From contig NC_063013.1 of NCBI RefSeq assembly GCF_020509005.1, positions 2,728,001-2,792,000 of the forward strand: 64,000 nucleotides of DNA. The letters run 5' to 3'. Both the position numbers and the translations under genes were made by a program. Source of the stretch: Fulvia fulva. Taxonomy: Eukaryota; Ascomycota; Dothideomycetes; Mycosphaerellales; Mycosphaerellaceae. Positions 1 through 64,000 of the stretch are shown here, in pieces. Position 1 is the stretch's first letter, and the number at the start of each line of letters is the position of its first letter. The notes beneath the pieces are model-generated. The model was given only the letters and a program-made list of their open reading frames with translations. It had not been told where the DNA came from and searched no databases.

Positions 1-547
1 TTTATAAGGGTAGAAGTAAGCGTAACAATCTAAATCCGGTCCGAATATATCGGGCTTAGGGCTTACTTATATAGGAGGAACGTCCTAGATATAGATAACC
101 TAGCGTACGAGTATAGCTACCCGTTATATAACTAGGAATATATAGTCGTACGGTACCTATAGTAGGTAGAAGGGCGGAGTATATAGAGAGCGAGAGCAGC
201 TAGACGCGACTACTAGTCGATCGTTACGAATAAGAGCGACGTATAGAGGATAGTACGTTAGGTCCTAAGATAAGGATACCTTACCTAGTTTAAACTAGCT
301 AACGAGACGGAGGAGTAGATAGAGAAGAGGAGGAAGACTAAGGGGATGTAGACAGGGTAGTTATTAGGGCAGGCCTATAATACTAGTATACCCTCTATAA
401 GGAAAGCGGGAAGGCAAATAATAGACAATAGTAGTATAGAAGAGGAGAGGAGTTTTTACCGCGAGCGGTTTCCCCTTCGTAAGACAGAAGTACGTAGAAT
501 AGCTATATAGGCTAGGAGGTACTATAACAGCTTAATAAACAATATAT
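1..547 (+). mobile_element. 3' end of a RIPed LINE-B non-LTR retrotransposon (runs off left edge)
   Basis: This is the C-terminal end of ORF2 plus the 3' UTR of LINE-B, with frames destroyed by TAG/TAA. It contains the family's 3'-UTR stem-loop signature near 450-475 (GAG...TTTTTACCGCG...GCGGTTTCCCC) and ends in an AT-rich tail. It is the reverse complement of 23919-24465, colinear without gaps, so it is one arm of a large inverted duplication. Coding sense is plus. There is no functional product. Identity is certain from homology inside the window; the exact 3' end is uncertain by a few bases because the tail is a TA repeat. Confidence 0.85.
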
Positions 548-1905
548 ATATATAGACATAAGATCCTAACCTTAATAGGTAAGAAGTGACAAGCTAATAA
601 ATAGGGGTAAAGAAGTAGTGTTTATTAGGTATATTAAAAATATAGCTAAAGCCTAGCTCTTTTAGGAACTAGACATAAGAGCTGTTAAACAATACATATA
701 TATAGACTTCTTTAAGGACTAGCCTAGAGGTGATATAGGTCTTAATGCTCTAATATTAAATCTACTAAGTAGTGTACTAGCTAGGAAGCCCTTAGGAAGG
801 CCGAGGAAGAACGTATCCTTAGGACAATCTACTTACTATTTAGGCGTCTATTAAAGCACCCCCGAAATAGATTAGCTAATTAAGACTCCTATAGTCGCTT
901 AGCCGAGAAAGCTGTTTATATAACTTCCCTAACCTCCGGAGAACGTAGGGGAATTTCAGAAAATCGATCAGCTAATTAAGACAAGCTCCCTAGACCCCTA
1001 GGAAATAGACGTTACTAGGTTATAAGTGACGATCCCTAAATTATCCCTTAGAAAGAGAAAGGCTGACTATAATTTGAAGGGCTATAATATGAAATAGAAA
1101 GCCCTAAAATCTATAGTCCCTAAGCCCGAACTAACTACTAAGTAGAAGAAGTAATAGACCTCTTAGAGAACCTTACTACTTTTTACTAAGCTTTCTTTAT
1201 AGCTATACAATTAGTAGACAGTTCAATACTATAGGATAGCGAATTCCTAGAAGAAGTGAAGGAAATGGCCTTTATAGTAACTATAGAAGCTATGATATAT
1301 AAGTAAGAGATCCTAATTCCAAAATCCTATAAGGATGCTATAAATAATAAGAAATAGGGACATCTTTAGAAGCAAGCAATCTAAAAGGAACTAGATGCTC
1401 TATAGAGTAATAATACCTAGGAAAATTCTGTTCTACTAAAGGGAGCAAATCTAGTTATATTAAGATAGGTCTTTAATATTAAGAGATGTATTAGTAGAGC
1501 TATTAAAAAGTTCAAGGCTAGAGTAGTTATAAGGGGCTTCTTATAGAAGTTTAGTGTTGACTTTATAGAGACATTTACACCTATAGTAAGACGGGATACT
1601 CTTAGGGTGTTTATAGCTATTATATATAAGAAGGATATTCATCTTTACTAAGTAGATATAAACAATATATTTATAGAAAGCACCCTCTATAAAGACATCT
1701 TTATATTACTACTACTAGCAGTTGAGCCTCTACTAAATAAAGTGTTTAAAATCCTTAAAAGCTTATATAGACTTAAGTAAGTAGCTAGAGATTAGAATCA
1801 ACTCTATATATTAAAGCTTAGAGAGATTAGATTTATATAGTTAGAAGTAGATCTATACCTACTTATCTATAAGAAGAGGGAGATTATAATCCTTATATAT
1901 ATAGA
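548..1905 (+). mobile_element. RIPed Copia remnant (reverse-transcriptase region), inverted duplicate
   Basis: Conceptual translation recovers the Copia reverse-transcriptase core despite stops: WVFNIKR, KFKARVV, DTLRVF and LKSLYRLKQ near 1465-1770, and YID near the right end. These match the clean Copia polyproteins in this window residue for residue where not RIPed. It is the inverted duplicate of 22561-23918. Positions 1891-1905 correspond to the 15-bp target-site duplication of the LINE-A copy at 6484-22560. Not functional. Confidence 0.85.
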
Positions 1906-4900
1906 TAGATAGATTTGTCATTCCCCTGTTCTAGGACCCTATCCGGCCTATATAGGTATATATCTATTGTTATATACAAAGGGAAACCCGAATAGGTGAA
2001 AACCCTTCCCGCCCCCGACTACTCCTTATCTAGTTTAGCTTTCCCTCTGAACGTACGTAGTCTATGTCACTACCCCGTTAGCCCCCGCTCCTAGCCGGTC
2101 TCGTCGCGCTACGTCGTGTCCTCTCTTCCTATACTGCTCCTACTAGGCGGTACTATTCTAGCCAGCCCTTCTCTAGTATCCAGTCCGTAATACGCCGTAG
2201 GTCCTTAGCGTTATTAAGAAGTGCCCTAATCGTCCGGTTCCTCGCCTTTGCTATCTACTCCCCCCTTCCTAGCGACCACCTCGGACAGACGAGGAGTACG
2301 TACCGTACGTTCTAGGAGCGATAGCCGTAGGGGTAGCTAGTATTCGTGTATCCTAGAACCTTCCTCTATAATAGGTACCCCTAGAGGCCGATATGTTCGC
2401 TTCGTAGTTAGGTTACTATACTACTCTATACCCTCGTAAGGCGGTAGTAGATAAGCTTCGGGGGGTGCTTAACCGCGGATTTTGTAGCTAACTATTCCTT
2501 AGGTTGTCCCGCTAGCTAAGGGCGTCTACTATACCCTATAACCTAGTTGTTCTACCTCTCTTTCTATAGTTGCTCTATAAACGATTTCTTACCTTCCTAT
2601 TATATTACTAGCTATTCGTCCCTTACCCGGTAGTTCGGCTCGTTTCCGGGTCGAATGCCTCTATACGCTAGTACTAATTCGCGGGCCCTTACGACTATAC
2701 TAGCGATGACCTTCTATACTAGGTACTATACCGACTTGCCTAAGTAGGAGGTCCGTAGTCCCTAGATATATAGGTCGATCGGCGGTATAGCGGTCTCGTA
2801 CTTAAGTATCCTCGTTAGTATCGACTTATATGCCCCGGTGGCCTTCCTTAGGCATTAGTTTTAGATCTTCGCTAGCGGCGCGACGAGTCCCTTCGATAGG
2901 TAGGCCCTCTCGCCTAAGGACCACACTTAGCTACTATAGGTAAGGACTAGCCGTACAATAGCCGTATATAGAAGTCGTAACTACCGGAAGTCCGCCCCCT
3001 ATATAGACGTAGTGAGCCTCTAGTATAATACTATATTCTGTTTAGCTTTCCGTAATATTACCTAGACGTACTTCCTCTACCGTAGCGCCGGGTCTACCTA
3101 TAGTCCGAGGATCCTAAGCTAATTTGCCGGGTTAGTCGTGTGCCCCTATATCTAGATAGAAGCTTATATATTATAGAACCGTAGCCGGCGCGTAAAGTGT
3201 ATTAGATTGTACTTTTCTAGGGCAAACCGAGCCCCGTGCCTCCTAGCCTAGTCCTCGTAGATCTTGTGCTTCTCTTCTAGTAGCCTACAGTTCTCCTTAG
3301 TCGAGGAAGACTACGCTAGGATGTTTATATCGTCTACGAAGCCGCTCGTAGCGGTGTTCTAGGATTCTAGGGCTAGGAGTAGCGTCGCTATAAAGAAGAG
3401 GAACAGAATAGGTGCTAGCGTTAAGCCTTACGGGATTCTAGTATAGACTACTTAAAATGGGCTTCTGTACTAGCCGACTAGGATCGACGTACTACGGTTT
3501 TGGAGGTAGGACCGTACGAAGTTAACAAGCCACTTAGGGAGTCCTTTCGACCTTAGGATGTAGAGTAGCCGCGGGTATAACACGTAGTCAAAGGCTCCCG
3601 ATATGTCTAGGCTAAGTAAGGAAGCCACCTTGTCCCTATTCTTATACTAGATAGCCTTTACCTAAGAGGTGATAAGTTCTATCGCGGATAGCGTCGATCG
3701 CTATAGGCGCGCACCTATCTAGGTGTCCGGGAGTAGGGAGTGTTCCTCTACCGCCTCGGAGAGTCTCGTTATAACTAGCTTCTTAAGCGCCTTCCTAAGA
3801 GTATTAAGGAGCGCAATTAGGCGGTACGACTTTACCTACGTATAGTCTTCCTTCTACGGCTTACGTAGGACCACTGTCGTCGATTACTTAAATACTATCG
3901 GGTAGTACCCGGTCTATAGGTAGGCGTTAAAGATCGCTATAACTACTAGGGCTAGTTAATCTCTACACTTCTTTAGTAGCTCGTTTAGGATCCTATCCGG
4001 CCCCGGGGCTTTCTTCGACGGCAACTTCCTTAGTATAGCGGTAACTTCTCCCTCGGACACCTCCTATTAGACCGCGATACTAGGGGCTAGGGGAGTAGAG
4101 CTGTTTATATCGCTTAGATTAGCCTCGACTAGGGGCGGGAAGAACTTGCTAGCTAGTAGACGCGCCTTGGCCTCGGGGTCGCTAACCGGGCTACTAGGCG
4201 ATTGTAGCGCTAGGATAGAGAAGGAGGGGCCCTATATAGGGTCCTGTCGGGCCCATTTCGCTAGCTTCTATATCCTCTCTAGCTTGCCGGCGATTTCTTC
4301 TACTATAGCCCTCTAGCCGACTGCTTTCTCCCTTCGTATTATAGCTTTCTTCTGTTAGTATACCTCCCTATATACGTTCTAGGCCTCCTCGCTATAGCTA
4401 CTCGTCCATACCCGGCGGGCTCTCCTTACTTCTCTTACTACCGTAGTATACTCCGGCGTCTAGTATAGTTTAGACTATGTCGTTAGTTAGGTAAGCGGAA
4501 CGTAAAGTGAGGTCGCTTTTCTTATTTCGTCTATCAACCCCTAGACTGCTTCGTCTATCTCGTCTTTACTATTGTATTACTACTACGCGATCTAGACTAG
4601 CCTCTTAGAGTCATCGAGGTACGCCTAGATATTAGCCAAGTAGGCCTTTCCCTAGTTTGGCTTAGGGGTTCTCGTTAGTATACGTTATATCTATATCGTA
4701 ATAGAGGTCCTGACTAGTATATAGTCTGACGACGCCTCGAGTTCATGTTCGATCCTATAGTAGGTTACCGTGTAGTAGTGGCTATCTGAGATCTAGGAGA
4801 GGTCGATCGTGCCTTAGAGTCCCCCTCTCTTCCAGGTGCCTAGGTCCTTCGGGGTATTAAGGGCAATTGCGTTGCTCGCCATCAAGTCGAGTACTTCGTC

Positions 4901-6067
4901 GGCTATAGGGTGCGGCTACATAAGGCTTTCCTAGGAAGGGTGGTATATGTTGAAGTCTCCTACTACGATGTGGCACCCTTGTCTCTTGACAAGGAAGGAA
5001 TCGTATTTAGCAAGCTAGCTACGAGATAAGGTGACAAGTCTTAACCGCGCTTTCCCACTTATCTAGTACTACCGTGTAGCCTCGTTTCGAGAGGTTAGCC
5101 CGGAGCAAAAGCTTCCCTCTACGCCCTCCCTCCCTGTTTGCTCCTTAAGCCAATATCCACCTCTATAGGCCTGAGCCCTTTAGTGCTCTCTATTGACCGA
5201 CATGCGCATCCGTCCTCTCGGGCTCTACAGACAGTGTTAGCCGTCGCTACTAGTGTACACTACGCCCTAGGTTTTGACGCCCTTCGCGTTACCGCAGCCT
5301 ATCTCTAGAAAGCGGCCGTCTATGCCTCGCAGGTTTGCTCGGGGCACACACCACGCCGGGCAGCGTACTCCTTACGTTTCCACCTACTAACCAATATAAA
5401 GTTCCTTATTACCCTGCCCTCGATCCTCCCCGATTACAGAACTAATCCACTTGCATTATACGTCTTTTCCCCGTCCTAACAGCCGTCTTTTCCTTGCTTA
5501 GGCTATCGTCTTTTCCTCGTCGCAATCTACTATGTCAGACTAGGTGCGTTGTGTAGCGGGATAGGCAGTGCCTTAGGCAAAACCCTCGTTCCTATACCGG
5601 GTGTTTAATAGGCCCTTATAGGCTTCGTCGCGTGTCCACCTACCTACCGCATTGCCCGCTGGCAAACACCAGATTGTTTCGTAGTCCGCTCGACGCCGTT
5701 ATATAGTCCGCTCAGTTGTTGTTCTGTAGTCCGCTCGTCTAATGTTCGTCGCTTAGCCCGCTCGGTTTGCGGTCTCCGGAGGTGAAAATTCTGCACTTAT
5801 ACTAGAGGTGTCCTGTCGAGCGTATAGGCCACGGTTCCGCGCCCTTCTTACACGTAGAAAGAAGAGGGACTCGCTCCCGCCACGAGTACACGCTCGTCGG
5901 ATGGTTTTCATACCCGTTTTGCTAGTAGTCCTCTGTTCGCCGCGGCTTCGCCTACGCTACGCGCCCGTCGCGCCTACGACGCTCTAGCGTGAGAATACTT
6001 GGCTCTCTCGTAGCTAGACGAGAGGTTCGTAGCCGACACCACGTACAGGTGATTCTCGTCGTCGACC
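1906..6067 (-). mobile_element. Chimeric LINE-A element: LINE-A 3' part (1906-4989) fused to the 1078-bp module (4990-6067)
   Basis: Minus-strand composite. The LINE part runs from the (TCTA) tail at about 1906 to a breakpoint at 4989, equivalent to base 30821 of the clean LINE-A, inside the endonuclease region of ORF2. Everything 5' of that is the 1078-bp module. RIP intensity changes abruptly inside the LINE part: 1906 to about 4735 is saturated, whereas about 4735-6067 still has many CpA/TpG. No target-site duplication is seen: the right flank after 6067 (AGAACTTACTAATACC) does not match the left flank before 1906. The left flank is instead the duplication sequence of another LINE-A copy. 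I infer that recombination or gene conversion built this copy. Confidence 0.85.
4990..6067 (-). repeat. 1078-bp 5' module (WEIRD-like), chimera 2
   Basis: Full-length module copy with the same ends as the other three: it begins (minus strand) with GGTCGACGACGAG and ends with ATTCCTTCCTTG. It is lightly RIPed and still close to the clean copy at 29450-30527. It has no coding capacity that I can support. It is joined directly to LINE-A ORF2 sequence at 4989/4990. Confidence 0.9.
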
Positions 6068-6205
6068 AGAACTTACTAATACCTAAAGAGGGGTTTTCCC
6101 CGTACGACGGTTTTCCCCTCTCTCTTCCTTAATAGCCCCCGGCCTCGTAGACCTTTTAGGAGCTAGATAGGTATTATAAATGTATTTATTTATTTATATT
6201 TATAT
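6068..6205 (+). mobile_element. Probable 3' terminal fragment of a fourth LINE family
   Basis: About 138 bp that are neither module nor Copia. It holds a near-perfect version of the LINE 3'-UTR stem-loop at about 6079-6115: outer GAGGGG/CCCCTC, inner CCGT/ACGG, and T-runs as internal loop. A GGCCT-containing spacer follows, then a (TATT)n tail at about 6180-6205. That is the same order as in LINE-A, LINE-B and LINE-C. The different sequence and the TATT tail suggest a separate family, 5'-truncated on insertion. The call rests on structure only. Confidence 0.5.
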
Positions 6206-6483
6206 GGCCTAAAGGTTCAAGGGCCTTATAGCTATCTATAGGTAAGTATATAGGTGCTACCTTCTTATAGTTTATTCCTATCTTAGCTAGGCTGTCCCTA
6301 ATAAAGTGTCCTTAGTTAAGTTTTAGGATTCCTCTCTTCCTATCCCTTATGACTCTTATACTAAGGATCTTTTTAGGTTTACCTAGATCCTTAATCTTAA
6401 AGATCTTACTAAGTTCCCTTTTAAACTAGAGAACATCTATTAGCTTTAGTATAGCGATTAGAATGTTATCTATATATATAAGG
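6206..6483 (-). mobile_element. RIPed base-layer Copia remnant, piece 1 (reverse transcriptase)
   Basis: Aligns to the clean Copia copy at about 16775-17035 (region just 3' of the YVDD box, minus strand), with C-to-T at nearly every CpA. It is continuous with 22576-23918 once the LINE-A insertion is removed. The Copia RNase H region and 3' LTR, expected further left, are missing. The last 15 bases (6469-6483, TCTATATATATAAGG) are the left target-site duplication of LINE-A copy 1. Confidence 0.8.
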
Positions 6484-6964
6484 AAACGAGCGACTGAAGG
6501 CACCGGGAGGAAAACGTTTATCGATCTCTACGCTAAAACAAGACACATTCGAAAGCTCTTATTAAGGCCATTCTAACGATATACAAAGCAGGCCACTACC
6601 CCTAGGACTAAGGGAGTTCTACCTCATTTAATCTAGACAGCTTGAAGCTCTCTTTACCCTGTTTCTTCAGCTCTAAACGCCGCGGAGGTGCCTAGCTACA
6701 TTAGGCAACTCCTAGGCAATAGTAGCCTAGGCTACGGCACTAACGGCGCCTACGGCCCTATAGGCGAAGCCCCCCTAAGACAACTAGCAGCAACTTATAG
6801 AGGACGTAAAAAGTATAGAAACTAACGATCAGCTCCCTTACCGGTCTCTATAGGTAATGATCACTTAGCTACGTACGGCGCTTATACTATCGTATTACCG
6901 AGGGCAATAAGAAATAAGGACGACGTCCTAGGCGATTAGTAAGGCTACCCGGAATCAACACCCC
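6484..6964 (+). mobile_element. LINE-A copy 1, 5' segment (5' UTR and ORF1 start), RIPed
   Basis: First of three segments of a full-length, about 4.99-kb LINE-A copy split by two Copia insertions (others: 12504-15755 and 21295-22560). The 5' flank TCTATATATATAAGG (6469-6483) recurs exactly at 22561-22575 as the target-site duplication. Homology to the minus-strand copy at 53664-58613 confirms the family. It has a longer 5' UTR than that copy. The last five bases, ACCCC (6960-6964), are duplicated at 12504-12508 by the Copia insertion. Confidence 0.85.
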
Positions 6965-7199
6965 TGTTGAGAACATACAGGCCGCAGGACAAGCATGTAG
7001 GTGTGGGTGTGTCATGTGATAGATCACGTGACTAGGGTTTGCCAGCCCCTATAGGCTGGCAAACATCCGGACACCTAGCATCTACCTACACCAACACCGG
7101 CGATACTGTATGTAGATACACGCTATCCCATTGGGTCCTTCTTCGTCTTTTGTGTGATCCGCCGTCTTCCACTGCTGCGCAACTCGTACCTGTTTAACA
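6965..7199 (+). repeat. 5' LTR of Copia copy 1
   Basis: 235 bp, starting TGTTGAGAAC and ending TGTTTAACA (canonical TG...CA). It contains two inverted repeats. One is GTCATGTGAT/ATCACGTGAC with a 2-bp spacer (7011-7032), which includes a CACGTG E-box-like core. The other is a perfect 11-bp hairpin, GTTTGCCAGCC / GGCTGGCAAAC, with a 6-base loop (7037-7064). As 5' LTR it should hold the promoter and the R/U5 boundary. I see no unambiguous TATA box. Confidence 0.97.
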
Positions 7200-7212
7200 G
7201 GTTATGAGCCCG
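7200..7212 (+). promoter_or_regulatory. Primer-binding site complementary to the anticodon arm of initiator tRNA-Met
   Basis: GGTTATGAGCCCG directly follows the 5' LTR. Its reverse complement, CGGGCTCATAACC, contains the CAT anticodon flanked by initiator-Met-type stem bases. This is half-tRNA priming as known for Drosophila copia and yeast Ty5, rather than 3'-CCA priming. The same site, with one CpA-to-TpA change, is found in the old Copia at 53562-53574. Match to the host tRNA is inferred, since the host gene is not in this window. Confidence 0.75.
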
Positions 7213-7706
7213 GGTTAGCAACTCGGTGTTTCACCCTCGACAAAGTCGTATTGGAGTTATTCCTCTTCAGAACAAAAGGAAGGCAGACTGGAGGCCGCAC
7301 CCGCATTGCACAGGAAGCTACAGCCGCGCTGTAGGTGCATATAAGACGTGAAAGAGCCTAGTGAGGCACTGTCAGACTCCGAGTCAGGGAGCCTGTGCCA
7401 ATACCTCAGACAAGTGGGCGAGCTTACTGAGAAGAGTCGCTCTCCGGACATCGCGTTCGCATCGACTAACTGTTCATTCTGAGAGAGCCGCAGTGTCTCA
7501 GAAACCCCCTCTGCTGAGAGAGTTACGCTACAGTGTCTCAGCACTAACACGATCCTTACCGACCGACTTTCCTCCTCTTCCCGGCGGATAGCCATCCTCT
7601 CCGCTATCAACCTCGCGTTCGGTTTATCCCATTTCGATCCGATCGCGTACGACCGAATACATCCTTTTACCTGAGGGCAGCCAACCTGTCCCTCAACTTA
7701 CAAAAA
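7213..7706 (+). other. Copia copy 1 untranslated leader
   Basis: About 0.5 kb between primer-binding site and the gag-pol ATG. A five-codon upstream ORF (ATG at 7204, stop at 7216-7218) overlaps the primer-binding site. A repeated pattern, CAGTGTCTCAG...CTGAGAGAG, occurs twice (about 7470-7540). I found no convincing protein; open frames here on either strand are short and lack family motifs. Packaging or dimerisation signals would be expected in this leader, but I cannot point to one. Confidence 0.6.
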
Positions 7707-10700
7707 ATGGAGAACGAGACTGGGTTCATAAGAAAGAGAGCAGCACCTCTTCTGACAAGAGAGAACCACGAAACATGGTTCAAGCTGATGAGAATACACC
7801 TGGTATCAAAGCAGGTTGACTGGGTCCTCGAAGACATCATCACGGACATTCCCGCTGCAACCCCATCTATAGCGACACCCTCTGCATCATCGGAGTCATC
7901 CCTTCCTTTGGATCAAGCGATAAGGAAGGCATCGTACAGACGGCACAATGCAACGGCCCTGTATGAGATGTACATCTGTCTGTCGACAGATGACCAAGAG
8001 ATGACATACGAGATCCGGCATGCGAAGGAGTTGTGGGAATGGGCTGAAGCTAAATATAAGAGAAGACTTCTCGCTACTGGAAGAAGTTTGCTTCAGCAAT
8101 ACACCAATTTCGTGATGACAGAAGACCAGTCTATAGATGATGCCTGGCAGGAGCTTAGCTCAATTGCAAGGAGGGCTGTTTCAATCTCGCCTCAGTTCCA
8201 AGACATCAAGACTGAGGACAGAAAGATCCAGCAACTCTTAGCAGCTCTGCCAGACTCATTTGGCTCAATTCGCGATGCAATTGATGCCCAGGTGAATCTC
8301 TCACCACAAGACATTCTTGCAATTCTTAGGGAGAAGCAAGAATCAATGATTCATCAAGGGACAGCCATGTTTGCTAAGAAGGGTTTCCAGGGCAAGCTCA
8401 CGTGCCATCTCTGCGGTGGTGACCATTTTATGAGCAAGTGCCCACACCTTTCTGCAGCTCAGCAGGCTGTTAGGAACAAGGACAAACTAGCTAGGGTTAC
8501 CTACCCTGCTAAGAGACAACCGTCACCACCTCGTAGGAGGTCATCATCACCAAACCTTCGTGATGTCCTCAAGGTGATGACGGACCTTGCAAAGCAGATG
8601 AAGGAGAGCCGCAAGCCAAAGGCCTCCTCTAGTAAGCCTGCAAGGGCCCATGCGACCCAGGAAGACGCATCAGACCCTGAGATACCATCAGAAGATGATG
8701 ATGTTGATGAGGTTGCCCATTCCACTGTGGAAGCCAAAGGCAAGTACCCCTCGTCCGAGTGGTTGCTTGACTCTTGTGCATCATCACATATGACTGACCA
8801 AGATTCACTATTCAGGACACTGAAGCCTCTTCAAAAGAGGAAGTGGATCAAGGTTGGGGGTGGCTATCTACAAGCTACACATATGGGAAGTGCAGTAATG
8901 GGTGGTCCTTCTGGAAAGCAAATTGTCTTAGAAAATGTCCTGTTTGTTCCTGGCCTTGGAGTTAGTCTTGTTTCGTGGAATCAGTTCAGCCAACAGTTTG
9001 CTGTCCAACCACCCAGTTTCACCCTAAAATCCTTGTCTGGTAAACCCGTTGTCCAGACCAAACTTCGAGGAGGAGTACCGTTTATCCACTCGATCTCGGA
9101 AATTCTTGAGCCACAGCATGCTGGCATACTCTCTCAAGAACGTGACGGTACCGCTATGGCTAACACTGAGTCCGAAGATCAGTGGGAGCTATGGCATAGA
9201 AGATGTGCACACCTTGGCAAGGGACTGCTAAGAAACCTGCATAGAGTCACTGACAAGAAAGATCCCATTCCTGTTCCTTCTGAACACCAGAATTGCAAGG
9301 TCTGCTCCCTTGCAAACATGAGGAAGTTCAAAGGACCTGCCACAGAGAGGAAAGGGGAGAGGCTGGCCCTCATCTCCATTGACATCTGTGGGCCTTTTCA
9401 GGGCGCAGTCTCTAGGCTAGGATACAAATATTGGCTTGAGATTGTAGACAACTTCTCTAGGAAGAAGTGGGTAATCCCTTTGAAGGCCAGGAGCGACGCT
9501 CCTGCAGCCCTACGGGATTGGAAGGTCCAGGCAGAACGGCAGTCAAGGTGCTTTCTGTCTGCGATCCGCAGTGATGGTGCAAAGGAAATTCTCGCCTTGC
9601 TAAAAGAGTGGGAGAAGGAGTTTGGCACTCAGATGGACACAACTGATGCCTACAACTCTCTTCAAAATGGACCTGTGGAAAGGTCAATTCAAGCCTCTGA
9701 GAACACAGTCCGGGCTATGCTTGAAGACTCTGGCATGCCAGTTGAGTTCTGGCCAGAAGCTTTGCAAGCACAGACTGTGATCAGAAACAGACTGCCTAAT
9801 GGTCCGATCATTGATGGTATTGCTCTTTCACCAGAAGAAGCCTTTACTGGCCAAGTACCGTCAGTCGACCATTTCCGCGTCTGGGGATGCAAAGCTGTGG
9901 TCTATGTAGACCCAAGAGCCCAACCTCAAGGCTTGAGGAGAGACAAGTTGATGAACCGAGGAAAAGAAGCCGTGTTTGTGGGCTACTCAGAAAACACCAC
10001 AAAACAATGGCTGTTCTGGGATCCCGACATGAAAGCAATAAAAGCGCATAGTCACGTCGACTGGTTTGAGAATGAGAAGGGGGGAGATATGGATCTTGGT
10101 ATCACCTTCACTAACCAGCCGAGTCGAGCGCCACAGCGCAATCCTGTTGGGAGGAAGCCCTTTGGGGCGAAATTTTCCGATAGGGGATTATCAGAGACAC
10201 CGTTACGAAGGCCAGGAGAAAATATTGAGGCGGTTTCAACACTGTCGAAGGCCGATAACGGTGGATCTATACAGAACCTACCCAAGTCATCAACACCACA
10301 GCAACCGCTGTTTGTGCAACTTCCCCCTCCCCCAAAGGACATTGGGGAATACCAGAAGTTTGGAGATCAGGGTACTCCAATGAAAGAAAAAGAAGATGTC
10401 GTTCAGTTCGACCCATCCGAACACCCAGCGCCACCTCAGGTTGCAGGCAACAAGAGGTCAAGGGGGGACGGAGATGATAACTCTGAAGAGCATGAGGCTA
10501 AACACCATAAGGCTCTTATCGCCCAGATGTTCCATCTAGACCCTACAATGAGCTGGGTAGAGGAGATTCTGAACGACGTGGAAGAACATGCATTTGCTGC
10601 TGTTGGGCAGGCCATAGCCTATCAGCAGGAAGTGCCAATCCCAAAGTCCTATAAGGCAGCCGTAGGAGACCCCGAATGGGGACATATGTGGAGAGAGGCA

Positions 10701-12233
10701 ATCGAGAACGAACTTATTGCCTTAGCAAGCAACAACACCTGGGAAGCAGTTGTACCGCCAAAGGGTGCGAATCTAATTACTTCTAGGTGGGTCTTTGATG
10801 TGAAAAGAATGATTAGTGGAGCCATTGAGAAGTTCAAGGCAAGACTAGTTGCAAGAGGGTTTTCACAGAAATATGGGGTTGACTTCGAAGAGACCTTTGC
10901 ACCTACTGTTAGACATGATACTCTCCGAGTATTCATGGCAGTAGTATGTGAGAGAGATCTCGAGATGCACCTAGTGGATGTGAATAATGCTTTTACCCAA
11001 AGCAGCCTTCTTGAAGACATCTATATGATCCCACCCCCAGGAGTTGAAGCACCTCCAAACATGGTGTTCAAGGTCCTACGAAGTCTTTATGGGCTTAAGC
11101 AAGCAGCTAGAGACTGGAACAAGCTCTGTGTTGCGAAGCTAGAGAAGATTGGATTTACCCAGTCCCAGGTAGATCCATGCCTACTTATCCATACGGATAG
11201 AGACCTTATGGTCCTTACCCATGTGGATGACATACCCATTGCAGCTCCGAAGCTGTCAGATGTTCAGTGGTTTAAGGCTGAGCTTGGAAAAGTGTTTAAG
11301 ATTAAAGATCTTGGTGAACCTACGAAGATCCTTGGAATGAGGATTACAAGAGACAGGTCCCAAGGCACTTTGAAGCTTGATCAAGGACACTATGTCCACG
11401 CTAACTTAGCCAAGATGAACATGGCTAGAGAGAAGGCTACGCCAACCCACTCACCTATGGAGAGCTACGAGCATTTAGTGCCTACGGCACCTATGGATGA
11501 GAGGTGCAACAAACAGGATTACCAGAGCCACAATGGTACCTGGATGTGGCCAATGACAATGACAAGGCCAGACTTAGCATTCCCCCTTGGAAGAATTAGC
11601 TCATTTGTTGCTGATCCCTCGCAGCAGCATATGAAGGCTTTGAAGAAGCTCTCCCGATACCTGCGGTCGTACCCAGACCTAGGTCTTATGTATAGAAAGG
11701 GAGGGGGCAATCTCCAGGGATACTCGGACTCTGACTACGCTATGGACAAAGTGGATAGAGTCTCAATTCTGGGATACGTGTGGTTCCTTTGTGGATCACC
11801 TGTGTCCTGGATGAGTAGGAAGCAGAAGTCTGTTGCAACATCAACAATGGAAGCTGAGTTCATGGCTATGAACGCAGCCGCAAAGCAGTCACAATTTCTT
11901 GCTGCTGTCCTCAGGGAAATGGGGTGCCCAGAACTGGTAGGAAAGAGCTCTTTCCAGCCGAGTGTAAGGGCAAGCAAGGGCACTGTTGACGAGCTAAGGC
12001 CAGTCAAGCTCATGGGTGACAACCAAGCCGCTTTGACACTTGTCAAAGATGCCCATGTGCATGAAAGGTCAAAGCATATTGATGTTGCATATAACTATGT
12101 CAGACATCTCTGGTGGCAGAAGAAGATTGCAGTGGACTACTGCCATACAAAGGACATGGCTGCTGATGGGTTAACAAAGCCCCTCAATGGCCAGCAGTTC
12201 CAAAACTTTGTAAGGCAGCTCCAGCTTGCGTAA
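7707..12233 (+). CDS. Copia gag-pol polyprotein (1508 aa), copy 1
   Basis: Single ORF encoding all Copia functions in order gag-PR-IN-RT-RH. Gag N-terminus (UBN2/retrotran_gag-like, about 15-230) is followed by a zinc knuckle at 233-245 (C-x2-C-x3-H-x4-C, one residue shorter than usual). The aspartic protease motif is DSCASSH at D355 (usual DSGA/DTGA). The gag-pre-integrase zinc module (HRRCAH...CKVC) precedes the integrase triad D559, D623, E658 (NGPVER). The RT has D1091 (DVNNAF) and HVDD at 1172-1175 (YVDD in most relatives). RNase H has D1341, E1384, D1438. The ATG context CAAAAAATGG is favourable, with no frameshift between gag and pol, as usual for Copia. The polyprotein should assemble into virus-like particles in the cytoplasm, copy its RNA and integrate it. 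Translation appears identical to that of copy 2. Confidence 0.97.
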   Translation: MENETGFIRKRAAPLLTRENHETWFKLMRIHLVSKQVDWVLEDIITDIPAATPSIATPSASSESSLPLDQAIRKASYRRHNATALYEMYICLSTDDQEMTYEIRHAKELWEWAEAKYKRRLLATGRSLLQQYTNFVMTEDQSIDDAWQELSSIARRAVSISPQFQDIKTEDRKIQQLLAALPDSFGSIRDAIDAQVNLSPQDILAILREKQESMIHQGTAMFAKKGFQGKLTCHLCGGDHFMSKCPHLSAAQQAVRNKDKLARVTYPAKRQPSPPRRRSSSPNLRDVLKVMTDLAKQMKESRKPKASSSKPARAHATQEDASDPEIPSEDDDVDEVAHSTVEAKGKYPSSEWLLDSCASSHMTDQDSLFRTLKPLQKRKWIKVGGGYLQATHMGSAVMGGPSGKQIVLENVLFVPGLGVSLVSWNQFSQQFAVQPPSFTLKSLSGKPVVQTKLRGGVPFIHSISEILEPQHAGILSQERDGTAMANTESEDQWELWHRRCAHLGKGLLRNLHRVTDKKDPIPVPSEHQNCKVCSLANMRKFKGPATERKGERLALISIDICGPFQGAVSRLGYKYWLEIVDNFSRKKWVIPLKARSDAPAALRDWKVQAERQSRCFLSAIRSDGAKEILALLKEWEKEFGTQMDTTDAYNSLQNGPVERSIQASENTVRAMLEDSGMPVEFWPEALQAQTVIRNRLPNGPIIDGIALSPEEAFTGQVPSVDHFRVWGCKAVVYVDPRAQPQGLRRDKLMNRGKEAVFVGYSENTTKQWLFWDPDMKAIKAHSHVDWFENEKGGDMDLGITFTNQPSRAPQRNPVGRKPFGAKFSDRGLSETPLRRPGENIEAVSTLSKADNGGSIQNLPKSSTPQQPLFVQLPPPPKDIGEYQKFGDQGTPMKEKEDVVQFDPSEHPAPPQVAGNKRSRGDGDDNSEEHEAKHHKALIAQMFHLDPTMSWVEEILNDVEEHAFAAVGQAIAYQQEVPIPKSYKAAVGDPEWGHMWREAIENELIALASNNTWEAVVPPKGANLITSRWVFDVKRMISGAIEKFKARLVARGFSQKYGVDFEETFAPTVRHDTLRVFMAVVCERDLEMHLVDVNNAFTQSSLLEDIYMIPPPGVEAPPNMVFKVLRSLYGLKQAARDWNKLCVAKLEKIGFTQSQVDPCLLIHTDRDLMVLTHVDDIPIAAPKLSDVQWFKAELGKVFKIKDLGEPTKILGMRITRDRSQGTLKLDQGHYVHANLAKMNMAREKATPTHSPMESYEHLVPTAPMDERCNKQDYQSHNGTWMWPMTMTRPDLAFPLGRISSFVADPSQQHMKALKKLSRYLRSYPDLGLMYRKGGGNLQGYSDSDYAMDKVDRVSILGYVWFLCGSPVSWMSRKQKSVATSTMEAEFMAMNAAAKQSQFLAAVLREMGCPELVGKSSFQPSVRASKGTVDELRPVKLMGDNQAALTLVKDAHVHERSKHIDVAYNYVRHLWWQKKIAVDYCHTKDMAADGLTKPLNGQQFQNFVRQLQLA

Positions 12234-12268
12234 AGGGATTGTAGGAGACCATGTGGCCTGAGTGGGAG
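12234..12268 (+). promoter_or_regulatory. Copia copy 1 3' leader and weak polypurine tract
   Basis: 35 bp between the gag-pol stop and the 3' LTR. The bases next to the LTR, AGTGGGAG (12261-12268), are the only purine-rich run and are the likely plus-strand primer. It is short and interrupted by a T, so the call is positional. Confidence 0.5.
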
Positions 12269-12503
12269 TGTTGAGAACATACAAGCCGCAGGACAAGCAT
12301 GTAGGTGTGGGTGTGTCATGTGATAGATCACGTGACTAGGGTTTGCCAGCCCCTATAGGCTGGCAAACATCCGGACACCTAGCATCTACCTACACCAACA
12401 CCGGCGATACTGTATGTAGATACACGCTATCCCATTGGGTCCTTCTTCGTCTTTTGTGTGATCCGCCGTCTTCCACTGCTACGCAACTCGTACCTGTTTA
12501 ACA
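12269..12503 (+). repeat. 3' LTR of Copia copy 1
   Basis: 235 bp, identical to the 5' LTR except A for G at 12284 and at 12481. Followed by the ACCCC duplication at 12504-12508. It contains the same two inverted repeats as the 5' LTR. Confidence 0.97.
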
Positions 12504-15500
12504 ACCCCTATAGCTAGGCATTGGTCGCGGTATCGATACTAGGCCCCCGCCTAACGTACGATATAGTTACGATCCGTATTATAGTAAAGGAAGACTAGGC
12601 CGAAGTTACGAAGCTATCGAACAAGGAGCTCGCCTAACGAATCAACTAACTAGGGGTAGTCGTAGTGAACTAATAGTCTAACGGCACTCTATAGATCTAT
12701 ACTAGCTCTACTACTACTAGGAGGCACCTAGAGGTATAGCTATAGTAGGTATCTAAGGTTACGGCATTAGCGAAGGTCTTAACGAAACAATTCACGATCC
12801 TAGTCTACGACATGCCTAAGGAGTTTGACCTAACTAACTAGGGTCACCTACGCGCTCTCTAAGAGGACAACCCGGTTACTCTTAACTTTCTAATCTAGAA
12901 GGCGACTTGGCTCTATAGGAAATGGCTAGAAGGCAAGAAGGCCTCGGCGCTAATAGTATAGCTATAAGACGCGAAAGCGGCGGATCTAGCGATAGAATAA
13001 GGCCTAGTCTAGTAATATAGCCTTAAGATAGTAGAAAAGCACTCCTTATCCTTTCGTGTCCTCTAATGCTTTAAATACTAACAGTATAGACACTAAACCT
13101 ACACGTATACAAACAAGTAGGCCTACTCGAACTATATAGGAGACTATATGTCTAGGGACTATATATCGACTACGAGACGGTACGCGAACTGTCCGGGGCA
13201 CTACCTATCGTATAGTACGGAATGCCTATAGCGGAAACTAGCGAAAAACAAGGCAATTATAAACAGAACCGTCGCCCTAAGATTCTACGGCGACCGTAAG
13301 GCTAGCCTACACCGGAACTAACTAGCGGCGGTCGGGTATAAGCGCCCTAGGGCCGAGAACGATATAAAGGATACGCAACTTAGGGCGTACGGGAGGCCAC
13401 GTACTCTACTAGCTACGGCGAGGGAATCTAACTAGGCCCGGCTCCCCTTTAGTATATAGCCGATAGGCGTAGACTAGGACGTATAGGGTAGTAGGACATA
13501 GGACGATATAGAGGAAATGATTGTCGATACCGATAACTAGCCTCGACACGCTTAGTATTATCTAGTATAACGTTAACTATAGCAAGGATATAGTCTAGAA
13601 CCATTTCCTATACGAGGCGGACCCGCGCGTCTACTACGTCCTTATAATCTAGGAGCTATAGATTAACCCGTACTATAAGAGACTAACGACCTACAAGTCA
13701 CTAGGCTATACGACATGCCTACGAGGTAACGGCAGACCCCGCACGTGCTTCTATATTAGTAAGGACATACTAGAATCCGACTAGGAGGTAGTATACTACG
13801 TAGACGAAGAAGGCGGGGGCGATATTACCTCCCTCTACGTAGGTAGCACCTAGATACACAACCTATATATACAACCGCTAGCCTCGAGGTCTAGCCGCGA
13901 CCTAGGAGTCTGTAGACACCTAGACAGTACGCTTAAGAGACAAGGGTGCCACATCGTAGTAGGAGACTTCAATATATACTACCCTTCCTAGGAAAGCCTT
14001 ATATAGCCGCACCCTATAGCCGACGAAGTACTCGACTTAATAGCGAGCAACGTAATTACCCTTAATACCCCGAAGGACCTAGGCACCTAGAAGAGAGGGG
14101 GACTCTAAGGCACGATCGACCTCTCCTAGATCTTAGATAGCTACTACTATACGGTAACCTACTATAGGATCGAATATAAACTCGAGGCGTCGTCAGACTA
14201 TATACTAGTCAGGACCTCTATTACGATATAGATATAACGTATACTAGCGAGAACCCCTAAGCTAAACTAGGGAAAGGCCTACTAGGCTAATATCTAGGCG
14301 TACCTCGATGACTCTAAGAGGCTAGTCTAGATCGCGTAGTAGTAATACAATAGTAAAGACGAGATAGACGAAGCAGTCTAGGGGTTGATAGACGAAATAA
14401 GAAAAGCGACCTTACTTCACGTTCCGCTTACCTAACTAACGACATAGTCTAAACTATACTAGACGCCGGAGTATACTACGGTAGTAAGAGAAGTAAGGAG
14501 AGCCCGCCGGGTGTGGACGAGTAGCTATAGCGAGGAGGCCTAGAACGTATATAGGGAGGTATACTAACAGAAGAAAGCTATAATACGAAGGGAGAAAGCA
14601 GTCGGCTAGAGGGCTATAGTAGAAGAAATCGCCGGCAAGCTAGAGAGGATATAGAAGCTAGCGAAATGGGCCCGACAGGACCCTATATAGGGCCCCTCCT
14701 TCTCTATCCTAGCGCTACAATCGCCTAGTAGCCCGGTTAGCGACCCCGAGGCCAAGGCGCGTCTACTAGCTAGCAAGTTCTTCCCGCCCCTAGTCGAGGC
14801 TAATCTAAGCGACATAAACAGCTCTACTCCCCTAGCCCCTAGTATCGCGGTCTAATAGGAGGTGTCCGAGGGAGAAGTTACCGCTATACTAAGGAAGTTA
14901 CCGTCGAAGAAAGCCCCGGGGCCGGATAGGATCCTAAACGAGCTACTAAAGAAGTGTAGAGATTAACTAGCCCTAGTAGTTATAGCGATCTTTAACGCCT
15001 ACCTATAGACCGGGTACTACCCGATAGTATTTAAGTAATCGACGACAGTGGTCCTACGTAAGCCGTAGAAGGAAGACTATACGTAGGTAAAGTCGTACCG
15101 CCTAATTGCGCTCCTTAATACTCTTAGGAAGGCGCTTAAGAAGCTAGTTATAACGAGACTCTCCGAGGCGGTAGAGGAACACTCCCTACTCCCGGACACC
15201 TAGATAGGTACGCGCCTATAGCCATCGACGCTATCCGCGATAGAACTTATCACCTCTTAGGTAAAGGCTATCTAGTATAAGAATAGGGACAAGGTGGCTT
15301 CCTTACTTAGCCTAGACATATCGGGAGCCTTTGACTACGTGTTATACCCGCGGCTACTCTATATCCTAAGGTCGAAAGGACTCCCTAAGTAGCTTGTTAA
15401 CTTCGTACGGTCCTACCTCTAAAACCGTAGTACGTCGATCCTAGTCGGCTAGTACAGAAGCCCATTTTAAGTAGTCTATACTAGAATCCCGTAAGGCTTA

Positions 15501-15755
15501 ACGCTAGCACCTATTCTGTTCCTCTTCTTTATAGCGACGCTACTCCTAGCCCTAGAATCCTAGAACACCGCTACGAGCGGCTTCGTAGACGATATAAACA
15601 TCCTAGCGTAGTCTTCCTCGACTAAGGAGAACTGTAGGCTACTAGAAGAGAAGCACAAGATCTGCGAGGACTAGGCTAGGAGGCACGGGGCTCGGTTTGC
15701 CCTAGAAAAGTACAATCTGATATACTTTACGCGCCGGCTACGGTTCTATAATATA
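12504..15755 (+). mobile_element. LINE-A copy 1, middle segment (ORF1 end, ORF2 endonuclease and RT), RIPed
   Basis: Resumes LINE-A copy 1 after Copia copy 1. The ORF1 zinc knuckle starts at 13068 (un-RIPed form CFKCQQYGH, as in LINE-C), now broken by stops. ORF2 begins near 13540. QEPW (~13660, with the Trp codon lost to TAG), GDFNI (~13960) and FVDD (~15590) motifs are still legible next to in-frame stops. Positions 14187-15755 belong to the right arm of the inverted duplication with 1-4735. A non-RIP transversion at 14904 is shared with 4018. ATATA at 15751-15755 is the left duplication of Copia copy 2. Confidence 0.88.
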
Positions 15756-15990
15756 TATTAAATAGGTACGAGTTGCGTAGTAGTGGAAGACGGCGGATCA
15801 CACTAAAGACGAAGAAGGACCCAATGGGATAGCGTGTATCTACATACAGTATCGCCGGTGTTGGTGTAGGTAGATGCTAGGTGTCCGGATGTTTGCCAGC
15901 CTATAGGGGCTGGCAAACCCTAGTCACGTGATCTATCACATGACACACCCACACCTACATGCTTGTCCTGCGGCCTGTATGTTCTCAACA
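15756..15990 (-). repeat. 3' LTR of Copia copy 2, edge-RIPed
   Basis: 235 bp. Compared with its own 5' LTR it differs at five places by my reading: 15757 (TpG to TpA) and 15763, 15778, 15781, 15804 (CpA to TpA). All lie within 49 bases of the junction with RIPed LINE-A. The terminal TG...CA on this side is damaged to TATT...; the inner end is intact. Confidence 0.95.
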
Positions 15991-16025
15991 CTCCCACTCA
16001 GGCCACATGGTCTCCTACAATCCCT

Positions 16026-19000
16026 TTACGCAAGCTGGAGCTGCCTTACAAAGTTTTGGAACTGCTGGCCATTGAGGGGCTTTGTTAACCCATCAGCAGC
16101 CATGTCCTTTGTATGGCAGTAGTCCACTGCAATCTTCTTCTGCCACCAGAGATGTCTGACATAGTTATATGCAACATCAATATGCTTTGACCTTTCATGC
16201 ACATGGGCATCTTTGACAAGTGTCAAAGCGGCTTGGTTGTCACCCATGAGCTTGACTGGCCTTAGCTCGTCAACAGTGCCCTTGCTTGCCCTTACACTCG
16301 GCTGGAAAGAGCTCTTTCCTACCAGTTCTGGGCACCCCATTTCCCTGAGGACAGCAGCAAGAAATTGTGACTGCTTTGCGGCTGCGTTCATAGCCATGAA
16401 CTCAGCTTCCATTGTTGATGTTGCAACAGACTTCTGCTTCCTACTCATCCAGGACACAGGTGATCCACAAAGGAACCACACGTATCCCAGAATTGAGACT
16501 CTATCCACTTTGTCCATAGCGTAGTCAGAGTCCGAGTATCCCTGGAGATTGCCCCCTCCCTTTCTATACATAAGACCTAGGTCTGGGTACGACCGCAGGT
16601 ATCGGGAGAGCTTCTTCAAAGCCTTCATATGCTGCTGCGAGGGATCAGCAACAAATGAGCTAATTCTTCCAAGGGGGAATGCTAAGTCTGGCCTTGTCAT
16701 TGTCATTGGCCACATCCAGGTACCATTGTGGCTCTGGTAATCCTGTTTGTTGCACCTCTCATCCATAGGTGCCGTAGGCACTAAATGCTCGTAGCTCTCC
16801 ATAGGTGAGTGGGTTGGCGTAGCCTTCTCTCTAGCCATGTTCATCTTGGCTAAGTTAGCGTGGACATAGTGTCCTTGATCAAGCTTCAAAGTGCCTTGGG
16901 ACCTGTCTCTTGTAATCCTCATTCCAAGGATCTTCGTAGGTTCACCAAGATCTTTAATCTTAAACACTTTTCCAAGCTCAGCCTTAAACCACTGAACATC
17001 TGACAGCTTCGGAGCTGCAATGGGTATGTCATCCACATGGGTAAGGACCATAAGGTCTCTATCCGTATGGATAAGTAGGCATGGATCTACCTGGGACTGG
17101 GTAAATCCAATCTTCTCTAGCTTCGCAACACAGAGCTTGTTCCAGTCTCTAGCTGCTTGCTTAAGCCCATAAAGACTTCGTAGGACCTTGAACACCATGT
17201 TTGGAGGTGCTTCAACTCCTGGGGGTGGGATCATATAGATGTCTTCAAGAAGGCTGCTTTGGGTAAAAGCATTATTCACATCCACTAGGTGCATCTCGAG
17301 ATCTCTCTCACATACTACTGCCATGAATACTCGGAGAGTATCATGTCTAACAGTAGGTGCAAAGGTCTCTTCGAAGTCAACCCCATATTTCTGTGAAAAC
17401 CCTCTTGCAACTAGTCTTGCCTTGAACTTCTCAATGGCTCCACTAATCATTCTTTTCACATCAAAGACCCACCTAGAAGTAATTAGATTCGCACCCTTTG
17501 GCGGTACAACTGCTTCCCAGGTGTTGTTGCTTGCTAAGGCAATAAGTTCGTTCTCGATTGCCTCTCTCCACATATGTCCCCATTCGGGGTCTCCTACGGC
17601 TGCCTTATAGGACTTTGGGATTGGCACTTCCTGCTGATAGGCTATGGCCTGCCCAACAGCAGCAAATGCATGTTCTTCCACGTCGTTCAGAATCTCCTCT
17701 ACCCAGCTCATTGTAGGGTCTAGATGGAACATCTGGGCGATAAGAGCCTTATGGTGTTTAGCCTCATGCTCTTCAGAGTTATCATCTCCGTCCCCCCTTG
17801 ACCTCTTGTTGCCTGCAACCTGAGGTGGCGCTGGGTGTTCGGATGGGTCGAACTGAACGACATCTTCTTTTTCTTTCATTGGAGTACCCTGATCTCCAAA
17901 CTTCTGGTATTCCCCAATGTCCTTTGGGGGAGGGGGAAGTTGCACAAACAGCGGTTGCTGTGGTGTTGATGACTTGGGTAGGTTCTGTATAGATCCACCG
18001 TTATCGGCCTTCGACAGTGTTGAAACCGCCTCAATATTTTCTCCTGGCCTTCGTAACGGTGTCTCTGATAATCCCCTATCGGAAAATTTCGCCCCAAAGG
18101 GCTTCCTCCCAACAGGATTGCGCTGTGGCGCTCGACTCGGCTGGTTAGTGAAGGTGATACCAAGATCCATATCTCCCCCCTTCTCATTCTCAAACCAGTC
18201 GACGTGACTATGCGCTTTTATTGCTTTCATGTCGGGATCCCAGAACAGCCATTGTTTTGTGGTGTTTTCTGAGTAGCCCACAAACACGGCTTCTTTTCCT
18301 CGGTTCATCAACTTGTCTCTCCTCAAGCCTTGAGGTTGGGCTCTTGGGTCTACATAGACCACAGCTTTGCATCCCCAGACGCGGAAATGGTCGACTGACG
18401 GTACTTGGCCAGTAAAGGCTTCTTCTGGTGAAAGAGCAATACCATCAATGATCGGACCATTAGGCAGTCTGTTTCTGATCACAGTCTGTGCTTGCAAAGC
18501 TTCTGGCCAGAACTCAACTGGCATGCCAGAGTCTTCAAGCATAGCCCGGACTGTGTTCTCAGAGGCTTGAATTGACCTTTCCACAGGTCCATTTTGAAGA
18601 GAGTTGTAGGCATCAGTTGTGTCCATCTGAGTGCCAAACTCCTTCTCCCACTCTTTTAGCAAGGCGAGAATTTCCTTTGCACCATCACTGCGGATCGCAG
18701 ACAGAAAGCACCTTGACTGCCGTTCTGCCTGGACCTTCCAATCCCGTAGGGCTGCAGGAGCGTCGCTCCTGGCCTTCAAAGGGATTACCCACTTCTTCCT
18801 AGAGAAGTTGTCTACAATCTCAAGCCAATATTTGTATCCTAGCCTAGAGACTGCGCCCTGAAAAGGCCCACAGATGTCAATGGAGATGAGGGCCAGCCTC
18901 TCCCCTTTCCTCTCTGTGGCAGGTCCTTTGAACTTCCTCATGTTTGCAAGGGAGCAGACCTTGCAATTCTGGTGTTCAGAAGGAACAGGAATGGGATCTT

Positions 19001-20552
19001 TCTTGTCAGTGACTCTATGCAGGTTTCTTAGCAGTCCCTTGCCAAGGTGTGCACATCTTCTATGCCATAGCTCCCACTGATCTTCGGACTCAGTGTTAGC
19101 CATAGCGGTACCGTCACGTTCTTGAGAGAGTATGCCAGCATGCTGTGGCTCAAGAATTTCCGAGATCGAGTGGATAAACGGTACTCCTCCTCGAAGTTTG
19201 GTCTGGACAACGGGTTTACCAGACAAGGATTTTAGGGTGAAACTGGGTGGTTGGACAGCAAACTGTTGGCTGAACTGATTCCACGAAACAAGACTAACTC
19301 CAAGGCCAGGAACAAACAGGACATTTTCTAAGACAATTTGCTTTCCAGAAGGACCACCCATTACTGCACTTCCCATATGTGTAGCTTGTAGATAGCCACC
19401 CCCAACCTTGATCCACTTCCTCTTTTGAAGAGGCTTCAGTGTCCTGAATAGTGAATCTTGGTCAGTCATATGTGATGATGCACAAGAGTCAAGCAACCAC
19501 TCGGACGAGGGGTACTTGCCTTTGGCTTCCACAGTGGAATGGGCAACCTCATCAACATCATCATCTTCTGATGGTATCTCAGGGTCTGATGCGTCTTCCT
19601 GGGTCGCATGGGCCCTTGCAGGCTTACTAGAGGAGGCCTTTGGCTTGCGGCTCTCCTTCATCTGCTTTGCAAGGTCCGTCATCACCTTGAGGACATCACG
19701 AAGGTTTGGTGATGATGACCTCCTACGAGGTGGTGACGGTTGTCTCTTAGCAGGGTAGGTAACCCTAGCTAGTTTGTCCTTGTTCCTAACAGCCTGCTGA
19801 GCTGCAGAAAGGTGTGGGCACTTGCTCATAAAATGGTCACCACCGCAGAGATGGCACGTGAGCTTGCCCTGGAAACCCTTCTTAGCAAACATGGCTGTCC
19901 CTTGATGAATCATTGATTCTTGCTTCTCCCTAAGAATTGCAAGAATGTCTTGTGGTGAGAGATTCACCTGGGCATCAATTGCATCGCGAATTGAGCCAAA
20001 TGAGTCTGGCAGAGCTGCTAAGAGTTGCTGGATCTTTCTGTCCTCAGTCTTGATGTCTTGGAACTGAGGCGAGATTGAAACAGCCCTCCTTGCAATTGAG
20101 CTAAGCTCCTGCCAGGCATCATCTATAGACTGGTCTTCTGTCATCACGAAATTGGTGTATTGCTGAAGCAAACTTCTTCCAGTAGCGAGAAGTCTTCTCT
20201 TATATTTAGCTTCAGCCCATTCCCACAACTCCTTCGCATGCCGGATCTCGTATGTCATCTCTTGGTCATCTGTCGACAGACAGATGTACATCTCATACAG
20301 GGCCGTTGCATTGTGCCGTCTGTACGATGCCTTCCTTATCGCTTGATCCAAAGGAAGGGATGACTCCGATGATGCAGAGGGTGTCGCTATAGATGGGGTT
20401 GCAGCGGGAATGTCCGTGATGATGTCTTCGAGGACCCAGTCAACCTGCTTTGATACCAGGTGTATTCTCATCAGCTTGAACCATGTTTCGTGGTTCTCTC
20501 TTGTCAGAAGAGGTGCTGCTCTCTTTCTTATGAACCCAGTCTCGTTCTCCAT
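16026..20552 (-). CDS. Copia gag-pol polyprotein (1508 aa), copy 2
   Basis: Same 1508-residue polyprotein as copy 1, with the same domain order and catalytic residues (zinc knuckle 233-245, D355, IN D559/D623/E658, RT D1091 and D1174/D1175, RH D1341/E1384/D1438). I see no amino-acid difference between the two translations. Two identical, opposite-facing copies 3.5 kb apart imply very recent transposition from one source or post-insertion conversion. The sequence avoids RIP hallmarks, unlike all flanking DNA. Likely active. Confidence 0.97.
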   Translation of the reverse strand: MENETGFIRKRAAPLLTRENHETWFKLMRIHLVSKQVDWVLEDIITDIPAATPSIATPSASSESSLPLDQAIRKASYRRHNATALYEMYICLSTDDQEMTYEIRHAKELWEWAEAKYKRRLLATGRSLLQQYTNFVMTEDQSIDDAWQELSSIARRAVSISPQFQDIKTEDRKIQQLLAALPDSFGSIRDAIDAQVNLSPQDILAILREKQESMIHQGTAMFAKKGFQGKLTCHLCGGDHFMSKCPHLSAAQQAVRNKDKLARVTYPAKRQPSPPRRRSSSPNLRDVLKVMTDLAKQMKESRKPKASSSKPARAHATQEDASDPEIPSEDDDVDEVAHSTVEAKGKYPSSEWLLDSCASSHMTDQDSLFRTLKPLQKRKWIKVGGGYLQATHMGSAVMGGPSGKQIVLENVLFVPGLGVSLVSWNQFSQQFAVQPPSFTLKSLSGKPVVQTKLRGGVPFIHSISEILEPQHAGILSQERDGTAMANTESEDQWELWHRRCAHLGKGLLRNLHRVTDKKDPIPVPSEHQNCKVCSLANMRKFKGPATERKGERLALISIDICGPFQGAVSRLGYKYWLEIVDNFSRKKWVIPLKARSDAPAALRDWKVQAERQSRCFLSAIRSDGAKEILALLKEWEKEFGTQMDTTDAYNSLQNGPVERSIQASENTVRAMLEDSGMPVEFWPEALQAQTVIRNRLPNGPIIDGIALSPEEAFTGQVPSVDHFRVWGCKAVVYVDPRAQPQGLRRDKLMNRGKEAVFVGYSENTTKQWLFWDPDMKAIKAHSHVDWFENEKGGDMDLGITFTNQPSRAPQRNPVGRKPFGAKFSDRGLSETPLRRPGENIEAVSTLSKADNGGSIQNLPKSSTPQQPLFVQLPPPPKDIGEYQKFGDQGTPMKEKEDVVQFDPSEHPAPPQVAGNKRSRGDGDDNSEEHEAKHHKALIAQMFHLDPTMSWVEEILNDVEEHAFAAVGQAIAYQQEVPIPKSYKAAVGDPEWGHMWREAIENELIALASNNTWEAVVPPKGANLITSRWVFDVKRMISGAIEKFKARLVARGFSQKYGVDFEETFAPTVRHDTLRVFMAVVCERDLEMHLVDVNNAFTQSSLLEDIYMIPPPGVEAPPNMVFKVLRSLYGLKQAARDWNKLCVAKLEKIGFTQSQVDPCLLIHTDRDLMVLTHVDDIPIAAPKLSDVQWFKAELGKVFKIKDLGEPTKILGMRITRDRSQGTLKLDQGHYVHANLAKMNMAREKATPTHSPMESYEHLVPTAPMDERCNKQDYQSHNGTWMWPMTMTRPDLAFPLGRISSFVADPSQQHMKALKKLSRYLRSYPDLGLMYRKGGGNLQGYSDSDYAMDKVDRVSILGYVWFLCGSPVSWMSRKQKSVATSTMEAEFMAMNAAAKQSQFLAAVLREMGCPELVGKSSFQPSVRASKGTVDELRPVKLMGDNQAALTLVKDAHVHERSKHIDVAYNYVRHLWWQKKIAVDYCHTKDMAADGLTKPLNGQQFQNFVRQLQLA

Positions 20553-21059
20553 TTTTTGTAAGTTGAGGGACAGGTTGGCTGCCCTCAGGTAAAAGGATGT
20601 ATTCGGTCGTACGCGATCGGATCGAAATGGGATAAACCGAACGCGAGGTTGATAGCGGAGAGGATGGCTATCCGCCGGGAAGAGGAGGAAAGTCGGTCGG
20701 TAAGGATCGTGTTAGTGCTGAGACACTGTAGCGTAACTCTCTCAGCAGAGGGGGTTTCTGAGACACTGCGGCTCTCTCAGAATGAACAGTTAGTCGATGC
20801 GAACGCGATGTCCGGAGAGCGACTCTTCTCAGTAAGCTCGCCCACTTGTCTGAGGTATTGGCACAGGCTCCCTGACTCGGAGTCTGACAGTGCCTCACTA
20901 GGCTCTTTCACGTCTTATATGCACCTACAGCGCGGCTGTAGCTTCCTGTGCAATGCGGGTGCGGCCTCCAGTCTGCCTTCCTTTTGTTCTGAAGAGGAAT
21001 AACTCCAATACGACTTTGTCGAGGGTGAAACACCGAGTTGCTAACCCGGGCTCATAACC
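20553..21059 (-). other. Copia copy 2 leader and primer-binding site
   Basis: Mirror of the copy 1 leader. The primer-binding site CGGGCTCATAACC (plus-strand view) abuts the 5' LTR at 21047-21059 and is complementary to an initiator tRNA-Met anticodon arm. Apart from that it holds no feature I can support; short open frames here are unsupported. Confidence 0.7.
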
Positions 21060-21294
21060 TGTTAAACAGGTACGAGTTGCGCAGCAGTGGAAGACGGCGG
21101 ATCACACCAAAGACGAAGAAGGACCCAATGGGATAGCGTGTATCTACATACAGTATCGCCGGTGTTGGTGTAGGTAGATGCTAGGTGTCCGGATGTTTGC
21201 CAGCCTATAGGGGCTGGCAAACCCTAGTCACGTGATCTATCACATGACACACCCACACCTACATGCTTGTCCTGCGGCCTGTATGTTCTCAACA
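21060..21294 (-). repeat. 5' LTR of Copia copy 2
   Basis: 235 bp, TG...CA ends intact. Differs from the copy 1 5' LTR at one site that I can see (copy 2 reads CACACC where copy 1, same strand, reads CACACA, near 21108). Followed by the ATATA duplication. Confidence 0.96.
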
Positions 21295-22560
21295 ATATAT
21301 AAGCTTCTATCTAGATATAGGGGCACACGACTAACCCGGCAAATTAGCTTAGGATCCTCGGACTATAGGTAGACCCGGCGCTACGGTAGAGGAAGTACGT
21401 CTAGGCAATATTACGGAAAGCTAAACAGAATATAGTATTATACTAGAGGCTTACTACGTCTATATAGGGGGCGGACTTCCGGTAGTTACGACTTCTATAT
21501 ACGGCTATTGTACGGCTAGTCCTTACCTATAGTAGCTAAGTATGGTCCTTAGGCGAGAGGGCCTACCTATCGAAGGGACTCGTCGCGCCGCTAGCGAAGA
21601 TCTAAAACTAATGCCTAAGGAAGGCCACCGGGGCATATAAGTCGATACTAACGAGGATACTTAAGTACGAGACCGCTATACCGCCGATCGACCTATATAT
21701 CTAGGGACTACGGACCTCCTACTTAGGCAAGTCGGTATAGTACCTAGTATAGAAGGTCATCGCTAGTATAGTCGTAAGGGCCCGCGAATTAGTACTAGCG
21801 TATAAGGGCATTCGACCCGGAAACGAGCCGAACTACCGGGTAAGGGACGAATAGCTAGTAATATAATAGGAAGGTAAGAAATCGTTTATAGAGCAACTAT
21901 AGAAAGAGAGGTAGAACAACTAGGTTATAGGGTATAGTAGACGCCCTTAGCTAGCGGGACAACCTAAGGAATAGTTAGCTACAAAATCCGCGGTTAAGCA
22001 CCCCCCGAAGCTTATCTACTACCGCCTTACGAGGGTATAGAGTAGTATAGTAACCTAACTACGAAGCGAATATATCGGCCTCTAGGGGTACCTATTATAG
22101 AGGAAGGTTCTAGGATACACGAATACTAGCTACCCCTACGGCTATCGCTCCTAGAACGTACGGTACGTACTCCTCGTCTGTCCGAGGTGGTCGCTAGGAA
22201 GGGGGGAGTAGATAGTAAAGGCGAGGAACCGGACGATTAGGGCACTTCTTAATAACGCTAAGGACCTACGGCGTATTACGGACTAGATACTAGAGAAGGG
22301 CTGGCTAGAATAGTACCGCCTAGTAGGAGCAGTGTAGGAAGAGAGGACACGACGTAGCGCGACGAGACCGGCTAGGAGCGGGGGCTAACGGGGTAGTGAC
22401 ATAGACTACGTACGTTCAGAGGGAAAGCTAAACTAGATAAGGAGTAGTCGGGGGCGGGAAGGGTTTTCACCTATTCGGGTTTCCCTTTGTATATAACAAT
22501 AGATATATACCTATATAGGCCGGATAGGGTCCTAGAACAGGGGAATGACAAATCTATCTA
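21295..22560 (+). mobile_element. LINE-A copy 1, 3' segment (ORF2 C-terminus and 3' UTR), RIPed
   Basis: Continues the LINE exactly at the base where 15755 stopped, once one ATATA duplication is removed. It carries the C-terminal cysteine/histidine region of ORF2, RIPed (near 22130-22190), and the 3'-UTR stem-loop at about 22462-22490. It ends in (ATCT)n at about 22550, followed by the target-site duplication 22561-22575. It lies wholly in the right arm of the inverted duplication. Confidence 0.88.
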
Positions 22561-23918
22561 TCTATATATATAAGGATTATGATCTCCCTCTTCTTATAGA
22601 TAAGTAGGTATAGATCTACTTCTAACTATATAAATCTAATCTCTCTAAGCTTTAATATATAGAGTTGATTCTAATCTCTAGCTACTTACTTAAGTCTATA
22701 TAAGCTTTTAAGGATTTTAAACACTTTATTTAGTAGAGGCTCAACTACTAGTAGTAGTAATATAAAGATGTCTTTATAGAGGGTGCTTTCTATAAATATA
22801 TTGTTTATATCTACTTAGTAAAGATGAATATCCTTCTTATATATAATAGCTATAAACACCCTAAGAGTATCCCGTCTTACTATAGGTATAAATGTCTCTA
22901 TAAAGTCAACACTAAACTTCTATAAGAAGCCCCTTATAACTACTCTAGCCTTGAACTTTTTAATAGCTCTACTAATACATCTCTTAATATTAAAGACCTA
23001 TCTTAATATAACTAGATTTGCTCCCTTTAGTAGAACAGAATTTTCCTAGGTATTATTACTCTATAGAGCATCTAGTTCCTTTTAGATTGCTTGCTTCTAA
23101 AGATGTCCCTATTTCTTATTATTTATAGCATCCTTATAGGATTTTGGAATTAGGATCTCTTACTTATATATCATAGCTTCTATAGTTACTATAAAGGCCA
23201 TTTCCTTCACTTCTTCTAGGAATTCGCTATCCTATAGTATTGAACTGTCTACTAATTGTATAGCTATAAAGAAAGCTTAGTAAAAAGTAGTAAGGTTCTC
23301 TAAGAGGTCTATTACTTCTTCTACTTAGTAGTTAGTTTGGGCTTAGGGACTATAGATTTTAGGGCTTTCTATTTCATATTATAGCCCTTCAAATTATAGT
23401 CAGCCTTTCTCTTTCTAAGGGATAATTTAGGGATCGTCACTTATAACCTAGTAACGTCTATTTCCTAGGGGTCTAGGGAGCTTGTCTTAATTAGCTAATC
23501 GATTTTCTGAAATTCCCCTACGTTCTCCGGAGGTTAGGGAAGTTATATAAACAGCTTTCTCGGCTAAGCGACTATAGGAGTCTTAATTAGCTAATCTATT
23601 TCGGGGGTGCTTTAATAGACGCCTAAATAGTAAGTAGATTGTCCTAAGGATACGTTCTTCCTCGGCCTTCCTAAGGGCTTCCTAGCTAGTACACTACTTA
23701 GTAGATTTAATATTAGAGCATTAAGACCTATATCACCTCTAGGCTAGTCCTTAAAGAAGTCTATATATATGTATTGTTTAACAGCTCTTATGTCTAGTTC
23801 CTAAAAGAGCTAGGCTTTAGCTATATTTTTAATATACCTAATAAACACTACTTCTTTACCCCTATTTATTAGCTTGTCACTTCTTACCTATTAAGGTTAG
23901 GATCTTATATCTATATAT
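22561..23918 (-). mobile_element. RIPed base-layer Copia remnant, piece 2 (RT to integrase C-terminus)
   Basis: Aligns along about 1.35 kb with the clean Copia copy 2 from about 17035 to 18330 (minus strand), with pervasive CpA-to-TpA and TpG-to-TpA. It starts with the LINE-A duplication (22561-22575) and ends in the duplication of LINE-B (CTTATATCTATATAT-type at 23904-23918). Inverted duplicate of 548-1905. Confidence 0.88.
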
Positions 23919-26900
23919 ATATATTGTTTATTAAGCTGTTATAGTACCTCCTAGCCTATATAGCTATTCTACGTACTTCTGTCTTACGAAGGGGAAACCG
24001 CTAGCGGTGAAAACTCCTCTCCTCTTCTATACTACTATTGTCCATTATTTGCCTTCCCGCTTTCCTTATAGAGGGTATACTAGTATTATAGGCCTGCCCT
24101 AATGACTACCCTGTCTACATCCCCTTAGTCTTCCTCCTCTTCTCTATCTACTCCTCCGTCTCGTTAGCTAGTTTAAACTAGGTAAGGTATCCTTATCTTA
24201 GGACCTAACGTGCTATCCTCTATACGTCGCTCTTATTCGTAACGATCGACTAGTAGTCGCGTCTAGCTGCTCTCGCTCTCTATATACTCCGCCCTTCTAC
24301 CTACTATAGGTACCGTACGACTATATATTCCTAGTTATATAACGGGTAGCTATACTCGTACGCTAGGTTATCTATATCTAGGACGTTCCTCCTATATAAG
24401 TAAGCCCTAAGCCCGATATATTCGGACCGGATTTAGATTGTTACGCTTACTTCTACCCTTATAAAGTCGCGGTATAGGAGGTATTTATGTCTCTAGAAGG
24501 TTCGTAGGGCTAGGGGGCCTATTCTCGCTAGCGGGTTACTGTTCTATTCCTATTCCTATAGGTAGCCGGCTACCTACTCTACGAGGCTCTAGGACTTTCT
24601 CTTACTCTCCTTCTTTTCCCGGGTTCTTCGTTCCTCCTCCTCCCTCGCTAGCTACTCCGGCGTTCCTTATACTTTCCTAAAAACCCGTAAGTCGTCCCGC
24701 TTCTAACTCCTCCTTACGTACGGTCCTATATATAGCCGGCTATATCTCTATACAATTCGTGCTGTCTTATCGTAGATAGTTTACTATACTAGGTACTCTA
24801 TCGTCTTCGCCGTATATTAGATCCTTATCCCTTAGATATAGTAACGGATAGGTAGTATCCCGGTCTCTATCTCGGCTACTCTCGTCGGTATAGTCTTATA
24901 CGCTCCGAGAGTTCTCCTAAAGTTGCCTACTTAGGTTCGATTAAGAGGCTATTCGATCCGTTGCGGTACTAGCTTATCGACTTCCCCCGTACCCTAGATT
25001 TATACCCCGTAAAGTATCGCTAGTCGAACGATTAGTTTATATATTATTCTTGCTTTATCGAAGGTCGCTCCCTACGTTAACTTAGTAAGACGTATTATTA
25101 ATGCCTCGTTTACTTATGCCCTATTCTAGGCCTTCTTAATCTATAGGTTCTAGCTTAGCTTCGGGTCTAGCTAGATTCCTAGTACTCGGAGTTCGGAGGA
25201 GGGCTTCGTCTCGTATCCCTAGATTATTATAGTTGCCTATATATTATAGTAGGTCCTCGCTTTACTAAAGTGGATCAGCTTGTATTTCTCTAGGGCAAAA
25301 CGGACGCCGTAGCGTCTAGCCTACGCCTCGTATACTCTATATCTCTCCGTAAGTAGTCTATAGTTTTCCTCTATTATCGCGGACTAGGCTAGGATGTTTA
25401 TATCGTCTACGAAGCCTAACGCCGAAGTCTAAGGGGACGTAAGTAAGGGGATGAGGTCAGCTATAAAGATTAGGAATAGGATCGGGGATAGCGTAGATCC
25501 TTAGGGGATTCCGGTCTCTACGTATACCCTTTCGGATTTATACCTCCCGAGGACTATTCTCGTAGTCCTCTCTTTAAGGAAGGAGTATATAAATTTCGTA
25601 GCCTATACGGGGACTCCCTTCTATCGGAGTATATAGAGTAGTCTTTCGTAGGAGACGTTATCGAATACCCCGGAGATGTCTAGGGAGAGTAGCGATACTA
25701 TTCTATTCCGTCTATAGTACTAGAGGGTTTAGATCTATTCGGTTATTAGTTCTATTACCGTAAGGGTTAAGCGGTTACTTCTCTCTCCTATCTATATCTC
25801 CGGGAGGATATTGTTCTCCTCGACTAGTTTTATAAGTCTCTAGGCTACTACCTTCTCTAGGATCTTTCCTACTATATTTAGGAGCATAATCGGTCTATAT
25901 AACTTAAGCCTATTATAGTCTTCCTTCTATAGCTTCTAGATAACTACTATTAGGGAGTCTCTATACGGCTTCGGATAGTAGCCTTTCCGTAGACAAGTAG
26001 TAAAGAGCTTAGCTAGGCTCGGGGCGATTTCCTCTTTATATTCCTTTAGTAGGAGGTTTAGGATTTTATTGGGCCCTAGGGCCTTTCTTCCCTTAAGCTG
26101 TCCTATTACGGCCTTAATCTCGCCTAGCTAGACTGTCTAGTATATGTCTAGTAGTTCCGGGTACGACGTGCCTACTATATCCGTTAGGTCCGCGTCGACT
26201 TATATTAAGAAGAAGTAGTCCGTAAACGCCTTCGCTTTTACCTCCGGCGTTAACCTTAGCGTCCCCGTTATATCGACTATAGGCGGGAAGTAAGGCGTCT
26301 TCTCTATCCCTCTAGCTCTCGCCTACCTCGCTAGTCGCTATATCTAGTTAGGATTCTCTATTACGAGCCCGACCGTCGTTCTCTAGTCTAGCTATTTGTC
26401 CCGAAGTATCTAGGCTTTCTTAGCTTAGCTAGCCCTTTAGTATACGTCCTATATTGCTTATCTATACTCCTTTGTCTACTCTCGTCTAGCCCTCCTCGCC
26501 TCCTTTACCCTTTCCGCGTACGCCGGGGTCTAGAATAGCTTCTGTCTTTAAGAAGGTTAAATATAGGGTATATACTAACGAGCTACCTCCTATACAACTG
26601 TCGTTATCCGTTCGGCTTCTTTATCGAGCTCGGCTTCTTATTCTACTTCTATTCCCGTTTCTAGTCCCGTATTTACTCTATTATCGTATAGTCGTACCGC
26701 TAGTTCGTCTCGGATTTCCTCCTACGGGGCCTTCTTCTAGTTTAGGCGTAGCTCCGCTATAGGTTCCTCCTCGACTCCTACCTCGATTATTGTCTAGATC
26801 GGGATGTAGTCTAATCCTACTTCGAGTAAGAGGTTTAGGCGGCACTTATCTAGTCTCGTTACTAGCTCTCTTAAGAGGAAGTATAGGTTAATCGTACTTA

Positions 26901-29210
26901 CGCTTAATCTCGCCTTCTACGTCTCTATACCCTTTAGGGTCGCTAGTTCTATATCGCGGCTCGCGGTAATTTCTAGCAACTTGCCTCCTAGGTATACGTA
27001 TAGAGGGGTGAAGTCTAGACCCTATTACGGGTAGTAAAGGTTAAAGTCGCCTACTAGGGCTTAGTATATATCCCCTTGTTTGAGTATCTAGTCTAGCGTA
27101 GCTAGGGTTCCTAGGTCTCTACTCGTTCGTCCTTATAGAGGAGGGTTATAGACGTTATAGATTTGGACGGTTCCCTAGCCTATTACTATATCGATTGTCG
27201 TTATGTCCCCCTAGTAGCCCTCTAGCTATAGTACGACCTTCTATACTTCTATACTAATAGCCTTACTTACGTAGGTATATATTCTTAGGGTATGTCCTAT
27301 ACCCCTACCGATTACCGTATAGTATCGTTAGTCATTATAGGTTGCCGGTTTACTTGTATATAGGTTAGTCTAAGGTTCCTATAGCGCTACGACATAGTGC
27401 TTTTAGTAGTCGAGTTCTTATAGGAAGTAGAGCTAGACCTTATCTTTGCTTCAATTAACGCTATACTATATAATAGTAAGGTCGTCCTATACTACTATTA
27501 CGGGCTGGCTAGGATAATATCTATAGGGGTGCTCCGGGCTTAGATAGTACCGACGGTTATCGTATCTTCCTCTTAGGTTAGTAGGCCTTCGGCCGGTAGG
27601 GGTGTTCTAAAAATCCGTATCTGTCCTATCTCGTTTACTACCCTATTTAGCCCCCTTAGCCGTCCTAGCGGCGGGTACGTACTCCGTAGGGTGCTCCTTG
27701 TTACCTCCTCCGTTCTCTTTCCTTTTACCGCCTTAAAGCCTTTATATTAAGCGCTACCTTACTACGAGGTAGGGTACCTCGCTAGGGTCGTTATTTATAC
27801 TTAGTTAGCCTTCCCTTTTACGGCGATCCGGGTTAGGCATTAGCTCGAGTACGCCGGGTGTTTCCGGCTATAGTATACGTACCTTACTTCTTCTCGTAGG
27901 CATTACTTTCCCTAGTATAGGCCTACGTAGTATAGGTACTTCGGGGTCTTCTCCGTATATTTCGGGGCGATATGTCCGTACTATTAGTAGTTAAAGCATT
28001 AGAGTACTCTATAGCTACTCTAGTAGATTTCCGTATTAAGACGTTCGTAGTTCTAGTATAGTCCTTTATCTAGGACAAGGTTTACTTATTCTATATTTAC
28101 TATCTAGACGATTAACGAGGAGTATGTCTTTATTAGTTCGACGCTCCTATATAGCTAGACGGCCTTAGAGAAGCGTACTCCTAGGGATGTGCTCTAGTTC
28201 TATATTTATAGCTAGGGGAGGTCATTTTCGACCTTAAAGGTTCTAGGGACCCCGTAGGCTATTACTATAAATTGTTAGTAGGAGACCTTCGCTAACTTTA
28301 CTACTTTAGTTATCTATTCCTTATACGTCTCGAGTCTTTATCGGTCTGTCTCCTATACGGTAAAAAGCCTTACTACCCCCCTTAGCTCTACCTTCGCTCC
28401 TACGATCTCCTTCCGGCCGATTCTATCTACGAACTCCTTACTCGTAAGGCCCTCGAGTTCCCTTTTCTCCTCCGGGTCGGTAACGTAGACTCGGATCGCG
28501 TTATTAGTCCTCTAGGGCTAGGCCGGGTAGTGTCCCGCGGCGATTATAGCCTACGTAGGGTTCTTCTATTATATTACGTACTATATAGTCTAGTAGATCG
28601 TTCTTAGGGTCTAGTGTTCGAGTGCCTTAAGTATACTAAGGAGCTACGCGATTATATTCTTATATACTCGGGCTAGGTATTCGTCTTCGTCTAGTATTAC
28701 CTAGGCTTCTTTATATAATTCTATCTACGCGGAGGGGCCGGGGGCGGCTAGCGTTCGTTATGCCTTTCTTAGGCCCTTAGTATATTATCGTTAGCTATTA
28801 TCTTACTATTACTAGGTTAGTTATTAGCTTAGCTATTAAAGGATTAGTTACTACTAGCTAGGTTTCTATATTATATACCCGTTTATAGAGATTTAGGTGT
28901 CCCTCGCGAGCTACTTAATACTCGTAAGTTAGGCTTAGGATCTAGTCTCTATGTCGCTATACTTTAGCTACGGCTAAGGTTAGAAGTTGCCTAAATAGGC
29001 AATTTACCTCCGCGGCTCCGTAATTTTAGAGTCTAGTCGGATAGGAGGTAGATTCCTATTTTCTAGTCGCTTTCCGTAGCAATTGCGCGGCCGCTAGCGT
29101 AGGCGCGCTACTCTTATTCTCGTTAGGTAATAGCCTTAATAGGCGCTTTCGAATAGTACGTCGTACGTGTCTCTAATCGATATATTAGTCTATTACTAGT
29201 TAATAGTATA
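23919..29210 (-). mobile_element. RIPed full-length LINE-B non-LTR retrotransposon
   Basis: About 5.3 kb, minus strand, inserted in the base Copia. ORF2 occupies roughly 27500-24200: RT FVDD equivalent near 25400, endonuclease GDFN equivalent near 27050. ORF1 is roughly 28800-27500, with RIPed zinc-knuckle codons near 27850-28000. The 3'-UTR stem-loop near 23990-24020 reads, on the minus strand, TTTTCACCGCTAGCGGTTT. The 5' end is placed at 29210 because CTTATGTCTATATAG (29211 onward) matches the left flank apart from RIP. No intact frame longer than about 100 codons remains. Confidence 0.85.
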
Positions 29211-29449
29211 CTTATGTCTATATAGATAATAGCTTTATATCCCTAAACTTTCAAATAGTTAATAGTCGGTTTAATACTATTAAAAGCCTTATCTAGTAAA
29301 ACCTTAAACCTATCGTAATCTAGGCTATTTAGTAGTTTGTTCCTTATATAAGTTTAGGCCTCTAGTACTTTAGGCTAAAGTTTAACCGACATTTTAGCCT
29401 CTTTAAGCATTACCCTTATAGAGTCCTCTAAGGTTTATATTAACCTCTT
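29211..29449 (-). mobile_element. RIPed base-layer Copia remnant, piece 3 (integrase region)
   Basis: Homologous to clean Copia copy 2 at about 18330-18590 (integrase catalytic core C-terminal end). The final TATTAACCTCTT (29438-29449) is the left target-site duplication of the chimeric LINE-A that follows. Confidence 0.8.
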
Positions 29450-30527
29450 GGTCGACGACGAGAATCACCTGTACGTGGTGTCGGCTACGAACCTCTCGTC
29501 TAGCTACGAGAGAGCCAAGTATTCTCACGCTGGAGCGTCGTGGGCGCGACGGGCGCGTAGCGTAGGCGAAGCCGCGGCGAACAGAGGACTACCAGCAAAA
29601 CGGGTATGAAAACCATCCGACGAGCGTGTACTCGTGTCGGGAGCGAGTCCCTCTTCTTTCTACGTGTAAGAAGGGCGCGGAACCGTGGCCTATACGCTCG
29701 ACAGGACACCTCTGGTATGAGTGCAGAATTTTCACCTCCGGAGACCGCAAACCGAGCGGGCTAAGCGACGAACATTGGACGAGCGGACTACAGAACAACA
29801 ACTGAGCGGACTATGCAACGGCGTCGAGCGGACTACGAAACAATCTGGTGTTTGCCAGCGGGCAATGCGGTGGGTAGGTGGACACGCGACGAAGCCTATA
29901 AGGGCCTGTTGAACACCCGGTATGGGAACGAGGGTTTTGCCTGAGGCACTGCCTGTCCCGCTACACAACGCACCTAGTCTGACATAGTAGATTGCGACGA
30001 GGAAAAGACGATAGCCTAAGCAAGGAAAAGACGGCTGTTAGGACGGGGAAAAGACGTACAATGCAAGTGGATTAGTTCTGTGATCGGGGAGGATCGAGGG
30101 CAGGGTGATAAGGAACTTCATATTGGTTAGTAGGTGGAAACGCAAGGAGTACGCTGCCCGGCGTGGTGTGTGCCCCGAGCAAACCTGCGAGGCATGGACG
30201 GCCGCTTTCTAGAGATAGGCTGCGGTAACGCGAAGGGCGTCAAAACCTGGGGCGTGGTGTACACTGGCAGCGACGGCTGACACTGTCTGTACAGCCCGAG
30301 AGGACGGATGCGCATGTCGGTCAATAGAGAGCACTAAAGGGCTTAGGCCTATGGAGGTGGATATTGGCTTAAGGAGCAAACAGGGAGGGAGGGCGTAGAG
30401 GGAAGCTTTTGCTCCGGGCTAACCTCTCGAAACGAGGCTACACGGTGGTGCTAGATGAGTGGGAAAGCGCGGTTAAGACTTGTCACCTTATCTCGTAGCT
30501 AGCTTGCTAAATACGATTCCTTCCTTG
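29450..30527 (+). repeat. 1078-bp 5' module (WEIRD-like), clean copy, chimera 1
   Basis: CpG-rich, non-LINE sequence present at the 5' end of four elements in this window, always the same length (1078 bp) and with the same ends. It contains a hairpin CTCTCGT/ACGAGAG (29493-29512), four copies of GAGCGGRCTA (29754, 29781, 29804, 29826) and three of GGAAAAGACG (30001, 30024, 30047). Only short unsupported open frames. It may supply a promoter or be a reverse-transcribed cellular or non-coding RNA. Resemblance to the Magnaporthe WEIRD module is by architecture and length, not sequence comparison. Confidence 0.9.
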
Positions 30528-33500
30528 CCTTGCAATCCAGGAGCCATGGATTAACCCGCACCATAAGAGACCAACGACCTGCAAGTCACCAGGCTACACG
30601 ACATGCCTACGAGGCGACGGCAGACCCCGCACGTGCTTCTATGTCAGCAAGGACATACTAGAATCCGACTGGGAGGTAGTGTACTACGCAGACGAAGAAG
30701 GCGGGGGCGATATTACCTCCCTCCACGTGGGTAGCACCTGGATACACAACCTATACATGCAACCGCCAGCCTCGAGGTCTAGCCGCGACCTAGGGGTCTG
30801 CAGACACCTAGACAGTGCGCTCAAGAGACAAGGGTGCCACATCGTAGTAGGAGACTTCAACATACACCACCCTTCCTGGGAAAGCCTTATGCAGCCGCAC
30901 CCTATAGCCGACGAAGTACTCGACTTGATGGCGAGCAACGCAATTGCCCTCAATACCCCGAAGGACCTGGGCACCTGGAAGAGAGGGGGACTCCAAGGCA
31001 CGATCGACCTCTCCTGGATCTCAGATAGCCACTACCACACGGTAACCTACTGTGGGATCGAACATGAACTCGAGGCGTCGTCAGACCACATGCCAGTCAG
31101 GACCTCTATTGCGACACAGATACAACGCACACCAGCGAGAACCCCTAAGCCAAACTGGGGAAAGGCCCACTGGGCCAACATCCAGGCGTACCTCGATGAC
31201 TCCAAGAGGCTAGTCCAGATCGCGCAGCAGCAATACAACAGTAAAGACGAGATAGACGAAGCAGTCCAGGGGTTGACAGACGAAATAAGAAAAGCGACCT
31301 CACTTCACGTTCCGCTTGCCCAACCAACGACATGGTCCAAACCATACTGGACGCCGGAGTGCACTGCGGTAGTAAGAGAAGCAAGGAGAGCCCGCCGGGT
31401 GTGGACGAGCAGCCATAGCGAGGAGGCCTGGAACGTATACAGGGAGGCATGCCAACAGAAGAAAGCCATAATACGGAGGGAGAAAGCAGTCGGCTGGAGG
31501 GCCACAGTGGAAGAAATCGCCGGCAAGCCAGAGAGGATGTGGAAGCTAGCGAAATGGGCCCGACAGGACCCTACACAGGGCCCGTCCTTCTCTATCCCAG
31601 CGCTACAATCGCCTAGTGGCCCGGTTAGCGACCCCGAGGCCAAGGCGCGTCTACTGGCTAGCAAGTTCTTCCCACCCCCAGTCGAGGCTGATCTAAGCGA
31701 CATAAACAGCTCTACTCCCCTAGCCCCTAGCATCGCGGTCCAACAGGAGGTGTCCGAGGGAGAAGTTACCGCTGTGCTGAGGAAGTTGCCGGCGAAGAAA
31801 GCCCCGGGGCCGGATGGGATCCCAAACGAGCTACTAAAGAAGTGTAGAGATCAACTAGCCCCAGCAGTTGCAGCGATCTTCAACGCCTGCCTACAGACCG
31901 GATACCACCCGATAGCTTTTAAACAATCGACGACAGTGGTCCTACGCAAGCCGCAGAAGGAAGACTATACGCAGGTGAAGTCGTACCGCCCAATTGCGCT
32001 CCTTAACACTCTTGGGAAGGCGCTTGAGAAGCTGGTTGCAACGAGACTCTCCGAGGCGGCAGAGGAACACTCCCTACTCCCGGACACCCAGATGGGTGCG
32101 CGCCCACAGCGATCGACGCTATCCGCGATGGAACTTATCACCTCTCAGGTAAAGGCCATCTGGTATAAGAATAGGGACAAGGTGGCTTCCTTACTTAGCC
32201 TAGACATATCGGGAGCCTTCGACTACGTGTCACACCCGCGGCTTCTCTACATCCTAAGGTCGAAAGGACTCCCTGAGTGGCTTGTCAACTTCGTACGGTC
32301 CTACCTCCAAAACCGCAGTACGTCGATCCTGGTCGGCCAGTACAGAAGCCCATTTCAAGCAGTCCACACTGGAATCCCGCAAGGCTCAACGCTAGCACCT
32401 ATTCTGTTCCTCTTCTTTATGGCGACGCTGCTCCCAGCCCTAGAATCCCAGAACACCGCTGCGAGCGGCTTCGTAGACGACACAAACATCCTAGCGTGGT
32501 CTTCCTCGACTGAGGAGAACTGTAGGCTACTAGAAGAGAAGCACAAGATCTGCGAGGACTGGGCTAGGAGGCACGGGGCTCGGTTTGCCCCAGAAAAGTA
32601 CAATCTGATACACTTTACGCGCCGGCCACGGTTCCACAATATGCAAGCTTCTATCCAGATACAGGGGCACACGACTAACCCGGCAAATCAGCTCAGGATC
32701 CTCGGACTATGGGTGGACCCGGCGCTACGGTGGAGGAAGCACGTACAGGCAATATTACGGAAAGCTGAACAGAATATGGCATCATGCCAGAGGCTCACTG
32801 CGTCCACATGGGGGGCGGACTTCCGGCAGTCACGACTTCTATATACGGCTATTGTACGGCCAGTCCTTACCTATGGCAGCCAAGTGTGGTCCTTAGGCGA
32901 GAGGGCCTGCCCATCGAAGGGACTCGTCGCGCCGCTAGCGAAGATCCAAAACCAATGCCTAAGGAAGGTCACCGGGGCATATAAGTCGACACCAACGAGG
33001 ATGCTTGAGCACGAGACCGCTATACCGCCGATCGACCTATACATCCAGGGACTACGGACCTCCTACTTAGGCAAGTCGGCACAGTACCCAGTACAGAAGG
33101 TCATCGCCAGTGCAGTCGCAAGGGCCCGCGAATCAGTACCAGCGCACAAGGGCATTCGACCCGGAAACGAGCCGAACTACCGGGCAAGGGACGAACAGCT
33201 AGCAACACAATGGGAAGGTGAGAAATCGTTTGTAGAGCAACTATGGAAAGAGAGGTGGAACAACCAGGTTGTAGGGCATAGTGGACGCCCTCAGCCAGCG
33301 GGACAACCTAAGGAATGGTCAGCTACAAAATCCGCGGTCAAGCACCCCCCGAAGCTCATCCACTACCGCCTTACGAGGGCACAGAGTAGCATAGCAACCC
33401 AACTGCGAAGCGAACACATCGGCCTCCAGGGGTACCTATCATGGAGGAAGGTTCCAGGATACACGAATACTAGCTGCCCCTGCGGCTATCGCTCCCAGAA

Positions 33501-33732
33501 CGTACGGCACGCACTCCTCGTCTGTCCGAGGTGGTCGCTAGGAAGGGGGGAGTGGATGGCAAAGGCGAGGAACCGGACGATTGGGGCACTTCTTAACAAC
33601 GCTGAAGACCTACGGCGCATTACGAACTGGATACTAGAGAAGGGCTGGCTAGAACAGTACCGCCTAGTAGGAGCAGTGCAGGAAGAGAGGACACGACGCA
33701 GCGCGACGAGACCGGCTAGGAGCGGGGGCTAA
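30511..33732 (+). CDS. LINE-A ORF2, 5'-truncated: partial endonuclease + reverse transcriptase + C-terminal zinc motif
   Basis: The open frame starts after a TAA at 30508 (still in the module) and runs to 33732 without a stop. It enters LINE sequence at LAIQEPWI (about 30529), so the first endonuclease strand with its catalytic Asn is missing. The first in-frame ATG is only at 30757; a GTG lies at 30679. Remaining endonuclease motifs: QEPW, GDFNIHH, SSDH. RT motifs (numbered from codon 30679): D509 in DISGAFD, D600/D601 in FVDD. C-terminal C933-x-C935-x8-H944-x4-C949. No RNase H block is visible between RT and the zinc motif. Tad1-like clade by motif style. Probably not translated as a functional ORF2; the RT may be mechanistically intact. 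Confidence 0.9.
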   Translation: MRFLPCLAIQEPWINPHHKRPTTCKSPGYTTCLRGDGRPRTCFYVSKDILESDWEVVYYADEEGGGDITSLHVGSTWIHNLYMQPPASRSSRDLGVCRHLDSALKRQGCHIVVGDFNIHHPSWESLMQPHPIADEVLDLMASNAIALNTPKDLGTWKRGGLQGTIDLSWISDSHYHTVTYCGIEHELEASSDHMPVRTSIATQIQRTPARTPKPNWGKAHWANIQAYLDDSKRLVQIAQQQYNSKDEIDEAVQGLTDEIRKATSLHVPLAQPTTWSKPYWTPECTAVVREARRARRVWTSSHSEEAWNVYREACQQKKAIIRREKAVGWRATVEEIAGKPERMWKLAKWARQDPTQGPSFSIPALQSPSGPVSDPEAKARLLASKFFPPPVEADLSDINSSTPLAPSIAVQQEVSEGEVTAVLRKLPAKKAPGPDGIPNELLKKCRDQLAPAVAAIFNACLQTGYHPIAFKQSTTVVLRKPQKEDYTQVKSYRPIALLNTLGKALEKLVATRLSEAAEEHSLLPDTQMGARPQRSTLSAMELITSQVKAIWYKNRDKVASLLSLDISGAFDYVSHPRLLYILRSKGLPEWLVNFVRSYLQNRSTSILVGQYRSPFQAVHTGIPQGSTLAPILFLFFMATLLPALESQNTAASGFVDDTNILAWSSSTEENCRLLEEKHKICEDWARRHGARFAPEKYNLIHFTRRPRFHNMQASIQIQGHTTNPANQLRILGLWVDPALRWRKHVQAILRKAEQNMASCQRLTASTWGADFRQSRLLYTAIVRPVLTYGSQVWSLGERACPSKGLVAPLAKIQNQCLRKVTGAYKSTPTRMLEHETAIPPIDLYIQGLRTSYLGKSAQYPVQKVIASAVARARESVPAHKGIRPGNEPNYRARDEQLATQWEGEKSFVEQLWKERWNNQVVGHSGRPQPAGQPKEWSATKSAVKHPPKLIHYRLTRAQSSIATQLRSEHIGLQGYLSWRKVPGYTNTSCPCGYRSQNVRHALLVCPRWSLGRGEWMAKARNRTIGALLNNAEDLRRITNWILEKGWLEQYRLVGAVQEERTRRSATRPARSGG

Positions 33733-33906
33733 CGGGGTAGTGACATGGACTACGTACGTTCAGAGGGAAAGCTAATCTAGACAAGGAGTAGTCGGGGGCG
33801 GGAAGGGTTTTCACCTATTCGGGTTTCCCTTTGTACATAACAATAGATATATACCTGCATAGGCCGGATAGGGTCCTAGAACAGGGGAATGACAAATCTA
33901 TCTATC
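33733..33906 (+). other. LINE-A 3' UTR with conserved stem-loop and (ATCT)n tail
   Basis: Contains the stem-loop at 33803-33831: outer AAGGG/CCCTT, internal loop TTTTC/TT, inner ACC/GGT. Then come a GGCCGGATAGGGTCC spacer, TGACAA and an (ATCT)n tail in place of poly(A). The same layout recurs in LINE-B and LINE-C. Likely the RT recognition region for target-primed reverse transcription (inference from UnaL2/SART1-type LINEs). Confidence 0.7.
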
Positions 33907-34215
33907 TATTAACCTCTTAACTAGTCCATTCTATAGAGAGATATATACCTTAGTAAGCTCGAGCCTAATCCCTAAATCCTTCTTCTACTACTTTACTAAT
34001 ATAATAAGTTCTTTTATATTATTAAGCCTTACTACTTTTAGCTACGCTAATAATTGCCTCTCTGCTTTGATCGTCTAGTTCTAGAGAGTAACTAGAGCAT
34101 CTTCTCTTTTCCTAAGAGGAAAGGTCTACTTCTTCCTAGAGAAGCTATTAATAATCTTAAGCTAGTATCTAAATCCTAGTCTTGAGATTAGTAGTAGGCT
34201 ATATATATTAATAGA
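33907..34215 (-). mobile_element. RIPed base-layer Copia remnant, piece 4 (integrase)
   Basis: Begins with the right copy of TATTAACCTCTT. Matches clean Copia copy 2 at about 18585-18885 (integrase core). It ends in TATATATTAATAGA-type sequence, repeated at about 47451-47466 as the duplication of the LINE-B insertion. Confidence 0.8.
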
Positions 34216-35900
34216 CAAAGCAACTGTCCGTACCGGATGCCTATCTAGATATATAGCTCTAAAGCTAGCCTGTTTCGAGGTTCTAGTCACCCTGTTTCTA
34301 TAGCTTAGCTACGGCCCTAAGCCCGCTTCTAGACTAGCCGAAACTTAGCTAGAATATCACCTAACTTAGATTATAAGCTATACTAGCAATTCACTACAAA
34401 CCTACTATATACCCTTAACGTATATAGCTCGCGTAATATATAGAACACTTATAAGACCTTACGCTATAACCTAAACGGCCGCCCGCTAGTCCTCTTAAAA
34501 AGGAGAAGGCGAACTAGAGCTATAGACTCTAGACTAGAAGCCTAGCTAGCGAGTATTAAGCAACTTGTAAGGGAAACCTACGCCTACTAAAAACAGATAC
34601 AAAGTATACTACTACTAAGCTAGTAACAGTATAGCTAGTAATAATAGCTAAACTAGTAATAGCTATAGTAACCGCGACTATAAATATAGAGTAAGCCACC
34701 CCTCCGGGTTAACTAAACCTCTATATAGAAGGACCTATATAAAGAGGCTTAAGAGATACTCGAAGTAGATAAGCGCCTAGCTAGGGTATAAAAGACTACG
34801 ATCGCCTAACTCCTCGGAGCCCTTAAGGTACTTAAATATTAGATCCCGAGAGTAATCTAGTAGATAGTATAGAAAGCTACTACCTAGTATACTCCTATAT
34901 AGGCAAACGTAGTAGCTAACTCCCCTAATCTATAGACCTAAAGGACAAATAACGCTATTAGGGTATACGTTACGGACCCGGAGTAGAGGGTCTAATAAGT
35001 AAGGAGCTAGTAGATAGGATTGGCTAGAAGGAGATAGTAGGAGCTAAAATCGCGCCTAGAGGAGTAATACGCCTCTTTATAGTATAGGAGACAGACCGAC
35101 AAAAGCTCGAGACCCTTAAGGACTAGATAGTTAAGGTAGCGAGGTCGATAAAGGTCTCTTACTAGTAGTTTACGGTAATAGCCTATAGGGTACTAAGGGC
35201 CTTTAGGGTAGAGAACGACCTCGCCCTACTCTAGATATAGAACTAGAACACCTTACCGGGAGTACGCTTTACTAAAGTAGCGTAGCTAAACAAGAATGTC
35301 GAAGCTACTAAGACGTACTCCTCTCTAATCGTCTAGATAGCTACCATAGAATAAGCGAACTAGGTCCTAGAAGGAGGACTATTCTAGTAATACGAACGCC
35401 TCGATACGGAGGTATATAAGAGTAGCTATAGAGTGCTCTAATGCTTTAACAACTAATAATACGGCTTTATTACGCTAAAGTATACCGAGAAGACCCCTAA
35501 GTACCTATACTACGTAGGACCGTATTAGGGGAAATAATACCTACGGGAGGAATCGAGGTACGTATACTACGGCCGTAAACACCCGGTATACTCAAACTTA
35601 TGCCCTATAAGGATGGTAGTATAAGAAAAGGCCCGCTAGGCTAGGGTAATAACCCCGGTAAGGTACCCTATACTAACGCTCGGCAATTCCTAGTATAGAG
35701 GATTCGAGGCCGTAAAGAGGAAAAGGATAGACGAAGCGATATAAAATATATAGTAGAGTACTTACCCGCCGCCTAGAAGCCTAAGGGGGCTATAGAGGGC
35801 GGTAAATAAAGCTAGATAGATATAAATCTTCGGATACCCCCTAATAACCGAACGCTAACCAACCTAATAGGATAGCGCGATAAATAAAGGAGCTATATAG
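34216..35900 (+). mobile_element. RIPed LINE-B copy (plus), 5' segment: 5' UTR and ORF1
   Basis: First part of a LINE-B copy continuing at 38900-42480 and 47387-47450. ORF1 covers roughly 34550-35870; the zinc knuckle is recognisable near 35435-35460 as TGC TTT AAC AAC TAA, the RIPed form of CFNCQQYG. Its 5' UTR differs from the minus LINE-B copy, so it may be a subfamily. AAAGGAGCTATATAG (35886-35900) is the left duplication of the nested chimera. Confidence 0.82.
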
Positions 35901-38899
35901 ATAGATAGATATTTCATTAAGCTGTTATAGTGCCCTTTGGCCTATATAGCTATACTATCTTGTTTTCGTATATATAGAGGGGAAACCGTATTAGTAAAAA
36001 CCCCTCCTCCTTCCCGCCTATCTTTTCCTCCTAGTTGTCGTCTTAAATTTCCCTTATTAGGGGTACGCTAGTGTTATAGGCCTGCCCTAATGACTACCCT
36101 ATCTATAACCCCCTCGCTTCCGCCTCTTGTCTATCTACTCCTCCGTCTCGCTAGCGAGGCTAAACTACTAGAGGTATCCCTACTATAGTATCTACCGAGA
36201 GATTCGGCGAATGTTACCTTTGTCCCTTATAATTAACTTGTAGTCTCTCCTCCCCGCTTAGTGCCTCTCATTTCCCCTACCTCTCGCCTACTACGGGTAT
36301 CGTAGTAGTATATGTTCTAGGTTTAACGATAGGTAGCTATACTAGTAGGCTAGGCTATAGATGTCTAGTACGCGTCTCCTAAATAGGTAGGCCCTTAATC
36401 TAATATTTTCGGACCTGATTTGGATCGCTATACTTGCTTCGGCCCTTATTAGGTCCCTATATAGCTAGTAATTGTGTCTCTAGAAGGCTCGGAGCGCTAT
36501 CGGGCCTATTGTCTTAGGGGGCTTCCTTTTCTAGTCCTAATCCTATAGGTAGCTCGCTATCTATTCCGCTAGGCTTAAGGTCTTAGCCTTGCTCCCGCCG
36601 GCCTAGCGAGTCCTACGCTCCTCCTCTTTTCGTGCTAGCTATTCGGTGCTTATCTATACGGCCGTAAAGGTAGTAAGGTCATCCTCTTTTTAGCTTGTCC
36701 TATGTCCGGCCCCTCTCCGGTAGCGGCTTTCTATCTTATTCTTTACCTCCTAGATCGTAGTTTATACTAGGTAACCTGTCGTCTTTACCGCGTATTAAAT
36801 TCTTATTCCCCGGATATACTGGCCGATTAGTAGTATTCCTATCTCTATTTCTACCGTGCTTATTAACGTTGTCTTATATATACCTAGTACCCTATATAGG
36901 TTACCTACCTATATCCTATTTAGGGATTGCTCTATCCGTTTCGGGATCGGCTTACCTACGCCTCCTATTCCCTAAATCTATGCCCCGTATAATATAGCTA
37001 GTCTAATAATCGCCTTATATATTACCCTTAACCTATCGAATATTACTCCCTATATAGACGTCGTAAGCCTCTTTATCGAGGCTTTATTAACTTACGCTCG
37101 ACTCTAGGCTTTCTTAATCTATACATTCTAGCTTAGCTTCGGGTCGAGCTAGATCCCTAGTACTCGTAGCTCCGCTAATAGCTTGGTCTCGTAGCCTTAG
37201 ATTCTTACCGCCGCCTTTATATTATAGTATATTCTCGCTTTACTAAAGTGTATAAGTTAGTACTTTTTAGGGGCGAACCGGGCACTATACTTCTTTGCCT
37301 ACTCCTCGCATTTCTTGTGCCTATCTTTAAGGAGGCGACAGTTCTCTTCTATCGAGTCTGACTAGGCTAGTATGTTTATATCGTCTACGAACCCCGATAC
37401 TAAGGTTTACGGAGAGGTGAGTAGGGGGATTAGATTAGACATAAATATTAGAAACAGGATAGGGGAGAGAGTAGATCCCTAAGGTATTCTAGCCTCTACC
37501 TTTACCGGGTCGGACGTGTACCTTCCTAGGACTAGGTATGTCGTCCGTTCCTAGAGAAAGGAGTAGACGAACGTCGTTACCTACTAGGGGATGCCTTTCT
37601 ACTATAGGATATATATTAGCCTTTAGTATAAGACGTTGTTAAAGGCTCCTACGATGTCGAGGGATAATAAGGACGCCGCTCGGTTCCTACCGTAGTACTA
37701 GAGGGTCTAAATTTGCTCCGTAATAAGCTCTATTACTATTAGTATCGATCGCTAGCTTCTTTCCCCTATCTATATTACTAGGAGTACGTAGTTGTCCTCG
37801 GCTAGCTACGTAAGTCTCTAGTAAGGAAGGAATCGTATTTAGTAAGCTAGCTACGAGATAAGGTAATAAGTCCTAACCGCGCTTTCCTACTTATCTAGTA
37901 CTACCGTATAGCCTCGTTTCGAGAGGTTAGCCCGGAGCAAAAGCTTCCCTCTACGCCCTCCCTCCCTATTTGCTCCTTAAGCTAATATCCACCTCTATAG
38001 GCCTAAGCCCTTTAGTACTCTCTATTGACCGATATACGTATCTATCCTCTCGGGCTATATAGATAGTATTAACCGTCGCTACTAGTATATACTACGCCCT
38101 AGGTTTTAACGCCCTTCGCGTTACCGTAGCCTATCTCTAGAAAGCGGCCGTCTATACCTCGTAGGTTTGCTCGGGGTATACACTACGCCGGGTAGCGTAC
38201 TCCTTACGTTTCTACCTATTAACTAATATAAAGTTCCTTATTACCCTACTCTCGATCCTCCCCGATTATAGAACTATTCTACTCGTATTATACGTCTTTT
38301 CCCCGTCCTAATAGCCGTCTTTTCCTTACTTAGGCTATCGTCTTTTCCTCGTCGTAATCTACTATATTAGACTAGGTGCGTTATGTAGCGGGATAGGTAG
38401 TGCCTTAAGTAAAACCCTCGTTCCTATACCGGGTATTAAATAGGCCCTTATAGGCTTCGTCGCGTGTCTACCTACCTACCGTATCACCCGCTAGTAAACA
38501 CTAGATTGTTTCGTAGTCCGCTCGATACCGTCGTATAGTCCGCTTAGTTGTTATTCGATAGTCCGCTCGTCTAATGTTCGTCGCTTAGCCCGCTCGGTTT
38601 ACGGTCTCCGGAGGTGAAAATTCTCTACCTATACTAGAGGTGTTCTATCGAGCGTATAGGCTACGGTTCCGCGCTATTCTTATACGTAGAAAGAAGAGGG
38701 ACTCGCTCCCGACACGAGTATACGCTCGTCGGATAGTTTTTATACCCGTTCTACTAGTGCTTCTCTATTCGCCGCGGCTTCGCCTACGTTACGCGCCCGT
38801 CGCGCCTACGACGCTCTAGCGTAAGAATACTTAGCTCTCTCGTAGTAAGACGAGAGGTTCGTAGCCGATACTACGTATAGGTAATTCTCGTCGTCGACT
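35901..38899 (-). mobile_element. RIPed chimeric LINE-B (chimera 3): LINE-B 3' part + 1078-bp module
   Basis: Perfect 15-bp duplication AAAGGAGCTATATAG (35886-35900 / 38900-38914). LINE part 35901-37821 starts inside the RT region (equivalent to about 51103 in chimera 4). Module 37822-38899 is exactly 1078 bp. Fully RIPed, so it is an old insertion, yet both junctions are still exact. This shows that the module also fuses to LINE-B. Confidence 0.92.
37822..38899 (-). repeat. 1078-bp 5' module, chimera 3 (RIPed)
   Basis: Same length and ends as the clean module after allowing C-to-T/G-to-A (ends in CCTTCCTTA on the minus strand, RIPed from CCTTCCTTG). Both direct-repeat arrays are recognisable in RIPed form (AGTCCGCTCG near 38515-38560, CGTCTTTTCC near 38300-38345). 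Confidence 0.9.
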
Positions 38900-41800
38900 A
38901 AAGGAGCTATATAGCTAACGAGCACCCTAATAGACCTTATCCTAGCTAGTCCGTAATACTAATATAAGCTAACCTTACTATTATATAGTATAACGTTAAT
39001 AAAAGTAAGGATAAGGTTTAGCTCTACTTTCTCTAGGAACTCGACGACTAGAGGTATTATATCGTAGCGATATAAGAGCTATAGATAAACCTATATACTC
39101 GAAGACCTACTACCTATACCGACCTACGGTACTATATAGCTATCGAGGGAGGTATAGGCTATACCCTAAGGACATATATATACGTTAGTAAAGTATTACG
39201 TATAGACGCCTAGAAGGTAATCTCGTACCCGGAAGGGAGTTAAGGAGACATTATGACTATCTAAATCACTACGAGTCAAGGACTTATATAGATATACAAT
39301 GTCTATAACCCTCCTCCTTAGGGAAGAACGAGTAGAGACCTCGGTACGCTAGTACGACTTAATAAGGTACTCGACTAAGGGGATATAAACTACATCCTCC
39401 TAGGCGACTTTAACCTCTACTACCTAACGTAGGGTCTAGAATTCACCCCCCCCCCTTACGTATATCTAGGTAGTAAGCTCCTAGAGACTACGGAAAGTAG
39501 GGATATAGAGCTCGTAACCCTAAAGGGTATAGAGACGTAGAAGGTAAGAATAAGCGCGAGTACTATCGACCTATACTTCCTATCGAGGGACGTAGTAATA
39601 AGGCTAGTAGAGTATAGACCTAACCTTACCCTAGAGGTAGGGTTAGACTATATCTCTATCTAGATAACGGTAGTAACGGGGATAGAAGAGGAGCTTCGGG
39701 GTAAAAAGCGCCTTAACTAGAAAAAAGCTTCCTAGGAGGAGATCCGGAATCTACTTAAATAGTACCTAAATAACACTAGTATCGGGAAGACGGAAGCCGA
39801 GCTTAATAGTACGGTAGAACAGATAATAACGACGATATAGTAGGCGGCCGAGGAATATATACTAGAACTAAGGCTCTCGAAGTATAAGAAGCCCTTCTAG
39901 ACCCTAGAGTACTTAGCTAAAGTCAAGGATATAAGGAGGGCAAGGCGAAAATAGACGAAGGAGTAAAGCTAAGAAGCGTAGGACGAGTACTAGGAAGCAA
40001 GTTAGGCAAAGAAGGCCTAAATACGACGAGATAAGCGATAAGACTAGAGGGCAACTATAGGTCTCGTAATAGAGAACTCGGAGTAGATATAGCGGCTTAT
40101 AAAGTAGGTAAGGACCGGAGACGGGGATAGGATACTATACTTCCCCCTAATCTAGGATACGATAGGTATAATATAGATAACGCCGGAAGGGAAGGCGAAG
40201 GCGTTTGCGGACTACTTCTTTACGATATAGTTAACGGCCGACCTAATAGATATAGAGGGAACGATCTACCCGGAGCTACTCGATATATACTAGATAGTAG
40301 GCGAGGAGGAGATAAAGGAGATTATAGGAAAGCTAAAGGGCCGTAAGGCCCCGGGACCCGACGGTATCCTAAACCTCCTCCTTAAAGAATATAAAGAAGA
40401 AGTCGCCCTACACCTCGCCGAACTGTTTACGGCTTACCTACGTAAGGGGTACTACCTACGGCCATTTAGGCGGTCCCTTATAGTCGTCCTAAAGAAGCTA
40501 TAGAAGGAAGACTATATAAAGCTAAAGTCCTATAGGCCGATCGTACTCCTAAATATAATCGGAAAGATACTAGAGAAGGTCGTAGTAAGAAGAATTATAT
40601 AGCTCGTCGAGGACAATAACCTACTCCTTAAGATATAGATAGGTAGTAGGAGTAAACGATCTACCCTAACGGCTATAGAGCTTATTACCGAACAGATTTA
40701 TACTCTCTAGTACTATAGACGGAATAGGGTTATATTACTATTATCTCTCGATATCTTAGGGGCATTCGATAACGTCTCCTACGAGCGACTCCTCTATATC
40801 CTACGGCAAAAAGGAATCCCGTAGTAGGTAATAAGTTTCGTAAACTCCTTCCTTAAGGAGAGAATAACGTAGATCGTCCTTAGGAAGCGTAAGGAGGGCA
40901 ACCTAATATATATAGAATACGGGATCCCCTAGGGCTTAATACTATACCCGATGCTCTTCTTAATCTTTATAGCGGACCTAATCCTACTACTTACCTTACT
41001 ATAAACGTCGGCATCGGAGTTTATCGACGATATAAATATCCTAGTCTAGTTAATAACGACCGAGAAAACTACCGGCTACTTATAGAAAGACACGAGGTAT
41101 ACGAGGAATAGGCACGTCGATACGGCGCCCGTTTCGCCCCGAAAAAGTACTAGCTTATCTACTTTAGTAAGGCAAGAACCTACTATAATATATAAGTAAC
41201 GGTAACTATCTAGGGTTACGTAACGAAGCCCTCTCCCGAATTACGAGTCCTAGGAATCTAGCTAGACCCTAAGCTTAGCTAGAGCCCCTAGATTAGAAAA
41301 GCCTAGAATAGAGCCTAGGTTAACGAGGCTATAGTAACTAGACTCATAACGTTAATATAGGGAGCTACGTTTAATAAGGCAAGGATTTTATATAAGACGA
41401 TCGTAAAACTAGTAATACTCTACGGGGCCTAGATATAGGGGATAGGAGGAGTAGGCAAACCGATCTCGAAGCGGATAGAGGGACCTCTAAACCGGACGTA
41501 GGCCGCGAACCTTAGACGGATACTAGGAGCCTATAAGACAACGCTAACGAGAGTAGCGGAGGTAGAGATAGGGTCCCCCTAATTAAACATTATATTAAGG
41601 GAATAAGGATCTAATACGCTAGGAGGACGGCGGATTATCTAGTATAATAAGCTATTCGGGACTCTACGGAGAAGATCGCTAGGAGGTACGACCGACTACC
41701 TAGCCTTAGGGTACGTTAAAGCTAAAAGTAAGACGACCTACGTATATTTAAAGTCGTTAAGCGAACCTAGGAGTAGCTAGAGAGGAAGGAGGAGGAGGAA

Positions 41801-42480
41801 AAGGTACGGAGGAAAAAGGGTAATAAGGTAAAGACGTAAAGCCTCGTAGAGTAGGTAGCGGGCTGCCTTTAGGAATAGGAATAGAAAGAGAATCCCCTAC
41901 CGAATCGAGGACCCCTAGCCTTACGCCCCTTCTAGAGACATAACTACCTACTCTACCGTAACCTAATAAGGGCCGAAGTAAGCATCGCGATATAGATTAG
42001 GTCTAAATATATCGGGCTAAGGGCCTACCTATATAGAAGGAAAGTCCCGGACGTATATAGCCTTATATACTAGTATAACTATTCGTTATAGAACCCGGAG
42101 TATATAATACTACGGTGCTCGTAATAGGTAGAATAACGAGGCGAGTAGAGAGCTAAGGTAGTAAGACGCGACTACTAGTTAATCGTAACGGATAAGCGAG
42201 ACGTAAGACGGCTAGTATAGTAGATACTATAGCAGGGCTTTCTTAAACAGTTCGCGCTAGCTAGCGAGACGGAGGAGTAGATAGAGAAGAGGCGGGAGGT
42301 CAAGGGGATATAGATAGGGTAGTTATTAGGGTAGGCCTATAATATTAGTATACCCTTTATAAGGAAAACACGAAAGAAGGCAAGTTTAAGAACGTATAGG
42401 AGAGGAGAGGGGTTTTTACTTTATAAGACGAGTTTCCCCTTTATAACTAGAAGTAGGTAGTATAGCTATATAGGCTAATA
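38900..42480 (+). mobile_element. RIPed LINE-B copy (plus), middle segment: ORF2
   Basis: ORF2 of LINE-B with endonuclease GDFNL at about 39400 and RT motifs (APGPDGI equivalent near 40340, FIDD near 41020). The C-terminal region lies near 42000-42110 and the 3'-UTR stem-loop near 42400-42435. All frames are interrupted. CTATATAGGCTAATA (42466-42480) is the left duplication of LINE-C. Confidence 0.85.
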
Positions 42481-42549
42481 CAAGAACTGTACCACTTCTA
42501 TAGGTATAGCTATATAACCACTATTATAGCGTAGACAGAGAGGGACACG

Positions 42550-43809
42550 ATGATAGCGATCGCAGGAAACGACCAGGAGCAGGAGAGTAACGAGTGGAAG
42601 GAGGTCTGCAGGAAGGCAGAAACAATGGCAATGGCAGGAGATGGCGAGCACCTAGAAAGAGCACTTAAGGGGATGATTTTGGAGCTCCTTGGAGGGCTAA
42701 AGGCACTAAGGAGCCAAACAGGACAGATCATTAACAGGACAGTAGCAGCAGCAGCAAAGAAGAGGACACAGGAAGGCCAGAAACTAAGCCAACCAACCTG
42801 GGCAGCAGTTGCATCCCAAAACCCTCCCCCCCAGAAAACAGCTATCAAGGTCTACATTTCCGACCAGCAAGAGCAGAAAGAGATTGAGGGCCTGTCAGGC
42901 AAGGAGATCATACAGAAGATTGGGATACAAGGCATCATTGGAGCCAGGAAAGAGAAGGGAGGTGTCCTTAAGCTGTTCACAGCACAGGAGCAAGACAGGA
43001 AGAGGCTAGAGACACAGAAGGAGTGGACAGTCAAACTAGGCAAGACGGCTAAGGTCTCACACCAACAAAATATGGTTATTGCCCATGGGATGACCACAAA
43101 GTTTGACATTGAAGGAGACCTTAAGAGGCTGCAGGACCAGAACCAGGCTGTATGCCCAGGGCTACAGATCACAAAAGCAGCATGGGTCAACAGAAAGACA
43201 AAGGACACAAAGAGAGAGTCTTCTCTAGTGCTCTGGATAGGCACTGTAGAACAGGCAAACACCGTGCTTGACAAGGGCATCTTCTGGGAATGCGAAAGAA
43301 TGGACACAGAAATCCATAGAAGCACCCACAGACTACTGCAATGCTTCAAGTGCCAACAGTATGGTCATATCTCTACTAGATGCCCAAGCCAAAAGGACAC
43401 TTGTTCCCACTGTGCTGGTAGCCACAAAGTACAGAATTGCACAGCCCCAAAGAGTGAAGCCAGATGTGCATGCTGTGGAAAGAAACACCCTTCCTGGTCC
43501 CAAGACTGCACAGCTAGGATTGAGGCAAAGAGGAGGGCAAGAGAAGCCAGGATCAACACCCCTATCAGATTCCAGACAGGGACAATCACCCAAGAACCCC
43601 TAAGGACTGTCTACAACCCTCTAAAAAGAGGCAGAACAGAAGAGACCACACAGGTCCAAGGCCACCCTGCCATAGGTAGACCAAAATCAATTGTGGTTGC
43701 AGGAAGAGACCCGTCACAAAGCAGGCTCAACCTTACCACAATCCCAAATAGCAGCCAGCAGCAGGAAGCACGAGAAGACCAGCAGGAGACCAGCATGGAT
43801 GAGTCATGA
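42550..43809 (+). CDS. LINE-C ORF1: gag-like RNA-binding protein (419 aa)
   Basis: Nucleic-acid-binding ORF1p of a Tad1-like LINE, which would coat element RNA in the RNP. The N-terminal part is charged/helical. A PTWAAVAS motif around 80-90 is typical of fungal LINE gags. Three CCHC zinc knuckles: C265-C268-H273-C278, C285-C288-H292-C297, C306-C309-H313-C320. The C-terminus is Gln/Arg-rich and low in order. The start is the first ATG of the element. The stop TGA overlaps the ORF2 ATG in ATGA (43806-43809), pointing to termination-reinitiation. Uninterrupted, so apparently functional. Confidence 0.93.
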   Translation: MIAIAGNDQEQESNEWKEVCRKAETMAMAGDGEHLERALKGMILELLGGLKALRSQTGQIINRTVAAAAKKRTQEGQKLSQPTWAAVASQNPPPQKTAIKVYISDQQEQKEIEGLSGKEIIQKIGIQGIIGARKEKGGVLKLFTAQEQDRKRLETQKEWTVKLGKTAKVSHQQNMVIAHGMTTKFDIEGDLKRLQDQNQAVCPGLQITKAAWVNRKTKDTKRESSLVLWIGTVEQANTVLDKGIFWECERMDTEIHRSTHRLLQCFKCQQYGHISTRCPSQKDTCSHCAGSHKVQNCTAPKSEARCACCGKKHPSWSQDCTARIEAKRRAREARINTPIRFQTGTITQEPLRTVYNPLKRGRTEETTQVQGHPAIGRPKSIVVAGRDPSQSRLNLTTIPNSSQQQEAREDQQETSMDES

Positions 43810-46800
43810 TTGAGACACCCAATCTTACCACTATCCAGTACAATGTCAACAAAAGCCAGCACAAGGTCCAGAGAAGCTTTCTCCAAGCACTGGACTCAAA
43901 GAAACACCTAGTCATTGCAGTCCAGGAACCTTGGATCAACAGCAAATCTAACAGACCATCTACTGCTAACGACACAAGGTATCACACACTCCTAGCCAAA
44001 CAAGGCACCCCTAGAACATGCATGTACATCAGCAAAGAGATGGCAACAGACAGCTGGGAACAAATCCAACAGGAAGGGGGAGACATCACCTCAGTCAGAC
44101 TCAACACCAACCAAGGCAGCATCCACATCCACAGTGTATACAACCCACCCCCTAGCTCCAGAAGCAGCACCCAGCTGGGCACACTACAACAGCTGCCAGA
44201 AATCTTGCAGAGTGACTCCCAACACATCGTGCTGGGAGACTTCAACTTGCACCATCCTACATGGGGATCAGACTTTGCACCTGCCCATCACTTCCTAGCT
44301 AACAGACTCCTCTCCACTACCCAAAGCAACAACATGCACCTAGTTACCCCAAAGGGCCTAACTACCTGGTCACAGAGAGCAAGCTCAAGCACCATTGACC
44401 TGTGCTTTGCATCACATGACCTGCAGCAGAAGGTCACCAGATGCTGGGTTAACCAGGACTTGGAGTCCTCATCAGATCACCTCCCAATTCAGGTGGAGTT
44501 TGAAACACAGACACAGCAGGAAGGAGACCTAGAACCTCAGCTGGCCTGGAAGGCAGCCAACTGGGAACAGATCAGACAAGACCTGGAACAGAAGCTAGCT
44601 GGACTAGAGACCAGGAGACTGGAAACAGCCTTAGACATAGACCAAGCAGTGGCAGAACTGGTTAGAACAATGCAGGAAACTGCGGCAGCCCACACCAGAG
44701 AAAAGAAACAGTCACTGTACCAGAAGCCATTCTGGACAAAGGAATGCTCAGAGAAGGTCAAGGCAGCCAGGCAGGCCAGGAGAGCCCTTACCCAGAGCCA
44801 CTCCCAGGAAGCATGGGACAGATACAACCAGGCAACCAGAGACAAGAAGGCCCAGATCAAGAGGGACAAGATGCCGGAGTGGAGGTCAACAGTTGGATCC
44901 ATTACCCAGAATCCTGAGAAGATGTGGAAACCAGCAAAGTGGGCAAGACAACCCACACAGGACAGAAACATGCTGCCCCAGTTTCCAAACATTGAAGACC
45001 AGGAAGGAGTAATCCAACACACTCTCCCAGGAAAGGCACAGGCATTGGGGAAACATTTCTTTGGCACACAGGTAGAAGCTGACCTGCAGGATCTGGAGGG
45101 CAGTGTGTATCCAACACCACTAGAGCAATCCTGCACAGTGGGAGAGGGAGAGATCAAGAGCATCATTAAGACACTCTCAGGAAACAAGGCCCCAGGACCA
45201 GATGGGATTCCAAACTTGTTCATCAAGACATGCAAGGACCAGATCTCCCCTGCACTGTCAAACATCTTTTCACAGTGCATGGCCCAAGGACACTGCCCTA
45301 AACACTTCAAGGAGTCACTGACTGTGGTCTTGAGAAACCCACAGAAAGAGGACTACACAAAGCTAAAGGCATACAGACCTATTGCCTTGCTCAACACACT
45401 AGGCAAACTCCTGGAAAAGATCATAGCAGAAAGGCTGACAAACCTAGCTGAAGAACATAGAATCCTTCCTGAAGAATAGATGGGAGGCAGGAAACAAAGA
45501 TCAACACTAACAGCTGTGGAACTTATCACAGAGCAGATCAAGACCCTGTGGAACTTTGGGAACAACAAAGCAGCCACACTCCTCTCACTGGACATATTAG
45601 GAGCCTTTGACAATGTCTCACACCAGAGGCTGATCCACATCCTGAAACAGAAGGCTATCCCCAACTGGACAGTCCAGTTCATCCAGTCCTTCCTCAGAGG
45701 CAGAACCACAAGACTAAGACTGGGCAGATACAAATCTGACAGCATGCCTACAGAGACAGGAATCCCACAGGGATCAACAATGTCTCTAATCCTGTTTCTC
45801 CTCTTTATAGCAGACCTGCCAGCAAAGCTAAACTCTAGAAACACATCAGCCTCAGGGTTTGTGGATGACACAAACATCCTAGCCTGGTCAGACAGCACAG
45901 AAGAGAACTGTAGAATCTTGTAGAAGAAACACAAGGAATTTGAGGAATGGGCCAGGAAACATGGAGCCAGATTTGCCCCAGAGAAGTATCAACTCGTCCA
46001 CTTCAGTAGAGCCAGAAACAGACACAATATGCAAGCCCCAATCACTATTCAGGGACACACAACAGAACCCTCAAGTGAATTAAGGGTGCTAGGAATATGG
46101 CTGGATCCAAAGCTCAGCTGGGGACCACAGGTCAAGAGAGCACAGGCAAGAGCAGACAACAACAGGCAATCAATTGACAGGCTTACAGCCTCCACATGGG
46201 GAGCCACATTTGCGAAAGCAAAGGTTATGTACAAGGCCATTGTGAAGCCAGCCATGCTATATGGAGCCCAGATCTGGTCAGCCCAAGACAAGATCCCAAA
46301 GAGAATTGCAGATCCCATCAGCAGAGCCCAAGCCTCCTGTCTGAAAAAGGTGCTTGGAGCATACAAGTCAACTCCAACAAGGGTGGTCGAAATGGAGTCT
46401 GGCTCCCCACCAGCCAAGCTCTACCTTCAAGGGTTGAGATACCAGTATGCAGGAAAGACGTCTGCATACCCAGCCCAGCTAGTAATCCAGAAGGCAGTCA
46501 ACAAAATCAGGAGCCAGTGCACAAGAAGGCACAGACAAGCAAGACCCAATCCAGCCCCACAGAAGCAGCAGGACCTGCAGAAGTTCAAAGAACTAACAGA
46601 ACAGCTGCACCTAGCCCAGCAGGAACAGGACAGAAGGGCTCAAGGGAGAGGATCAGCAGCCAGCCAAGGGAAGAAGCAACAGTCTCTAGCTGAAAGGATG
46701 GCAGGACTCCTCTGGAAGACTGAATGGACAAGAACCCCACAGAGGCCAGGAACCCCAAAGGCACTCCAACAGTTTGGTAGCCACAACTACCTACTGTACT

Positions 46801-47192
46801 CAGACCTGACCAGGTCAGAAGCAAGCATAGCAATACAAATCCGCTCTGAACACATCGGAGTCAGGGCATACCTGCATCAGAGAAAAGTCCTAGGTATCGA
46901 AGACAAGAGTTGCCCATGCGGCTACCTGTCCCAGAATGTCGAACATAGACTTCTGGTTTGCAAAGAATGGAGTACAGGGAGAGGTGAATGGAGGGCAAGG
47001 GCAAGGAACAGAAACTTCCAAGCCATGATCAGCAATAAGGGAGACCTCCAGAGAATTACAAGGTGGATCATCCACCAAGGATTTTTGGAGCAGTTCTCTC
47101 TTACTAGGGAAACAGAGAGATGGATTGAGGAGAGAAAGAAGGAGGAGGAGAGCAGGAAGAGGGGGACAACTCTAGGGTTGCAGACAAGGTAG
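43806..47192 (+). pseudogene. LINE-C ORF2: endonuclease-reverse transcriptase with two premature stops
   Basis: One frame of 1129 codons. AP-like endonuclease: N13 (QYN), E41 (QEPW), D145/N147 (GDFN), D224/H225 (SDH). RT: APGPDGI, YRPIALLN, FVDD with D687/D688. C-terminal CPCGY...H...C starting at C1036. No RNase H block seen. TAG at 45477 (codon 558) stands where LINE-A has Gln in the motif before MG.R..RST; TAG at 45921 (codon 706) follows NCRIL. Both fit CAG-to-TAG at CpA. Two further changes look RIP-like against the family consensus: Leu in DILGAFD (45597-45599) and Leu in STMSLILF (45786-45788). As it stands it encodes only a 557-residue endonuclease-to-early-RT product. Confidence 0.92.
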
Positions 47193-47386
47193 TCAGAGGC
47201 TAACCACCATGACACTAGTGCACCCTAATGGAAGGAAAACTGAGAACTCATGGCAAGGAAGCTATTAGAGAAGGAGAGGAGGTTTTTACCTAGGAACAGG
47301 TTTCCTACCTTATGTAGCAACATATATAGACATAAACCCGCATGGGCCGGAGGGCACTACAACGGGTAAATGAATCATCTATCTAT
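47193..47386 (+). other. LINE-C 3' UTR with stem-loop and (ATCT)n tail
   Basis: Stem-loop at 47280-47306: outer AGG/CCT, internal loop TTTTT/TT, inner ACCT/AGGT. It is followed by a GGGCCGGAGGG spacer, a TGAATC box and (ATCT)n. Architecture matches LINE-A and LINE-B although the primary sequence differs. Confidence 0.7.
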
Positions 47387-47450
47387 CTATATAGGCTAAT
47401 AGACTCTATAATAGCACAATAAACAATATATATCTATATATATCTATTTA
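47387..47450 (+). mobile_element. RIPed LINE-B copy (plus), 3' terminus
   Basis: The last ~60 bp of the LINE-B copy begun at 34216, separated by LINE-C. CACAATAAACAATATAT resembles the LINE-B end at 520-547. Then comes the AT-rich duplication shared with about 34200-34215. Confidence 0.7.
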
Positions 47451-48840
47451 TATATATATTAATAGATATACGGGCAAGTCTTTTAGGTCTTCTCTCTATA
47501 ACTTTACCTTTATACTTCTTTATCTTTACTATTAAACATACTCTATACTAGTGAAAGCTATCCTTAGGGATAGGAATAGGTTCTTTTAAGTCTATTACCT
47601 TATAAAGATTCTAGAGCAAATTCTTCCTAAAGTGTACAAATCTTTTATACTAAAGCTCCTACTACTTTAGGTCGGTCCCTAATTAAGTAGTCACAAAGGC
47701 ATTCTCTATTAGTAGTACATATAATAAGTAATGTGCCCGTTCTTATAGGAGAGGAGAAATCTTATTAATAAATAGAACCACCCTAAGGAGCTTTGTCTAG
47801 ATAATAGTCTTACTAGAGGGGGAATCAAGATAAAATAATAGAGGTTAAACACTAAACTACTTACTAAACTAGTTCTATAGAACTAGGTTTACTCCTAGCT
47901 TAGGTATAAGTAGGACATCTTCTAAAACAACTTTTCTACTAGCTCTCCTACTCATCTCTACATTTCTAATATAAGTAGCTAATAAAAACCCATCTCCTAC
48001 TTTAATCTATTTCTTTCTTGTTAAGAGAGTTATAGATCTAAAGAGGTGGCCTTAGTTATATAGGATAAAGTATAGGAGTTAAGTAACTACTCTAACGAGG
48101 GGAACTTCCCTAAACTTCTATAGTTAAGTAAGCCACTTTGTTATACTTATTATTATTAGACATTGTCTCTAGGGATAAGCTACATAAGTCACGTGACTCT
48201 TAGGCGGAAAACCCTTTTCTAGTCTTCTTTGCTTTAGAGGTATAAGGCTAGGCCTAGTTCTTCTAGAGTAATAGTATGTTAGAGCTAAGTTTCTTTACTA
48301 TCTTCTTAAGTCCTTCTATAGAGGACTTCTCTCTTAGTATCCTCCTTAAAGTAGGTAGTAGAGTTCTCTTCTCCTTAATATATATTATATTCTAGGAAGA
48401 TAGTAGTTAGGAATAAGATCTAAGGACCTTTCTTGCCTTGGGTAGACTAGGGCAGTCCTTAATCAGATGATCCTTCTTATAGAGAAGGTAGGAGAGTAGT
48501 CTTACTAGACCTAAGGGCTTGACCTAGGTAGCTATAATACTATACTTAGCCTTAGAGGGATCTAATCTAGCTTCTTAAGCTTTAAGGATCTTTAAGGTCC
48601 TTTTATAATCTTTCTTTAGCTAAGCTATAATAGTATTCCTAGCTATATAGTAGTTAGGTAGTAGTAAGCTTAAGAGCTAGGTCATCCTTACATTAGCTTT
48701 CCTATAATACTAACCCTCTAGGTCAACATTAGTAATCCTTTTTCTAAGAGAAATTAGGTATGTCTATATAGATCTAATAGTAAACTCTTTACTTATCTTA
48801 AAGGTTATACATTACTTTATAAGCTTATATATATAGGTTA
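47451..48840 (-). mobile_element. RIPed base-layer Copia remnant, piece 5 (integrase N-terminus, protease, gag)
   Basis: Aligns with clean Copia copy 2 from about 18880 to 20180 (minus strand), covering the start of integrase, the protease region and the gag zinc knuckle. It has fewer TpA-saturated stretches but clear RIP. TATATATAGGTTA (48828-48840) is the left duplication of the next LINE fragment. Confidence 0.85.
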
Positions 48841-49444
48841 CCTAAGGAATGGTCAGCTACAAAATCCGCGGTCAAGCACCCCCCGAAGCTCATCTACTAC
48901 CGCCTTACGAGGGCACAGAGTAGCATAGCAACCCAACTACGAAGCGAACACATCGGCCTCTAGAGGTACCTATTATGGAGGAAGGTTCTAGGATATACGA
49001 ATACTAGCTGCCCCTACGGCTATCGCTCCTAGAACGTACGGCACGCACTCCTCGTCTGTCCGAGGTAGTCGCTAGGAAGGGGGGAGTAGATGGCAAAGGC
49101 GAGGAACCGGACGATTAGGGCACTTCTTAACAACGCTAAGGACCTACGGCGCATTACGAACTAGATACTAGAGAAGGGCTGGCTAGAACAGTACCGCCTA
49201 GTAGGAACAGTGTAGGAAGAGAGGATACGACGTAGCGCGACGAGACCGGCTAGGAGCGGGGGCTAACGGGGTAGTGACATGGACTACGTACGTTCAGAGG
49301 GAAAGCTAAACTAGACAAGGAGTAGTCGGGGGCGGGAAGGGTTTTCACCTATTCGGGTTTCCCTTTGTACATAATAATAGATATATACCTGTATAGGCCG
49401 GATAGGGTCCTAGAACAGGGGAATGACAAATCTATCTATCTATC
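48841..49444 (+). mobile_element. 5'-truncated LINE-A fragment, lightly RIPed (604 bp)
   Basis: Homologous to 33306-33906 of the clean LINE-A: ORF2 C-terminus, 3' UTR, stem-loop and tail. Flanked by TATATATAGGTTA (48828-48840 / 49445-49457). Many CpA are retained, some converted, so it is intermediate in RIP between the clean and the saturated LINE-A copies. Ordinary 5' truncation without module. Confidence 0.9.
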
Positions 49445-49711
49445 TATATATAGGTTAGTAGCACCTAGCTATACTTGTTCTAGAGATATACCTACTTCTT
49501 AGTAGCTCTTCTAGATTTATATAAGCCCTTAAGCTCAAATTCATCTTCTGCTATAATCCTACTAAGGATACTAAAGTTATATACTACATTTTGTCTTATC
49601 TATATTAGCGTATTAAGAATCTCCTTAATTTTAGTCTCTTCTTAGGGTTTTAGAGTCTTACCCTTAATATTATTAAAAGACACTTCTATTAGGTTATGAA
49701 TTATAAAGTAT
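49445..49711 (-). mobile_element. RIPed base-layer Copia remnant, piece 6 (gag)
   Basis: Matches the gag region of clean Copia copy 2 (about 20180-20400). AATTATAAAGTAT (49699-49711) is the left target-site duplication of chimera 4. The right copy at 53020-53032 reads AATTACAAAGTAT, a single C/T difference at a CpA. Confidence 0.75.
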
Positions 49712-50789
49712 AGTCGACGATAAGAATTACCTATACGTAGTGTCGGCTACGAACCTCTCGTCTTACTACGAGAGAGCTAAGTATTCTTACGCTAGAGCGT
49801 CGTAGGCCCGACGGGCGCGTAACGTAGGCGAAGCCGCGGCGAATAGAGGACTACTAGCAAAACGGGTATAAAAACTATCCGACGAGCGTATACTCGTGTC
49901 GGGAGCGAGTCCCTCCTCTTTCTACGTATAAGAAGGGCGCGGAACCGTGGCCTATACGCTCGATAAGATACCTCTAGTATAAGTATAGAATTTTCACCTC
50001 CGGAGACCGTAAACTAAGCGGGCTAAGCGACGAACATTAGACGAGCGGACTATAGAACAATAACTAAGCGGACTATACGACGGCGTCGAGCGGACTACGA
50101 AGCAATCTAGTGTTTACTAGCGGGCAATACGGTAGGTAGGTAGACACGCGACGAAGCCTATAAGGGCCTATTTAACACCCGGTATAGGAACGAGGGTTTT
50201 ACCTAAGACACTACCTATCCCGCTATATAACGTACCTAGTCTAATATAGTAGATTACGACGAGGAAAAGACGATAGCCTAAGTAAGGAAAAGACGGCTAT
50301 TAGGACGGGGAAAAGACATATAATACAAGTAGATTAGTTCTATAATCGGGGAGGATCGAGGGTAGGGTAATAAGGAACTTTATATTAGTTAGTAGGTAGA
50401 AACGTAAGGAGTACGCTACCCGGCGTAGTGTATGCCCCGAGTAAACCTACGAGGTATAGACGGCCGCTTTCTAGAGATAGGCTACGGTAATGCGAAGGGC
50501 GTCAAAACCTAGGGCGTAGTATATACTAGTAGCGACGGCTAATACTATCTATATAGCCCGAGAGGACGGATACGTATGTCGGTTAATAGAGAGCACTAAA
50601 GGGCTTAGGCCTATAGAGGTGGATATTAGCTTAAGGAGCAAATAGGGAGGGAGGGCGTAGAGGGAAGCTTTTGCTCCGGGCTAACCTCTCGAAACGAGGC
50701 TATACGGTAGTACTAGATAAGTAGGAAAGCGCGGTTAAGACTTATTACCTTATCTTATAGCTAGCTTACTAAATACAATTCCTTCCTTG
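49712..50789 (+). repeat. 1078-bp 5' module, chimera 4 (RIPed)
   Basis: Same length and ends as the other three modules; the first base is A where the clean copy has G, a TpG-to-TpA change. The hairpin at the start and both repeat arrays are legible in RIPed form (AGCGGACTA near 50065-50095; GGAAAAGACG near 50262-50315). Confidence 0.9.
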
Positions 50790-53019
50790 CCCTAGACATA
50801 GATTAGGCGGTTAGCTCTAATATAGTAATAGGAGTTATAAGTAAGCTAAAAGGACGAAAAGCCCTAGGCCTAGACAGGATACTAAATATACTACTAAAAG
50901 AGTATAGAAAAGAGATCGCGCCGAGCCTTACAAACCTATTTACCGCGTACCTACGGCTAGGGTATCACCCGAAGCCGTATAGAGAGTCTATAATAGTAGT
51001 GCTACGTAAGCTATAGAAGGAGGACTATACTTAGCCCAAATCGTATAGACCAATCGTACTTCTAAACACGATAGGGAAGGTCCTAGAAAAGATAGTAGCC
51101 TAGAGACTTACGTAGCTAGCCGAGGACAACTACGTTCTCCTAGTAATATAGATAGAGGAAAGAAGCTAGCGATCGATACTAATAGTAATAGAGCTAATTA
51201 CGGAGCAAATTTAGACCCTCTAGTACTACGGTAGGAACCGAGCGGCGTCCTTATTATCCCTCGACATCGTAGGAGCCTTCGATAACGTCTTATACTAAAG
51301 GCTAATATATATCCTATAGTAGAAAGGCATCTCCTAGTAGGTAACGAAGTTCGTCTACTCCTTTCTCTAGGAACGGACGACATACCTAGTCCTAGGAAGG
51401 TACACGTCCGACCCGGTAAAGGTAGAGGCTAGAATACCTTAGGGATCTACTCTCTCCCCTATCCTGTTTCTAATATTTATGTCTAATCTAATCCCCCTAC
51501 CTACCTCTCCGTAAACCTTAGTATTAGGATTCGTAGACGACATAAACATTCTAGCCTAGTTAGACTCGATAGAGGAGAACTGTCGCCTCCTTAAAGATAG
51601 GCATAAGAAATACGAGGAGTAGGTAAAGAAGTATAGTACCCGATTCGCCCCTAAATAGTACTAACTTATATACTTTAGTAAAGCGAGAATATACTATAAT
51701 ATAAAGGCGGCGGTAAGAATCTAAGGCTACGAGACTAAGCTATTAGCGGAGCTACGAGTACTAGGGATCTAGCTCGACCCGAAGCTAAGCTAGAACGTAT
51801 AGATTAAGAAAGCCTAGAGTCGAGCGTAAGTTAACGAAGCCTCGATAAAGAGGCTTACGGCGTCTATATAGGGAGTAATATTCGATAGGTTAAGGGTAAT
51901 ATATAAGGCGATCGTTAGACTAGCTATATTATACGGGGCATAGATTTAGGGAATAGGAGGCGTAGGTAAGCCGATCCCGAAACGGATAGAGTAGCCCCTA
52001 AATAGGATATAGGTAGGTAACCTACGTAGGATACTAGGGGAATATAAGACAACGTTATTAAGTACGGTAGAAATAGAGACGGGAACACTACTAATCGGCT
52101 AATATATCCGGGGAATAAGAATTTAATACGCGGTAAAGACGACAGATTACCTAGTACAAACTACGATCTAGGAGGTAAAGAATAAGATAGAAAGCCGCTA
52201 CCGGAGAGGGGCCGGATATAGGACAAGCTAAAAAGGGGATGACCTTACTACCTTTACGGCCGTATAGACAAGTACCGAATAGCTAGTACGAAAAGAGGAG
52301 GAGCGTAGGACTCGCTAGGCCGGCGGGAGTAAGGCTAAGACCTAAAGTCTAGCGGAATAGATAGCGAGCTACCTATAGGATTAGGACTAGAAAAGGAAGC
52401 CCCCTAAGATAATAGGCCCGATAGTACTCCGAGCCTTCTAGAGACACAATTACTAGCTATATAGGGATCTAATAAGGGCCGAAGCAAGCATAGCGATCCA
52501 AATCAGGTCCGAATACATTAGATTAAGGGCCTACCTATTTAGGAGACGCGTACTAAACATCTATAGCCTAGCCTACTAGTGTAGCTACCTATCGTAAAAC
52601 CTAGAATATATACTACTACGATACCCGTAGTAGGCGAGAGGTAGGGGAAATTGGAGGCACTAAGCGGGAAGGAGAGACTACAAGTTAATCATTAGGGACA
52701 AAGGTAACATTCGCCGAATCTCTCGGTAGATACTATAGTAGGGATACCTCTAGTAGCTTAGCCTTACTAGCGAGACAGAGGAGTAGATAGATAAGAGGCG
52801 GAAGCTAGGAGGGTTATAGATAGGGTAGTTATTAGAGCAGGCCTATAACACTAGCGTACCCCTAATAAAGGTATTTTAAGACGATAACTAGGGGGAAAAG
52901 ACAGGCGGGAAGGAGGAGGGGTTTTTACTAATACGGTTTCCCCTCTATATATATAAAAACAAGATAGTATAGCTATATAGGCCAAAGGGCACTATAACAG
53001 CTTAATGAAATATCTATCT
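49712..53019 (+). mobile_element. RIPed chimeric LINE-B (chimera 4): 1078-bp module + LINE-B RT to 3' end
   Basis: Module 49712-50789, then LINE-B from just before the RT domain (50790) through the RT FVDD region (about 51535), C-terminus and 3' UTR (stem-loop about 52916-52945, outer GAGGGG/CCCCTC) to an (ATCT) tail. Its 13-bp duplication has one RIP difference. It uses a different LINE-B breakpoint from chimera 3. No open frame. Confidence 0.92.
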
Positions 53020-53663
53020 AATTACAAAGTATACTAATTAGCTCTCTATCTTATATCTCTAAAGGTTAAACTATCTCTTCTAATTATCCCTCCTTAGAAT
53101 TAGGATTTTGCCTCCCTTCTCCTCTATCTTCTTTTAGTATAAATCTTTAATAGATTAGATGTAATAAAACAAGGTATACATATTCTAAAGTAGTAGCTTA
53201 GATCCTACTAAGGCTTCTAGTATAGAATAGGAAAGTTCGTATATATAGATACTAAGGCCTACTTAGTAAAGTAAAGAAGGAGCGGTATAAGGTCTCGGGG
53301 CTAGGACATAGGTCTGTCTCTCCTAGTAGAGCTTTAAATAACTTATTTAAAGTGCTTCTTAATAGTATCTCGATGTAGTTCTACCTATAGAGTATCTTTA
53401 AGGTATTAGCTTTAGGTAAGCTATATAGAGTCCTTATCTAGGTTACCTATCGCTTAGTATTAAACTAAGCTCCTAATAAGATAGACGGGGTAGACTTCTA
53501 ATTCCTAGATATTCTCTACTACGATAGTAAGGGATATAAGTAACCTATACTAATATAAACCCGGGCTTATAACCTATTAAATAGGTACGGATTAATAGTA
53601 GCGGAGTAGAGTAAGAGATTAATATTTAACTAACTAATACTACGAGTATATAGTAGTATATTA
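53020..53663 (-). mobile_element. RIPed base-layer Copia remnant, piece 7 (gag start, leader, primer-binding site, start of 5' LTR)
   Basis: 5' end of the base-layer Copia. The primer-binding site CGGGCTTATAACC (53562-53574) is the clean site with one C-to-T, directly followed by TATTAAATAGGTACG, the RIPed LTR end (53575 on). Beyond about 53600 similarity to the clean LTR fades, so the LTR belongs to a related Copia family or is disrupted. ATAGTAGTATATTA (53650-53663) is the duplication of the next LINE-A. Confidence 0.75.
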
Positions 53664-56600
53664 GATAGATAGATAGATATGTCATTCCCCTATTCTAGGA
53701 CCCTATCCGGCCTATATAGGTATATATCTATTGTTATGTATAAAGGGAAACCCGAATAGATAAAAACCCTTCCCGCCCCTAACTACTTCTTATCTAGATT
53801 AGCTTTCCCTCTAAACGTACGTAGTCTATATCACTACCCCGTTAGCCCCCGCTCCTAGCCGGTCTCGTCGCGCTACGTCGTGTCCTCTCTTCCTATACTA
53901 CTCCTACTAGGCGGTACTATTCTAGCTAGCCCTTCTCTAGTATCTAGTTCGTAATGCGCCGTAGGTCCTTAGCGTTGTTAAGAAGTGCCCTAATCGTCCG
54001 GTTCCTCGCCTTTACTATCTACTCCCCCCTTCCTAGCGACTACCTCGGATAGACGAGGAGTACGTACCGTACGTTCTAGGAGCGATAGCCGTAGGGGTAG
54101 CTAGTATTTGTGTATCCTAGAACCTTCCTCTATAATAGGTACCCCTAGAGGCCGATGTGTTCGCTTCGTAGTTAGGTTGCTATACTACTCTATACCCTCG
54201 TAAGGCGGTAGTAGATAAGCTTCGGGGGGTACTTAACCGCGGATTTCGTAGCTAACTATTCCTTAGGTTGTCCCGCTAGCTAAGGGCGTCTACTATACCC
54301 TACAACCTAGTTGTTCTACCTCTCTTTCTATAGTTGCTCTATAAACGATTTCTTACCTTCCTATTATATTACTAGCTATTCGTCCCTTACCCGGTAGTTC
54401 GGCTCGTTTCCGGATCGAATGCCCTTATACGCTAGTACTAATTCGCGGGCCCTTACGACTATACTAGCGATGATCTTCTATACTAGGTACTATACCGACT
54501 TGCCTAAGTAGGAGGTCCGTAGTCCCTAGATATATAGGTCGATCGGCGGTATAGCGGTCTCGTACTTAAGTATCCTCGTTAGTATCGACTTATATACCCC
54601 GGTGACCTTCCTTAGGTATTGGTTTTGGATCTTCGCTAGCGGCGCGACGAGTCCCTTCGATAGGTAGGCCCTCTCGCCTAAGGACTATACTTGGCTACTA
54701 TAGGTAAGGACTGGCCGTATAATAGCCGTATATAGAAGTCGTAACTACCGGAAGTCCGCCCCCTATATAGACGTAGTAAGCCTCTAGTATAATACTATAT
54801 TCTATTTAGCTTTCCGTAATATTACCTATACGTACTTCCTCTACCGTAGCGCCGGGTCTACCTATAGTCCGAGGATCCTAAGCTAATTTGCCGGGTTAGT
54901 CGTGTGCCCCTATATCTAGATAGAAGCTTATATATTATAGAACCGTAGCCGGCGCGTAAAGTGTATCAGATTGTACTTTTCTAGGGCAAACCGAGCCCCG
55001 TACCTCCTAGCCTAGTCCTCGTAGATCTTGTGCTTCTCTTCTAGTAGCCTATAGTTCTCCTTAGTCGAGGAAGACTACGCTAGGATGTTTATATCGTCTA
55101 CGAAGCCGCTCGTAGCGGTGTTCTAGGATTCTAGGGCTAGGAGTAGCGTCGCTATAAAGAAGAGGAACAGAATAGGTACTAGCGTTAAGCCTTATAGGAT
55201 TCTAGTATAGACTACTTAAAATAGGCTTCTATACTAGCCGACTAGGATCGACGTACTACGGTTTTAGAGGTAGGACCGTACGAAGTTGACAAGCTACTTA
55301 GGGAGTCCTTTCGACCTTAGGATATAGAGTAGCCGCGGGTATAACACGTAGTCGAAGGCTCCCGATATGTCTAGGCTAAGTAAGGAAGCCACCTTGTCCC
55401 TATTCTTATACTAGATAGCCTTTACCTAAGAGGTGATAAGTTCTATCGCGGATAGCGTCGATCGCTATAGGCGCGTACCTATCTAGGTGTCCGGGAGTAG
55501 GGAGTGTTCCTCTACCGCCTCGGAGAGTCTCGTTATAACTAGCTTCTTAAGCGCCTTCCTAAGAGTATTAAGGAGCGCAATTAGGCGGTATAACTTTACC
55601 TACGTATAGTCTTCCTTTTGCGGCTTACGTAGGACTACTATTGTCGATTGTTTAAATACTATCGGGTGGTATCCGGTCTATAGACAGGCGTTAAAGATCG
55701 CTATAACTACTAGGGCTAGTTAATCTCTATACTTCTTTAGTAGCTCGTTTAGGATCCTATCCGGCCCCGGGGCTTTCTTCGCCGGCAACTTCCTTAGTAT
55801 AGCGGTAACTTCTCCCTCGGACACCTCCTATTAGACCGCGATACTAGGGGCTAGGGGAGTAGAGCTGTTTATGTCGCTTAGATCAGCCTCGACTAGGGGT
55901 AGGAAGAACTTACTAGCTAGTAGACGCGCCTTAGCCTCGGGGTCGCTAACCGGGCTACTAGGCGATTGTAGCGCTAGGATAGAGAAGGAGGGGCCCTATA
56001 TAGGGTCCTGTCGGGCCCATTTCGCTAGCTTCTACATCCTCTCTAGCTTGCCGGCAATTTCTTCTACTATAGCCCTCTAGCCGACTACTTTCTCCCTCCG
56101 TATTATAGCTTTCTTCTATTAGTATGCCTCCCTATATACGTTCTAGGCCTCCTCGCTATAGCTGCTCGTCTATACCCGGCGGGCTCTCCTTACTTCTCTT
56201 ACTACCGTAGTACACTCCGGCGTCTAGTATAGTTTAGACTATGTCGTTAGTTAGGTAAGCGGAACGTAAAGTAAGGTCGCTTTTCTTATTTCGTCTATTA
56301 ACCCCTAGACTACTTCGTCTATCTCGTCTTTACTATTATATTACTACTACGCGATCTGGACTAGCCTCTTAGAGTTATCGAGGTACGCCTAGATATTGGC
56401 CTAGTAGGCCTTTCCCTAGTTTAGCTTAGGGGTTCTCGCTAGTGTACGTTATATCTATATCGTAATAGAGGTCCTAACTAGTATATAGTCTAACGACGCC
56501 TCGAGTTCATGTTCGATCCTATAGTAGGTTACCGTATAGTAGTAGCTATCTAAGATCTAGGAGAGGTCGATCGTGCCTTAGAGTCCCCCTCTCTTCTAGG

Positions 56601-58613
56601 TGCCTAGGTCCTTCGGGGTATTAAGGGTAATTACGTTGCTCGCTATTAAGTCGAGTACTTCGTCGGCTATAGGGTGCGGCTATATAAGGCTTTCCTAGGA
56701 AGGGTAGTATATATTGAAGTCTCCTACTACGATATAGCACCCTTATCTCTTAAGCGCACTATCTAGGTGTCTATAGACCCCTAGGTCGCGGCTAGACCTC
56801 GAGGCTAGCGGTTATATATATAGGTTGTGTATCTAGGTGCTACCTACGTAGAGGGAGGTAATATCGCCCCCGCCTTCTTCGTCTACGTAGTATACTACCT
56901 CCTAGTCGGATTCTAGTATGTCCTTACTAATATAGAAGCACGTACGGGGTCTGCCGTCGCCTCGTAGGCATGTCGTATAGCCTAGTGACTTGTAGGTCGT
57001 TAGTCTCTTATAGTACGGGTTAATCTATAGCTCCTAGATTATAAGGACGTAGTAGACGCGCGGGTCCGCCTCGTATAGGAAATGGTTCTAGACTATATCC
57101 TTACTATAGTTGACGTTATACTAGATAATACTAAGCGTAGCGAGGCTAGTTATTAGTATCGACAATTATTTCCTCTATAGCGTCCTATATCCTACTACCC
57201 TATACGTCCTAGTCTACGCCTATCGGCTATATACTAAAGGGGAGCCGGGCCTAGTTAGATTCCCTCGCCGTAGCTAGTAGAGCACGTGGCCTCCCGTACG
57301 CCCTAAGTTGCGCATCCTTTATATCGTTCTCGGCCCTAGGGCGCTTATACCCGACCGCCGCTAGTTAGTTCCGGTGTAGGCTAGCCTTACGGTCGCCGTA
57401 GAATCTTAGGGCGACGGTTCTGTTTATAATTGCCTTGTTTTTCGCTAGTTTCCGCTATAGGCATTCCGTACTATATAATAGGTAGTACCCCGGACAGTTC
57501 GCGTACCGTCTCGTAGTCGATATATAGTCTCTAGATATATAGTCTCCTATATAGTTCGAGTAGGCCTACTTATTTATACACGTGTAGGTTTAGTGTCTAT
57601 ACTATTAGCATTTAAAGTATTAGAGGACACGAAAGGATAAGGAGTGCTTTTCTACTATCTTAAGGCTATATTACTAGACTAGGCCTTGTTCTATCGCTAG
57701 ATCCGCCGCTTTTACGTCTTATAGCTATACTATTAGCGCCGAGGCCTTCTTGCCTTCTAGCCATTTCCTATAGAGCCAAGTCGCCTTCTAGATTAGAGAG
57801 TTAAGAGTGACCGGGTTGTCCTCTTAGAGAGCGCGTAGGTAACCCTAGTTAGTTAGGTCAAACTCCTTAGGTATATCGTAGACTAGGATTGTAAATTGTT
57901 TTGTTAAGACCTTCGCTAATACCGTAACCTTAGATACCTACTATAGCTATGCCTCTAGGTACCTCCTAGTAGTAGTAGAGCTAGTATAGATCTATAGAGT
58001 ACCGTTAGACTATTAGTTCACTACGACTACCCCTAGTTAGTTAATTCGTTAGGCGAGCTCCTTGTTCGATAGCTTCGTAACTTCGGCCTAGTCTTCCTTT
58101 ACTATAATGCGGATCGTAACTATATCGTACGTTAGGCGGGGGCCTAGTATCGATGCCGCGACCGATGCCTAGCTATAGGGATGTTGATTCCGGGTGGCCT
58201 TACTAATCGCCTAGGACGTCGTCCTTATTTCTTATTACCCTCGGTAATACTATAGTACAAGCGCCGTGCGTAGCTAAGTGATCATTACCTATAGAGACCG
58301 GTAAGGGAGCTGATCGTTAGTTTCTATACTTTTTACGTCCTCTATAAGTTGCTACTAGTTGTCTTAGGGGGGCTTCGCCTATAGGGCCGTAGGCGCCGTT
58401 AGTGCCGTAGCCTAGGCTACTATTACCTAGGAGTTGCCTAATGTAGCTAGGCACCTCCGCGGCGTTTGGAGCTGAAGAAATAGGGTGAAGAGAGCTTTAA
58501 GCTATCTAGATTAAATGAGGTAGAACTCCCTTAGTCCTAGGGGTAGTGGCCTGCTTTATATATCGTTAGAATAGCCTTAATAAGAGCTTTCGAATGTGTT
58601 GTGTTTTGGGGCC
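53664..58613 (-). mobile_element. RIPed near-full-length LINE-A copy 2 (4950 bp)
   Basis: 14-bp duplication ATAGTAGTATATTA (53650-53663 / 58614-58627). Contains 3' UTR, ORF2 (about 57100-53840, FVDD equivalent near 55100) and ORF1 (about 58490-57120, zinc-knuckle region near 57600). It matches LINE-A copy 1 but with independent RIP changes and without the transversion shared by 4018/14904. The 5' UTR is shorter than in copy 1. Around 58160-58190 it preserves the uninterrupted target of Copia copy 1 (on its sense strand AATCAACATCCCTATAG). Confidence 0.9.
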
Positions 58614-58945
58614 ATAGTAGTATATTAGGAACTAATGTATTACGAGGCTATAGTAGGCGAGTATAGTAGTAGTTTATTAACGAAGTCGATAGCTAAAGAG
58701 AGAAGGTAGTTCTAAGAGAGAGAAGGCTTCTTAAGGGAAGCCGAGGTCGCGCTCGGGCCGAGCCTAGTCATTAATATTACCTAATCACGAGTTACGTAAC
58801 CCGACCCGAATCCTCTACTTACGGAGCTACCGTAATACTACCCCCCCTTAAGACACGTTCGTCTCAAAGCGTATGTCCTTAGACCTTCCTTACTACGTAC
58901 GCGAAGGCTTTATTATCCTCTATATCTATCGTGTTCTCTAGTAGC
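58614..58945 (-). mobile_element. RIPed LTR-retrotransposon end (LTR plus polypurine tract), minus orientation
   Basis: Read on the minus strand, a purine tract AAGGGGGGG (complement of 58845-58855) is followed by TAGTATTACGGTAGC, which resembles the start of the Gypsy LTR at 63032 (TAGTATTACCGTACC) but then diverges. I take it as the 3' end and LTR of a second Gypsy-like element. Boundaries toward the LINE and toward the plus-strand Gypsy are not resolved. Confidence 0.45.
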
Positions 58946-61900
58946 TTAACTATATAAGCTAACGTTATTAAATCTAGTCCTCCGTAGTTAGCGCCGTTAG
59001 CCTATCCCTTACTATAGCTAATATAGCCGGTACGAGCGTATAAAGTTATAGCCTAGCTAGTATTCTCGCTTAGATAATTAACCCTTTATAATAATAGTAC
59101 TAACTCTACGTACTTTAATATCGACTTTACGTATAAGAATAACCTTAATATAATATAGCTACCTAATCCGTTAGGGCTAATATTAGTAGAAGGCCGACCT
59201 ACTAGTGACCTTATTACTTATAGAATAACGGTATAGATTCAGATCGGCAACTACGTAGAGACTAGGTCTAGCTACTACGTATTACTAGAATACGATATAG
59301 TCCTCGGCCGTCCCTAGTACGACGAGTATTAACCTACGTTCTACTATACGTTAGGAACTATAACCCTATTCTTACTATATTATCGATAGAACTATATACT
59401 CGGAACTGAACTAGTATACGTATAGTCTATTAACGATAAGGGTATTATACTAAGAGGCGTTCTTTAGACCGGGATACTAGTACTAGAGAGTTCGCGACCT
59501 TAAGCTCTATCTAATTACGCTAAACCCTACGTAGAGGATAAAGACGAACCTATAGTAGTATAGGAGACGTATACGACGAAGGTAGTAATACGACATACTA
59601 TCGACACCTATAATAAACCGGAACCGTCTTACTACGTCCGCTAGCTACTACCCGCCGATAGGGTTGAAATACTTAAGCGCCTAGCGCGTCAAACGAAGAA
59701 ATAACTAAAGGTCGAGACTAAGCCGAGATCGATATCAAGCCTATTAATATAGAAGCATTTCGGCGTATAAGCCGGAGGAAGGGCTATAAAGTATATATAA
59801 TATAGATGTTTAACCCGAAAGAAAATCCTAATAAGTAAGTCGCGCGAGACCCGCTATCCGCGTATATACTAAAGGCTTTCGGTATAAGAGCGAAGCTAGT
59901 ACTAGGAGGTAGCGCGGCGATATTAGTAGATACTAATACTTAAGAAAATATAGACAGATAGGAGGAGCCCCGGGGTAACTATACCTAGCGGTAACTTAAC
60001 GCCTCTACTATATTAGCTAACGACTATTAACGTTTTATAAACGGTAGGGACAAAGACTAGGATCCTATCCCTTTATTACTAGTAGAGTTTAGGGAAATGG
60101 CTAGGCTGTTTAGCCGTAAGGAAGTAGATAAGGTCCTACCGCGACGGCCTAGCGTAGACTATAAGATCAAGCTAAAGAATAATTAGACACCGCTATTTCG
60201 AAGACTATACTCCTTCTCTATACGAGAGAACGAGGTGATTAAGAAGTAGATCGACAACTAACTTGAGAAAGGTTTTATTTCGAGAAGCGTATTACTAGTA
60301 GTAGTACCTATTCTAATAGTTAAAAAGCCGGGTAGAGGGCTACGAGTATACGTAGACTATAGAGCTCTAAACGCGCTTACGACGAAGATTCGCTACCCGA
60401 TTCCACTATTTTAAGAGACCTTAGATCGTATTACTAGCGCGTAATAGTTTACTAACCTAGATGTTATCGCTACGTTTAATTGCATCCGTATTATAGTAGG
60501 AGACGAGTAGAAAACGGCCTTTACTACTAGATATAGGTAGTTTAAGTACGTAGTTATACCTTCTAGACTATATAATATACTAGGAGCGTTTTAGTCATTT
60601 ATAAACGACAAACTAAGGGAGTTTCTAGATAACTTCGTGTTATATTACCTGAATAACGTACTTATCTTTAGCAAGACAAGAGAAGAGTATATCTAATATG
60701 TCCTAAAGGTTCTACGAAAGCTAGATACCGCCGGGCTCTAGTTAGATATTAATAAATACGAGTTCTTTAGACACGAGACTACTTATCTAGGTGTTATTAT
60801 TACAAATAAGGGCATTAAGATAGACCTAGCTAAGATTAAAAGCGTTAAGAATTAGCCTATACCCGTAAATGTCACCGACATCTTATCGTTTATAGGGTTT
60901 ACTAACTTCTACCGTAGGTTTATTAAGGATTTTAGTAAAATCTACTTGCCTATAACGAAGCTTACGAGGAAGAATGTCCTATAGGACTAGTCTCTAGTAT
61001 ATTAATAGGCGTTCGAGGTATTAAAGTAAGCATTTATCGATACGCCTACCTTGAAACACTTCTACCTAGGGCGAGAGACTATTCTAGAAACAGATGCCTT
61101 AGATTACGTAATAGTAGTAGTACTCTTATAACGTAACGAGCGAGGAGTGTTATATCCTATCGCTTATATGTCTAAGAAGATAGATCCCTAGTAATATAAC
61201 TACGATATCTACGATAAGGAGCTCCTAGCTATTATATAAGCTTTTAAGGAATAGCGACCGGAGCTAACTATTAACGAATATAGTACCGACGATTATAAGG
61301 ATCTACTAGACCCGGAATCTAAGGACAAGCCGACGCTTATATACTCCGATTATAAGAACCTCGAATAGTTTATAAGTACGAAGTAATTGAACCGTAAATA
61401 AGCTCGCTAGGCCGAGTTTCTCTCGTAGTTCTTCTTAAAGATCGTCTATAGGCTAGGAGTTTAAGGTACTAAGCTAGACAGCTTAACCCGACGTTTATAG
61501 AACTTACCGAAGCCTAGAGACCTAGATAACCTACAAAACTGAAAGTAGTATTAGGTGTTACTAGGCCTAGATCGTATCCTAAACCTATCGTCTACTAGAG
61601 TATTGTCGGTATGTTCTAATAACGTTATAACCCCGCTTACGACCGCTATTTAAGGACTCTATACGTAACTAGAGGCTAAGGAAGCCGTTTAATAGCTAGA
61701 ACGAGATGATCTATATACCTTACTAAGGAAGCACCGTATCGATAACCGTTATATAGTCCTAGTCGGAGGCATAATATATATTAAGAATATATATAGTAGT
61801 TATAGCCTATTCGTTCCTCTAGAGTTAGAAGACAATCTAGATAAAGGTGAAATCCCGGTACGTACTCGTATCGTATAGGCTTTCTACGACTATATAGTAG

Positions 61901-63031
61901 CTAGTTACTTAGGGCACGAGAAGACGTATAAATTAGTAGCTCGTAACTATACCTAGCTAGGTATCGTACGATTTATTAAGAGCTATATACGTGCCTACCG
62001 CGCTTACCGTACGAATAAGAACACTAACATCTAGTACCTAGGGCTATTAAGACCGCTACTAGTACTATTTAGCGCTTAGGAGGATATCTCTATTAACTTC
62101 GTAGTTAAACTACCGAAGGGAATAAGCGTAGTCGACGGACAAATATACGAGAACATTATAACCGTTATATACCGCTTAACTAAGGAGCGACATATCATTC
62201 CTATCACCTCGATAATAGTAGAGTATTACGTACTAGTATTCCTTAAGTACGTATTTAGTAGACATAGGCTCCCGAAGTCTATTGTCTCGGATTATAGTAC
62301 GTAATAGGTTTCCGTATTCGAGCGTAGGATATACGCGCTACTTAGTATTAATCGAAAGCTATCTTTGTCGTTCTACCTAGAAATAGATAGATAGTCGGAG
62401 AACACGAACAAAGTAATAGAGTAATACCTACGTATCTTTGTTAACTATACCTAGGACGACTGGCTAGATTAGACTCTATTAGCTAAGTTTATAGCAAACA
62501 ATATAGTGTCCGTAATAATAGGCGTCTCGCCGTTCTATACTAATACTAGGCGTAATCTAAGGTTCTCTAAGTTCGACTTAGACTTACCTATACTACTAAT
62601 ACTATATAAATAGCGACTAGACGCCGAGTCCGCGGACAAGTTTACGGCTAAAATATTAGAGATATACTAATACTTACGATAGTAGATAGCCTTAGTATAA
62701 GTAGTCTAAGCTTAGGTTATCGAGATTACCGCTACCTCCGTAGCCGACTTTTACTATAACTACCCGAGAGCGACTAAGCTACCTAGTTTTTAACTACCTA
62801 TAGACTAGATACCGAATGAGAATACTATAGGTATACGTATAGCGCGCTAACTAGTATAAGTAGCGATAGCTCTAATACCGGTAGGACTAGGCCTCCGGGC
62901 TTATAAGAAAGAGAGCGATACGCGTAGTCTAATAGATAATAAGGTATTTACGAAGGCAATAAGAGATATAATAGATACGACAGATATAAGAGGGGAGGAG
63001 AGTGCTCCGGAGCGCACTCTAAGAGGGGGGG
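58946..63031 (+). mobile_element. RIPed Gypsy (Ty3-like) retrotransposon, pol region
   Basis: Order of conceptual motifs: protease region about 59000-59400. RT with [17 protein letters not shown] (about 60320-60375), KIRYPIPLF, and an active-site box reading YLNN (about 60646-60657) where the family has YxDD. RNase H TDALDYV and YDIYDKELLAI (about 61085-61235). Integrase zinc region and core, about 61890-62600. All frames carry stops. It ends in a polypurine tract (63021-63031) before the LTR at 63032. Pol order RT-RH-IN identifies Gypsy. No 5' LTR was found. Confidence 0.85.
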
Positions 63032-63219
63032 TAGTATTACCGTACCGGTATATATTTACTTAAACCCGCGGGTACGTACCTAGACCTCGCGCCCGCTAAC
63101 TACTCCGACTAGCGGCTTAGCGCCCGTATATAACTCTCGCGCCCTCCGCGCCTTCCTTAAATAAAACATCTATTCGACTTATACCTTACCCGACTACGTA
63201 CTTATACCTACTTATAACA
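63032..63219 (+). repeat. Probable 3' LTR of the RIPed Gypsy
   Basis: 188 bp between the polypurine tract and a switch into inverted Gypsy coding sequence. The first two bases TA fit TG damaged by RIP; the last four are AACA. The assignment depends on position and ends, since no second LTR is present for comparison. Confidence 0.6.
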
Positions 63220-63382
63220 CTTGATCTTATAGTCTACGCTAGGCCGTCGCGGTAGGACCTTATCTACTTCCTTACGGCTAAATAGCCTAGCTATTTCCCT
63301 AAACTCTACTAGTGATAAAAGGATAGGATCCTAGTCTTTGTCCTTACCGTTTATAAAACGTTAATAGTCGTTAGCTAATATA
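63220..63382 (-). mobile_element. Gypsy fragment, inverted relative to the preceding element
   Basis: Reverse complement of 60011-60171 (just upstream of the RT motif) with only scattered differences. It begins exactly at the end of the LTR. It indicates a second Gypsy copy in opposite orientation, cut on the right by a LINE-A insertion. Confidence 0.8.
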
Positions 63383-64000
63383 GATAGATAGATTTGTCAT
63401 TCCCCTATTCTAGGACCCTATCCGGCCTATATAGGTATATATCTATTGTTATGTACAAAGGGAAACCCGAATAGGTGAAAACCCTTCCCGCCCCCGACTA
63501 CTCCTTATCTAGTTTAGCTTTCCCTCTAAACGTACGTAGTCTATGTCACTACCCCGTTAGCCCCCGCTCCTAGCCGGTCTCGTCGCGCTACGTCGTGTCC
63601 TCTCTTCCTATACTGTTCCTACTAGGCGGTACTGTTCTAGCCAGCCCTTCTCTAGTATCTAGTTCGTAATACGCCGTAGGTCCTTAGCGTTGTTAAGAAG
63701 TGCCCTAATCGTCCGGTTCCTCGCCTTTACTATCTACTCCCCCCTTCCTAGCGACTACCTCGGACAGACGAGGAGTACGTGCCGTACGTTCTAGGAGCGA
63801 TAGCCGTAGGGGCAGCTAGTATTCGTATATCCTAGAACCTTCCTCTATAATAGGTACCCCTAGAGGCCGATGTGTTCGCTTCGTAGTTAGGTTACTATAC
63901 TACTCTATACCCTCGTAAGGCGGTAGTAGATAAGCTTCGGGGGGTGCTTGACCGCGGATTTTGTAGCTAACTATTCCTTAGGTTGTCCCGCTAGCTAAGG
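63383..64000 (-). mobile_element. RIPed LINE-A copy (3' end), runs off right edge
   Basis: (TCTA)n tail, 3' UTR with stem-loop and ORF2 C-terminus of LINE-A, minus strand. Homologous to 1906-2520 and 53664-54280. It lies in the Gypsy fragment. Upstream extent unknown. Confidence 0.88.

Follow-up and report, generated by a model that had tools for sequence, protein, structure and literature searches.

The closest precedent for the elements described here is MINE of Magnaporthe grisea/oryzae, which consists of a module, WEIRD, joined to the LINE MGL (PMC2104539). The 2007 report of MINE concerned a single fungus and 31 copies, with a module whose origin and function were not known (PMC2104539). 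Of the 33 chimeras described, 31 are MINEs, all with one LINE, and the other two are a SINE chimera and a tripartite element (PMC2104539). GenBank entries EF585235-EF585237 are given for MINE transcripts (PMC2104539). MINE and the present system are alike in having a full-length non-coding 5′ module close to 1.1 kb in length (1113 nt in MINE, 1078 nt here) followed in the same orientation by a 5′-truncated LINE, short target-site duplications (TSDs), no solo module and no microhomology at the junction (PMC2104539). The switch motif given for MINE is GCC|A/U, the bar marking the junction (PMC2104539); junctions here do not as a rule have precisely this motif, and a related R-Y|C-Y is found instead. 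In a recount of Table 3 of that paper, in which several rows stand for one site, all 18 rows have a pyrimidine at −1 and 17 of them have R-Y-Y at −3 to −1, so that R-Y-Y would fit both motifs if the junction were shifted by one base. An HDV-like ribozyme is predicted at the 5′ end of the module here, whereas the accessible part of the MINE report makes no mention of one (PMC2104539). The one published MINE primer that was compared with the module matches at best 13 of 20 bases, and may lie outside WEIRD. The present system offers many more natural examples, with 577 module 3′ ends, at least four LINE families and 60 distinct junctions among 97 read, against the 33 chimeras described for MINE. 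MGL is a Tad-type LINE.

Other known systems share single features. In U6/L1 and other mammalian LINE chimeras, as here, a full-length cellular RNA is joined to a truncated LINE and flanked by a TSD, but their break points are described as random (PMC2104539), whereas those analyzed here follow RY|CY. In R2 and L1Tc, the element is released from a co-transcript by a ribozyme with a double pseudoknot, located at its 5′ end or close to it (PMC3774820, PMC4035085), and the same is predicted here; the owner of the ribozyme, however, is an autonomous LINE in R2 and L1Tc, and here a non-coding module attached to LINEs foreign to it. Non-autonomous R2 derivatives with a 5′ ribozyme have also been described (PMC3414825), and in both respects they resemble the module with its predicted ribozyme. 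The module has no LINE 3′ end of its own and gains one by fusion. The non-autonomous R2 derivatives, named SIDEs, in contrast retain the LINE 3′ end that TPRT requires.

Four composites in the window

The window is the whole 64,000-nucleotide stretch of Fulvia fulva contig NC_063013.1 that was analyzed. When the un-RIPped module at 29450-30527 (+) (W2, 1078 nt), the reference for BLAST identities, is searched against it, four gap-free copies are returned (88.9-97.0% identity to W2) and no fifth. In addition to W2, these are W1 at 4990-6067 (−) (97.0%) and two RIP-mutated copies, W3 at 37822-38899 (−) (88.9%) and W4 at 49712-50789 (+) (90.0%). An earlier note had described four modules of exactly 1078 bp, which these alignments bear out, and had given all four the same first base and last bases. 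The positions of both ends are indeed constant, but the letters are not, differing by RIP-type changes only: nucleotide 1 is A in W3 and W4, and the final G of the module, that of ...CCTTCCTTG, has become A in W3. No ATG-started open reading frame of more than 62 amino acids overlaps the module.

Each module is followed in the same orientation by a 5′-truncated LINE whose break point varies, the arrangement that marks MINE-type elements, and the parallel with MINE drawn in the note is a real one (PMC2104539). W2 is fused to LINE-A with EN and RT domains (30528-33906, +; parent junction CACGT|CCTTGC), and W1 to LINE-A starting about 290 bp further in (1894-4989, −). W3 is fused to LINE-B (35900-37821, −; parent junction GTAGC|CTAGAG), as is W4 at a recurrent site (50790-53019, +) with 24 RIP-tolerant junction matches genome-wide. 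These are the four different LINE start points that had been described, and BLAST confirms them. It also holds that three of the four composites have a TSD of their own and inserted as units. The TSD is of 12 bp for W2 (29438-29449 and 33907-33918, +), 15 bp for W3 (5′ copy at 38900-38914, −; 3′ copy at about 35885-35899) and 13 bp with one RIP-type mismatch for W4 (49699-49711 and 53020-53032, +); none was found for the W1 composite. Beyond the window, where the sequence read seldom extends to the 3′ end of the LINE, TSDs of 12-15 bp flank L001/L039, L003/L040 and L007.

The module across the genome

The recurrence of the module reaches far past the window. A RIP-tolerant search finds 577 copies of its 3′ end genome-wide, and the exact last 21 bases occur 264 times, against no occurrence of the reversed control pattern, so this recurrence is not due to chance. 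Most junctions were sampled via the module 3′ end, and only copies picked by their 5′ end are able to reveal other 3′ ends. Among 74 such copies on contig C1 (below about 10 Mb), the 3′ end falls within nucleotides 1054-1080 in 69, including 60 in which it lies precisely at 1078, and in five it is absent where expected. The 5′-picked copies that lack the exact 21-mer also stop at nucleotide 1078, with the last G changed to A, in all ten read of 21 candidates. Many different module 3′ ends, which the note had named as evidence against its reading, are thus not seen.

The 5′ end is similarly constant, and 39 of 41 distinct 3′-picked copies reach nucleotides 1-2. A matching 5′ tag is missing for 31 of the 100 RIP-tolerant 3′ ends listed on C1 and for seven of 62 exact 3′ ends, the six of these that were read showing RIP changes, one dimer and one interrupted copy. 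The exceptions to full length among 3′-picked copies are a dimer (L028), an interrupted copy (L031) and L072, which begins at nucleotide 677 beside target-like DNA, so truncated modules do occur. The two module-module dimers, L028 and L086, have breaks within the module at AC|GG and AT|CC. Neither a solo module nor a source or single-copy gene is present among the copies read. The best solo candidates were seven 3′ ends with a purine as the next base; they were rejected, six being LINE fusions, in one of which (L042) 35 unassigned bases intervene, and the seventh the L028 dimer. A 19-base piece of the module end has no exact counterpart in viral contigs.

Reading of 97 junctions placed 93 in four LINE families and two in a weak relative, while two are without assignment; the four outside the families are included in the 97, among which there are 60 distinct break points. 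The use of one module by two LINE families, as first described, is therefore confirmed and widened to four, which are about 65-76% identical to each other where BLAST aligns them. Left out of the count are L002, L039 and L040 (duplicates of W2, L001 and L003) and L053-L068 (picked for LINE-A 3′ ends); L113-L122 also lie outside it, L121 being a further composite. The module does not resemble a SINE with its own 3′ end recognized by a LINE RT, since 95 of the 97 module 3′ ends are followed by LINE or LINE-like sequence and not by the target site. Nor does it have a recognizable internal Pol III promoter: simple patterns find A-box-like sequences at nucleotides 109 and 916 and no B box.

A predicted ribozyme at the 5′ end

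Nucleotides 1-77 of the module (29450-29526, +, in W2) probably fold as an HDV-like self-cleaving ribozyme starting exactly at nucleotide 1, which would account for the fixed 5′ end. The predicted fold, with helices numbered by hand, is a nested double pseudoknot that begins at the predicted cleavage site and comprises P1 (1-7/31-37), P2 (11-16/72-77), P3 (18-20/28-30), L3 (21-27), P1.1 (22-23/38-39) and P4 (44-50/57-63). The putative catalytic C66 lies in GCCAA (J4/2), CNAA having been part of the descriptor. This descriptor, composed after the fold had been seen, matches none of 20,000 shuffles and one of 100,000 Markov controls; it matches 57 times at module starts and twice elsewhere in 604,760 strand-bases. 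W1 fits it at nucleotide 1 (position 6067), and the RIP-mutated W3 and W4 do not. Rfam returns no HDV family for the module at E≤5. HDV-like ribozymes are highly variable in sequence, so the missing match lowers the claim and does not remove it. With a relaxed descriptor, the LINEs' own 5′ ends show no HDV-like ribozyme at three starts, none of them from LINE-B or LINE-D.

The module may instead be a housekeeping non-coding RNA with a passive role, caught through its abundance and not selected for spread, although this seems somewhat doubtful. WEIRD was read in this way (PMC2104539), and the short reading frames and the absence of a B box by simple pattern would suit such an RNA. However, a predicted ribozyme exactly at the first base is a feature of mobile elements, no single-copy gene occurs among the copies read, and the module has about three source haplotypes.

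Switch points on the LINE side

The points at which the LINEs begin are non-random and obey a strict sequence rule. Six of the 60 distinct junctions lack a parent, and the remaining 54 all have a pyrimidine at −1; 41 of them fit RY|CY, against a background of 3.6%. RY is present at 49 of the 54 composite junctions, compared with two of eight module-free truncations, a set that excludes L054 and L007, which are internal deletions, as well as the RIP-mutated L061 of 83 bp, and that counts the ambiguous L115 (TG|CA or GC|AG) as non-fitting. The earlier note had an RT, stalled on LINE RNA, switch to the 3′ end of a discrete RNA. The switch itself is supported by the fixed module end, the variable LINE end, the TSDs and the involvement of several families, but random stalling alone is insufficient because the LINE points follow this rule. 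Junctions singled out among the 60 are CTAGACATATC in LINE-A and CCCTGGACATGG in LINE-B. Three junction hot spots have TCCTT in common a few bases upstream.

Several other causes were considered. Homology-driven strand transfer was rejected: the module tail agrees on average at 2.6 of 12 positions with the sequence just before the junctions in the parents, compared with 2.3 at background RY sites (microhomology with the last module base is absent in 54 of 54, which is true by construction). Strong hairpins at the break points are not seen, those near six LINE-A sites being no stronger than background. Splicing onto LINE acceptors was rejected for the absence of AG before the junctions. The terminal G and the −1 pyrimidine led to group I and group II intron reverse splicing being considered, for which Rfam support is absent.

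Joining at the RNA level, in which module RNA would be ligated or trans-spliced to the 3′ part of a LINE RNA that then retrotransposes in the usual way, is unlikely. The strict R-Y|C-Y on the LINE side does resemble a cleavage or ligation site, the module ends at one fixed base, and module-free truncations are mostly off the rule, as counted above. Against this, the AG of spliceosomal 3′ sites is absent on the LINE side, the module has no intron ribozyme match in Rfam, and ligation demands a second enzyme, while non-LTR RTs already jump.

Haplotypes and repeated fusion

Module haplotypes recur with both LINE-A and LINE-B, and one also with LINE-D; junction CTCAGCATCGGG is found with three of them (L005, L023 and L038). 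Haplotypes are thus shuffled with respect to junctions, which indicates that the fusions arose repeatedly. It is improbable that a few founder composites retrotransposed as units and that recurrent junctions reflect descent, even though one LINE-A and one LINE-B junction have 24 matches each and L009 and L030 share both junction and haplotype. Of the four junctions with at least two young copies, two (CCCTGGACATGG and CTCAGCATCGGG) have clearly different haplotypes, one of them three, and the 97 junctions include 60 distinct ones. Same-junction copies that do not form one clade, the pattern contrary to descent from founders, are therefore partly seen already. At the other two multi-copy junctions the differences are single or private sites only, and so say little on this question.

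LINEs without the module

A long, RIP-mutated LINE-A at 53657-58617 (−), with a 14-bp TSD read by eye, carries no module, so LINE-A exists without it. A module-free LINE-C with a TSD lies at 42481-47390 (+); in the four LINE-C composites compared with it (L010, L012, L016 and L034), the LINE part shows 97.9-98.5% identity to this copy. On C1, 42 of 75 LINE-A 3′ ends belong to full-length copies with no module detected in the 7 kb searched upstream, and eight of the 75 bear a module at a distance of 858-4675 bp, whereas a full copy measures 4904 bp. A module is present within 7 kb upstream of just 12 of 100 listed LINE-A 3′ ends (one of 100 on the opposite strand), which rules out that it is obligatory for integration. 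In L042, the module is followed by 35 unassigned bases and then the LINE-A 5′ tag, and this composite may contain a near full-length LINE-A.

A reading in which one LINE family has the module for its 5′ UTR, and internal deletions or template slips produce the variable junctions, is extremely improbable: 5′ HDV-like ribozymes are typical of some LINE 5′ ends (R2, L1Tc; PMC3774820, PMC4035085) and L042 has its module 35 bases from a LINE-A 5′ tag, but the 42 module-free full-length copies, the eight short distances, and the same module with interchangeable haplotypes in four families of such divergence speak against it as the general case. A full-length parental LINE carrying the module as a 5′ UTR of its own, the other finding that the note had held against its reading, is accordingly not seen as a rule, with L042 as one possible exception.

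Proposed mechanism

Capture of a discrete module RNA by Tad-type LINE RTs through an end-to-end template jump is, taken as a whole, a likely explanation of these composites. Both fixed module ends, the junction rule, the several LINE families, the TSDs and the independent recurrence are observed directly; from them we infer the jump, a free module RNA and cleavage of LINE RNA. The free RNA is hypothetical here, since neither a solo module nor a source gene turned up among the copies read. It would be a non-coding RNA of 1,078 nt, its 5′ end freed at nucleotide 1 by the predicted HDV-like ribozyme and its 3′ end the G of ...CCTTCCTTG. LINE RTs making cDNA at a target site would take it as a second template. 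First-strand synthesis would begin normally at the 3′ end of the LINE RNA and halt within R-Y|C-Y, most likely at an RNA end produced by cleavage. The RT would then jump end-to-end to the 3′ G of the module, the simplest route being base pairing of this G with a single non-templated C; template jumping by a non-LTR RT needs non-templated addition (PMC8857657). The module would be copied, usually through to the ribozyme-made 5′ end, and the composite would integrate with a TSD of 12-15 bp.

One tentative extension is that the module is a selfish "5′ hitch-hiker" RNA. With no LINE 3′ end, no protein and its own predicted ribozyme, it might spread only by offering its 3′ end to Tad LINE RTs running off cut RNA, at least four LINE families serving as interchangeable carriers and WEIRD being a second example. 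None of the papers found describes such a replication strategy. The present data supply a cause of the fixed 5′ end that can be tested, and a sharply defined switch-point rule that is unseen in the small module-free set. Two questions thereby become testable: what determines where a LINE RT abandons its template, and whether capture at the 5′ side of LINE cDNA can sustain an RNA.

Module copies and their ends

The four module copies that the earlier note described are all present in the window (part of contig C2) and are gap-free, with 89-97% identity to the first copy. Differences in old copies are largely C-to-T and G-to-A in the alignments, the mark of RIP. The genome of Race 5 of C. fulvum is given as 67.17 Mb in 14 chromosomes, with 16.3% Tad1 LINEs and RIP over 39.2% (PMC9453070). 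Across the 67,169,167-bp, 14-contig assembly analyzed here, the module's terminal 21 bases have 264 exact matches, a RIP-tolerant 3' end pattern has 577 (the reversed control pattern has none), and a RIP-tolerant 20-base 5' tag has 437.

The fixed 3' end held up in an unbiased sample, copies picked by their 5' end (C1 below about 10 Mb, n = 74): 69 end at 1054-1080 nt, 60 of the 74 at exactly 1078, and five have no 3' end in that range. Ten of the 21 un-RIPped 5' ends without the exact 3' 21-mer were read; all ten end at nt 1078, each with the final module G changed to A. On C1, a matching 5' tag is absent from 31 of 100 RIP-tolerant and 7 of 62 exact 3' ends. Six of these seven were read, comprising four RIP-changed tags, a dimer (L028) and a module interrupted near nt 487 (L031).

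Among 41 distinct aligned copies, 39 extend to nt 1 or 2; given these and the exceptions L028, L031 and L072, the 5' end is nearly always, but not always, complete. L028 (C1:4549237-4551022) and L086 (C9:1539693-1541681) are head-to-tail dimers whose second modules begin at nt 371 and nt 168, respectively; starts inside the module are as expected from a double jump. L072 (C14:1740-3560), a locus read for another reason, joins the module to LINE-B and lies about 3 kb from the end of C14, a small contig. Its module begins at nt 677 after TATATATCTTTAA, with TATATAT-like sequence alongside, and appears simply truncated at the 5' end, the sole such case seen.

LINE partners and insertion

Use of the module by more than one LINE family is borne out by 97 junctions read: 42 with LINE-B, 28 with LINE-A, 14 with LINE-C and 9 with LINE-D. 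Two of the remaining four (L097 and L111) are 79-80% similar to the LINE-D locus L011, and two (L043 and L107) are without a family. The families were built from analyst-chosen seeds, and L011 and L015, both placed in LINE-D, are only 77.8% identical. LINE-A encodes both an endonuclease and an RT domain, LINE-C an endonuclease domain; LINE-B and LINE-D are called LINEs by similarity to these two (about 65-76% where BLAST aligns). Among 120 matches listed of 600, the protein relatives of LINE-A are endonuclease-RT proteins with up to 48% identity.

The composites inserted as units, as the earlier note had proposed: TSDs of 12-15 bp are present where both ends were read, though none was found for the composite of module copy W1. 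Flanks differ between copies with a common junction, the exception being L020 and L022, apparently the products of a segmental duplication. In insertions with a TSD, the target often starts with a TATAT/TATTA-like sequence that extends the (CTAT)n 3' end of the LINE, which suggests priming by microhomology on the 3' side.

LINE-A 3' ends on C1 below 8.56 Mb (n = 75) comprise 42 full-length copies, 8 module composites and 25 others, and the module lies upstream of 12 of 100 listed LINE-A 3' ends. When ten of the others were read, six proved truncated, three (L113, L114 and L120) extended past the 3.4 kb read, and L121 was a composite missed by the search patterns, so that module counts are lower bounds.

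The 22 young module copies have 21 variable sites and form about three haplotypes (grouped by eye). Junction CTCAGCATCGGG is found with all three, junction CCCTGGACATGG with at least three module forms, and every haplotype is joined to at least two LINE families. The fusion points thus arose repeatedly from few module sources. L009 and L030, with a common junction and a common haplotype, may be a single composite that moved twice.

Several neighboring structures were also observed. Two copia elements (6965-12501 and 21294-15758) are 99.9% identical, lie in opposite orientation and adjoin LINE-A sequence; 1-3172 and 24465-21294 form a further inverted pair (99.4%). Together these are a large recent inverted structure in the window. 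The composite containing module copy W3 is apparently nested in an opposite-strand LINE-B copy (34736-35872 and 38920-42478). At LINE-A 5' ends (window 58607, window 6535, L039 and L042), variable sequence lies directly upstream of ACACATTCGAAAGC, one version being common to L039 and 6535, and full-length LINE-A 5' ends may also be variable or captured.

The junction rule

Longer LINE copies served as parents, giving the upstream sequence at 54 of the 60 distinct junctions. All 54 have C or T at position -1; 49 have A or G at -2, 46 have C at +1, and 51 have C or T at +2. The combination RY|CY, where the bar marks the junction, occurs in 41 of 54 junctions versus 3.6% of background positions (p = 3e-48), the LINE-A part of module copy W2's composite serving as background for every family and homologous hot spots shared between families leaving the junctions incompletely independent. 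RIP leaves purines as purines and pyrimidines as pyrimidines, which rules it out as the origin of the R/Y component of the rule. A G at -1 would be masked by the alignment; allowing for this, P(Y | not G) is 0.62 and the probability of 54 of 54 is about 1e-11 (by hand). Two exact junction sites have 24 matches each in the genome.

A purine directly follows the module end in 7 of 577 cases genome-wide, six of which were read. L041, L069 and L071 have one common LINE-A site, AT|ATCGAC, while L070 joins LINE-A at AC|ATTAGG and L072 joins LINE-B at AC|ATCGAC. In L042 the module is followed by 35 bases without a family match and then by the LINE-A 5' region, which could mean that the jump took place where LINE-A RNA naturally begins. 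Break points within the module in the dimers are AC|GG (L028) and AT|CC (L086). By eye, LINE-A, LINE-B and LINE-C fusions (the L001, L008 and L016 groups) fall within three bases of one RT codon, around SLDI(S/A)GAFD; shortly upstream, all three sites have TCCTT or a similar sequence, which resembles the tail of the module, TTCCTTCCTTG.

Proposed mechanism

In the simplest chain, TPRT on LINE RNA would stop inside RY|CY, the RT would jump to the module's 3' G and copy to G1, and the composite cDNA would integrate. For a silkworm non-LTR RT, template jumping is described as requiring either the addition of non-templated nucleotides or a primer whose 3' overhang has the appropriate length (PMC8857657). 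Here, the addition of a single C able to pair with the terminal G of the module would be sufficient. The main rival is that module RNA and LINE RNA were joined before reverse transcription.

Eight module-free LINE-A 5' truncations (L066, L115-L119, L122 and window 48840; positions and TSDs by eye) provide a comparison. In this small sample, RY occurs in 2 of 8 versus 49 of 54 composite junctions (Fisher p = 0.0002), and RY|CY in 1 of 8 versus 41 of 54 (Fisher p = 0.001). That the rule is mostly absent from these truncations favours a particular kind of donor end, for example that of cleaved LINE RNA, over general RT fatigue.

A predicted ribozyme

Module nt 1-77 are predicted to form an HDV-like double pseudoknot starting at the first base of the element, with P1 of 7 bp (two wobbles), P2 of 6, P3 of 3, P1.1 of two pairs and P4 of 7; GCCAA precedes P2'. 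A descriptor of the HDV-like architecture, drawn up after the fold had been seen, matches only module copies W2 and W1 in the window, each additionally one base in; the RIP-mutated W3 and W4 thus do not match. It matches 0 of 20,000 shuffles and 1 of 100,000 Markov strings; over the window and loci (604,760 strand-bases), 57 matches lie at module starts and 2 elsewhere. The Rfam search of the module returned no HDV family. Nucleotides 1-99 are invariant in 22 of 22 young copies, though changes overall are too few for this to prove much.

Comparison with MINE

The suggested parallel with MINE is apt, since the Magnaporthe elements are the same kind of chimera (PMC2104539). WEIRD is 1113 nt long, and that account describes 33 chimeras, 31 of which are MINEs involving a single LINE. 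It gives GCC|A/U as the consensus of 28 switch sites and reports neither a solo WEIRD nor a relative in the other genomes available at that time (PMC2104539). WEIRD transcripts have also been detected under stress (PMC3978060). A literature search covering few subscription journals gave no paper that describes a module of this type in C. fulvum, its sharing among several LINE families, or a ribozyme within it. The composite system is real, abundant and mechanistically richer than first described, and is a new form of MINE-type chimera.
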